A stretch of DNA of 64,000 nt from Ascidia mentula (Eukaryota > Chordata > Ascidiacea > Phlebobranchia > Ascidiidae), in NCBI GenBank assembly GCA_947561715.1, contig OX387205.1, forward strand, positions 4,903,001-4,967,000. The letters are read 5' to 3'. Numbering within the stretch: position 1 is the stretch's first letter; each line of letters starts with the position of its first letter. The notes under the pieces were generated by a model. That model was not told the origin of the DNA. It ran no database searches and worked only from the letters and a program-made list of their open reading frames with translations. The position numbers and the translations under genes were made by a program. Of the stretch, positions 1 through 64,000 are shown piece by piece.

Positions 1-1482
1 TTCGTCAATAGCTGAGTTGGTTTGCGCCTCATTTCCCCAATACTTGAGCATGACGCAATAACCACGTGACATTATCTCACCTGGTTCGTTGACTGGAACC
101 ACTTTTCCGTTCGGATCAACCACCTTGATCTGAATTAATTTGTTTTGTTTTTTTAAATAATTTTAAGTGATATACATTTCTTTACAAAAAGAATTGATGT
201 GGTTTAAGTGGATAGCTGTTAGGTAATGACGTTCACCCCACAGTCCTCTCTATTGCTGTCAAATGTTTATCTATATCTAAAAGACGACAACAGGAAACAT
301 TTAACCAATTAGAAATACTTCCGTATGTGGCAAGGTGCAGCCAACTGTAGTGATTCGTTTTTCAGGCGGGTCATCCTGAAGCGAAAAACTCACGGCCGGA
401 CTCGTTTCCGTTGATCCGTATCCGATCTGGTGAAATAAAAAGTTGTGATTCCTTTTAAAAGAGGTGTTTTTTTTAACATACGCAACAGGCAAATCGTTTT
501 TTTTTTTGCTTTTTTGCAGAAACAGCTTCGAAAGTAATGTTGTACCCTTTCTCAAGAGACATTAGTGCACTTACCAATACAAAATTTGCAACATCGGCTA
601 ATAATCGCCCATATATCTTTTAACCATACCAACAAATGTAATCCAAATACGAGAAATTAATAGTTTCTTTACTCAATACTTTAAACTCCACAAAACATCA
701 CGAGATAATTCGTCTCACCTGTATTTTTGTTCCCAGAAGTTGATCGACTCTGCTTATGACTTCAGTCGGACATGGAGACCCAGCCATTAACCCTACATGC
801 ATAACTTATTGACATATAAGGTACAGTTGAACACTTTCTGCAAAATGTGGCACTATTATCATGATAAAAACTACCATTAAATTTACAAAAACAATAATTC
901 TGTAGGCAAATCTAATTAAAAAAAAACTTGGACAACAAAAACATTGAACTTTTTTTGTAGCTTCACGTGCTTACGCAACGACCAGATGTAGCCAAGCCTC
1001 TCTAAATGTGTAGGTTACAACGGTCCTGCAAGCTTGTTTAGCAGCTTTCGTGGGAATGTGACATATTCATAATTTCCGCCGATAATATGTTGTTGAGTAA
1101 TTATATACAGTATCTTCTGATGTTCTTGTATATTCACACGTACTTATTATGTTTGTTGAAATACGCTTTAACAGTACGTGACTAAACCAACCAAGCTCCT
1201 AAAAGCCCAACTATAAACAGACATACATGCGGGTATACTCAGTTCTATATCCATTCCATTCTATAGGATTTTATTCTGCGCTAACCCATCTATTTTGGTT
1301 GTTATAAACGAATCTGTAAATGAAATACTACAATTCTCTGGTGTTTCCCGTCTGTGCCGATTCGTGACTGTAAATACGTCAGCTACCCGATTGCAGGAAA
1401 AGTGTATTTGTTGCCGTTCTGAGCTTCCAGAAGTGCCAATATGTCAATGAACATCGTGGGCGTACCGTACACAGTCGTACAA
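1..1482 (-). CDS. ACSF2-like medium-chain acyl-CoA synthetase, 3' exons only (partial)
   Basis: Four exons read right to left: 1387-1482, 719-792, 319-426 and 1-129 (continuing off the left edge). They encode pieces of an AMP-binding acyl-CoA ligase: YGTPTMFIDIL, then LMAGSPCPTEVI, then YGSTETSP...PHTE, then RGYCVMLKYWGNE. These match the order and wording of mitochondrial acyl-CoA synthetase family member 2, which activates medium-chain fatty acids with ATP and CoA. YGSTETSP is the adenylate-binding motif of the family. Splice sites are good, but the first two exons as I call them join one base out of frame, so an extra exon, an odd splice site or decay is possible. No N-terminal exons are visible between 1483 and the next gene. 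The gene is divergent from the isomerase on its right. The family call is strong; whether it is intact is unknown. Confidence 0.75.
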
Positions 1483-2344
1483 CTGTAAATAAAAATAATA
1501 ATGTGGAGAAAAACACATTTAGGCTAGTCTCAATCCAAATACAGCTTCAAATTTACAACTAAGTTTTATTTTTTACCCCCAAATCTTCAACCAGTCTTGT
1601 TCCCAAATCTCAGTACCAAACACTTGCAGTCTTCTGTCACTGATAAACTCAAACTTAATTGGAATTTAAAAGAAACTGTCCTTCTGGCACAATTAAACGT
1701 CGATTTTTGTTTACATTTCGCCTGTTATCCAGTAAGGCCTTATCAGGGCAACGGTGCAACACACAAACATGTATAACCAGAAATGGAAAACGCAAATAAG
1801 GAACGCTGTAAGTTGCCTGTAATTTATTAACAACGTACCCAGTGAAGTCGGACGTTTATACACAACATATTTGTAAGTTTTAAAAACTGCGGGAATGCGG
1901 TTCCCCAAACAATTATAGTGTCCACGAGTTTGTTCTTTGTTAGTCGGAAACGACCAGTCCAACATTGCGCCTCGTTGATGCTGGCGTAGATAATTTTCTT
2001 CGAAAAGCCGGATGCATGTCAACATCACACATAGACTTTTTGACAATAATTTTGAACAAACAACGTTTCGGACGAAAAGGAGTGCTTATCATGAATAAAA
2101 GATATTTGTTCCTGCATACGAAGAAATATTTTCGTGTGTCGCGAACGAATCTAGTTTCTCATTAGAGCTGTGATTAGATGCTAGTGTAAACTTTAATTGC
2201 CCATGTACATTCTTCTTACCAATTACACGAAAATTAACATCAATGAAATCACAGAACAGTGTATATAGACACTGAACTCAGAAACGCATTGGGCAATTTT
2301 AATGTCTCTGTTTGAGGCACAGAATTTGGCATACTGTATAACTG
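1483..2344. other. Gap between the ACSF2-like fragment and the isomerase promoter
   Basis: I see no recognisable coding sequence here on either strand. The missing N-terminal exons of the ACSF2-like gene should lie on the minus strand in this stretch, but translations give only low-complexity or unrecognised peptides, including a 111-residue open frame at 1711-2046 with no familiar motif. Confidence 0.4.
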
Positions 2345-2530
2345 CTAATTAACCGTGACGCAGCACGCCGTAGTACCGCCTACCGGTATTGTGACGCTGC
2401 AAAATTGCCTTTTTCACCTCGTCTGCTTCGGTAAACGTGACGAAGGTCACTTTACATTACAAGCAAGTTGTGTTTTGCGTTTTAAGGTTTTTGTCGCAGT
2501 TATAGTTTGTTGTTAACCCCCAAAAACGAT
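2345..2530 (+). promoter_or_regulatory. Probable promoter and 5' leader of glucose-6-phosphate isomerase
   Basis: This stretch just before the isomerase start is locally richer in G+C and CpG than its surroundings. It carries TGACG, the CRE/ATF half site, three times: in GTGACGCAGC, GTGACGCTGC and GTGACGAAGG. The last runs into AAGGTCAC, an inverted GTGAC/GTCAC pair that resembles a nuclear-receptor half site. No clear TATA box is seen, as is common for housekeeping genes. The sites are visible; their use is inference. Confidence 0.4.
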
Positions 2531-8182
<5,652 letters not shown>

Positions 8183-8605
8183 GAAGTTGCATAAAATTGA
8201 CATCTGACACGCTTGTTTTGCTGTAACTTGTTTAGATTCTTTTTGTCTGGAAAACATGTTTATTTACATTGTAATAAGAAAAGTTCAAGCTGTTGTGGCT
8301 TCTTAGTAAGTGTAAATATATTTACTGCCTTGAAATGTTTGCACCTAAACTGGGTTAATTGCATTATTCATCAATACTTGTTAAAAACATTTTCTCACTG
8401 TACAGTGGCTAGGTATGTTGGGAGTTTTATTTTCTATGCAGTATTTGCATGAAACTTTTTTTGTATTATAATTTAAGTATATATACAATATATTGTGTAA
8501 CTTTGCATGCATGAAACTGTACAAGTTCCTATAACTCAGTTGCAAAAAAAAGCTGCACCAATCAGACTTGTACAAAAATTAGAAAGTTTAGTCGCTATGA
8601 AAAGA

Positions 8606-8611
8606 TTTATT
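8606..8611 (-). terminator. Candidate poly(A) signal for receptor A
   Basis: AATAAA on the minus strand (TTTATT as printed), about 85 bp beyond the receptor A stop codon. It is well placed for cleavage shortly downstream. Confidence 0.5.
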
Positions 8612-8660
8612 TTTTTAACAAACAATATTATATCGCGACAAAGACAGTAATTGAATAAGA

Positions 8661-8666
8661 AATAAA
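8661..8666 (+). terminator. Candidate poly(A) signal for GPI
   Basis: AATAAA on the plus strand, about 480 bp after the GPI stop and just before the receptor A stop codon on the other strand. If used, the GPI 3' UTR would overlap the receptor A 3' UTR tail to tail. Confidence 0.4.
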
Positions 8667-8693
8667 AATTATTGCATGAACATAATTGCACTT

Positions 8694-8738
8694 TTAGGCA
8701 TCTTCTTCTCCATATTCATTTTCCATATCAACCATGCC
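8694..8738 (-). other. Receptor A last exon: acidic cytoplasmic tail and stop
   Basis: Encodes GMVDMENEYGEEDA and the stop. The same 14-residue ending with two or three changes closes receptor B at 43512, which confirms the call. The tail is acidic and has one tyrosine in an acidic setting. Confidence 0.85.
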
Positions 8739-11700
8739 CTGCAAGACATAAAATTAAATAATTTTAGTAAAAAAGATTTACACTCAAACAATAACAATGA
8801 GTAATAACTGTTGCAATGACTGATAAAACCATAAATTTAAGGAGCTATTTGTGAATTTAGCAAAAGGAAATACGAAGCCACAAAAATACTGGGTGTAAAT
8901 AAATGATCTATTACCGAAGCTGTCAGGAACATTTATAATAAAAACAATGCTCTACTGACAATACCACTGATTTTATTTAATTATCACACCATGACCTTCA
9001 TTTAAAGGTATTCCTGGTGAAGGTCATTTCATGACAATTGAAATGTCGAAGAAAATTAGTGTTTTACATTACGGCCAGAATATCCTTTTTTATATTATGG
9101 AAATATATGAACTGTGGTATATATTTAGAGAGCCGCAAGTATCGTCAGTTTTTATAACTGTTATGTGTACGTATTTAAATTTTATGATGTTTTCACAAAA
9201 TCTATTTTTCTGTAAAATCAACATCTACAGATCTCTGCTATGTTTGCTCTTCAAACTTTTGATCTAAGAACAATGTTAAAGATTCGTCGCATGCCTGCCA
9301 GAATACCGTGATTAATTGGATCCAGTTTTTTATTTGTATTACACTTACATCAAATTTATAAAATATTTATGATCACAAATCAAGGAAAGACAAATATTCA
9401 AGTCAATCCATGTTTCAAACTCATGTATATTAATCAAAACAGTTGAAATGGGATAAAATGAGACAACCAAAAAACGTTGCCCCTCAAGGTCAAATAGATT
9501 GTTTTAGTACGAAAAAAAGGATCCAGATAATTCTGAAAAATAAGTTCTTGCCGAAACACTTTTTGTCAAACATGACAATGTTAATAACAATATGAGCCAG
9601 TCTTTTTATTCTCTGAATTATAAGGAAATTCGTGATTTGTGTTCCTAAGGATCCAGAGTTCTGATAACTTAATTGCAGTTTGCTTTTTTCTAAATTTCGG
9701 TCCTTAAGCAAATGAATTTATATTCTTTATGCTGTTACCTTGGTATTCGAATATGTGATCGGGTTGTCAAAGCCAGTTGCTGAACTGGATAAGCTACCAA
9801 ATTTGGCAAAGGAAAGGTCCCTGTTACCGCGCATGTACAACATCACTCCAGCTCCCACTGCTATCACCACAAACACAACTGCTATGACAATTCCTGCAAT
9901 ACCTCCTGCATCCAAACCACCACCACCTAGAAACACACAATTTTTCGATTTGCTGTAAGAACCCAAGCAATGCTGTAATAATACAAACAAATGTGCATAC
10001 GTTGTTTAACAAGTATTTTGATACATTGTGCAAGTTTATTCTTTTATTCAGAAACGTGTACAAGGTTTTCTCTCACGTCAAATTATTTACTTTTGACAAT
10101 TCGTGCTAAACACTCATTAGCTTTGTCATATAGCACTACTGCAAATGTAAAGCAAAACAAACAAAATCAGTGATAATTTTTCAACTGCATTGATTTTAAT
10201 TAGCATTCAAACTAATTGAGGTTCGTTACCATTGTTTGGAATGTGGTTTTCTGTTACTCCATCAGTTGTACTTGTTGTGGGGGGTGTTGTGGTTGTCACC
10301 CCAGACGGGGGTGTTGTGGTAGTTTCCCCTGGGTTAGTTTGGGGCTGGTTGGTTGGGGTTGTGGTGTGAGGTGTAGTCGTGGTTAATGGCTCTTCTGGTG
10401 GTTTAGTTGGGGGGTTAGCTTGAAATTGAAAACAATGAACATTTAAAAGAATATGAGCATGAAGGTATATTGGTGTTGAACAATGAATACTTTCCTCATA
10501 CATCATAAAGGAATTGTAGTTTGCTATAAACAGTACACATTATAACCAAAATTTTAAATTCTGATATAAGAAGTATTTTAGGGCTACTTCAAACTTGTGG
10601 CTTTTCATAGCATAGAAATAAATTCTGACAAACATTTACTCATATTTTCATACAAATTTAAATTCTATTTTGAAACTTGTATTTCATTTTGCTTTATAAT
10701 TTTATTTTAAAAATGCATTTTTGAATTATTTTGTATTTTTAACTTAATTTTTATTTTCACATTAAATTTTATTGAGTTTAGTATGCATTTCATTTCTATT
10801 TCGTTTCGTTTATTGTTAAAACATAAAGTGATCTAGATTTGCCAAATTTGAAAAGAGTTTTATCAAAAGCTGTTCTTCAATATGTGACTATCCCATGCTG
10901 GCATACCAACTGTGCATAATAAGCTTATGATTATAAACCAATAATATTACTTACTGACACAACACTGCCTGTTTGCTGGACCTCCACATTTGTTGGTTTC
11001 ATAAACAAAAGAAGGGCAGTAGTTTGAGTTGTACTGACAAGTACCATAACCTCCAGATTCACAAGCTCCATCACCTTGCTCCCAACTTTGAATTTGGCTG
11101 TTGCCTGACGAATAATTTTTTTTTATTTGTTTTATTTAGTGATAAGTGGTAGTGGTTACATGCAACAAGATCGTAACAGGCCAAATGTAGAAAATTAGCC
11201 TGAAGCAAAAAAAACAACAACATACCAAAGGTATATGTCACAAACAACTTCTTAACTTTCAATACAACTTACAAGTGTCATCTGTTTCAGCACATTCGAA
11301 GCAACATCTCTGTCCACCATCACCACTGCACAGGAATTGCTCATACCCAAGTTCACATAGGTTGTGTTCAAAATCCTTGCATTTACCTCCTTTATCCAAA
11401 CATGCTGCATCCGCTGCACAAAAAAATTTACAATTGACTGACAAAGTGTTATGTTTAGTGTTGCAGAGCCGGCAAAACAGATTTTTTGAAAAAAGTATTA
11501 ACAGATGTGGTCGCATTTTGGGGGCAAAAAAATTGATTGTAAAACCAACAAATTTTCAAACAGATTATTACATCTAGAGTAGTAGCACATGTGAGGTCCA
11601 GTTCCTGCCATGTCCCAACAACACAACCTCTGTTGACATTCATATTCACTTATTCCTGGGTAACCACAATCCTGTCGCTCATCAATGGGAAATGTGCAGG

Positions 11701-14700
11701 TGCTGTACACTAAAGAAATAATATAAAACATTGTGTTCAGAGTGTTTCTGAATCCAGTAAAACCAAGTGAAGGAACAAACAATTTACTTTGTATATCAAC
11801 ACTTACTTTTGTGTTTCTTGCAAATATATCCTCTATTTTCTGAGCAGAATGCGTCGTTCCATTTTGCGTTGGTCCACAATTCCACGCATCCCTCATAAGT
11901 CTCTCCTGCATCGTTAGGTTCACCATCAGCCCAGTTAGTGTAATCAACACCACTGCTATCCGACCATTCCCATCCACCTGTAGTGAATAGTGTATAAAAT
12001 ATGAACGAGCTTGAAAAGGTTTTTGTACATTTAAAAAATAAGTTTTACTGATACAATATGAAAGTGTGGGATTATTAATTATTTACTTTATTGAGTTTTT
12101 GCATTCAATTTTATATTTCTTTCTAGAACAGATAGAAAGCGTTTTGTTAATGTATTTGTCAATTTAAAACTGGCACAAATAAAATTATATTAGATGTTTT
12201 TGGTCAATGGTTTACATCACAGCACATTTTTATACCCCATCCATTGCGTTTCAATCCAAGCCACACATGTCTTTGGTCAGTCCAACTTATAAAAGCTTTG
12301 TTTTCGAGATCACTATGAACACTGGCAAGGTAAGCCATGTTTGATTGACAAACAGCATCTGCATCACCCCATGATCTCTGATCTGCTGAATTTGCTCCTG
12401 TAATATTGGAAACATATTGATAACAACACTTGAAAAAATGCACCAAAAAATCCATACATTTTGTAACAATATAAAAACTGACCTGTTTGGACAAGATAAC
12501 AATAATCTCCCATTCCAGCCCATGTTGCTTCACAAGTTCCAACACCAGGATCTTGTGCTGGAATCTCAACTAAAAAATAAAACGTTATATGGCGAAGTTT
12601 CTAAAAAAGGAAGGCACAGTGCTAAATTAGTATTATTTTTGAAAAAGTTAGTTTTTCAGATATGCAGTGGCAGTAAGTACTAACAGGACAGCTTTGAGTC
12701 ATAATTTCAAAACCCATATATGTTTTCCCTCTACATTCATAAAATTACAATGTGGGTAATTAGCAATGCAAAATTTTGAATTACAACTATTGTATTTGCA
12801 CATCTGTTCTATACAAGCACAGTAGAATTTCAGAAGCACTACCCTTCCAAAGGCTTGTATTTTTACAAAAAATCTCACGTGTTTCATATTTGCAGATGTA
12901 AGGAAGGTTGGCTGATTGACAGGAGCTTCCTCCACTTGTCTTCATCATTCTCCACTTCCCATATTTATCAATCACTCCACACCCTGTACCCTCTCCAGTA
13001 TCCACAGGTTGATCAGTGTCCCAGTTTGAATAAGCCACAGGTGAGTGGTCAGACCACATGAAAACTATCTCGCCCTGAGACTCATTCTGAAATACAAAGT
13101 GGAAATATTGTAAACTTTTGGATATTAGGTTTTATTTCTGTTGAACTTTAAGGTTGTCATTAGTTGGACTTTATTTTAAATTTTCCTTCTTTTCTTTTCA
13201 GAATATATCTTATTTAATGACAAAATGCTTGAGTTGAATACTGTTCAATCAAACTTATTTGAATGATTTTTAATTAAAGGTTTGTTAACTAACATAATAC
13301 ATTCCCATCCACATGGTATCAAATGTTTCAACATTTTCTTGTGGCCAGAAAAGAGAAATCAGGAAATGATTTTCGTAAACATTCCACACACTTGACAAAT
13401 CTTCTTTAATTCCTACAAGACAAAACACAACAAATCAAAAAAGTGGCCACAACCAAAACAGTCGTAATCACTAATACATACCATGTACTTGTCCTTCATT
13501 CTGACACGCTGCTCTTGCATCATGCCAGTTCTTGTACATGTTTGTATCTGTGTATACCTTATAACAACCGGTGTCCCACTGTACAAAGTTTTGGTTGGGA
13601 GGACAGTCTGGTGCATCATCGGTCGCTGTGAAAGATTTTAAGTTTTTTCTGTGTATTTAGCTCCATTGCAGGGAGATAGCACATAATAAACCATGTTTTT
13701 TTACAGAACTTTTTTCATTTTAAGTCGAAATTATGAAAGTTTTTTACAGCATTTTTAGTTTGATTTGCTAATTTTGTTGTTTGTCAAATAGTCGTACACA
13801 GTCAGTAAATAATGCATTCAGTGGCAATTCTGAATGCACAAAATATTGACACAAATTACAACAACATGTCAATATACTTACATGTAGGAAAGGCTGGGTT
13901 TTTCATTGTTGAACAGTAAAATGGTCGCACATCACTGCACCTTTGATCATTCCACTTTCCTGCACTGTCTGCTGACCAAGACATCTCAACACATTCCTCG
14001 GCCTTTACAGAAGTTACAGCTACTCATAAACAGTAATTGAAATATACCTTGTATAAAATTGAAATTATAGTTGGTTACTTCACATAAAAAAAAAGCATAA
14101 GGTCTTTTCAAGGTTGTTAAACAATAATATTCATGAATGCCATGATTTTATGTATCACTGTGTTGAAATCGCCAACCAGCTAAAACTTTTTTATAAACAA
14201 CAAGAAAACACAGAGATCTAAAACAAATACAACATGTACAAGACTTTTGTTGTTGCCAGGTTAGGACAATTGGTACTTGCTCAATAACTCATGACATATA
14301 TTAGCACTGACCCCTTCATAATTGTTTGGCTCTCCAGATAACCAGTTTGTGAATAAAACATCCTCGTTGCTTGACCAAACAAACTGACGGTTAGTTCCCT
14401 TAGCATTTAATCCAATCCAAATATTGGATGGCGATACAAAAAGTTTTGATGTAAGGAAAGCTGAAATAAAATGTCAGTTGAAGAGTTCTGTGAGTTTATT
14501 ATTTATATGTGATAATGTTGCAAAGAAAATTAAAAAAATGTTAAACAAGAAAAGCTACCACTAGTTACACTTTTACAAAATTTGTGAAACAACACCATGC
14601 ACAGATTTTTTATAATTCCAACAGGAAATCGTAATTCAAACCAGTGGTTGTTATTGTTTTTGCACTTGCAAATTGCTAAAAATTTAAACAACTTTTACCA

Positions 14701-17700
14701 TCGTGTAACTTTGTTAAATCAAAGTGTATTGAATCAGTAAATAAAAATATTTGACAAGAAGTTTTCATATTGGGGAAACTGGTTGAAAAACACTGATTTT
14801 AAATGCTGATTTTTGAACAATTATGCAATGTATTTCACAGCCTACCATTGTAGTAGGGATTAGTAAGAGAAGCAAGGAAACTGTTCTGTGACTCGCAATA
14901 TGCTTCTGCATCATCCCATGTTGCACGCAGGGTGTCGTCCGTGAAACCAACCTCAAGAAAGCACTTGCTTCCATATGGAATCCAACCCTATGCACAATAT
15001 AATTATGTACTTTTCGTGTAGACAAATATTGTTGGTTAATAATAGAAGTTGTCCAAGTTACTCACCGTTGGACATCCTCCATGTATAACAGGTGCTGGGG
15101 TTGGACTTGCAGGTTGAGCCCCAACATCTTTCTGGCAAATAAATCCATTGCTTATTCCACAATTGGCATCCCTCCACAAACCTGAAACATATGTGTGTGA
15201 AGTTGAATTTACTTGTTCCAACTGCAACAAAACTTTTCCCAGGTAGTCATTGGTTTTATAAAATAAAGATATTGGTGATTTTGTGGTCCTCGCTACGCCA
15301 CGATGGTCAAGTATAGTTGGTTAATGGTTCATGCAAGAAATACCCACCTGATGCAGATAACATTTCAACACACAGTTCGTGACCATTATTATTGTCTGGT
15401 TGTCCACCCAAGTAGTTTTCAAATGTCAATGGTGTGACACCATCCACCCAAATATAAGGACCATCCATACCATCTTGCACCAGACCAATCCACATGTTGT
15501 CCACCCCACTTTTGTGAGCCTTAAAATACAAGGTTTTCTTTTTATAATGTGGTCAAATGAATTACATATGCCAAAGCTTTTCTGGTCAAACTGTATTATT
15601 TTAAATCTTGTTACAACAGAAAAAAATTGGTAAACCATAAAATTAATTGCTTTGTGTGCATATACTTTATAATAAGTAACATATTTATCTTTGCTTTAAA
15701 TGTAGTAAGTATCAGGCAGTACGCACATAGTCAATTATAAATTCCTGTTCATCCAGAGTTGCAATTGTGACAAGGGAGCCACCATAACTCTGACACTCAG
15801 TGTTAGCAGAATGCCAGCTTTGTATCGGTGAGCTGGCAAAGTAATAACACTTCTGTCTGCCTTGACTATTAGTGTAGGCAGCCCAAGCCTTGTCACTACC
15901 ACAAATTTGTGGTGCTAAAAAGTAAAATAATGCAATAAAGTATTATTTTTTATTGACTATATTCAAACAACAGGCAAATAAAAGAAACTAGCACTTACAT
16001 AGCGTGGGTGGAGGAAAAGTAATTGGATCAAGAAGATCTTTGCCTACAAAAAAATATATTTCACGGACTAGTTTAAACACACTTTATTTTTATGTCCTAT
16101 CTTTACTTAATCTCTTGGTTCGTATCAAAACAGCAGGTGAATAGTCAAATGTTGTTGTAATATTATTTGCTAACCACTTACCTCTTTCTACTTTGCATAT
16201 CCAGCTCCTCACACCTTCACAATTGTTATCATTCCACAGTTGTGTGCCCGGGGAATAATCACCTTCCACACAGTTTTCTCTTCCGCCATGATTGTTTGGT
16301 TCTCCTGAACCCTATTGAGAAAACCAAATAAATATACAAAGTCATTCAATATAACTGATTGTCTCTTTAAGGAAGTCTCCAACTGAATCCAAATATTTTT
16401 GCTGAGTCACGTGACCTTTAAATATTGTTTGCTAAATAATTTGATAATGGAGATTGTTCACAAGTTCCGATGGTACCATAGGATATATTTTCAACCACTC
16501 ACCCAATGAGTAAAAGAAACCGGTGTTTTATCGGACCATCCCATTTGACCATCAGGTTGTCGTTTCAAACCAATCCAAAAAATATAATCATAACCTCTGC
16601 AAAAAAAAAACAAGGTCTTGTTAAAAAGATTAAAAGCATATTTTTGATCTTCAACTTACATACCACATATATTGGTAAATTATGTTAGATTAAATAAAAA
16701 TTTATTTTGTCATATACATAAATCAGTCAAAAAATGATGGTGCTAAAGGTATTGTTGTAATGTTTGTTTAATCAAATCTTGTGCAAAAAAACACTTACTT
16801 CATTCCATCAATTATAACCTGTTCTTCATTAGCACTGTGAATACTAACTAGGTTTGCTCCCATTGACTCACAGTGAAGTTTGGAATTTTCCCACGACAAC
16901 CTTTGTGCAACATCCGAAAACTCATTAATCTGTAACACAATGGCATCCAGTAATCATACTAGTTTGAGTAGATCTTAGTATACAATTGATTATATTTTGT
17001 ATCACATCACATACAAATAAGTATGACCAGTGGTGACATTAAAAATTTGGATTTCTACAAGAACATTAAATTATTAAATATATGTCTACGAACTGAATTC
17101 TCTTGATTTGGCACTTTTCAAAAATGCACACTAGCTTTTGCGAGTACCTCTCGCTTCATCAGGTGTAAACCTTTTTGAATACAACAGTCAGTCTTCGTAA
17201 AAGAGTGCCAAATCAAGATAATTCAGTACAAGAACATTATGTAACATACATAATCAAGGTTGTCACGCTAAACAACCATTTCGCAAATTCTAAAAATAGG
17301 TTTACAAAAAAATAATACTCTGTGATGAGCATAAATTCTTTCACTGCAAATGATTCATACAATTTTATCTGCATATGTTAAATACATCATGACCATATCC
17401 AATGTTTCAGTCCTTCACTGACTTTGTTTCAACAGATACAATTGTAATTGAAATACTTCGGTTATAATATAGAAATACGATCAATTTTTATTTCTGCATA
17501 AAATTTCTTACCTGGTAGCAGAAAGTGGAGTTTGCCCATCCCCACCAACCAGTTGGACAGTTACCTGTCGGACTTGGTGGTGTTGGTATTTGTGGTGTTG
17601 TGTAACCAGTCCGTGGTGTTTCACAAATTCTGTTGGAAAATAAATGTCATCTTGGGTTTTATCACATTTTAAAAAACACACCATGTGACTGAAAACTTAA

Positions 17701-20700
17701 AATGTTTCATATAATCCAATAAGCCACAGATTTTGAGAGGTAAAATTCATATTAAAGTAACATAATGTCAATTTTAAATTAATTATTCGCTGACATTGGA
17801 TGAATAAAACAATTTTTTTCGCAGGATTTCACTTGCAAACAACAAGATTAAACCTGACCTGTATTCAGGGGATCCACATCCTACAGGGTTGGCTTGTGAC
17901 CAGTAACCTGTGTCTTTATCCATCACAATACAACCAACCTGACCATTTTCCCTCCCTTCACACGACACAGGGTGACCATCATATATAGCATCAGCAGAAC
18001 ACCACGCTACTCCTGAATAGGTGAAAGCAATATGCTCAGTGATTGATCACAGGACTATACAACTTTAGAACACTTTACCAAATCGATCATACAGGGGGCC
18101 ATCTCTGATACAGTCGTAATATTCAACACCTTCTATTTGGAATGGAAACACGCACTGATGCACAATATCTTTTAAAAAAAATGCAAAGATTTAAAATGAA
18201 AGCCCAAACACAACCTCAAGGCAACATTCACAACAAACTTCACACAACTGTTGATCAAAATTAGCAAACTTTGTTCAAACAATGTATCAAATATTACATG
18301 GCTCATCTTTGTCCCATGCAGTATAGGTGACAGGTTCCCCTGAAGACCACTTAAATGTCATCGTTCCAGAATTGTCAATATAAGCACTTAAACCAATGTA
18401 GAAATTCTCCTGGTCTCCTGGGTGGGAAGTTTGAGCTGCCTGACTCGTCAGATACATTTGTTCATAGTAGTTGTTGATTGTTACAAGATGACCTCCTTGA
18501 GACCTTAAAATATTGTATTTTTTTTCTTGGTAATTGATTCTGATAATCATTCCCCACTCTGTTGCAACTGGCTCTGGCGATATCCTAGTGCAAAGAATTT
18601 TTAATTTTGAGAGAGTTGCATAAACTGGATATTTATAAAAAAAATCTGCTGAATAAGATATAAGACTTCATGGGGGAAATTATAAGCGAGATTAGTTTTT
18701 AATACACTAGTTCATGATAAGGTAATTTATCATCCAATTATCAGAATTCTAATCAACGATGCTTAGTTGGTTATTTGCTTTTTTTCAAATATTTTTAACT
18801 CCATTTCTTCAAACATATGGCATCAGTGACACAGATAGACATCTTGTTTTCCTGAATTTTTGAGATCACATTTGTAAATGGTTGCTCCACAAGCTAATTT
18901 TGCTGATCCTACACTTCAACAAACCTTCACTCTATATATAAGACTTGTGATTTCACAACAGAAGAAGTAATATAAATCCAGTCTACTTATGTAGTTGGGA
19001 TTGGTATGGAGAAATGTTCAACTGTGGTAAAGTCTAAAGCAGTGGTTCTTAACTGGGAAATTATAGGGTTGTAGGTGGGTAATTAGGCGACACCGAATAT
19101 AAAAAAAGTAGTTACAAAAGAAATACTATGTTTTATATTCACTGTGTGTCGTACACTTATTGCCGATTGGTCATGCAATGTAGTTGAAAAAAAATATAAC
19201 AGATATAGTGAAACTGTAATAATTAAATTCTTAGTTATAAAATTGATATACTAGTGGAAAATGAGGATTCAGTTTAAACTAAAAAAAGGGAAATGAGATA
19301 AAAAAGTTTAAGAACCACTGGTCTAAAGTTATCAAAAACAAACATTATTTAAAAGTCAAAAAAAATACCAGTTGTATTCACACCATGGTACACCTAGCAA
19401 CGTTTCACTGTTGTATCATGGCACACCAGTTGCAGAGCTTGTGTATGAGTGTGACAACTTACTGGCAGTAATCCTCAGCATTCACCCACACTGATGGGTT
19501 GACATCGATCAAATAACAAGATGCTTCGTTGCCAAGCCAACCATGTTGACATCCATCAACTTCTACTTGAGCTTGATTGACAGGAATTTTGTCCATTTTG
19601 CACACATAGTTCATCACAGCATCACATCTCTTGTCATTCCATAAACCACTACATGGTATAGCTTGTTTGAAAGGTTGTGTGGGAATTAAACACTAATGTT
19701 ATGGATATGTGAATGAGCCCAAATATTTTATATTTTCGAAACTCTACCATAGCTTTAGTTTAATTGCATTACCTTTGTCGAGTAACTACACTGAAAAGTT
19801 AGAAGGTACATAATTTCAATAACGGTATATTTTTATAATCAATACTAGGGATGCAACGAAAAAGTTAGAAGGTACATAATTTCAATAACGGTATATTTTT
19901 ATAATCAATACTAGGGATTCACCGAAATAGCATTACTAATTTTAGTATCCATCTCATTAAACGTAATAAATTTAAACAAAACATGTGCTGGATTGGATCT
20001 CATCCTACCATACAGCCTTTTATTGGCTCTTAAAGAACAACCGCGACTGCTGTAACAAATGCTTAAAGTTGATTTTCATCATTTCGATGACAATAAACAA
20101 ACAAAACAAACATATTTGTAAAGTTTAAACAATGATTGTAATCTATACTAAACTTTGCGTATTTTCGTTGCAAAAATATTCGGTCGAAACCGAATAATTA
20201 TAAAAACCTTAGTTTCGGCCGAATAATTCCGGCAAACCGAACTTTCGGTGCATCCCTAATCAATACAATATAATCAAAACAAGTGATAATAAAACATGCA
20301 ACAGAATTCATGACCATGCCAGAATACAAAATGAGACAGTAGAGTAGGAATAATACACAATTCACTGCATGACTCACAATAACTTTGCTAGGGACCTAAA
20401 TAATAGTAAGAATTAAGTCAATTGTTTACCTCCACTTGTACATGTGAACACAATGTTCTTCTCCACCATTAGGTTCATTAAAGTCCCATCTGGTGTAAGT
20501 AACATCACTACCATCTGTCCACTTGTAATAATTTTGTACGTCAAAATCATTCATTCCAATCCACACATCATCAATTGAACCGTCTACGGTTACATTAAAA
20601 ATGCAATTAAGAAGTAAAACAAATGTGTTACAAAATATTACAGGAACCATTTTAGAAATACAGGAATTAATCCATTGAAATCGTGGCAAAAAATGTCTAA

Positions 20701-23700
20701 AACAAAAAGATGTGGTAACGAACTAAGCAATTTACCAATAAATTAAAGTGATTAATTCCGTTTTTGTGGCACCAACCAAAAACCTTAATTGAAATATTTT
20801 TAAATCGACTGTGAATAAATATAAATGAATAAGACTAAAAAAATAAACATTCTCTTCTTCTTGTAAAATTCAAGTGTGTTTGTTTTTCTTTGTTGTAAGC
20901 AAAAACGAAAAAACTATCCTTATGTAAAATGCCTGAATCTTTTTTCATCACTATTTATGGCTTTCTTAGCCATGATGTGTAATGTTTTACATACTTTTTA
21001 AACCATACAACAATCTAAAAAATTCTAACAAAACACCCCTAAACAACATACATCCATAAAATACAAGACTGGTGACAAAATCTTGCTCTGCTTGGCTGTG
21101 AATGCTTGCTAGCTTCCCTCCATAGAATTGACACCTATCATTAGCTTCTTCATAATCAACCTTGGATGACTTTCTCGTTAAGTAATAACACCAGTCTTTC
21201 CAACCATTCCAACCAGTTGGACAACCAAGATGGTCTCCTGCAACACCATAAAACTTGCTTGAAAATTAAGTAAATAAAAGTCAAAAAAATACAAGCTTGA
21301 ATATTTGACTTGTTGTGTAATAAGAAAACTGACAAGTCAATAGATGATTTGTTTATTTGCTTTACATCAAAAACAAACCTTGGAACGTAAATGATCCAGG
21401 CCATGGTCCATAGTTTTTTGAAGTAATACCATGCTGAGTAGAACTCTGATATGAATCTTGACCAGCAACTTTTTTTACTGTCACAACTCCACCATGATCA
21501 GCTGCACGACAAGGTATGAAATACAATACACAGTTAGAAAGAGCAAGCTAAAACAAAATGTTATTTATCACCATACAACACCACTACATTATATTATATC
21601 TGGGTTTCCAAAGCCTGCAGGAGTTAAACTACAAATTTTATGGGTTCCAAAGATTTAACCAATGTTACACAAAATACAACATTTAACTGTAATATGTCAC
21701 TACATACGTCTCCACTTATGTATGCTGGGCCACTGTAGTTTTTCAGTCATTTTATCAAAATTACAGTTCTAAAATATCTAATTTTTAGTTGACTGTTAAA
21801 TATGAAATGTCACCGAAAAGTTTAGTCAATTAAAAGGGGACACAAATAAAAAAGGTAGTACCTTATATAGTGTACAGCTTAAACATAACATTCATTACAG
21901 TAAATGCAATTGCACAACAAGAAATGTTGTTCAATCGTACCCATTATTCTGCCATCGTGAATGGCTGCCGTGCAGATATAGGAGTCATCAGTGTACACTG
22001 TAGTTCCCCACAGTTTATCAGTGATGGAATCACACCCTGCTGGGCAGATTACTTCAAAAGATTCTTTTTCATAATTCATGGCTTGGTCAGTGCATGACGC
22101 CATGTCTACATGTAATGGAACAAGTTATGTCAATTATAACTTAATTTCTAAAAGTCGTTTGAAATCTTGTCTCAAAAAAAAAATATGGTCAATATTCACG
22201 ATATCATCATCAAGTTAAATAAAAACAACGAAATAGCACGGACACCGATAAAACCTTCAAGGTCATTGAGCAAGAGGCCCACACTCTGCCATGCATAAAG
22301 AGGTGGTAAAAAATGATACAAACACACAAGTAGTGGTAAAAAATAGCAAGATATAAAAAAATAGGAAATCTTACATAAAACAAGCATCATAACCAGGATA
22401 AAGCAGCGTTTTATTTAGCTTATATTTAAATGATTGATTCACCCCCCACATCACATCCAATTACATCCATCTTCAATGCAATGTTAGTGTTCCAAGCTTG
22501 TGGTAACACACGGATGTGTTTGGCAGAAATAGCTTCACGAAGAAATCCTTCAACCGGTGTGTTTCGATCAAAATTGCCTGGAAACATCTGCAAGGAATGT
22601 CAGAAATTTGCATAAATTTTTTTTGTGTGTTTACATGGATGGAGCTTAGAACTTATCTAATTCAATAACTTTATATTTACCCTATCTACATTCTTCTTGT
22701 AGAAGTATTCATGTAAAAATATTTTTTGGGCCTGAAATCACATATATGTTTTATTTTAGTCTTTGACAAATGCATAAAGATGGTCATGACTAATGTTTTG
22801 GTAACTGTCTAACTGGGACATCCATGAACTTAATTGCTGTTTATAAAATCATTTACCGAGTCTCCGCCGTCTGTCTTTTTGTAGTTGGTGAAAATATTTC
22901 CGTCTGTGCTGAATGCGATTTTGTAGTCAGTCACCCATTCGTCAAGTTCTGAGTTGCCTTGAATCAACACCCCTGAAATCTGAAAACCAAAGAAATACAA
23001 CGTGTTTTATGCACAGGTTACAATTCCCAGAAGTTTAATTACCCAAACAGACAATATTTTTTACTGTTCGTGATGTTGTTTTATGCTGTTTTGTTTACAG
23101 CCTTCATACTTTGACGAATTTGGCCATTCTGTTGACATAGCAACAACACTTACCTTTCTAACAGCACCAAGGTCAACTTGCAAATATTCTTGAACACTGT
23201 TAGTTGTAGGTTTCCATACTTTCGAATTAACCGCTGAAAATGATATATTATCAAAAAAATTAATGCATGTACATACTACATGCTTATACTTTCTAGTAAA
23301 CCATTTGCGTTTGGGTGAAATTTTGCCAGGAATGTCTGGAAAACTAAGGTTTTATTTATCGATTATAGTTGAATGGTGTTTGTTTGGTGGAAAGGCATTC
23401 TCATTTAAGGCATACACAGAGATAATTAAAAACAGAACAAAAAGCTACATGCTATAATAGCAGCGCATAATCTTTGAATTAGTTTCTTTTAAACCAAAAT
23501 GATTTTGCAGTGGATCTTTAAAAAACTTACCACAACACCACACATGTCCTTTATGGGGACAATCATCCTCAGTGGTGTTATACGGGTAGCATGGACCAGT
23601 AACCAGACCCCAATTTGGTGGGACGTACAAATCATTGTGACGTTGGCAAAGACGAGCAGCTAGTCCGTCTGGATCATTACCAACTTGTACCCAATCATTA

Positions 23701-26700
23701 TAACGATCACTTTAAACAAAAAATGAGAATGTTTTTGAAATAAGAATGTTTTATATTTTAAAGTATGAATGTTTTTGTTTAAGAGATTGGACAAAAATGT
23801 TTGAAAGACATAAGAAACGCTTTTTGGTCGTTTATAAACCAAAGAATATTTCAAATAGTCCATAATTGCAGCCGTGGGGTTGGGCTCAATTAAATAAAAT
23901 AATGAAACATGCAACACCATTCCATGTGAAGCTATAGTATTACACCCGACAAAGTAAGCATTCTTTGTTTTTTTCTACCTAATGGGTGACCATTGGTCTC
24001 CATCTAAAATTCCAGTGTAGATGGGTGTGCCATCGGGACAAATTTCTGTAGACATGCACAAGTCACCACCCATCTGTGTACAGAATGCCCTCGCCGTATC
24101 ATAACTTAAAGCAGAAGAATCCATTTCGTAGTGTTGGATGTTTTCAAGACCTGGAAGCAAAAATTTATGTGCTGGTCTAGTTCTCATCCTGGTCAGAGGC
24201 CTTCTTTATTTTTATAATCCAATATGTTTTTAAAGAAAACCTCAACCTATGTTGAAGTTAAGGAAGATAATTTTAGTTTATTTTTGTTGAGTGAAGAACA
24301 AGCTAACCAATTTTAAATACGCCAACAAATGGAAAAGTAGCTTTTTTAACAGCAACATTAATTTAGTTAAACCATATCATTTCCGACAGATACAAATATT
24401 ACAATAAATTTTGCAAGAATGCATAACCTTACAACAATGAGTTTTAAGTTAAAACTTGCATCTAAACATGAATACAGTTCATGTCTCTCAATATTAAAGT
24501 TTTTATTGCACCCATTGAAGAAAACAACTTTAAGGTGAACCAGGCAGTGTTTGGTTCCCTATATGTGAATGAAATTGTATCCAACTAAGATTGTCAATCA
24601 TGAACTGTAAGTGATGATGAACTCAGTTAGAATTAGCATTGAAAATAAGAATTATCTACAAGTCATTTAGAAACAAGACATTAACCACCAAAGTTAGAAG
24701 CAGCAATATAATGCACATATACATATGCACTTACTGTACTTACTGGGGTAAATATAACTTTAAAAGGTTACAAAACACTAAGTTAGGATATATGATCAAT
24801 ATCATCTGTCATTATTTAACAAACAACATTAAACTTATTAACTAAAAGACACCCATAGTGTTAAAATAGTCAACCTACCTTCCCCAGCATAAACAAGCCT
24901 GGCATGGTATGGTTCAAATCCTGTTTGAAATGATGAAGCAGAAAACATGCTGTCATCTAAGACTGGGTATGTGTTGTCAACTACATCGTCTGAAATGCCT
25001 AGTGAACTGATGCATCTGAAAATAAATAAATAAGATTTACTGCAATGCTAAATAAAAGCTTTTCATTCCCTTAAAGGCCGCATCTCTGTATTTCTATGGA
25101 AAATACTTTCTTGGTTGGGAAATGCCCTTCTCGAACTCCTGCGTATCAGAGTAAAATTATGTGTAACAATGCAAGGGGTCATGCATGGGCGCCAGTGTTT
25201 TGGTTAAATGAGCGCAGATGAACAGGCTGTTGCCAGGGCGATTTTCAGCGTGTTTGGGGCAGTTTTACTATAGTTTTCAGGGTTGTTAGTCAGGCAGTAA
25301 ATTGATAGAGGGTGCTGTTGAACATGTAGCTGAAAAACTACCCAAATATTGAGGTAGATTTTGTGGAAAAATGAATCACAGAAAGTATGGTCAATTTGTG
25401 ATTTTCTATTAGTCCCGGACCCTTGACTAGGAATTCTGGCCAAATTTATAATCGAGATAACTACTTTAACTGCTCCCCCGGGGGCATTTTGACCCTCTGA
25501 TGGCCATTATTTTGGCCAAAAAAGCACAAAAAAGTGTAGGTTTGTTTTGTGAAAAAATGAATCACAGAAAGTACCCTCCATTTGCGATTAAGTGAAGCCA
25601 CCAACCCTCCTCTACACAATTCATTAGGAATTAGATGTCTTGTAACTGTTTTGGGCCCCCCTGGGGCTGTTTGTACCCCCCTAGGACTGACAATTTTGCA
25701 GTTAGCCTTTGCAAAAACTCCCAATGTGCTGTCTTAATGCAGCTGTAATAAAAAAATTTTTCTGTTCAGCAATAGTAGTCCCCCTTCATGAGTCATCAGA
25801 CCTGGCAATTGTTTTTGGCAAACAAGAGAAACTGTAACCAGGTGCACAATGACAAATGACTTCTAAAACTCAATTTTTAGGATTTAATTGTGAGATGCGG
25901 CCTAAAGAAACTTGAGCTATTTACAGAACATTTAAACCTAAAACATTATATTTTATTACTTACGTTGGCAAACAACCAATCAGCTCAATTCTCATTGCAC
26001 ACTTATGTCTGCAACTGGTGGGTAGAACTCTGATGGTAGACGTTACAATAGGTCGTGGAAAGACATTTGTAACTTGCGAGTCTTGGTCATAATTTGCATC
26101 AAATATCTGTAAAAGGAACTTGTTTGAAAGTTGTACCCATGTTTGTATATTAAGCAAAACATTAAGCAATGGTCACTTGACACTTTATTCCCTGTGTTGA
26201 ATCCTACATTTTTATCACTGGAATATATGAAGGTGTTTTACGCACTGTGATAACAATATTTCAAATTATACCAAAGGGAAGGAAATCCATATTCACATAA
26301 GAAAATGTTTCATCAACTAAATGTTTCAATCACAAAAAAAACATCAGAAATTTGTACCGTTATGCTTCCATCTATGTCAGTGTAGTCTTCATAAAGATTT
26401 TTGGCACTATTGATGAGATACTGGATGCTGTATTTCTTCACCCAATCATTCTGGTTTTCAGGTTGGCTTAAACCATTTCTTCCCTAAAGGTAAGTAAAAT
26501 TGGTGAAATAATTATAAACCAAACATTGCAACAATCTTTAATAACAGTATGACAGCAACAAGGCAAAACACGAAAACATCTTTTAAAAGCACACTGACAC
26601 ATTCATCAAAGAAGTGGGGAAACAGGGGAAACTGTTCTCCTATCAACTTTTCACCTGTGAAACAACACCACGAATTTCATAGAAGTCAAGAAGGTCAACT

Positions 26701-29700
26701 TGAATCCATGGAGCAGGATCACTTTCTGCCGCAATCCAAGCACCAAGACCAGGCCCAACATCAAGCACACCACTAAGTGAACAATAAACACATTTAATTC
26801 CAGGTTTTCTGATTGTTCTGATCAACAGTTTAAAAAGCAGTAAAAGAGTGGGTGGCAATTAGTGTCAAACAAATATGCTTACATGTGATTATCCATTGTG
26901 TTAAGACGTCCTCTATCTGCAGGAGAAGTGTCTTTCCACTGGCTGGATGAAGAAAGCTGCTTGTCCAGAACCCAACCTCCGATTTCAACACCTACATGAC
27001 GGAAGCAACAATCTTCTGATGTGCAATCTACATCAGGTTCTTCTTCATGGCTGAAAAGTAATGTTGGTACTTATTAAATTCATTAACACTGCTACAAATA
27101 CTATGACAAAAACAGAAGCCCAGTGCCACTGTCACCAGCTCTACTGATAAGACCTCAAAAATCAAAACATTGCGTACACTTGTCTGCAGCTCTAGAAAAT
27201 AACCTTGTTTCAAAATCAAGTACAACATATACCACAGTAATATTACATGCAATGGCATGATAGGCAGGTCCTTGCTTGGCGATCACAGCTATCATATCGC
27301 GATCATGAGGCTTTCAGGCTTGGCAGCCCAGGCAATGCAGCCTAGCTGGATCAGCCACTTTTTCCTATTTTTCATATCTCGCTCCGACTCCGGAGGCCGT
27401 GTGGAGATTATAGGCGATTAAATGCTGCTATTCAGCCAGATCGTTGTTCAATTCCTCACATTCAGGACTTTTCAAAATTGAACTTGTGCGTGGCTACCAC
27501 CAAGTTTCAGTTGCCCCCGCGGATGTTGCCAAAACCGCAGTAATTACGCCTTTCGGTCTATTTGAATTTCTGCGCATGCCATTTGGGTTAAATAATGCCG
27601 CCCAAGCATTTCAACGTTTAATGGACACAGTTTGCCAGTCTCTTGATTTTGTATTTGTGTACCTAGATGACATCTTAGTAGCAAGCAAAACACCTGCTGA
27701 TCACTACAATCATTTAAAACGACTTTTTACACGGTTGGCAGATCATGGTCTGGTCATCAACGTAGCCAAATGTCAGTTTGGCGTCGACCAAATTAATATT
27801 TTTTTGACCGATTTTCTCGGTCACGGGGTCAATATGCATGGTGCGTGTCCGTTGCCTCACAAAGTAAAAGCAATCCAGCAGTTTCCTCGTCCCACAACCA
27901 TCAAGGGCCTTCAGGAATTCGCGGGTATGATAAATTTCTACCACAGGTCGCACCCATCTATTAGAGCCACCCGCCAGCTAGTTGCTTCCAAATTCGTGTG
28001 GCATTGGATGAAACAACAGGTTGGATTATGGGCACGCAACTGCATACAATGTCATAAATCGAAAATCCAACAACATGTGCGTTTGCCGCTCGAAAACTAC
28101 CCGCCTCCACGGGCTCGTTTTGCTCATGTTAATGTTGACATAGTCGGTCCACTTCCGTCTTCACATGGCAATACATATTAGTTTACAATAGTCGACCGCT
28201 TTACGAGAAAAGCGGTTTCCTTCCTGATGCTACCACGCCAACGTGTGCCAGGGCATTTGTTTACCACTTGGTGTCGCGTTTTGGTGTACCTTTGGACATC
28301 TCCTTCGACCGTGGTCCACAATTTACGTCTGATTTATGGACATTTTTCGATAGGTTTCTTGGTGTCAAGGTTCATCGCACAACGGCTTATCATGCCCAGT
28401 CAAATGGTCTGGTCGAACGTTTCCATTGCCACTTGAAGAGTGCCCTTATGGCTCGGCTATCCGACAGCAATTGGATGGACGCGCTTCCCTGGGTTATGCT
28501 TGGAATCCGCACCGCTACAAAAAAACTCGGGACATCGTCTGCTGAGCTCGTTTACGGTTCACCGTTGGCTGTGCCTGGCGATTTTATTGGTTCAACACCC
28601 ATCGAACCGTCACCGCGTCAACTTTTGCCCGCTTTGAGGTCGGCTGTTGGAAGGTTCCTGCCGACACCAATGTCGCGTCACTCACATCCGCATGCAACTG
28701 TTCCAAAGTCATTAGACAATTGCGCTTATGTATTCTTGCGCACAGACAAACATCGCCCGCCTTTGACACCTCCATATGAAGGGCCATACCGGGTCATAGC
28801 AAGTACACACAAAACGTTTACACTGGACTTAGGTGGACGCCAACAGACAGTTTCTGTTGACCGTTTAAAGCCCGCCCACGTCGACCTGACACAACCGGTC
28901 CAAACAGCTCAACCACCGCGTCGAGGAAGGCCTTGCAAACAGAGTCGAGTTCCATCCAACCGGCAACCACCATTATCACCAGACTCTATTCAACGCTCTG
29001 GTCGCATTACTTGCCCTCCAGCCTGTTTTTGTTTGTAAATTTTGTTGTCCGCTTCTGGCGGGGGGTTATGTAGCGCTCACTTTACCGCATTTTAACGAAG
29101 CGGATTAATTGCCTTTTCGCCGTGATTTCTCTTTTGCTGCTGTTGTGTTGACTCATGGAGTCAGTCTTAACTTTACTACGCAATAAAGCTGTACAACGCT
29201 TTAGGTGCAAACAAACAACAGGCTGTAAATTTCTGAAAAGCAAATAAACTTATGTGCAAAAAAAGCCATATAATGTAACATATGTGCAAAAGAAGCCATG
29301 TGCTTTTGCACATATGTTACATTGGTGTTTTTGCCTTTTGCACTATCGGTTACCAAGCAAATCCGTTTGGCCATAGTGGGTACCCTGCAGATCGACGTTG
29401 ACCGAAAGGTACCACAAAGTGGAATCTAGTGTGCCTGCTAGTGTAAAAGCTAGCACAGTGCCACTCAACAGCTGATGAGACCTTACAGGTCGAAACAGTG
29501 CGTGTACACACCCTGTCTGCAGCTTTGCAAATAGACTTACTGTTCCGGATCATCCTTTTCACATATAAATGGGTAGTAGTTGGTGCAAGGTACATCACTC
29601 CACATACCAGAGCTATCTGCTCTTATCTGGAGACAGTTTTCATCTAAGTTTCCATTTGGTTCACCTGAAATCAACAACAAGAACTTGTCAAAACTAAACA

Positions 29701-32700
29701 ATTCTTTGTAAAATTTTGTTTGTATATTTTTTAATAATAAACAATAAAATAAATGCCCATATTACAGAACATTGCTTTAACATTACACTAGTTTTTCTTA
29801 AATTGTATAATTCATTTGTTTAATCACATTTAATAGAATCATATTTTGTCATTTTATTAAGAGTAGAAATCACTAGGTTGTGATGCTTAAAGCAAGCACA
29901 CTTCTCTTCTTTTACTTAATCAATCCATGTCCAGCAAATGCAAAAAAAAGTCATTACAACCTGCAAACCAGTTAACATAGTTGAACGGTGTCTCATCAAT
30001 CCACCTCCAACCACCATCAAAAGCATCAATTACGTCAGGGAAAAAGTCAGGTCCATTATATGAGTCAAGGCCTCCAGTCCACAAAGCCACAGCATCCATG
30101 TATATAATGTAATCTAAAAAAACAAAAAAAAAAGATAGTTTTCATGTGATGAATACTAGTCTTAAACATTTGGAAAGTGCCTAAAATAAGTTTGTAGTAC
30201 ATGAACCAAGTTTTTTAATTTATCATTAACCTTCCAAAAAATGCCAAAGCAGAATCGCCTCATTTTATTGACCAACCTCATTTCACTTTAGATTTTACCT
30301 TTTAAAAGTTTTTATCCCAGTTCTGCTGCTATGCAAATTTGAAATCATTGTGTAATTTTTGTTCTGATAGACTTACTCTCAATAAATGCTTGTTCTCCAG
30401 GAGAGTTGAAGCTTACCAAATCACCACCTTCTTGTTGGCATTGCAATCGTGCATCTGCCCATTGTCTTAAATACACAAACCAAGAAAAAGACATAAATTG
30501 TTAAAAATGCAAAAAGTGAATATAATTTTAAATATTTAAATAAACCAAATCAAAATAATGCCAAATTATTTTCTTTTTTCACAGTCGACCCTGCTAATTT
30601 TCATCAGATGAAAAGTTTGAAATGACATTGAAGACAATTAAACCACAAAGGCTCTTGTGTCAAAAAATATTAATTTCCATAAAAATTAACCTAAAAATTT
30701 TGTCATCAAAAACAAAAATAGCTTATTGTGCTGGTTTAAAAAATAATAAAAAGCATGACTATTTTTTTTATATGCAAACTTACCTTGCGTATTTGGTCTC
30801 AATTCTGTAACATCTGTGATCTGTTGCATAGTGAAGCCAGTTTGTTCCACAAGCACTTTCATGGGGATTAGCTGAAAAACAGTGAATGTTTTTTTATTAG
30901 ATACAGTGCATTTTTGTTCCTAGATAACCACAGAGTAAATACCAAGCAAAATAAACCTTCAACAAATTAGTAAATTCAAAACTGTTTAGTCAACTTTACC
31001 TATTAAATATCAATTGCAACAATTAGTATAAAGAAAGATATGTACAACTTATTACTTTAAACACTTACGATCAACAGTTGGTGGATAGTGGGGTGTGATG
31101 TTCACTGCAAAAAAATCAAACGAGGTAGCATATGTATAAAATACTGCAGCAATTATCATGGGACCAGATGGCCAAAAATTCTATGACATATATTCCACCG
31201 AAGTTACACACTCAGGCAATGGAATCCTTGTATACTGTAAAGTTTATGTTACACTAAACATTAGGCAAAAAGTAAGAACCTATTACTGCTGCACTTTCAC
31301 TATAATTTTTGTTCTGCAATAATCAAGAAAAATTCAAAAATAATGATGAATGTAGCAGACATGTAAGATTAAGCAAAATGTTACCAAAAGTGTTGAACAG
31401 TGTTTACCCGCAGTCTTTTTGCATATTGGATAAATTTCTTCAGTACAAGCGCGATCATTCCAAGTTCCCCATGCTCCATCAGAATCTATACCTACTATTC
31501 GGATACAATCTCCATTTGATTCAGGTTGGTTGAACTTCCAATTGTAGAAATCCTTTGGAAATGTGATACATAATGTAGAATAATTTTGTTTAGCTACAAA
31601 GTAAGTGACATTATCTTGTGTAAATCACCACTGCCAGGGCACTAATTTTAAAATAAAATTGATTTTGTTGCTTTTGTGAAATATTTTAATAATTACAGTA
31701 GCTAATTTGCTCCGCTGAATATGCTTAAAGTTTCTTACCACAGGTGTGCCATCTGACCACTGATAAGCTCCTTCATAAAGTTTATCATTTAATCCAGACC
31801 ATGACTGACCTTTAAGATGACCTGATGAAAAAACATACAGGGGAAAACACATAAAATGGGTTTATGAACATATTTTTTGTACAACAGATATAATTACCTG
31901 ATATAAATGTTTGTTCAGCTTCATTGTGAATGCTCACTAAATCACCATATCCCTGCTGTGCACTCTGACAGAATGTCCTTGAAGCATCCCAGCTGAGCTT
32001 TGTGTCGTGGAACAAATAACATTTTCCCTCGAACACTCTCCATCCATCAGAACATGTGTAGTTAACTTGAATTAAAATGCACAAAATACAATTTATTGAT
32101 TAAAAAAATATCTAGGCAGGAAATTACTAAAAAAATATGAAATTTTTTTTTTAAATGCAGAAAAATTTGGTAAACTGATTCATGAAAAGTATTTATAATT
32201 TAAAGTTTGTGGTTGTAAGCAATTGATATCCAGTAACATTTCAAACACTTACTCAATGGTTTTGGGATGGGAGAAAGACTTACACCTTCACTAATTTCGC
32301 AGCCAAATGCCTGCAATTGAAAACAGTTTCCAACCTCCCAGTTGCTGGTTGCTGCAAGACAAATACACAATGATATCAGAATCATAAATTATTTTTTTTC
32401 CACAGCATACTTTTTCCGGTGTAGACCCAAGAACAGTCATCAACTCCTGACACAAGCCACTTGGTGTAATCTCCATCCCATTGAGAATAAGTTATTGGTG
32501 TTCCATCCCACCAAGTCAAAACATCATCATGTCCCAAATCTAATAAACACTACATTGTGTCACTTATTATGAACTATAACTTATTGTTTTTATTAATTTA
32601 TGCCAAGCACCTGAGGCACCAATCCACATTTGCAGAATTCCATCAGATTTCCACTGATCATAGAATGCAGAAAGAAAATCCTGCTCATCTTGACTTTATA

Positions 32701-35700
32701 CAATAAAATAGAAAGTCGACATATGAAATTCCACACAAAGACAAAATAATTCCAAAAAAATAAATATTTAATTTAGAGCTAACTACATCACATACGTTTG
32801 AATTGTGATTGGCCGAGCATTACGAAGATAGCAATAATCTCTTGCTTCAGTCCATGTTGTAAACAAATCATCATTTAAATGAAACTCATAACACTTGCCA
32901 TGACCATATATCCATCCATCAGGACAAGTTGCTAAATGAAAGCAATTTAGCTGAAAATCACATCAATACTTTTAGAGATAAATCTCACTTTTCTGTCCTT
33001 TTTTGCAGACAAATTTCTTGTCTTCTCCACACCTTGTAGTGTTCCATAATCCTGACAATGATATCATTTCTGTGCATGTACTTCCTGTGTGTCTGTTTTT
33101 TTTCATATACATTGACTTTTAAAATCCAAAAAACTATTCCCATGACTACAGTTTGTAATGATGAACCTTTTAACTTTGCTTAAAATGGTTAAATGCAATG
33201 TAATTTTTTTTTTTTTTAAAGTAAGTCCAATGACATTGTTTTATGACCAAAATGAATTACATAATATTTGGAGGATCATTGTTCCAGTTTGTATAGCCCA
33301 GTGTGTCATGACCATTGCTCCAAGTCAAAATTCCAGGGGTCATCTTCAAATATGAATAAATTTGATGTATATTTCAGGCGTTTTTGTTTTAATTGTAACT
33401 GATATATAAGAAAAATAAATTCACAAGTGAAAAAAGTTAAAAAAACGATACTGAAGTAGTGAACCAAGCTAGCATTGCAGGCTGTCGATCAGTCACCATA
33501 CCGTTAGTTTCTGTGTTATGCTAAAAATAACGATCAATTTATCCGATTTATCTCACATACTCTCTTTTTTTTTACCGTATCTGATAAACCAATCCATATG
33601 TCCTGGGCAGATTGGGTCGCATAATTTTCAACAAAAGTTTCCTCAGTAGCACTTACAATGGAAGTCAAGTAACCATCAAAATTGGTCAAGCAGTAATCAT
33701 TTGCCTAAAATGACAGAATTTCATTTATTCTGATACAAGCAGCTAAGCACCATACAAAAACGTACATCGTGCCAGGGCATGGACTGGTCAACATACAAAT
33801 AACAGCTGGATTCAAATGCCTCAAAACCCCTGTCAGTGTCACAAACTTCCAAGGATTGTTGTGTTGCTTTACAAACATAATACCTTTTAAAGTATATTTT
33901 GTTTGTTACATTTGGTATGGTCAAATTCCAAACATTTTGTTATACCATAAGTTATTACAGCTGGTATCATCCATTGTATTTTGATAAAGCCCATTTCCTC
34001 CCTCATATGTTACACATAATTCTTCTTGATTAGTTGTTGGTGCACCATTTCTCCATAGCCTGACAATCAGATGGAAAAATGAAATCAAAATTTATCAACA
34101 ACTGCCAATATGCACCAATGTGACTTGACACTTGTTCACATTGAATCACATCCAAATCATCATTAAAAGGTGTTTGTTTTTAAATTTATAGTTACGCTTT
34201 AAGTATGCACCACACAGTGTTGTTTTGATATATGGGAGTGCCGTTGGTGCAGTTTACTCCAGTTTTACTTTCAAGGGATTTGAAACCAGGTATACAAATC
34301 ATCAAACACAGCAAACCAAATACTTTTAACAAACTTACAACACATTAGTTGATAAGGAAATTCCATCACTCCAGAGCCACTGTCCATTATTATCAAGATC
34401 ATTCAATCCAATCCACCATTTTTGACCTGAGACTTGTTGAATGCCTGTTTGGTATACCCAATCCTATGCAAATCATACAAACAGGAGCAGTGCAATCATT
34501 TTCTCTCAAAAATATGTATGTCAAAGAGGCACTTTATATGTTTGTAATCGTATGTGGCTACTGAACATAAAACAGTGCATACACAATTGGAAAATCAGGC
34601 CAAACCTTGAAATCTATTTTATAATTTATTGTTAACTATTGACACAGAAACATGGGATGTCAGTCTACCGTTTCATTCTCTTTCAAATTTTACAATATTA
34701 GTCTTAATTCCAGATATAACGAACCCAGTGTTTTGCTTGGGTGCTTATTTCACAAATAAAAGCCTGCTTAGTAATATAAGTGCATATAGCCCACAAATAA
34801 CAAAAACTTCGCTGATGCAGCCATACTTTGTTGAAAAATATTTTACACGTCTTTGTTATGGTTTATTGGGGCAGATTATAGGTCATAAATAGCAAACACA
34901 CTTACCCGTTCAGCTGCATCCGCAAAGCTGACAAGATGGCCTCCAGTCGATACACACGCCGATTCTGCATGAGACCACGTAACTTTTTGGTTTTGAAAAA
35001 GGTAGCAGTTGTTGTTGTAAGATTTCCAATCGCCACTGCAAACGGCGACTGCTTGTTCTAAGTGAAAATACGGTAGATAGATGCATTGTTTGTGTAAACC
35101 AACATTCAAATTAAACAAAAACACGTTCGAGTATCAGAAAACTTTCCCGCTTATTTATCTGATTCACATTGGTTCCAGAAATCACTCTACCATTTTTATT
35201 ACTTTTACCATAGAATACTAAAACAGTATTCTATGCTTTTACATATTTACTCGCGACCCTTTGTACCTTTGTTATTTTACATATTTATTTGCAGCCCACA
35301 TTGCTAAAATCATAATCAGGAAAACAGCCGGTTTATTTTTTTAGCTGAAGACTGTGTGTGCAAGCCCGGCAGTCCCGTCCTTGGACTATTTTAAACAAAA
35401 CGGACCCTTCACTTAAAATTGGCGGACGCGTGAAAAAGGAGTCTACGGTTTTACAAATTCCTCGAATTTATGTTATCGAAACATACATAAATTCTGAGTC
35501 GGGAGAGACATCAATCCAAAACATTTAAAACGAGCCCCGCATTTTCTAGAGCTGACCCCGGTATGTGAATAAATCAAACCTAGTGCGGTAATTAAATCAC
35601 CTTTGGAAAAAAAATTGGATAATAGAAAAAACACCAAAGATGACATTATACATTGTTGCACAATAAAAGCCCAAAAGTGGGCTTTTAACGAACACAAGAA

Positions 35701-36677
35701 AAACATGTCTATGTTATGACGAGGAGGGAGACACTGGGACAAAAATTTGCAAAATATTGCATAGTAGGCGGTACATATGTGCAGGCATTTTTGGAAGCAA
35801 ACCACACCGATCGCAGCAAACTTCGTATCGCATACGATCGCATTCACTGTTGCGATATTTCGGCTGTAGCCTAAAATCACAGTGTGTAAGCACATTTTTA
35901 AACGTGACAAACCAACTTAAACCTGCATAAATAACAGTAACAATCTGCAAAAATAACGTTTCGAGAATTGCCAGATACATTTTTCCACTTTCACTCCCAT
36001 TTAAACGAAGATTTAGATTGAACTGAATGTTTGACACTTTAAAATTACCCTGGACGGTGTGGATCAATGATTTGAAAATATTAAAAGTTGTGTTTAATTA
36101 GGAATTTTTGGTCGGCGGCAAAAGCGTTACAGTTGCCCAATAAGAGTCACAGGAATGATGCTCTAGCAGGGGTTTCAAACGCGCGCCCGCGGGACGCATG
36201 CGGCCGCCTTGGGGTTTTTGTGCGGTCCCTGAAACAGTTTCAAATATTACTCTGTATCGTTTGAAGTGCCCGGCTAATATCTCAACATCATGTATTGATT
36301 CATAAGTGAGGGTAACTGGCGATAAAAGGTTTTAGGGCAAAACACACGTTTCTGGAAGGCGTCAGCTATTGTGAATGTTACGTCACCCTCAGCTAATTCT
36401 TTCACTTGGCGATTATTTCTGTAAAACACAATGACTAACAACTATGTAAAAGCACGTAGGCTACGCATGCGAACACCGCTTTTTGATCCATTACAAGATT
36501 ATAGGTAAAGCTGAATGGGAATCGTTACGAACTATATATAGGTATATGTTATTTAATATTGGGTCTCGAGGAAATTTGAGTTTGAGACTCCTGATTTAAA
36601 GCTTTATTGATTTAGAACTTACCTCGGCCAATAAATAATAAGGCGATCAAAATTGTCCACGCACCAACGGATTCCAT
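8694..36677 (-). CDS. Receptor A: giant type I transmembrane C-type lectin mosaic receptor
   Basis: About 61 exons, called by eye from GT..AG sites and phase, give roughly 2,660 residues. The hand-called exon lengths miss a multiple of three by one base, so at least one boundary is slightly wrong. Order: signal peptide, CTLD1-5, F5/8C, a second F5/8C interrupted by an eight-cysteine module, LCCL, CTLD6, CTLD7 with a nested FN2-like module, CTLD8-12, trefoil, two six-cysteine modules, Thr/Pro stalk, transmembrane helix and tail. The multi-CTLD plan recalls the mannose receptor family, but that family lacks discoidin, LCCL and trefoil domains and has FN2 outside the CTLDs. It is likely a cell-surface, glycan-binding endocytic or signalling receptor. 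Its 3' end converges with GPI. A tandem paralogue lies upstream. Introns hold several transposon insertions that leave the exons intact. I do not recognise a named orthologue. Confidence 0.9.
8739..9738. other. Last intron of receptor A, with a repeat fragment
   Basis: One kilobase without coding signal. Positions about 9540-9625 carry GCCGAAACAC...GAGCCAGTCTTTTTATTCTC, an end fragment of the foldback repeat family also seen in the GPI intron and near 51.5 and 52.5 kb. Confidence 0.5.
9739..9926 (-). other. Receptor A exon: transmembrane helix and endocytosis motif
   Basis: Encodes GGGGLDAGG followed by one strongly hydrophobic helix (IAGIVIAVVFVVIAVGAGVM, then LYM) and the basic stop-transfer RGNR. 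The cytoplasmic part then carries GFDNPITYSNTK. FDNPxTY resembles the FxNPxY internalisation signal with one extra residue, and YSNT fits a YxN-type SH2 site. This sets a type I topology with a tail of about 45 residues. Confidence 0.85.
10230..10418 (-). other. Receptor A exon: Thr/Pro-rich mucin-like stalk
   Basis: Encodes a run of TTTTP, PPSGVTTTTPP and similar units between the last cysteine module and the membrane helix. Such sequence is usually O-glycosylated and holds the binding domains away from the membrane. The receptor B version differs in repeat number and composition. Confidence 0.8.
10419..10954. other. AT-rich intron of receptor A
   Basis: Intron between the stalk and the second six-cysteine module. 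It is very AT-rich and I see no repeat or coding signal in it. Confidence 0.5.
10955..11104 (-). other. Receptor A six-cysteine module 2
   Basis: Encodes GDGACESGGYGTCQYNSNYC then a fourth cysteine and a closing CGGPANRQCC. The C...GG.C......C...C.G....CC spacing resembles small disulfide modules found next to invertebrate lysozyme and amidase domains, and distantly defensin-like folds. It is related to the module encoded just before it. Confidence 0.65.
11273..11413 (-). other. Receptor A six-cysteine module 1
   Basis: Encodes DAACLDKGGKCKDFEHNLC followed by FLCSGDGGQRCCFEC. It has the same cysteine plan, with a final CC pair, as the next module, so the two probably arose by internal duplication. 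The precise family is not certain. Confidence 0.65.
11572..11709 (-). other. Receptor A P-type (trefoil) domain
   Basis: Encodes CTFPIDERQDCGYPGIS then ECQQRLCCWD and MCYYS. The R.DCG.PGI and C..R.CCWD patterns with six cysteines are diagnostic of the trefoil fold, which is known from mucosal secreted peptides and from some glycosidases and zona proteins. Confidence 0.85.
11807..12569 (-). other. Receptor A CTLD12 (EPN, WND)
   Basis: Exons 12483-12569, 12236-12397 and 11807-11977. Motifs: CEATWAGMGDYCYLVQ, then HVWLGLKRNG, WEWSDSS, DGEPNDAGE, KWNDAFC and YICKK. Both EPN and WND are kept, so calcium-dependent mannose-type sugar binding is likely. Confidence 0.85.
12879..13625 (-). other. Receptor A CTLD11 (sugar motif degenerate)
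   Basis: Exons 13482-13625, 13294-13412 and 12879-13086. The fold residues are clear (CYKVYTDTNMYKNWHDARAA, MWMGMYY, FMWSDHSPVAYSNWD, YICKYET), but the EPN position reads QPV and WND is replaced (KWRMM). Classical calcium-dependent sugar binding is unlikely. Confidence 0.8.
13882..15083 (-). other. Receptor A CTLD10 (EPN, WND)
   Basis: Starts in exon 15066-15181 (GGCPT) and continues in 14846-14987, 14312-14460 and 13882-14002. Motifs: WIPYGSKCFLEVGF, NIWIGLNAKG, SGEPNNYEG, AEECVEMSW, KWNDQRC and FYCST. The mannose-type EPN with WND is intact. Confidence 0.85.
15128..15914 (-). other. Receptor A CTLD9 (QPD, WRD: galactose-type)
   Basis: Exons 15727-15914, 15348-15519 and the first part of 15066-15181. 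Motifs: CYYFASSPIQSWHSANTEC, MWIGLVQDG, GGQPDNNNGHELCVEML, LWRDANC and FICQK. QPD is the hallmark of galactose-binding CTLDs, unlike the EPN in its neighbours. A Pro-rich linker (AQPASPTPAP) follows. Confidence 0.85.
15999..16043 (-). other. Receptor A 45-bp linker exon
   Basis: Encodes KDLLDPITFPPPTL between CTLD8 and CTLD9. It has good splice sites and is conserved in receptor B at 50302-50346, which supports a real micro-exon. Confidence 0.7.
16182..17562 (-). other. Receptor A CTLD8 (EPN, WND)
   Basis: Starts in exon 17512-17629 (NCPTGWWGWANSTFCYQ), then 16799-16929, 16503-16596 and 16182-16311. Motifs: FWIGLKRQPDG, GWSDKTPVSFTHW, GSGEPNNHGG, LWNDNNC and WICKVE. Mannose-type calcium site intact. 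A Thr/Pro linker precedes it. Confidence 0.85.
17095..17225. repeat. Small foldback element in a receptor A intron
   Basis: Ends are GAATTCTCTTGATTTGGCAC and, inverted, GTGCCAAATCAAGATAATTC, with one mismatch in the outer 20 bp. The core TCGCTTCATCAGGTGTAAAC is like the core of other short non-autonomous repeats. It is absent from the matching intron of receptor B. Confidence 0.6.
17954..18157 (-). other. Fibronectin type II-like module inside CTLD7 of receptor A
   Basis: Exon 18079-18168 and the start of 17859-18012 encode CVFPFQIEGVEYYDC and AWCSADAIYDGHPVSC. The C..PF.....(Y)..C...WC......(Y)......C pattern is that of FN2, with a slightly long central loop. FN2 binds collagen or gelatin in the mannose receptor family, where it lies beside the CTLDs, not inside one. 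Confidence 0.7.
19040..19320. mobile_element. hAT-type MITE, 281 bp, perfect 8-bp target duplication
   Basis: The ends CAGTGGTTCTTAACTGGG and, inverted, AGTTTAAGAACCACTG are the hAT terminal signature. They are flanked on both sides by GTCTAAAG (19032-19039 and 19321-19328). No transposase is present. It sits in an intron of receptor A and is missing from receptor B. Confidence 0.85.
19794..19925. repeat. Tandem duplication, about 66-bp unit, at the edge of a hAT element
   Basis: AGTTAGAAGGTACATAATTT and the sequence after it occur twice, 66 bp apart. Each copy ends with TACTAGGGAT and a few more bases of the neighbouring hAT element. The copy therefore includes host flank plus the first bases of the transposon. 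Confidence 0.75.
19912..20258. mobile_element. hAT-type MITE, 347 bp, perfect 8-bp target duplication
   Basis: The ends TAGGGATTCACCGAAA and, inverted, TTTCGGTGCATCCCTA are flanked by ATCAATAC on both sides (19904-19911 and 20259-20266). Internal sequence is rich in TTCGG/CCGAA runs. It is non-coding and is absent from the matching intron of receptor B. Confidence 0.85.
21379..22105 (-). other. Receptor A LCCL domain
   Basis: Exons 21941-22105 and 21379-21501 encode ICPAGCDSITDKLWGTTVYT, then DDSYICTAAIHDG, then GGVVTVKKVAGQDSY and HGITSKNYGPWPGSF. The CPAGC, YTDDS.IC.AAIH and GI.S..YG.W..SF blocks identify an LCCL fold, known from cochlin and Limulus factor C and linked to recognition of microbial lipopolysaccharide. 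Confidence 0.9.
22106..22442. other. Intron between discoidin 2 and LCCL of receptor A
   Basis: No coding signal or clear repeat. It is AT-rich and aligns only partly with receptor B 56043-56229. Confidence 0.4.
22443..23233 (-). other. Receptor A discoidin domain 2, C-terminal part
   Basis: Exons 23154-23233, 22857-22979 and 22443-22587. Motifs: VWKPTTNSVQEYLQVDLG, ISGVLIQG, WVTDYKIAFSTDG, FPGNFDRNTPVEGFL and HIRVLPQAWNTNIALKMDV followed by IGC. This is the standard F5/8C core from its third strand to the closing cysteine. Its N-terminal strands lie 1.6 kb upstream, beyond the eight-cysteine insert. Confidence 0.85.
23531..24150 (-). other. Eight-cysteine module inserted in discoidin domain 2 of receptor A
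   Basis: Exons 23979-24150 and 23531-23709, about 117 residues. Motifs: YDTARAFCTQMGGDLCMSTE, ICPDG, GDQWSPI, YNDWVQVG, RLCQRHND, GPCYPYN, DDCPHKG and VWCCG: eight cysteines in all. The C..MG..LC....ICPDG...W.PI.....WVQVG pattern recalls an uncharacterised family in other eukaryotes, but I cannot name it with certainty. Receptor B has it too, at 57211-57790. Confidence 0.65.
24151..24878. other. Intron of receptor A that serves as an empty site
   Basis: No coding signal. It aligns over much of its length with receptor B 57791-58802. Positions about 24649-24672 carry a single copy of TTATCTACAAGTC, which is duplicated around an insertion in receptor B. Confidence 0.6.
24879..25015 (-). other. 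Receptor A discoidin domain 2, N-terminal part
   Basis: Encodes CISSLGISDDVVDN, then FSASSFQTGFEPYHARLVYA. C...LGI, ASS and ARL are the opening marks of an F5/8C domain. The sequence breaks off just where the next strand (W.P....YLQVDLG) should follow. Confidence 0.8.
25076..25902. mobile_element. DNA transposon-like element, 827 bp, 11-bp inverted ends, TAAA duplication
   Basis: The ends GGCCGCATCTC and, inverted, GAGATGCGGCC are flanked by TAAA on each side. A segment beginning AAAAATGAATCACAGAAAGT occurs twice inside, about 185 bp apart. There is no open frame of a transposase. The matching intron of receptor B lacks it and has one TTAAAG at the equivalent place. A diverged fragment lies near 40.97-41.17 kb. 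Confidence 0.75.
25964..27050 (-). other. Receptor A discoidin (F5/8-type C) domain 1
   Basis: Exons 26883-27050, 26655-26772, 26358-26483 and 25964-26106. Motifs: GVLDVGPGLGAWIAAE, PWIQVDLLDFYEIRGVVSQ, NDWVKKYSIQYLI and TSTIRVLPTSCRHKCAMRIE with a closing LIGC. It directly follows CTLD5. F5/8C domains bind lipids or glycans on cell surfaces. Confidence 0.85.
27255..27390. repeat. Partial copy of the 61.3-kb tRNA-bearing retroposon family
   Basis: GATCATGAGGCTTTCAGGCT, then GCAATGCAGCC and CTGGATCAGCCACTTTT, match 61402-61462 closely in the same orientation. The piece abuts the gypsy fossil. The last bases (TATCTCGCTCCGAC) match the other copy only in inverted sense, so it has been rearranged. 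Confidence 0.55.
27390..29200 (+). mobile_element. Ty3/gypsy LTR retrotransposon fossil, broken
   Basis: Parts of pol are recognisable. Reverse transcriptase has the motifs TPFGLFEFLRMPFGL and YLDD and spans roughly 27.4-27.95 kb. Integrase, with a zinc-binding piece then a catalytic core and a C-terminal tail, spans about 27.96-29.03 kb. A purine-rich tract (GGCGGGGGG) near 29060 is followed by a probable 3' LTR starting TGTAGCGC with an AATAAA near 29182. No 5' LTR or gag is seen. It is broken and incomplete, with a few breaks at least. It lies in antisense to receptor A within an intron and is absent from the same intron in receptor B, so it inserted after the receptor duplication or was lost from B. 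Confidence 0.85.
29247..29531. repeat. Non-coding repeat insert with a perfect hairpin
   Basis: Comparison with receptor B (60625-60640) shows an extra block bounded by GCAAATA on both sides. It contains a hairpin with perfect 20-bp arms at 29273-29292 and 29303-29322. It ends with a member of a dispersed family (CAGCTGATGAGACCT, GGTCGAAACAGTG, CTGTCTGCAGCTTT). Confidence 0.6.
29541..30871 (-). other. Receptor A CTLD5 (EPN, WSD)
   Basis: Exons 30784-30871, 30377-30465, 29961-30113 and 29541-29664. Motifs: CGTNWLHYATDHRCYRI, QWADARLQCQQEGGDLVSFN, ALWTGGLDSYNG, WRWIDETPFNYVNWFAG, GEPNG, MWSDVPC and FICEKD. EPN is intact; the second motif is WSD. Confidence 0.85.
31069..31104 (-). other. Receptor A 36-bp linker exon
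   Basis: Encodes VNITPHYPPTVD between CTLD4 and CTLD5. A matching micro-exon with the same phase (VSVIPHYPPTVE) is present in receptor B at 62190-62225. Confidence 0.7.
31408..32065 (-). other. Receptor A CTLD4 (QPE, WND)
   Basis: Exons 31898-32065, 31739-31821 and 31408-31552. Motifs: CSDGWRVFEGKCYLFHDTKL, GDLVSIHNEAEQTF, SWSGLNDKLYEGAYQWSDG, WKFNQPESNGDCIRI, TWNDRAC and YPICKK. The sugar-specificity triplet reads QPE with WND. Confidence 0.85.
32286..32931 (-). other. Receptor A CTLD3 (divergent)
   Basis: Exons 32796-32931, 32611-32693, 32411-32539 and 32286-32351. Motifs: CPDGWIYGHGKCYEFHL, TWTEARDYCYL, LQMWIGAS, LTWWDGTPITYSQWDGDYT and WEVGNCFQLQAFGCE. No EPN/QPD or WND triplets, so classical sugar binding is unlikely. 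Confidence 0.75.
32989..33846 (-). other. Receptor A CTLD2 (sugar motif degenerate)
   Basis: Exons 33766-33883 (latter part), 33576-33704, 33261-33343 and 32989-33092. Motifs: GFEAFESSCYLYVDQSMPWH, NDYCLTNFDGYLTSI, DIWIGLSDT, LTWSNGHDTLGYTNWNNDPP, GLWNTTRC and KFVCKK. The triplets read DPP and WNT. Confidence 0.8.
33459..33515. repeat. Dispersed repeat fragment
   Basis: GTGAACCAAGCTAGCATTGC, then AGGCTGTCGATCAGTCACC and ATACCGT, is the reverse-sense counterpart of the 3' module of the retroposon at 58313-58564. It lies in an intron between two CTLD2 exons. Confidence 0.55.
33868..35057 (-). other. Receptor A CTLD1 (no sugar motif)
   Basis: Exons 34906-35057, 34339-34463, 33946-34060 and the start of 33766-33883. 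Motifs: CSGDWKSYNNNCYLFQNQ, GGHLVSFADAAER, KWWIGLNDLDNNG, WLWSDGI, NNLWYYVCK. Fold residues are good but EPN/WND are absent. Confidence 0.8.
35058..36622. other. First intron of receptor A
   Basis: A 1.6-kb intron after the signal-peptide exon. Apart from the hAT-like element at 36167-36593 I see no coding signal; the open frames at 35473-36067 have no recognisable motif. First introns often hold regulatory sites, but none can be named here. Confidence 0.5.
36167..36593. mobile_element. hAT-like non-autonomous element, 427 bp
   Basis: Imperfect inverted ends CAGGGGTTTCAAAC and GTTTGAGACTCCTG match at 12 of 14 positions. A GC-rich start (GCGCGCCCGCGGG, then GCGGCCGCC) is typical of this hAT group. 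Flanking 8-mers do not match, so it is older or the ends are slightly misplaced. Confidence 0.6.
36623..36677 (-). other. Receptor A first exon: signal peptide
   Basis: MESVGAWTILIALLFIGR: a short N-region, a hydrophobic core and a good GTAAG donor. It is the only convincing start upstream of CTLD1. TGACGTAA, a CRE-like word, lies about 15 bp before the ATG. Confidence 0.8.
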
Positions 36678-38454
36678 TTTTTGGTATTATTACGTCATGC
36701 AGTTTTTAAATTACATTACTCCACGGCACAGATTTTGTAGCTAAACTTGGCATAGAATAAAAGACAGAAAATACTGATTGCAGCGGTTTTAAAAAAAGCA
36801 TCAGGTAAAAAATATATATCTTTCTGTACTGTTTGTCAACTAGTACTTGTGGCGATCAAACCATTCAAATACGGAAAGATGTTCTTCCGAATTGTACAGA
36901 CAAATCTTTTTTTTTTCAATTATGAACACAGCAACTGCATTCCTGTATCCCAAGTTGAATGGTACACTGTAACCATAGGTGCAATCTGCAAGGGTTAATA
37001 TGTCGCGACATATATTTAAACAATCATTAAGTGTTATGCATGAACAAATATTTGGAGACAGCAGCCTATCATCGTGAAGCGCCTTTTCTTCTTTGTTCGA
37101 AGTACACAAAAACATGAGAAACTTACGTGACAAGCATGAACATTGAGTTGCAAGAAAGCAAACATATTTGAAGTACAAAACAGCTTTTAGTAAACCCCAA
37201 AAGGGTAATAATACTATCTACTAACCGTAACAATGAAAATTGATAAAAAAACATCTAAGCATACAAGTTTTAATATATATTAAACACATATGCCTCGAGG
37301 AAAATTAACTTTTATTTAGTCTCGAAAACATAAGATCAAACGATTATTTTTGATGAAAAAGTTAGCCAAAGGAATACAGCGGATATGTGGGCAAACGCAT
37401 TTTGAAGTATAATATTTGCTGACCAACAATGCAGGAACCAAACTCTTATCCGAATTAAACCGTCGTTTCCAATCAACGGCACGCTTACCACTATTGGTGC
37501 GAGAAAGGTTTTCAGGTGCTGAGCCAAAACGTTTGACGAAAACGTCTAAAAACGACAGATAAATCTATAAATGGAAAAATATTCAAATGAGTTACAAAGC
37601 ATAGACTCGTCGGTCCATTCCTTGGAAAATGCGACTAAAACAAGATTATAAGGTGGCACTTCATAACTCAACAAGGCGAAAAGTGTGCAGGGCTTGGAAG
37701 TGGCATGCCATAGAGTTCAGGTCTGGTGCCACTGGTTTACAAAAACATGTGCAACGTGTCACATCAAGTGCGATCATTCATTAAACAATAACCGCATAGT
37801 ACACATGGAGAGATTCGAGCCATTGCCAACCAACACATGGTGGTGAATTGGTTTGCTCGTGCCAAGCACAATTCAGAGTGCGAACTTTGTACTTCGATTG
37901 TGCAAGTTTTCGTATTTGATTTACAACGAAGTGGGCGTTTGGTAGGATTGTTGGTTTTGTCACAAATGTCACGAATGTCTACAACCTGCACGGTTTCAGC
38001 TAAAGGCCGATGAAAGCTCAGCTTTCAAAATAGGCCAGCTCCATCACAGGGAATACGCTAACTACATTTTACAGGACATGAAACATCAAATGTTTTGCAA
38101 ACAATTATAAACAGTGATATCCGAAGTTTAACTAACGGCGTACCATTTCGGGTAGTCTAGCACTATCCACAACGTTTTTATCTCTTCGATCCGTACCGAA
38201 ACGTTTCGCGCACAGGATGATTTTAAACATGGATTCTTATTCTTAACATTAGCTTACTGTAGTTTTGTTGTTATATAAGTCGAACGTAAAGTTTTTATAT
38301 GCAGTAATAACCTTTTCCACCTTTTATTCCAGTTATTACCTCGTTGCTCGAATTACTTCTTTGCTAACATTATATTGTTTTTCGAATTAACCAATAATTT
38401 TAGTACAATAGAACTCGGTAATCCGCATTCAAAAATGAAAAATTTGTGCGAATT
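36678..38454. other. Upstream spacer of receptor A
   Basis: It should contain the receptor A promoter near 36680-36800. No gene is recognised; open frames at 36840-37178 and 37764-37991 have no family motif. Near 38405, ACAATAGAACTCGGTAATCC resembles the end of a Tigger/pogo element. Confidence 0.4.
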
Positions 38455-40234
38455 AAGCGAATTTTAGGATAGTCCGAAGACGTTTATGGTTGGCGATCGG
38501 TGTCATAATTCGTCATATTGTACGCGTACCTTAGACAACGTGCGTGTGCCTTATTAACGAACGGGCACGTTATTTAAAGCCTGGCCAACAGTGTCAAATT
38601 CCGAATAAGAGCGACATCATGTGGAATAATAATGTACACGCGCGTTTATTTTCTCTGCCTTTTGGCAAACACCAAAGGCAACCCCTTTTTTTCACCAAAT
38701 CAAGTGCAGCTTTGGCCCGGCTGTGCCAAAGGTTGCTCATCACTGGTTTTTTCGTTCCAAAATGAGAAAAACCGTATCGGGAACATTATTTTTACGCAAA
38801 ATTTCGTTACAGGAACATATTTTGGTTTTTGAATTGTGTTTCCAAAATCACAATTTGGTTAATATCGCACTAAAAATTGTGTTACGAAAATCGACCAAGC
38901 CAAAAATTACCACTAGATGTCGACAAAGAGACGAAGAAAACGTGGTTTTGCTCACGAGTATAAGGTTGATTTTATTACGAATAGACGTTTCCAAACGTAG
39001 ACACTTACGGGAAGATGAAAATATTAATGAAACATAATTTGCGTTCCGGATTTTTGTTACGGAAACGAAATTTTCGTTACTGGAACAAAATTATCGTACC
39101 AGAAGAATAATTACATTTCCATTGAAGTTACTTTTCGATCGAGGAACACAATTGCCTTTTTTTATGTTACTGTTCGAATGAAATTTTCGTTACGGGAGCA
39201 GAATTTTGGTTACGGGAACGTAATTTTCGTTACTGGAACAAAATTATCGTACCAGAAGAATAATTACATTTCCATTGAAGTTACTTTTCGATCGAGGAAC
39301 ACAATTGCCTTTTTTTTACGTTACTGTTCGAATGAAATTTTCGTTACGGGAGCAGAATTTTGGTTACGAAAACGAAATTTTCGTTACTGGAACAAAATTA
39401 TCGTACCAGAAGAATAATTACATTTCCATTGAAGTTACTTTTCGATCGAGGAACACAATTGCCTTTTTTTTTACGTTACTGTTCGAATGAAATTTTCGTT
39501 ACGGGAGCAGAATTTTGGTTACGGGAACGTAATTTTCGTTTATGGAACAGAATTCTCGTTACGGGAACGGAATTTTCGTTACGTGAACGGAATTTTTGTT
39601 ACTGGAACGTAATTTTTTGTTACTGGAACAGAATTTTCGCTACTTGAACGGAATTTTTGTCACGGAAACGAAATTTTCGTCACTGGAACAAAATTACCGT
39701 ACCAGAAGAATAATTACATTTCCATTGAAGTTACTTTTCGATCGAGGAACATAATTGTCGTTTTATTTAAGTTACTTTTCGAACGAAATTTTCGTTACGG
39801 GAGCAGAATTTTGGTTACGGGAACGTAATTTTCGTTTATGGAAAATTCGTCTTTTTCGATCCAGGGACACAATTGTCGTTTTTTCAAGAAAATTGTTGAC
39901 ATAAATGTCCTTCAAAAAAAAAGGTTTTTGATCCTGGAACAGCGAACTTTAGGATAGTCCAAAGACGTTTATGGTTGGCGATCGGTGTCATAATTCGTCA
40001 TTTTGTACGCGTACCTTAGATAACGTGCGTGTGCCTTATTAACGAACGGGCACGTTATTTAAGGCCTGGCCAACAGTGTCAAATTCCGAATAAGAGCGAC
40101 ATCAAGTGGAATAATAATGTACACGCGCGTTTATTTTCTCTGCCTTTTGGCAAACACCAAAGGCAACACATTTTTGTCACCAAATCAAGTGCAGCTTTGG
40201 CCCGGCTGTGCCAAAGGTTGCCCATCACTGGTTT
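38455..40234. repeat. Nested satellite array between two 290-bp direct repeats
   Basis: Flanking direct repeats at about 38455-38748 and 39942-40234 are nearly identical (both hold TGGTTGGCGATCGGTGTCAT and end CCAAAGGTTGC, then CATCACTGG, a hAT-like end). Between them, 21-24-bp units of the type CGTTACGGGAACGGAATTTT build about 153-bp higher-order units; AGAAGAATAATTACATTTCC recurs near 39101, 39254, 39408 and 39704. Short open frames across it are products of the repeat. Confidence 0.8.
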
Positions 40235-43076
40235 AATCTATAAGGGTAAGTGACTATATTTGTCTCCTTTAGCAAATGTAAAGTTTGCCAAAAGCACAGT
40301 TGATTGCAGTAAAACCTCACGTTGCAGGTTCTCTATCTATGGGAATACCTAGCTGGCCTGGGAAAGACATTGGCTGTTTAAGTAATATTTCAGCAGCTAC
40401 GTTTGACACCACTGTGTGGAGGCGAAATTGGCTTTACCTAAAATGCAAGTGATTTGGTAGATAAACGATTCATTTCCCTGCAAATTACAATTGCAAGTTT
40501 GTTGCGTTTTAACTAAAATAATGTCCTACTAGGAACAGATCTTTCATAAAATCACGAATGATTGACCCCTTTATTGATTTACTTCTCTATATAACAGCCC
40601 TTTTGTTTTGTCTAACTATCTGATTAAAAACGCCTGAAACCCCACTAAGAGTGCCCCCAGGCGCGCTCCAATTCGCTATAGCAACAGCACATACATATAC
40701 ACGAAGACCTTTATTTTTTTTCACTTATTTTTATCCAATGCAAATATCTCTTGTTCAGTATTTCCAATCAACTTCCGAAATGCATCGTTTTGTTCTAAAC
40801 TGTGCCTTTAAACTGTGTTCCAGGAATGCTTACTCGGTAAGACAAGTTTTCTTTATTTCACTCTATCGCTCAATACCGCATATCAGTAATTCTGTCAAAA
40901 AAAGTTTTAATCGCTCGCGGGGAATGCCCATGCACCTTGAAGTCCTCTGTCAGGAGGACATTGGGTTGCGTAATAAAGTAACCAGTGATGAAGTAAGGTC
41001 AATGTACTGTTGCCAGAGCGATTTTTTTTGGTGCAGTTTTAGTGCAATTTTGGCCCTGTCAGTCAGCTAGTCATTTGGTGCTGGGTGTTGTCAAAACATT
41101 AGTTAAAAAAGCATGAAAGTGTTCAAGGGGATGTAGCTAAAAACTGAATCTTAAGGTGTTTATATAGGTAGTTGGCCATTTGCGCCGAATTAAAATCTTT
41201 ACAGAGCAACTACACTGAAGTGGTGTTCATATCGACGAATTAGGTTTGTTATTTTGTGTTTTTCAGCAAGTCGGGACACCATATCAGGAGCTACCGCTTG
41301 TCGGTAATTTTGTTGTTGACTGATTGCAATTTCAACAAACTTTAAATTTTAAAATATGATTCGTGTATTTTCGGCTTTGGGCCAGAAAGACAACAAGTTG
41401 CAAATACAAAGAAAATGTTAACTCCTTGCTGCGTCTACAAAGGACACCCGAGCCATATCTCACCATCTTTTTTTACGGCGAGGTGTGGTCGGGTGTTCTA
41501 AGAACGTTGGCAGAATGGAAACAGTAGTCGACAGTGCCGACAATGCCGACCGGGCCGATTTTTCGACGCCAAACCAAATGCCAACCGATGGCGATAAAAT
41601 CAGGTTGGTGACAAACTTCTGCTTAATCCGTTGTCGGCCACTGCCAACCATTGCTTGGTTATAGCTTCCACCGGGCAGGAAAATGCCACCGATTCCCGCA
41701 TTTTAAGAATATTAGAACTGACTCAGAGGACAGACAGTCTTGGGAGGCCGCCTTTTCGCCTTTTGCAACATGCAGAACTCAACCTCCACAAGCTCCGGCC
41801 GGAAACGCAAAAATATGAATAAAAAGCAGGACAACTCAAAGTGGAGAAATAAAGGCGACCTCTCGCAAAAACTCCGAACAGGTACATACTGTGTAGAAGG
41901 GGGCACAATACAGGGCACGCACGCCAAAATTGGCACATTGTCATGGTTGCAAAATTGCACGGGGGCTGATTTTTACCTATTGTCAAAAATCTTATAGGCA
42001 TTCAATAGAATGTTAGAAACTGTTTCCAATAGTGGACCTTAATTGTATGTCGTCTCAGTACCAACAACGTTCCAAAAAGTCACACAAATGTTTAGCACGC
42101 GATACATAACAAAAAGTTCGCACCTCACTACTCGATCTGTACACAACTCAACTCAAATCAAATCATGTTTATTTTGCGAAATAAGCAACTACGCATAAGA
42201 ACAATATACAAGGAAATGAAATGGCATGGGCACCGATGCATAAAGGTTATCGAGTCAGGCGCCCATGTAAAGTCGTGGGTTCGCAGCCAGTCGCACTGGG
42301 AGGTGATGGGTTGCGACAAGCTGCATGTGACAACTACTGGGGTAATGATCTTACACAATTTCCTTTCAAACAAAATTCCCAAATATTTGACCTTAGATCA
42401 ATAGCAGGCAGGCAGTGGTGCTTGGTAGGAACTTGGAGCTTGGTTGCAGACAAATTGTGCGATTTTTCGTTTCTAGAAATGTGCGTTTTTAATAATTACC
42501 GTAAATATCTTTTTGCCAACACCAGGCTCCGAAGAGCAGATATTGGACAATTTTTGTTCCACAAGACAAAAAATGCACCAAAAGAAAAGAAGCAAAGAAA
42601 GAGAAGAGGGGTGCGATTTATAACCTGGATACGGAAAGTTTGTACATGCTGCAAAATAACAGAATGAAACTATGCAGTAGCTTTAGGATGACGACATTCC
42701 GTTCGCTACTCGCCTGCTTCAATAGTTTATGCAGCAAAAATAACTATAAGTTACAATGACTTACCTGAGGACAAATATGAAAATTAAATGTATAATATAA
42801 TCTTTTTAAAGTCATTTGCATTAAAAGTGCCTAAGCAACCTCCAGGCAGGTTTATATCCCCCTATTGGTCATAAGATCTTCCAGGAAGCTCAAGTCCTTG
42901 CTCTGTAATCTCATCCAGGAGCATTTTTTGAAAACTTTGAAGAATATTAGGTCTCTATGTAAGTCACAAGACTCATCAACAGTCATTGGGAAACAAGCAG
43001 AACAGTCACCAGGTACATTATTGCAGAGGGCCTTGAAAACGGGATTTCCCCAATTTTATACCTATATAGGTCCTTA
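40235..43076. other. Spacer between the receptor genes, repeat remnants
   Basis: No gene recognised. About 40970-41170 resembles part of the 827-bp element at 25.1-25.9 kb (GTTGCCAGAGCGATTTT, TCAGTCAG.....). A 139-residue open frame at 40651-41070 has a weak LNCAFKLCSR...FFISLYR stretch that might be a decayed THAP-type transposase finger. About 42222-42300 resembles a tRNA-derived SINE head (box B-like GTGGGTTCGCAGCC). Confidence 0.4.
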
Positions 43077-43211
43077 GGCCGGGTCAACACTTACGCTTTG
43101 CGCCGGCGGATTCTTTGTTTGTTACAATGTCCCGAGTGTACGCCCGCACGCCGGGGTACAATGAAACAAACAAAAAATCCGCCGGCGCAAAGCGTGAGTG
43201 TGGACCCGGCC
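43077..43211. mobile_element. PIF/Harbinger-like MITE, 135 bp, near-complete hairpin
   Basis: Arms of about 47 bp: GGCCGGGTCAACACTTACGC on the left and, inverted, GCGTGAGTGTGGACCCGGCC on the right, both continuing through TTTGCGCCGGCGGAT. Flanks are TTA and TCA, close to the 3-bp TWA duplication of Harbinger elements. The loop is only about 40 bp. Confidence 0.7.
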
Positions 43212-43392
43212 TCAGACATTTCGTGAAAACAGTTGCAAACCACCTGTTGTAAAAGAATTTTTTTTTGTGCCTGATGATGACCAACAGCCCCTGCCCCAAA
43301 AGTATTTGCTATGAAGTGAATATACAATACAGTGTAGCTTGTATAAGTTCCTGTATCACTTACAATTTACTACAATCTTGTGTGTACAAAAC

Positions 43393-43398
43393 TTTATT
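43393..43398 (-). terminator. Candidate poly(A) signal for receptor B
   Basis: AATAAA on the minus strand (TTTATT as printed), about 115 bp past the receptor B stop. Confidence 0.5.
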
Positions 43399-43511
43399 AA
43401 CCATGACAATATTTCCTTCACAATATTGGAAAGTTTTATCACGAGAATCAGGAGGAAGTAATCATATGTAAAAAAATTAAACTTTCATGTAAACAAAAAC
43501 AATATTGCACT

Positions 43512-43556
43512 TTAGGCATCTTCTTCTCCATAATCGTTTTCCATATCAACCATGTC
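43512..43556 (-). other. Receptor B last exon: acidic tail and stop
   Basis: Encodes DMVDMENDYGEEDA and stop, matching receptor A apart from two residues. Confidence 0.85.
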
Positions 43557-46500
43557 CTGTAAATATCACAAATAACAATTTATTATCAAATTAAATGGAT
43601 AAAAAAAAATCTTTAAATCACTCCCCTTCAAAAAATTGAAACCCTTGTATAATAATTGAATCAGTAACAATACAATAAGAGAAAAGCAAAATATTTTGCT
43701 TCTCAAGGTCAAATAAATTGTAATAGTTATAGTATAAAAAAAAATAATGCAGATTTCTGAAAACTTTTAGAGTTTGCTCCTGAATATTCGTTATAAAGCT
43801 TATATGACATTACCTTAGTATTGGAATATGTAACAGGGTTGTCAAAGCCAGATGCTGAACTGGTTGATTTTGTTCCATATAAACTACCAAGTTTAGCAAA
43901 GGAAAGATCCCTGTTACCGCGCATGTACAACATCACTCCAGCTCCCACTGCTATCACCACAAACACAACTGCTATGACAATTCCTGCAATACCTCCTGCA
44001 TCCAAACCACCACCACCTACAAACATACAATTTTTACATTTATTACCTGCAACAAAAAGCTTTTCGATATTCTTATAATTCCATACATTTTATTAGAGGA
44101 AACAGTTAAGTCATTAATGGTTTCTACGGCATAAATTTATGAACATTTTACTGATTTTTACTCTGTCCATAACTTAAGTACGGTTGGAAAAGATACTTTT
44201 TCTTTTGTTAAATACCATTGTTTGGAATATGGTTTTCTGTTACTCCATCTGTTGTTGTAGGAGGTGTTGTGGTTGTCACCCCAGAGGGAGGGGTTGTGGT
44301 TGTCACCCCAGATGGGGGTGTTGTGGTGGTTTCCCCTGGGTTGGTTGGGGGCTGGTTGTTCGGGGTTGTAGTTGTTAATGGCTCCTCTGGTGGTTTAGTT
44401 GGAGGGTTTGCTTGAAATTGAAAAAAAGTACACTTTCAAAAAACTGTAAATTTCAAAGAAATAAGAATTTCAAATGTCATGAAATTTACAAAAGTTTTAG
44501 TATTATTCCAAACCATCATTGCTGTAAATGTTGAAGCCACATTTATGGCCTTTTTTTAAAACAAATATATTTTTTTAAAAGTAGATGTTTTGAGGATTTA
44601 CAAAGTATGTGTTCAAACATTGGAAAAAACACACATTTTTTCTTGAGCTTTTATATTATTTCACTTACTGACACAACACTGCCTATTTGCTGGACCTCCA
44701 CATTTGCTGCTTTCATAAACAAAAGAAGGGCAGTAGTTTGAGTTGTACTGACAAGTACCATAACCTCCAGATTCACAAGCTCCATCACCTTGCTCCCAAC
44801 CCTGCACTTGGCTGTTGCCTGATGAATAACAACTTGAAACACTTTTGATCACAAATAAATTAACCCTAGTCCATTTATTGTTGTCGCTTTTTAGACGTTT
44901 TTACATAATTTTATTGTTTTGTTTACTATGAAGACCTGATGATGCACACAGGGTGAAATATATATTTCTAGCAAAAGTCAGATTGATCCTGTTGTTAAAA
45001 GCTAGTGCTTTGTGTGAAAAATATACATGTATTATTTGACCAAAGATTTTGTTCTTTTTTTGGCCTTTCAATACAACTTACAAGTGTCATCTGTTTCTGC
45101 ACATTCGAAGCAACATCTCTGTCCACCATCACCACTGCATAGGAATTGCTCATACCCAAGTTCACAAGAATTGTGTTCATAATCCTTGCATTTACCTCCT
45201 TTATCCAAACATGCTGCATCCGCTGTAAGACAAGTATATATAGTTTACAAACAGAGAAAATGCAATAGGTAATTTCTATGCAAATCATTACATCTAGAGT
45301 AGTAGCACATGTGAGGTCCAGTTCCTGCCATGTCCCAACAACACAACCTCTGTTGACATTCATATTCACTTATTCCAGGGTAACCACAATCCTGTCGCTC
45401 ATCAATGGGAAATGTGCAGGTGCTGTACACTTTAGAAATAATATAAAACATTGTGTTCAGAGTGTTTCGGAATCCAGTAAAACCAAGTGAAGGAACAAAC
45501 AATTTACTTTGTATATCAACACTTACTTTTGTGTTTCTTGCAGATATATCCTCTATTTTCTGAGCAGAATGCGTCGTTCCATTTTGCATTGGTCCACAAT
45601 TCCACGCATCCCTCATAAGTCTCTCCTGCATCGTTAGGTTCACCATCAGCCCAGTTAGTGTAATCAACACCACTGCTATCCGACCATTCCCATCCACCTT
45701 TAACACGAATACATTTTATCTATTTTTCCACCTTTATAAAATATATCGAGCCCACATATATTGTCAAAATGTTGATATGTGTTCATAAGTCCACAAATTA
45801 ATCATGATAAGGCCTCTTTTAACAAAAACTGTAAATTCAACTGTTTGGGTCACTGTTCATCACAAACTTGGCAGAAAACTTTACCCAACCATGACAACAG
45901 CAAAAACAATCATGAGAAACATATAACAAAGCACACAGGATAAATAGTATAACAATCATTGCTGTGCCATGTGAAATAATGCAGTACAGTGTATAAGCTG
46001 CAGACAGATGGCCACTGTTTTGACCTAGAAGGTCTCATCAGTGCAGCTGGAGTGACTATCAGACAACTTTGCTGACCAAACGGCCAAGCAAAGACTTCCA
46101 CTTTGTGGTGACTATACAATCACCGTCATCTGTTGGGCACCAAACTAGGTGCAACCTAACGGAGAAAACAAGGTGGAAACACTATGGCCAAGCAAAGCTC
46201 AACCAATAGTGCTGTCAGGCCCCATGTCACAATAATCATATGATAAGCAAAGTGGAGCCAATAATACAAAATGCAGTACAGCCTGTAAAACTTATTTATT
46301 AAACATTTGCAGCATGTTGTTTACAAATTACTACAACTCTCCACTTTATACATATTTCACATATTTATTCTTAAATTCTATAATAAGTTGATGTTTTTTT
46401 ATTTATCTAAAAGCCTCGCTCGGCTACACTAAAAATGATTGTCTAAATGCTTTAAGGATTTACCAAGGCCAAGATGTAGTGTACATACCCCATCCATTGC

Positions 46501-49500
46501 GCTTCAATCCAAGCCACACATGTCTCTGGTCAGTCCAACTTATGAAAGCTTTGTTTTCGAGATCACTATGTACACTGGCAAGGTAAGCCATGTTTGATTG
46601 ACAAACAGCATCTGCATCACCCCATGATCTCTGATCTGCTGAATTTGCTCCTGTGATATTGGAAACATATTAATGCAAGAGTTTTCAAACACAAACAAGA
46701 CAAAGGGTTCAATGGTCAAATATTCCACACATTTTGTAATATTTTGGAATCTGACCTGTTTGGACAAGATAACAATAATCTCCCATTCCAGCCCACGTTG
46801 CTTCACAAGTTCCAACACCAGGATCTTGTGCTGGAATCTCAACTGAAATAAACAAATATAATGTAGTAAAACATCAAAATATTAATGGACTATAAGATGC
46901 CAACACATTAAATCATACAACTAAAATGAATATTTTGGGGCTAGTAATTACAATTATTTGTAGGGAAAGAATAAAAACTTAGTTTATACTTGGTGCATAA
47001 ACTAAATACCAGAACTTGGGCAGGGATTTGCAAATGTGCACTCAAAGAGGAAATATCAACAGTGATAATTATGACATCCAAACTAATACATAGTTTGTTT
47101 TAATATTTTCCACAGTGATCCTGACAAAAATAATCTCACGAGTTTCATATTTGCAGATGTACGGGAGGTTGGTGGAACGACAGGACACTGATCCTTCATA
47201 TGTCTTCATCATTCTCCACTTCCCATATTTATCAATCACTGCACATCCTGTATCCTCTCCAGTATCCACAGGTTCATCAGTGTCCCAGTTTGAATAAGCC
47301 ACAGGTGAGTGGTCAGACCACATGAAAACTATCTCGCCGTCAGACTCATTCTGAGATACAAAGTAGAAATATTATAAAGCCCAGAAAGTTATATTTTTTC
47401 CAACCACCCAAAAATAGGTAAAATTCACCTTTTGTTATGTTTTGTGTTTTTTGTGTTATACCCTTGCAGATTCATACATTTGTTTTATGCTGAAAGAAGA
47501 ATGCCTTTTGTCTTAAGCCTCTACTAGTTTTCAACTTACATAATACATTCCCATCCACATGGTATCAAATGTTTCAACATTTTCTTGTGGCCAGAAAAGA
47601 GAAATCAGGAAATTATTTTCGTAAACATTCCACACACTCGACAAATCTTCTTTAATTCCTACAAAAACAATTAAACATTACAACATAAACAAATATTGAA
47701 ATCAGCTTTAAAATTATTACATACCATGTACTTGTCCTTCATTTTGACAAGCTGCTCTTGCGTCATGCCAGTTCTTGTACATGTTTGTATCTGTGTATAC
47801 CTTATAACAACCGGTGTCCCACTGTACAAAGTTTTGGTTGGGAGGACAGTCTGGCGCATCATCAGTCGCTGTAAATGATTTTAAGAATTTACAGTGCATT
47901 GTAGTGAAATAGCACATAATAAACCATGGGACTTTTGCATTGATTTTGAAATGTTAAGAAGTCAGGGTTGTCTCATTTTAGAACACATAAATTTTATCAA
48001 ATTTTTTTTATGTTTGTTGAAATCAGTTGGTAAAAAATGCATTCAGTGGTAGTTTTAAATGTGCAAAATATTGACACAAATTACTACAACATGTCAATAT
48101 ACTTACATGGAGGAAAGGCTGGGTTTTTCATTGTTGAACAGTAAAATGGTCGCACATCACTGCACCTTTGATCATTCCACTTTCCTGCACCGTCTGCTGA
48201 CCAAGACATCTCAACACATTCCTCAGCCTTTACATAAAGGTAAAATCAAATAACTTAAATATCCAGAAAACTCAAAAAGAATTGCACATAATTAGCGTTA
48301 GTTTGATCTTTTGTTTTGCTAAAATAGAAATATTAATTTTTAGTTTGTTAAAATAAAAGATCATTATAATGATGATTTCTTAGGCAAAGTGGAGCCAATG
48401 CCAAAAATATGAATTTTGTAAGTTGGACCTAGGTCGAAACAGTGGCCATCTGTATGCAGCTTACACGATGATTTTTTAGTTTCCTAGGATTCTGATATAA
48501 AAGAAAGATCTGTTAGTCAACACCTATCAGCACAGAGAGATTTCTGCAGTCTTTTTATAGTTTGAATGCTATGCAAAAACACAGATACATAAAACGAACT
48601 GTAAACATAGGCACCGACCCCTTCATAGTTATTTGGCTCTTCAGCCATCCAGTTTGTGAATAAAACATCCTCGTTGCTCGACCAAACAAACTGACGGTTA
48701 GTTCCCTTGGCATTTAATCCAATCCAAATATTGGAAGCCGATACAAAAAGTTTTGATGTAAGGAAAGCTGAAACAAGGTGGCAGTTACACTACTGTGGTT
48801 GTGTTTTTGCCTTAAACCTATTTCTGTTGATAGTATAAGGGTTACAAACTCACAGAAATTGATTTATCTTATTAGTAAATATACTGAACACATCATACTA
48901 ATTATGTTTATATTTTTATGTTGGGACAAAATAACTTTCACAGAATGTAAAAGGATCAGTTGACCCTAATAAAAGTGCACATAATGTTGATTATATACAT
49001 CCATGTTTATTGCATATAATTGTGTGTGCTTTTGAATGATTTTACAACCTACCATTGTAGTAGGGATTGGTGAGAGAAGCGAGGAAACTGTTCTGTGACT
49101 CGCAATATGCTTCTGCATCATCCCACGTTGCACGCAGGGTGTCGTCTGTGAAACCAACCTCAAGAAAGCACTTGCTTCCATATGGCATCCAACCCTATGC
49201 ACAATATAATGGTTATACTTTCCATATACACAAATATTGTGGGTTTTTGTGCTGCTGTTGTTACCAGACATGTGGCAATTGACAGTAGAACTGATCTTTG
49301 TTTCCAAAAGATCAGGTTCGTTGTAAATTGTTGGTTAATATTATTAATTTTTCAACACACTCACTGTTGGACATCCTCCATGTATAACAGGTGCTGGGGT
49401 CGGACTTGCAGGTTGAGCCCCAACATCTTTCTGGCAAATAAATCCATTGCTTATTCCACAATTGGCATCCCTCCACAAACCTGAAACGTATGTGTGCTAA

Positions 49501-52500
49501 GTTGAACTTACTTGTTCCAACTGCAACAAAACTTTTCCTAGGTAGTCATTGGTTTTATAAAAAAAAATACATTGGTGATTTCATGGTCCTCGCTACACCA
49601 GGATGGTCAGGTGCAGTTGGTTAATGGTTCATGCAAGAAATCCCCACCTGATGCAGATAACATTTCAACACACAGTTCATGACCATTATTATTGTCTGGT
49701 TGTCCACCCATGTAGTTTTCAAATGTCAATGGTGTGACACCATCCACCCAAATATAAGGACCATCCATACCATCTTGCACCAGACCAATCCACATGTTGT
49801 CCACCCCACTTTTGTGAGCCTTAAAATACAAGGTTTTCTTTTTATAATGTAGTCAAATGAATTACATATGCCAAAAGCATTTCTGGTTAAACTGTATTAT
49901 TTTTAATCTTGTTACAACAGAAAAATTTTGATAAACCATAAAATTAATTGTTTTGTATGCATATACTTTATAATAAGTAACATATTTCTCTTTGCTTTAA
50001 ATGTAGTAAGTATCAGGCAGTACGCACATAGTCAATTATAAATTCCTGTTCATCCAGTGTAGCAATTGTGACAAGGGAGCCACCATAACTCTGACACTCA
50101 GTGTTAGCAGAATGCCAGCTTTGTATCGGTGAGCTGGCAAAGTAATAACACTTCTGTCTGTTTTGACTATTAGTGTAAGCAGCCCAAGCCTTGTCACTAC
50201 CGCAAATTTGTGGTGCTAAAAAGCAAGATAATGCATTAAGTATTATAAGTGTATGCTATGTTCAAGAAACTTGTAAATAACTAAAATAAATGATTACTTA
50301 CAAAGTGTGGGTGGAGGTAAAGTAATTGGATCAAGAAGATCTTTTCCTAGAAAAACAACTCTATTTCACAAATCAATTAAGAATATGGAGTTTTAGTCCT
50401 ATTTTTCCAAGATCTCAAAAATCAAAGCCAGTGAAAAAAATTTTTTGTAACATCCTGTTAAACCACTTACCTCTTTCTACTTTGCACATCCAACTCTTAA
50501 CACTTTCACAATTGTTATCATTCCACAGTTGTGTGTCCGGGGAATAATAACCTTGCACACAATTTTCTCTTCCACCATGATTGTTTGGTTCTCCTGAACC
50601 CTATTGAGAAAAACAAATAAATATGAAATACAGCAAAACTCAAATGTTAGCAACCCACAGCCTTCAACAAATTGTAGTAGCTATATGGTCTAATGCAGTG
50701 TTTCCCAACTGGTGGTACGCATACCACTAGTGGTATGCGACGGCATTCCAGGTGGTACTCGAGCACCTTTCCGTAATTTGGGGATATAGTTCGAAAAAAC
50801 GTAAGTGATGCCATAATGTTTGTTACTTCATCCCCTAGGTTACTTTTAACAGTCAACTAGGTGGTACGCGTCGAAAATTGTTTACCTCTAAGTGGTACGC
50901 AATCACAAAAAGGTTGGGAATCACTGGTTTAATGGGTGGTAATATGTTATAGTTCAAAATGGAATGATATCATCTTGACAAAACAAGAGGAAGGTTAGAG
51001 TTAAATGTCCCAAATTTGCAGGTCTTTCAAGAACAAAACCAGTAAAGGGAGACCCTGCAAAGGCTGCAGACTCCTGGCATAACTGGTGACTATTTTAAGA
51101 GATCATCACAGTAAAAGATTTAATGTCGCCAATATTTGACAAATAGTGGGTCAAAATTTAATATATAATACAAATATGCAGTCAAAGCAGAATATATACT
51201 GAAATACCAAAACAACCACCTTGCAGTTGGTTTAAAAGTCATGAATAATTTAGAAAAAGTACAAAACAAAAATGAACAACAAATACCACCAAAAAAGGTG
51301 ATGATTGCAAAATATCATAATTTGATTTCATTAATATAAATTGATATTTATAAATAGTCACTAAACTGCAAATTTTGTCTTAATATTGTTTACAGTCAAA
51401 CTGATGATGTCAGTCTCTACCAATCGCGTCAGTCAAACTGATGATGACAAAAGTTTTTGTCGAAACGTCTTTAACATGACAGTGTTAATAGCAATATGGG
51501 CCAGTCTATTTATACTCAGCATTGTTTACAGTGTTATTTAAAAATCACAAGTTCTGATGTTTTTAATGAATTGCAACCACTTACCCAGTGAGTGAAGGAA
51601 ACTGGTGTTTTATCGGACCATCCCATCTGACCATCAGTTTGTCGTTTCAAACCAATCCAAAAACCATAATCATAACCTCTGCAAAAAGTTTTGCATGTGG
51701 TTACTGAAATATAGTTGCATAAAAAAATTCAAAATTATTTATTTGAACCAAGCCTATTATATCCAATATATTTGATAAACTATTTGACATTTCAATTAGT
51801 CAACAAACGTGATTGTCATCGCACAGAAGTTACTATGCCACATCTTGTGTTAAAAAAAATCTTACTTCATTCCATCCATTATAACCTGTTCTTCCTCAGC
51901 ACTGTGAATACTGACTAGGTTTGCTCCCATTGACTCACAGTGAAGTTTGGAACTTTCCCACGACAACCTTTGTGCAACATCCGAAAACTCATTGATCTGA
52001 AACAAAAAGCAGCAACCATTAATCTGAATAGTGGCAGCAGCAAACATTTACTGATTTTGGTAAATCCAAGTATAAAATTCACTAAGTTTTACACCACGAA
52101 AACAACACAGATGAAAAGCAACAGCTTTAAAAAATATTAATAAAAAGGTTCTATCATGAAAACATGTAACAAATGTTAGGATGCTTATTAACCAGTTTGT
52201 AAATTCTAAAAAGGCACATGGAAATTCTATAAAAGAGGTCTCAATTTCCAATGAAGGGTTGACACAAACCCATATGAATGCCTTGGTGACTACAAAATAC
52301 AAATGTAGCATAATTTTTATGTCCAATGCCAATGTTTTAAACTGATTTGGTTTGCATAAATATATAAAATTGCAAGACTGAATCATTAACACAATAAATT
52401 CTGCTGCTACATTTGCATTAAAATGCATAACAAAGGGACACTATTAATGGAATTACTCATAATTCTGAGACTAAAGAGACTGGCCCATACTGTTGAAAAC

Positions 52501-55500
52501 AATGACATGCTTTAATCTCCAAAACAACATCTTCATGTCAATGTTTTTAACAGTATGAGCCAGTCTCTTTATTCTCAGAATTTTTAACCAAATTATTATA
52601 ATTTCAGTCTTTACATTATGTTTTAAACTTCTGCATTAAATTTCCTACCTGGTAGCAGAAAGTGGAGTTTGCCCATCCCCACCAACCAGTTGGACAATTA
52701 CCAGTCGGACTTGGTGGTGTTGGTATTTGTGGTGTTGTGTAACCAGTCCGTGGTGTTTCACAAATTCTGTTGAAAAATAAATGTAATCCAGGGTTCTCAA
52801 AGTTTTTAGGGTCATTGTAATATATTCTGGTATTTTACAATTTCACACAACACATAAAGAAACTCTTCTATAAATTATTGTTAGTTGGTGAAAAGTTTGC
52901 AGCAGACATGAACCCGTTTCACAACACATCAGTGTGACATGACACACAGTTTGAGAAGACACACACTAAACAACCCATCATGTGATTGCAAATCAAAAAT
53001 ATATACCACAAACCCAATCAACCATAGATTTCTAGATTATTAGTAAAAAATCTCGTAAAGTGACAAATGCAGATGTTATATAAAACCTGACCTGTATTCA
53101 GGGGATCCACATCCTACAGGGTTGGCTTGTGACCAGTAACCTGTGTCTTTATCCATCACAATACAACCAACCTGACCATTTTCCCTCCCTTCACACGACA
53201 CAGGGTGACCATCATATATAGCATCAGCAGAACACCATGCAACCCCTGCAATTAATTGTCAAAGTTAAGCTGGGTAATCTATAGACTTTCTATCAACCTT
53301 GTTACCAAATCGATCATAGAGGTCGCCTTCTGAGACACAGTCATAATATTCAACGTTATCATATTGGAATGGAAACACGCATTGATGCACGATATCTTCA
53401 ACAAAAGACAAAAGAAGGAATTAAGAAGTGTAACATATCCTGCTTTTATTAAAAACAAAACCAAAATGTGTTTATAAACAGAACAAACAATTTTTTTAGG
53501 GCATATATGCAAAATTAGCATAAGTAGTGTAGTACACATGGTCCAACTGCAGCCTCACATAACCCTTTGTTATGCACGACAGGGCATTGTTTTTTTATGG
53601 CTATGACAAAAGGCTATTCGGCAAGTATGGCTTTCAATGGGTAGTAGCTCATTTTTATGTCAGCTAGATAGCTAGTCACCATCTTATGTTTCAAATTTGT
53701 AAAATATTAAAAATTGGCAGTTGTCATAAAGGAAAAGTGGAAGATACTTTGTCCCAATGTATGTGTAATGAAGATTTTCACATAATTATTGTGCTAAGCT
53801 ACCCGTGACATCCCTTATCAAACAATGGCCAACAGAATAAACTAACAGTTTGTGACGTTCCCCAATACAGTCAAGTTGGTCTACACTTGTGTAGTACATA
53901 GCATGTAAACCTTACATGGCTCATCTTTATCCCATGCAGTATAGGTAACTGGTTCCCCTGAAGACCACTTAAATGTCATCGTTCCAGAGATGTCAATATA
54001 AGCACTTAAACCAATGTAGAAATTTTCCTGGTCTCCTGGATGGGAAGTTTGTGCTGCCTGACTCGTCAGATACATTTGTTCATAGTAGTTGTTGATTGTT
54101 ACAAGATGACCTCCTTGAGACCTTTAAACAAGTTTATGAATTACTTTAGTTCGGAACTAAAGATGTATCCATTCTGATCGAGATAGTTTTTATTACAACC
54201 TGGCAACTTTCAACTTTGTAGCATGTTATAAACAGGGTTACCATCAGCCTAGTTAAAAAATAAGCCAAAATTGGAAATATTTTAGAAACTTTGTCCTATT
54301 TTGTAAGGATGATAGTTTATATATAACTGTTTTTTTGTCGCACTGGGCTGTCTAAAATTATCTAGCACCACCAAATATCACTAATCATCCATATTAAATG
54401 AAAAATATGCACATTTACACAAGAAATCTAAGCAAGAATTTTGCATGAATAATGTGATCAATATGTTAGCGCAACAAAGGTAGTTTTTTTCAAGTTTTGT
54501 ATAAAAGTTAGACTACCTAGATTATTATTGATAAGCGACAACTTACTGACAGAAATCCTCAGCATTCACCCACACTGATGGGTTAACATCAATCAGATAG
54601 CAAGATGCTTCGTTACCAAGCCAACCATGTTGGCATCCATCAACTTCTACTTGAGCTTGATTGACAGGAATTTTTTCCATCTTGCACACATAGTTCATCA
54701 CAGCATCACAACTCTTATCATTCCATAAACCACTAAACGTTGCAAATGTGAAAATGCTTTGGTGTATTTTTTTGATAAAGAGTAAATAAAAACAAATCAT
54801 TTTTTTAATGAGATAAACTACAATATATGTTAATAAAGATTGGACCAATTCAGTAAGTTTAAAAGTTGGACAACTGTTAAAATATGGTCTTCTTTGATAA
54901 AAGTAATCTAAAACAAAAGGTTTCATAAAAATATTTTGAACCTAAAAATGATGTAAATCATGAATATTTTGTTTTGAAGTGATGATTTTACTGCCAAGAG
55001 CTAACAGCAAAAAAATAAAAGTCAATTATTTACCTCCACTTGTACATGTGAACACAATGTTCTTCTCCGCCATTAGGTTCATTAAAGTCCCATCTGGTGT
55101 AAGTAACATCACTACCATCTGTCCACTTGTAATAATTTTGTGTTTCAAAATCATTCATTCCAATCCACACATCATCAATTGATCCGTCTACAGTTACAGT
55201 AAAATAATAATATGTAAACTGTTGTAGTAATATCTTTTGGGTAAAATACATAATGTCCACCAAAATACAAATAAAACGTACATCCATAAAATACAAGACT
55301 GGTGACAAAATCTTGCTCTGCTTGGCTGTGAATGCTTGCTAGTTTCCCTCCATAGAATTGACACCTATCATTAGCTTCTTCATAATCAACCTTGGATGAC
55401 TTTCTTGTTAAGTAATAACACCAGTCTTTCCAACCATTCCAACCAGTTGGACAACCAAGATGGTCTCCTGTAACACAACGAAACCTACTTAAAAATTAGG

Positions 55501-58500
55501 CAATTAAAAATTAAAAAAATACAAGCTCGTTGTGAAATAAGAAAATATTTAACATTCTGTGTAATAAAAAATTTACAAGTCAATAGATAATTTAGTTACT
55601 TGCTTTACACCAAAAACAAACCTTGGAACGTAATCGATCCAGACCATGGTCCATAGCTATTTGAAGTAATACCATGTTGAGTAGAACTCTGATATGAATC
55701 TTGGCCAGCCACTTTTTTTACTGTCACAACTCCACCATGATCAGCTGCACAATAAGACATGAAATACCATTGCAATTGTGTTTATAAATAGTATTGCCAG
55801 AAGAACTTCTTGTATTGATAATATACAATACACATTTTGCAGGAAGAAGCAATAAAATTGGACTTTTAGTTAATTACCCATTATTCTGCCATCATGAATG
55901 GCTGCAGTGCAGATATAGGAGTTATCAGTGTACACTGTAGTTCCCCACAGTTTATCAGTGATGGAATCACAACCTGCTGGGCAGATTATTTCGAAGGATT
56001 CTTTTTCATAATTTGTGGCTTGGTCAGTGCATGATGCCATGTCTAAATGTAATGGAACAAGTTATGTGTCTGTTATAACTTATCCGAATAAAAAATGCCA
56101 ATATTCTTAGCATAAAATGTTAAATCAACAGAAATTAATAAACTGAACTTACAAAGAACATTCTTCATCGCAAGGAGTGAAAATCAGCATTTTAATCCCA
56201 ATATTTTTCAAATGTAGTTATTGTCTTACCTCCCACATCACATCCAATCACATCCATCTTCATTGCAATGTTAGTGTTCCAAGCTTGTGGTAACACACGG
56301 ATGTGTTGGGCAGAAATTGCTTCACGAAGAAATCCTTCAACTGGTGTGTTTCGATCAAAATTGCCTGGAAACATCTGCAAAAAATGTCAGAAATTTGCAT
56401 CAAACAATTTTTTTTTACATTGATGGAACTTAGAATATACTTGATTCAATAATTTTATTTTTACCCTATCTACATTCTTCTTGTATAAGTATTCATGTAA
56501 AAATATTTTTGGGCCTGAAATATATGTTTTATTAGTCTTTGACAAAGGCATAAAGATGGTCATGACTAATGTTTTGGTAACTGTCTCACTGGGACATCCA
56601 TGAACTTAATTGCTGTTAAAAAAATCATTTACAGAGTCTCCGCCGTCTGCCTTTTTGTAGTTGGTGAAAATACTTCCATCTGTGCTGAATGCGATTTTGT
56701 AGTCAGTCACCCATTCGTCAAGTTCTGAGTTGCCTTGAATCAACACCCCCGAAATCTGAAAACCAAAGAAATACAAGTTGTTTTATACACAGGTTACAAT
56801 TCCTAGCTATTTTAATTACCCAAACAGACAAAAATTTTTACTGTTCATGATGTTGTTTTATGTTGTTTTGTTTATATTCAGCCTTCATTCTTTCACAAGA
56901 TGAACGAATTTGCCCATTCTGTTGACATAGCAAAAACACTTACCTTTCTAACAGCACCAAGGTCAACTTGCAAATATTCCTGATCACTGTTTGTCGTAGG
57001 TTTCCATACTTTCGAATTAACCGCTGAAAATGATATATTATCAAACAAATTAATGCATGTACTTTCTAATAAACCATTTACGTTTGGATGAAATTGTGTC
57101 AGGAATGCCAAAAACAAAAAGCTACATGCTACAATAGCAGCGTATAATCTTTTAATTAGTTTCTTTTAAACCAAAATGATTTTGCAGCATGGATCTTTAA
57201 AAAAACTTACCACAACACCACACATGTCCTTTATGGGGACAATCATCCTCAGTGGTGTTATATGGGTAGCATGGACCAGTAACCAGACCCCAATTTGGTG
57301 GGGTGTACAAATCATTGTGACGTTGGCAAAGTCGCTGGGCTTGTCCGTTTTGATCATTACCAACTTGTACCCAATCGTTATAACGATCACTTTAAAAAGA
57401 AAAAATAACAATGTTTTTGTTTAAGGGATTGGGCAAAAATGTTTGAGAGACATAAGAGAAGCTTTTTGGTTATTTATCAACCGAAGAATATTTGAAATAG
57501 TCCCTAATTACAACAGTGGGGTTGGACAATGAAATGATGAAGCATGCAACACAAAATATTCCCTACAAAGCTATAGTATTACACCCGACAAAGTGAGCAT
57601 TCTTTCTTTTGTTCTACCTAATAGGTGACCATTGGTCTCCATCTATAATTCCAGTGTAGATGGGTGTGCCATCGGGACAAATTTCTGTAGACATGCACAA
57701 GTCACCACCCATCTGTGTACAGAATGCCCTCGCTGTATCATAACTTAAAGCAGAAGAATCCATTTCGTAGTGTTGGATGTTTTGAAGACCTACAAGCATT
57801 TAAAAAGTATGTGTTGGTTTAATTCTCATGCTGGTCAGAGCAGAGGCCTTTTTTAATTTTACAATCCAATATGTTTGAAGAAAATCTCAATCTACGTCGA
57901 AGTTTATGAAGAAAATGTTAGTTTATTTTTGTTAAGTAAAGAACAGGCTAATCAATGCCAACAAATGACAATGTAAATTTTTTACAGCAACATTAATTTT
58001 GCTAAACCATAATTTTAAATCAAACAGATACAAATACAAAACAGTATTACAATAAATTTTGAAAACATGCATAACCTTACAACAATGAGTTTTAAGTTAA
58101 AACTTGCATCTAAACATGAATACAGTTAATGTCTCTCAATATTAAAGTTTTTATTGGGCCCATTGAAGAAAACAACTTCAAGGTGAACCAGACAGTGTTT
58201 GGTTCCCTCATGTGTTAATGAAATTGTATCCAACTAAGATTGTCAATCATGAACTGTATGTGATGATGAACTTAGTTAGAATTAGCATGGAAATAAGAAT
58301 TATCTACAAGTCTATTTGAATAAGGTACTTTCCTTTATGTGGCAGATTTCTACTTAGTTATTTTACGCTGTTTTGTACACTTTGCAGAAACTGATGATGC
58401 CCTTTTCAGAGCGAAATATATTTTTCTGACAAAAATAAAAACATCTTTAAAAGAGCTGTCTGAAAGATTGACTTAAAAGTTTTACTCAGCTACTACAGAT

Positions 58501-61500
58501 ACGGTATCGACCGACAGCCTACCAGGGTGGCTTGGTTCACCGATCCGGTGTTGTTTATTGTTTTTTATCTACAAGTCATTTAGAAACGAGAAATTAACCA
58601 CCAAAGTTCAGAAGCAGCAATGTAATGCACATATACGTATGCACTTACTAAGGGTAAATATAACTTTAAAAGGTAACGAAATACTGAGTTAGAATATATG
58701 ATCTATATCATCTGCCAATATTTAACTAACAGCCTTGAACTTAGTACATTTTATAACTAAAAGACACCCATAGTTTTAAGATAGTCTCCTGAATCAACCT
58801 ACCTTCCCCAGCATAAACAAGCCTGGCATGGTATGGTTCAAATCCTGTTTGAAATGATGAAGCAGAAAACATGCTGTCATCTAACACTGGGTATGTGTTG
58901 TCAACTACATCGTTTGAAATGCCTAGTGAACTGATGCATCTGCAAATGAATATTTTAATGCAATGCTAAATAGAAATTTAATTTTCATTCACAAAAATGT
59001 CAGTTAAAAGCATGGCCTATAGGATTCCTATTATAGTTAAAGATACTTAACTATTTACAGGAAATTTAAAGCCAGGACACTATTCTTTTACTTACGTTGG
59101 CAAACATCCAATCAGTTCAATTCTCATTGCACACTTATGCCTGCAACTGGTGGGTAGAACTCTGATGGCAGACGTTACAATAGGACGTGGAAAGACATTG
59201 GTAACTTGTGAGTCTTGGTCATAATTTGCATCAAATATCTGCAAATTAAAATTTTTTAAAGTTGTACCCATTTTGGAACATTAAGCAAAACATAAAGCAA
59301 TGGTCACCGGCACACGGCACTAAGAATTATATTCCCTGTGATGAATTCTAGATATTTATAACTGGATTGTTTCAGGTGATTCTTGCACTTTTATATTAAT
59401 ATTTCAAATTCTAACAAATTTTTCAGATTTTTTATACATAATATGTATAAAAAGAATTCTGTAACAGGGCCAGCATGATGCATCACTACCGGAATGGAAG
59501 AAAGTACATATTCACACAAGAAAATTGTGACATAAATGTTTCAATCATAAAGAAAACATCAGAAATTTGTACCGTTATACTTCCATCTATGTCAGTGTAG
59601 TCTTCATATAGATTTTTGGCACTATTGATGAGATACTGGATGCTGTATTTCTTTACCCAATCGTTTTGGTTTTCAGGTTGGCTTAAACCATTTCTCCCCT
59701 AAAATGTAAGTAAACTACAAATAATTAAATAATATAAAGTTTTATTTAAATAAAAAATAAACAAACTTTGCAACAATTATATAAAAACAGAATAACAGCA
59801 ATGAAGAACCACAGAAAAACATCTTTGAAAAGCACCAAGACACATACATTAAAAAAATGGGCAAACAGAAACACTGTTCTTTTTTAACCGTTCACCTGTG
59901 AAACAACACCACGAATTTCATAGAAGTCAAGAAGGTCAACTTGTATCCATGGAGCAGGATCACTTTCTGCTGCAATCCAAGCACCAAGACCAGGCCCAAC
60001 ATCAAGCACACCACTAAGTGAACAATAAACACATTTAATTTCAGGTTTTCTGATAGTTCTGATCAACAGTTTAAAAAGCAGTAAAAGAGTGGTTGAGCAT
60101 TAGTGACATGTTGATTTTTCTACATTATGAGCAATTAAACAAGTATGCATACATGTGATTATCCAATGTGTTAAGCCTTCCTCTATCTGCAGGAGAAGTG
60201 TCTTTCCACTGGCTGGATGAAGAAAGCTGCTTGTCGAGAACCCAACCTCCAACTTCAACACCTACATGACGGAAGCAACAATCTTCTGATGTGCAATCTA
60301 CATCAGGTTCTTCTTCATGGCTGAAAAGTAATGTTGGTACTAATTAAATTCATTAACACTGTTACAAATACTATCACAAAAAGAGAAGCCCAGTGCCTCT
60401 GTCAACACCTCAACTGGTGAGACCTTATGCATACACTAGTCTGCAGCTTTTAAAAGTAACCTTGTTCAAAAAAAAATCAAGCACAAAAATAAAATTTAAC
60501 AGATACTTTTCATTAAATTATCAAAAAGTAAGAAATAAAACTAAACCAATTTTTTTCTTTTTATTTGTCTATTGAGCTATGAATAGCAGGTGCACACAAA
60601 TAACAGGCTGTAAATTTTTGAAAAGCAAATAGACTTACTGTTCCGGATCATCCTTTTCACATATAAATGGGTAGTAGTTGGTGCAAGGTACATCACTCCA
60701 CATACCAGAGCTATCTGCTCTTATCTGGAGACAGTTTTCATCTAAGTTGCCATTTGGTTCACCTGAAATAAACAGCAAGTACACAAAACTAAACAATTGG
60801 TCATTGCATTAAGCTTTTGTAAAGTTTTGTTTGTATTTTTTGTGATAATAAACAAAAAAACAAATGCCCATATTACAGAACATTTGCTTTAGTTACACGA
60901 ATTTGTGTCAAATTGTATAAATCATTTGTTTGATCAAATTTAATAGAATCACATTTTGTTATTTTATTAAGATTAGAAATCACTAGGTTGTGATGCTTAA
61001 ACAAGCACACTTCTCTTCTTTTACTTAATCCATGTCCAGCAAATGCAAAAAAGTCATTACAACCTGCAAACCAGTTAACATAGTTGAAAGGTGACTCATC
61101 AATCCACCTCCAACCACCATCAAAAGCATCAATTGCATCAGGGAAAAAGTCAGGCCCATTATATGCGTCAAGACCTCCAGTCCACAAAGCCGCAGCATCC
61201 ATGTACACAATGTAATCTAAAAATATTAATAATTCTTCGGTACCGTATTACAACATAGTTTAACCTTAGTAACTTTGAAAAGGTCATATATCTCATTTTT
61301 GTGAGAAAACATAGAAGTAATGCCATGCTTTCGCATAGCAAGGCAGGATCGCCCTACAGCACAGGCCCTTTTATATTTGGCCATCACACCTCTAATATTC
61401 TGATCATAAGGTTCACAGGCTTCGCAGCCAAGGCATTGCAGCCAAGCTGGATCAGCCACTTTTCCCGGCAAGTCGGAGCGAGATCTGAAAAATCAAGCTC

Positions 61501-64000
61501 CCGGTGAGGTTTGAACTCACGACCCTGGGCTAACCAGGCCCAACGCTCTTCCAACTGAGCTACAGGAGCTCAGTGGTTGCACGGGGTATATTGTGGCCAA
61601 GGTATACACTGGTGTGCAAGCGCACAACTTGTCAGGCGACCTTCACATGCATAAAGGATCTCCACCACCGTAATCAGACAACGCAGAAGTAATACCATGC
61701 GTTCGCATAGCAAGGCAAGGTTTGTGAGAAAACATTTATTTAGTTACTCTGTTTTAAAACTAGATATTATTTTAATTTTATGAAGGAAAAGTCAAAGAAA
61801 GTTGACTCACTCTCAATAAATGCTTGTTCTCCAGGAGAATTGATGCTAACCAAATCACCACCTTCTTGTTGGCATTGCAATCGTGCATCTGCCCATTGTC
61901 TTCAATACAAAAATAGTTTATCAAAACTTTTGCAACAAACCATTGGAGGAAAATCTCTGGCTCTTTTTTTAAAAGCATTGACATAATTTAATAGCCATAA
62001 GGCAAATTGTTGAAACACACCTTGTATATTTGCTCTCAATTCTGTAACATCTGTGATCTGTTGAGTAGTGAAGCCAGTTTGTCCCGCAAGCACTTTCATG
62101 GGGATCAGCTAAAAAAAGATACATATGTTTTATTTTCCTAATATTTTATGTAAAAAAAAATGTTGAGAAACACTGTGTTAAACACTCACGTTCAACTGTA
62201 GGTGGGTAGTGTGGTATGACACTCACTGCAAAAATCACAATAATAAGAAGTAAAATTTTAGTAGAAGTTGGGAAAAACCTCCAGAAGCAGGTATTGCCCA
62301 TTTGTGGTAATTTTTTTTTTATTTTTAAAATCTTAACATTTATGATATAAAACAAAATATGAAATTAACAACATTTACAACATAGGTGCATGTCCTAATT
62401 ATTTATATCCTATATCGTGCTGGTAAAAAAAACAGTAAAAGAAGCAATATGTGTATCTTATGAAAGTTGAACAACATTCATTCCTCCTAATTTATTGGCA
62501 AAGCAATTTTTGTGTCAAAGGTGAGGTTATTCTTTAACACAGAAAACAAAATATTTTCTATTCAGGCTGCGCTTAACTAACTATTTGTTTTAGGGCCCAA
62601 TGTTTTTTTACACTTTATTACAGTTGTTTGTTATTTACTAAGTTTACCTGCAGCTTTTTTGCAAATGGGATAAACTTCTTCAAAACATTCTCGGTCATTC
62701 CAAGTCCCCCACGCTCCTTCAGTGTCCACTCCTACTATTCGTATACAATCTCCATTTGATTCAGGTTGATTGAATTTCCAATTGATGAAGTCCTTTTGAT
62801 GATAAATATATTAGCAATGGAGTCAATAATGTTTTGAATTGGCTGTAGACTGATGATAAATAACATGGAAAAAAATATTTGAGAATTGATTCTGGGAATC
62901 ATTTCCCATTCTGTTGCAAGCTAATTCTTAATTTGCTTTTATAGACACTGATGATGCTTTTAACGAAGCAAAATATATATGTCTAATTAAAGAAGACTGA
63001 AAGATTTTAACCTGAAACGAAAGTTTCCTAGACAGTTGGAAAAAATATGCTTACTTTCACAGAAAATGGAAGCCTGTTTTTTACACAGGTTTTTATCAAG
63101 GACGTTTTCAAGCAATGTTTTAACAAAACTACTCCATTGACCTGATTGCACCACTGGCCTCCTTCACTATAATTTAAAGACTGCACTACAACTGATATAC
63201 TCAAAAATGGAGACCAAGATTTTAATAGTTTTGTATTACTAAAATGAAAACCTGATTTTTTCGTATATTTTCAACCTCCCTCTCAGAAAGTTTTTTAACT
63301 TGAAGATTTAAAGGAAGATTTAAAACCTTATTTCTGTCCTTGCAACTTTCAATGGACTAAATTTGCCTTTTTTTGTTAAAACTAATGAAACACCCCACAA
63401 CTAGGAAGCATAAGTGAAGCCAGACAAATTTTTGGTCAAAATTAACAAACCTTCCAGACAACTAGTAAAAAAAGTGTTTCAAATTATCATTGCGGTATAG
63501 TGTGAAATATTTGTGGGCTATTTGAAAAAACTGGTAATAGTGAAGATGCTTATTGGTGGTGTATGTTATATCATGGTACTTGGTCACTGTATATAAGCAT
63601 GTACTACAACATCATACACAGAACTTCAGTTCATAGCTTTTAACAGAGTAATGAAAAATAGAAAGAAACTGTATTTACTTACCAGGGGTGTGTTGTCTGA
63701 CCACTGATATGATCCTTCAAAGACCTTGTCATTTAATCCAATCCATGACTGGCCCTTAAGGTGACCTGAGAAAAAAAACACACACAAGTTGTTTGGTCTG
63801 TTTTTCTCAAATAGAACATTTTTTTGTCTTTCACATCATTGTTACCTGATATAAATGTTTGTTCGACGTCATTGTGAATGCTCACTAAATCACCATATCC
63901 CTGCTGTGCACTCTGACAGAATGTCCTGGAATCATCCCAGCTGAGCTGTGTGTCATGGAACAAATAACATTGTCCCTCAAGCAATCTCCATCCGCTCGAA
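43512..64000 (-). CDS. Receptor B: tandem paralogue of receptor A, 5' end off the window
   Basis: Exon-for-exon counterpart of receptor A from its CTLD4 (63846-64000, open at the edge) to the stop at 43512, about 49 exons. It keeps the same domain order, intron phases, micro-exons and both nested insertions. It therefore comes from a head-to-tail duplication of the whole gene or of a block including it. Its first exons, signal peptide and CTLD1-3 should lie beyond position 64000. All exons seen are open. It differs mainly in the stalk, the FN2-like module and the tail. Being upstream of receptor A on the same strand, it could have a separate promoter or, less likely, be part of a longer array. 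Function as for receptor A: a multi-glycan surface receptor, by inference. Confidence 0.88.
43814..44016 (-). other. Receptor B exon: transmembrane helix and endocytosis motif
   Basis: Same helix as receptor A, then a tail with GFDNPVTYSNTK. The juxtamembrane part reads GSLYGTKSTSSASG, five residues longer than in receptor A, and adds a tyrosine. Confidence 0.85.
44216..44410 (-). other. Receptor B Thr/Pro stalk
   Basis: Thr/Pro-rich like receptor A, but with an extra TTTTPPSGV-type unit and without the HTTTP segment. This fits repeat slippage in a mucin-like spacer. Confidence 0.8.
44669..44818 (-). other. Receptor B six-cysteine module 2
   Basis: GDGACESGGYGTCQYNSNYC and CGGPANRQCC are kept from receptor A with few changes, which suggests constraint on this module. 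Confidence 0.65.
44880..44990. repeat. Short dispersed repeat (CTGATGATGC family)
   Basis: GAAGACCTGATGATGCACAC followed by GGGTGAAATATATATTTCT resembles the core of the retroposon at 58313-58564 and a stretch at 62930-63000. It is not in receptor A's matching intron. Confidence 0.5.
45082..45222 (-). other. Receptor B six-cysteine module 1
   Basis: DAACLDKGGKCKD then CELGYEQFLCSGDGGQRCC, nearly the same as receptor A. Confidence 0.65.
45292..45429 (-). other. Receptor B trefoil domain
   Basis: Same CTFPIDERQDCGYPGIS and CQQRLCCWD as receptor A. With the next exon and the intron between, it forms a block almost identical to receptor A. Confidence 0.85.
45527..46842 (-). other. Receptor B CTLD12 (EPN, WND)
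   Basis: Exons 46756-46842, 46489-46650 and 45527-45697, with the same DGEPNDAGE and KWNDAFC motifs. The first internal intron carries repeats at 45985-46300. Confidence 0.85.
45985..46300. repeat. Member of the AGGTC/GATGAGACCT dispersed repeat family
   Basis: In reverse sense it reads CTGATGAGACCTTCTAGGTC, AAAACAGTGGCC and TGTCTGCAGCTT, matching 29460-29525 and pieces at 48380-48475, 27135-27200 and 60400-60460. Words such as GGCCAAGCAAAG occur twice in it. It is non-coding. Confidence 0.55.
47140..47868 (-). other. Receptor B CTLD11 (sugar motif degenerate)
   Basis: Exons 47725-47868, 47540-47658 and 47140-47350. As in receptor A the EPN position is altered (here EPV) and WND is lost (KWRMM). 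Both paralogues keep the degenerate form. Confidence 0.8.
48107..49382 (-). other. Receptor B CTLD10 (EPN, WND)
   Basis: Starts in 49365-49480, then 49053-49194, 48619-48767 and 48107-48227. The triplet region reads AEEPNNYEG with KWNDQRC. Confidence 0.85.
48380..48475. repeat. Fragment of the GATGAGACCT dispersed family
   Basis: GGCAAAGTGGAGCCAAT, then CTAGGTCGAAACAGTGGCC and GCAGCTTACAC, match pieces of 45985-46300 and 29460-29525. Confidence 0.5.
49427..50215 (-). other. Receptor B CTLD9 (QPD, WRD: galactose-type)
   Basis: Exons 50028-50215, 49648-49819 and the start of 49365-49480. GGQPDNNNGHELC and LWRDANC are kept, so the galactose-type triplet predates the duplication. Confidence 0.85.
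50302..50346 (-). other. Receptor B 45-bp linker exon
   Basis: Counterpart of the receptor A micro-exon at 15999-16043, with the same length and phase. Confidence 0.65.
50696..50926. mobile_element. hAT-type MITE, 231 bp
   Basis: Ends CAGTGTTTCCCAACTGGTGG and, inverted, GGTTGGGAATCACTG. Flanking 8-mers are GTCTAATG and GTTTAATG (7 of 8 match). Internal GGTGGTACGC is repeated several times. It lies in a CTLD8 intron of receptor B only. Confidence 0.85.
51390..51530. repeat. Fragment of the GCCAGTCTCTTTATTCTCAG repeat family
   Basis: CAGTCAAACTGATGATG occurs twice, followed by TTTTTGTCGAAACGTC and ATGGGCCAGTCTATTTATAC. It is similar to 9540-9625 and to the right end of the MITE at 6885-7120. 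Confidence 0.55.
52445..52590. repeat. Foldback MITE in the CTLD7-8 intron of receptor B
   Basis: AATTCTGAGACTAAAGAGAC then TGGCCCATACTGTTGAAAAC on the left faces TTTTTAACAGTATGAGCCAG then TCTCTTTATTCTCAGAATT on the right. It is a short inverted-repeat relative of the GPI intron MITE. Confidence 0.65.
52757..54632 (-). other. Receptor B CTLD7 with nested FN2-like module
   Basis: Starts in 54547-54732, then 53916-54121 (WSSGEPVTYTAWDKDEP), the FN2-like module, and closes in 53092-53245 (GCIVMDKDTGYW) and 52649-52766 (ICE). Same arrangement as receptor A. Confidence 0.75.
53187..53384 (-). other. FN2-like module inside CTLD7 of receptor B
   Basis: Encodes CVFPFQYDNVEYYDCVSEGD in exon 53306-53395 and AWCSADAIYDGHPVSC in the next. 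The first half differs clearly from receptor A (QIEG, IRDGP) while the second half looks identical. Confidence 0.7.
54674..55467 (-). other. Receptor B CTLD6 (EPN, WND)
   Basis: Exons 55282-55467, 55034-55187 and the start of 54547-54732. Same triplets as receptor A. The introns lack the two hAT elements found in receptor A. Confidence 0.85.
55622..56042 (-). other. Receptor B LCCL domain
   Basis: Exons 55878-56042 and 55622-55744 with ICPAGCDSITDKLWGTTVYT, then DNSYICTAAIHDG and YGPWSGSI. Receptor A reads DDSY and PGSF here. Confidence 0.9.
56230..57023 (-). other. Receptor B discoidin domain 2, C-terminal part
   Basis: Exons 56944-57023, 56633-56755 and 56230-56374. Motifs EYLQVDLGAVRK, ISGVLIQG and HIRVLPQAWNTNIAMKMDV are as in receptor A. 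Confidence 0.85.
57211..57790 (-). other. Eight-cysteine module inserted in discoidin domain 2 of receptor B
   Basis: Exons 57618-57790 and 57211-57389. All eight cysteines and the ICPDG, GDQWSPI and WVQVG blocks match receptor A, so the insertion predates the duplication. Confidence 0.65.
58313..58564 (+). mobile_element. SINE-like retroposon, 252 bp, perfect 13-bp target duplication
   Basis: TTATCTACAAGTC flanks it at 58300-58312 and 58565-58577, and receptor A has one copy at the empty site. The element contains AAACTGATGATGCCC, GAGCGAAATATATTTT and GCTTGGTTCACCGATCC and ends TTGTTTATTGTTTTTT, a T-rich tail. It has no coding capacity. Confidence 0.75.
58803..58939 (-). other. Receptor B discoidin domain 2, N-terminal part
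   Basis: CISSLGIS, FSASSFQTGFEPYHARLVYA as in receptor A, again cut off before the third strand by the eight-cysteine insert. Confidence 0.8.
59096..60320 (-). other. Receptor B discoidin domain 1
   Basis: Exons 60153-60320, 59896-60013, 59573-59698 and 59096-59238, with GLGAWIAAE, PWIQVDLLDFYEIRGVVSQ and RVLPTSCRHKCAMRIE. Intact. Confidence 0.85.
61313..61720 (-). mobile_element. tRNA-bearing retroposon, 408 bp, terminal direct repeats, perfect 15-bp target duplication
   Basis: TTTGTGAGAAAACAT flanks it at 61298-61312 and 61721-61735. The element begins and ends with copies of a roughly 36-bp direct repeat (AGAAGTAATGCCATGC, then TTCGCATAGCAAGGCA; the right copy has a few changes). A tRNA-like stretch lies in the middle, not at an end as in ordinary SINEs. 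A partial relative is at 27255-27390. It has no open frame. Confidence 0.8.
61497..61569 (-). tRNA. tRNA-like sequence inside the retroposon
   Basis: 73 nt on the minus strand. The acceptor pairs GCTCCTG with CGGGAGC (one G-T pair), the D arm is GCTC/GAGC with box A-like TAGCTCAGTTGG, the T arm is GTGAG-TTCAAAC-CTCAC, and the anticodon stem TGGGC/GCCCA closes loop CTGGTTA. Read literally this gives anticodon GGT, but there is one extra base before the anticodon stem. It is more likely a SINE promoter than a working tRNA gene. Confidence 0.5.
62190..62225 (-). other. Receptor B 36-bp linker exon
   Basis: Encodes VSVIPHYPPTVE; counterpart of 31069-31104. Confidence 0.65.
62648..64000 (-). other. 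Receptor B CTLD4, partial at window edge (QPE, WND)
   Basis: Exons 63846-64000 (open), 63683-63765 and 62648-62792. Motifs LEGQCYLFHDTQLSWDDSRT, GDLVSIHNDVEQTF, SWIGLNDKVFEGSYQWSDN. The intron at 62793-63682 is 0.9 kb with a CTGATGATGC-family fragment near 62930-63000 and nothing else recognised. Confidence 0.85.

Follow-up and report, generated by a model that had tools for sequence, protein, structure and literature searches.

A tandem pair of mosaic lectin receptor genes with nested domains in the ascidian Ascidia mentula

Here we describe two neighbouring genes of the ascidian Ascidia mentula, A and B, which form a tandem pair of intact gene models, each predicted to encode a type I membrane receptor of ~2,690 aa. 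We read the pair as a new elaboration of a chordate receptor plan about which little is known, and its most unusual feature is the nesting of exchangeable modules inside other domains. Both genes were found in the window, that is, the whole 64,000-nucleotide stretch analysed (C73:4903001-4967000, contig C73 being GenBank OX387205.1), which belongs to a genome assembly of 195.8 Mb in 79 contigs; coordinates given without a contig name are window positions. A mammalian-type COX1 chain from PDB served as the reference in an alignment of COX1 from contig C79 (19,461 bases). In the aligned stretch, 13 of 16 AGA/AGG codons fell at glycine, two at alanine, one at glutamine and none at serine or arginine, and all five TGA codons fell at tryptophan. 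Translation of AGR as glycine is the tunicate mitochondrial code, so the mitochondrial code of the host is that of a tunicate.

The A and B models come from a splice-aware dynamic program whose scores combined codon use, splice sites and A/B conservation, and were then corrected by hand. Gene A spans complement(8694..36677), with 61 exons encoding 2,686 aa, and gene B spans complement(43512..67725), with 61 exons encoding 2,693 aa. Positions 43512..64000 of B lie in the window, and inclusion of the flanks placed its start codon at 67725, 3.7 kb beyond the window. All introns are GT-AG (60 of 60 in A and 60 of 60 in B, with a median length of 229 nt in A), and neither model contains an internal stop. 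The two proteins share 92.9% identity over 2,680 aligned columns, with dN of 0.034 and dS of 0.189 (NG86; dN/dS about 0.18). As dN is far below dS, the protein has been constrained since the copies diverged, and chance ORFs are ruled out by this difference together with the A/B identity. An earlier note on this DNA had read two head-to-tail genes on the minus strand, which the models bear out, and the limits that it gave, 8694 and 36677, are exactly the stop and start of A. It had also proposed extension past 64000 to count the copies. A blastn comparison of the window and its flanks (140 kb) revealed a duplicated block on the minus strand, at ~9.8-35.1 kb in A and ~43.9-66.9 kb in B, and no third near-identical copy in these 140 kb, a search that more diverged copies could escape; a multi-copy array was rejected on this basis.

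Synonymous divergence is uneven along the pair: dS reaches 0.51 in CTLD1, 0.56 in CTLD4 and 0.48 in the stalk, as against 0.07 in CTLD9 and 0.08 in CTLD6, and synonymous changes per codon in 25 segments gave a rough chi-square of 111 at 24 d.f. This pattern suggests that patchy gene conversion could account for the differences. Several other elements were seen in and around the genes. An intron of A (27051-29540) holds a retroelement fragment with plus-strand frames at 27414-28178 and 28139-29035, one matching reverse transcriptase and the integrase zinc-binding domain above cut-off and the other matching the integrase core below cut-off. One intron of B contains a tRNA-Thr (GGT) gene (61495-61570, same strand as B), the only tRNA detected in the window; all of A lies within the window. 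A 154-bp unit is repeated 5.2 times in tandem between the genes (39050-39843), with a nested 20-bp repeat, and a phosphoglucose isomerase match of 60 bits on the plus strand (4046-4381) is probably an exon of a gene to the left of A.

To assign domains, A was scanned against Pfam in ten pieces covering all but the signal exon, and each family exceeded its curated cut-off in its own piece. The scan returned 12 Lectin_C stretches, two F5_F8_type_C (discoidin) matches, LCCL, fn2, Trefoil and DUF7495 (PF24325). All of the A features lie on the minus strand. The protein begins with a signal-peptide exon read from the sequence (MESVGAWTILIALLFIGR; 36623..36677), with a similar exon of B at 67674-67725. 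Five CTLDs follow: CTLD1 and CTLD2 (32989..35057; Lectin_C 65.8 and 72.6 bits), CTLD3 (32253..32931; 44.4 bits) and CTLD4 and CTLD5 (29541..32065; two stretches, 132.1 bits). The middle of the chain comprises discoidin 1 (25964..27050; 62.6 bits), discoidin 2 (22443..25015), which is split by DUF7495 (23531..24150; 55.2 bits), and LCCL (21379..22105; 85.6 bits). A second group of CTLDs consists of CTLD6 and CTLD7 (17512..21237; two stretches, 124.3 bits) and CTLD8 to CTLD12 (11807..17629; 148.0 bits in two stretches, 109.2 bits in two and 69.3 bits in one), with an FN2 domain inside CTLD7 (17859..18168, made up of exon 18079-18168 and the first part of 17859-18012; fn2 33.6 and 36.1 bits). The chain then continues with a trefoil (11572..11709; 39.8 bits), two six-cysteine modules (10955..11413; exons 11273-11413 and 10955-11104) and a C-terminal part (8694..10418) with a P/T-rich stalk (10230-10418), a transmembrane segment (TM) recognized from the sequence and a short GFDNPITY tail (9739-9926 and 8694-8738).

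The B domains were assigned from the alignment to A, an LCCL match and a partial fn2 match, and they keep the same order, also on the minus strand. Discoidin 1 lies at 59096..60320, discoidin 2 at 56230..58939 with DUF7495 at 57211-57789, LCCL at 55622..56042, and CTLD6-12 at 45527..55467 with FN2 in CTLD7 at 53092-53395; the trefoil, six-cysteine modules, stalk, TM and GFDNPVTY tail occupy 43512..45429. The window includes nine B CTLDs and ends, at 64000, within CTLD4. These assignments match the twelve CTLDs of the earlier note, nine of them visible in B, and its two discoidins, LCCL, FN2-like and trefoil domains, all of which are over the Pfam cut-off in A. The note had missed DUF7495 and the nesting in discoidin 2 and CTLD7. 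Its two six-cysteine modules are present in the sequence of A, and Pfam gave no family over cut-off for either (one sub-threshold match for the first and none for the second).

In A and in B, reading of the sequence gave a single signal exon and a single TM near the C terminus, and exon phases are consistent across the 61 exons. That each gene encodes one membrane-anchored chain, as had been proposed from the start, is well supported by the models. The alternative, several separate genes fused by the model, could draw on the 2,490-nt intron that separates CTLD5 from discoidin 1 in A and contains the retroelement fragment. However, the matching B intron is just 318 nt long, LCCL and CTLD6 of A are separated by only 141 nt, and each copy has just one signal exon and one TM. 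In addition, in the model of C, a paralog on the same contig, CTLD5 ends and discoidin 1 begins within a single exon, and one open tblastn match crosses this junction. Such a fusion is thus extremely improbable, and breaks at CTLD5/discoidin 1 or LCCL/CTLD6, the places at which the single chain had been expected to fail if it did, are unlikely given the C exon and the 141-nt spacing.

A, B, C, a neighbour of C designated C', and a more distant gene D make up a small family in this genome. Paralogs were sought with the discoidin-LCCL and trefoil-to-tail pieces of A and with LCCL, fn2, kringle and DUF7495 as queries. C' and C form a second tandem pair at C73:11.12-11.165 Mb. The C model runs on the plus strand from C73:11141671 to about 11164807, its last exons being uncertain, and aligns with A in order at 36.5% identity over 1,337 columns and 30.8% over 990 columns. 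It reads CTLD1-5, a discoidin, the N-terminal part of a discoidin, a kringle (94.7 bits), the C-terminal part of that discoidin and LCCL, followed by CTLD6, CTLD7 with a nested FN2 (42.2 bits), CTLD8-12, a trefoil (37.8 bits), a TM and a GFDNPM tail. Pfam scans of C covered kringle-LCCL, CTLD7 (with and without FN2) and trefoil-to-tail, and the rest of the order comes from the model together with tblastn and a blastp comparison with A. The C model keeps the A/B order, including the FN2 in CTLD7, the trefoil and the TM, whereas a kringle replaces DUF7495. The kringle host is incompletely modelled (16.5 bits, below the cut-off of 28.2) and is called a discoidin from its position and from 41% identity to A over 44 residues. 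C' lies directly upstream of C, with its 3' end, a TM followed by GFDNPVV, at C73:11139221-11139513. It has a kringle upstream of a discoidin end and LCCL, and an FN2 between two CTLD7 parts, so that in the part seen its order agrees with that of A and B. D (C69:302001-319000, minus strand) is partial, cut at both ends. It shares discoidins, LCCL and many CTLDs with A and B and differs in that one discoidin encloses a trefoil (44.1 bits). Between its two discoidins lie another trefoil and a CTLD, and LCCL and more CTLDs follow.

In four cases the nested module was left out of the host sequence, and each time the host-domain match became longer. In A, the discoidin 2 match widened from profile positions 23-125 (78.6 bits, in the longer, 380-aa piece) to 3-125 (84.3 bits) without DUF7495, and the Lectin_C match of CTLD7 from 4-82 (53.8 bits) to 4-107 (63.9 bits) without FN2. 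CTLD7 of C extended from 8-76 (the better of two stretches) to 8-107 without FN2, and the D discoidin from 25-126 (84.6 bits) to 2-126 (88.0 bits) without the trefoil. The discoidin inserts, DUF7495 in A, kringle in C and trefoil in D, are exon blocks with phase-1 introns at both ends. Phase-symmetric blocks of this kind are the classic modules of exon shuffling. In the D discoidin that has no insert, a phase-1 intron is likewise present, near the trefoil site of the other D discoidin. By eye, the insertion points of A and C and that of D are close but not identical, lying before and after the loop tryptophan, respectively. The FN2 of A CTLD7 sits after the loop that normally bears the sugar motif and before the last strand region; its 5' boundary is phase-1, whereas its 3' boundary falls within an exon. 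Exon shuffling may thus have placed phase-1-flanked modules in the discoidin loop, which would create new binding heads. A bolder reading is that A-D represent a class of chordate receptors, ancient, distinct from mannose receptors and absent in human, in which a discoidin loop with phase-1 introns acts as a socket for modules (DUF7495, kringle or trefoil) and one CTLD has FN2 in place of its sugar loop; we regard this as possible, somewhat short of an even chance.

The genome contains further loci with these domains. The locus at C71:5.79 Mb combines a kringle with an FN2 that precedes a mannose-receptor-like CTLD. A single open frame of 1,843 aa at C73:10166973-10170866 (minus strand) gave three fn2 and six kringle matches. 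LCCL exons form tandem runs, often ~0.5 kb apart, at C72:5124980-5182581, C69:1890517-1912016 and C67:1649638-1657835 (150 of 634 candidates scored), and the density of these runs suggests arrays or giant poly-LCCL genes. Of 770 candidate CTLD exon matches, 150 were scored, and about 105 of these (hand count) fall in C1:22.42-27.62 Mb, a cluster that is a large lectin gene expansion. Such exon-by-exon scans are weak evidence for absence, as they missed the A fn2, the DUF7495 exons of the window and, with 150 scored, the CTLDs of the window.

The nearest plan that we found in print, likened by architecture, is DEC-205-FUSE, a predicted gene of Fugu rubripes of about 2,000 residues (Zelensky and Gready 2004, PMC514892). 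In the text available to us, it is described with five N-terminal CTLDs, a middle part with LCCL and FA58C, and then ten CTLDs (seven in v.3); the prediction had no cDNA/EST support, and the authors reported no human orthologue (PMC514892). A shows the arrangement of v.3, with five CTLDs, discoidin and LCCL, and seven CTLDs, the order of LCCL and FA58C in Fugu being left unfixed in that text. Likenesses to the available description are the five N-terminal CTLDs, the middle LCCL and discoidin, the C-terminal CTLD group, the large size of the protein and the gap between LCCL and the next CTLD (135 bp in Fugu and 141 nt in A). The differences are one discoidin and about 2,000 residues in Fugu as opposed to two and 2,686 aa in A, and the Fugu description, as far as available, has no nested DUF7495, kringle or FN2, no trefoil, no six-cysteine modules and no tandem pair; the words 'trefoil' and 'kringle' are absent from the text of PMC514892. 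A text search for DEC-205-FUSE by name returned, besides PMC514892, only an apparently unrelated antibody-vector paper. Literature searches on the domain combination, covering titles and abstract openings among the matches listed, with few subscription journals, gave no report of the plan in a tunicate or of the nesting. From architecture, we infer that A and B are a tunicate form of the chordate plan predicted as DEC-205-FUSE, related to it by descent. The earlier note had named the mannose receptor family as the nearest plan and had thought the system a candidate for being undescribed. As judged from the available Fugu description, DEC-205-FUSE is nearer, although the C-terminal CTLDs are mannose-receptor-like, and 'undescribed' was too strong for a plan of 5 + LCCL/FA58C + 10 (7 in v.3) already predicted in pufferfish.

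By sequence, the solved structures closest to A belong to the mannose receptor family (MRC1, MRC2/Endo180, PLA2R/FcRY and DEC-205/LY75), with which A and B share a long CTLD array, a type I chain, a short tail and FN2. Along the yolk sac IgY receptor and PLA2R chains, CTLD2-6 are matched one after another by CTLD6-10 of A, and part of this correspondence extends to DEC-205; the domain numbers of the family chains were counted by hand from the FN2 match. Other matches are out of order (CTLD9-11 of A to chain CTLD7-8, and CTLD8 to DEC-205 CTLD1), CTLD11-12 are out of order relative to the family chains, and CTLD1-5 align without clean order. Shared ancestry of the C-terminal CTLD block with this family is a plausible explanation, the support from order being confined to CTLD6-10. 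The architecture differs in other respects. No cysteine-rich (ricin-type) domain was matched in the ten Pfam pieces of A, in which CTLD1 directly follows the signal exon. In the mannose receptor family, FN2 lies between the cysteine-rich domain and CTLD1, whereas the sole fn2 match of A is inside CTLD7. Family members have 8 or 10 contiguous CTLDs, whereas those of A form a group of five and a group of seven, with two discoidins, DUF7495 and LCCL between them. These three architectural features, together with the tail motif discussed below, rule out a canonical mannose receptor. DCBLD-type receptors combine CUB, LCCL and discoidin, and no CUB match was obtained in the Pfam scan of A.

The EPN and WND residues typical of Ca2+-dependent mannose-type sites are kept in CTLD6, 8, 10 and 12 of both A and B. 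The full set is missing from the other eight CTLDs: CTLD9 has QPD with WRD, CTLD5 (read from the model) has EPN with WSD, and the sugar site of CTLD7 is broken by FN2. The uptake motif of the mannose receptor is given as PhixNxxY in the text available to us (PMC4229073). This motif was not found in the tails of A (FDNPITY), B (FDNPVTY), C (FDNPMAL) or C' (FDNPVVS), because the spacing in A and B is longer by one residue and the tyrosine is missing at that place in C and C'. All four tails share a GFDNP core, the sole candidate uptake signal visible. Judged from these sequence features, A and B are most likely multivalent glycan-binding receptors for scavenging or endocytosis, with uptake mediated by the tail. 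CTLD6, 8, 10 and 12 would hold glycans by Ca2+-dependent, mannose-type binding, the discoidin, LCCL, FN2 and trefoil modules may add contacts to protein, lipid or matrix, and the GFDNP tail could recruit an adaptor that leads to uptake. The innate recognition role proposed earlier would also be plausible.

Two other functions were weighed. The receptor could serve matrix or cell adhesion, its modules holding collagen, mucus or neighbouring cells and uptake being secondary (Endo180-like binding or a structural role). Discoidin, FN2, LCCL and trefoil domains are typical modules of matrix and mucosal proteins, and the eight incomplete sugar sites and the unmatched PhixNxxY motif would fit such a role. 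On the other hand, EPN and WND are retained in the same four CTLDs of both copies, the CTLD block is mannose-receptor-like, and the short tail with its conserved core suggests adaptor binding; on balance, we consider adhesion as the main function rather unlikely. Alternatively, A and B could be polymorphic receptors for self/non-self recognition: allorecognition occurs in tunicates, and these large receptors come in tandem pairs (A/B and C'/C). With overall purifying selection at a dN/dS of about 0.18, near identity of A and B in most segments and a domain order conserved in the old paralog C, this is very improbable. For the explanation as a whole, in which A and B are a tunicate form of the DEC-205-FUSE plan with mannose-receptor-related CTLDs, acting as a multivalent scavenger or endocytic receptor with exon-shuffled heads, we put the chances at about even.

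Together, A, B and their paralogs are independent evidence for the reality of a DEC-205-FUSE-type plan. As far as we found, this plan otherwise rests on one unconfirmed pufferfish prediction, and A and B supply duplicated, selectively constrained gene models for it. Their presence in a tunicate plausibly dates the plan before the tunicate-vertebrate split. The A-D family, with different domains set within the same kind of discoidin host, offers a clean case in which to study how exon shuffling may produce nested domains. If the discoidin loop does act as a socket for modules, specificity in these receptors would evolve by the exchange of nested modules while the scaffold remains constant.
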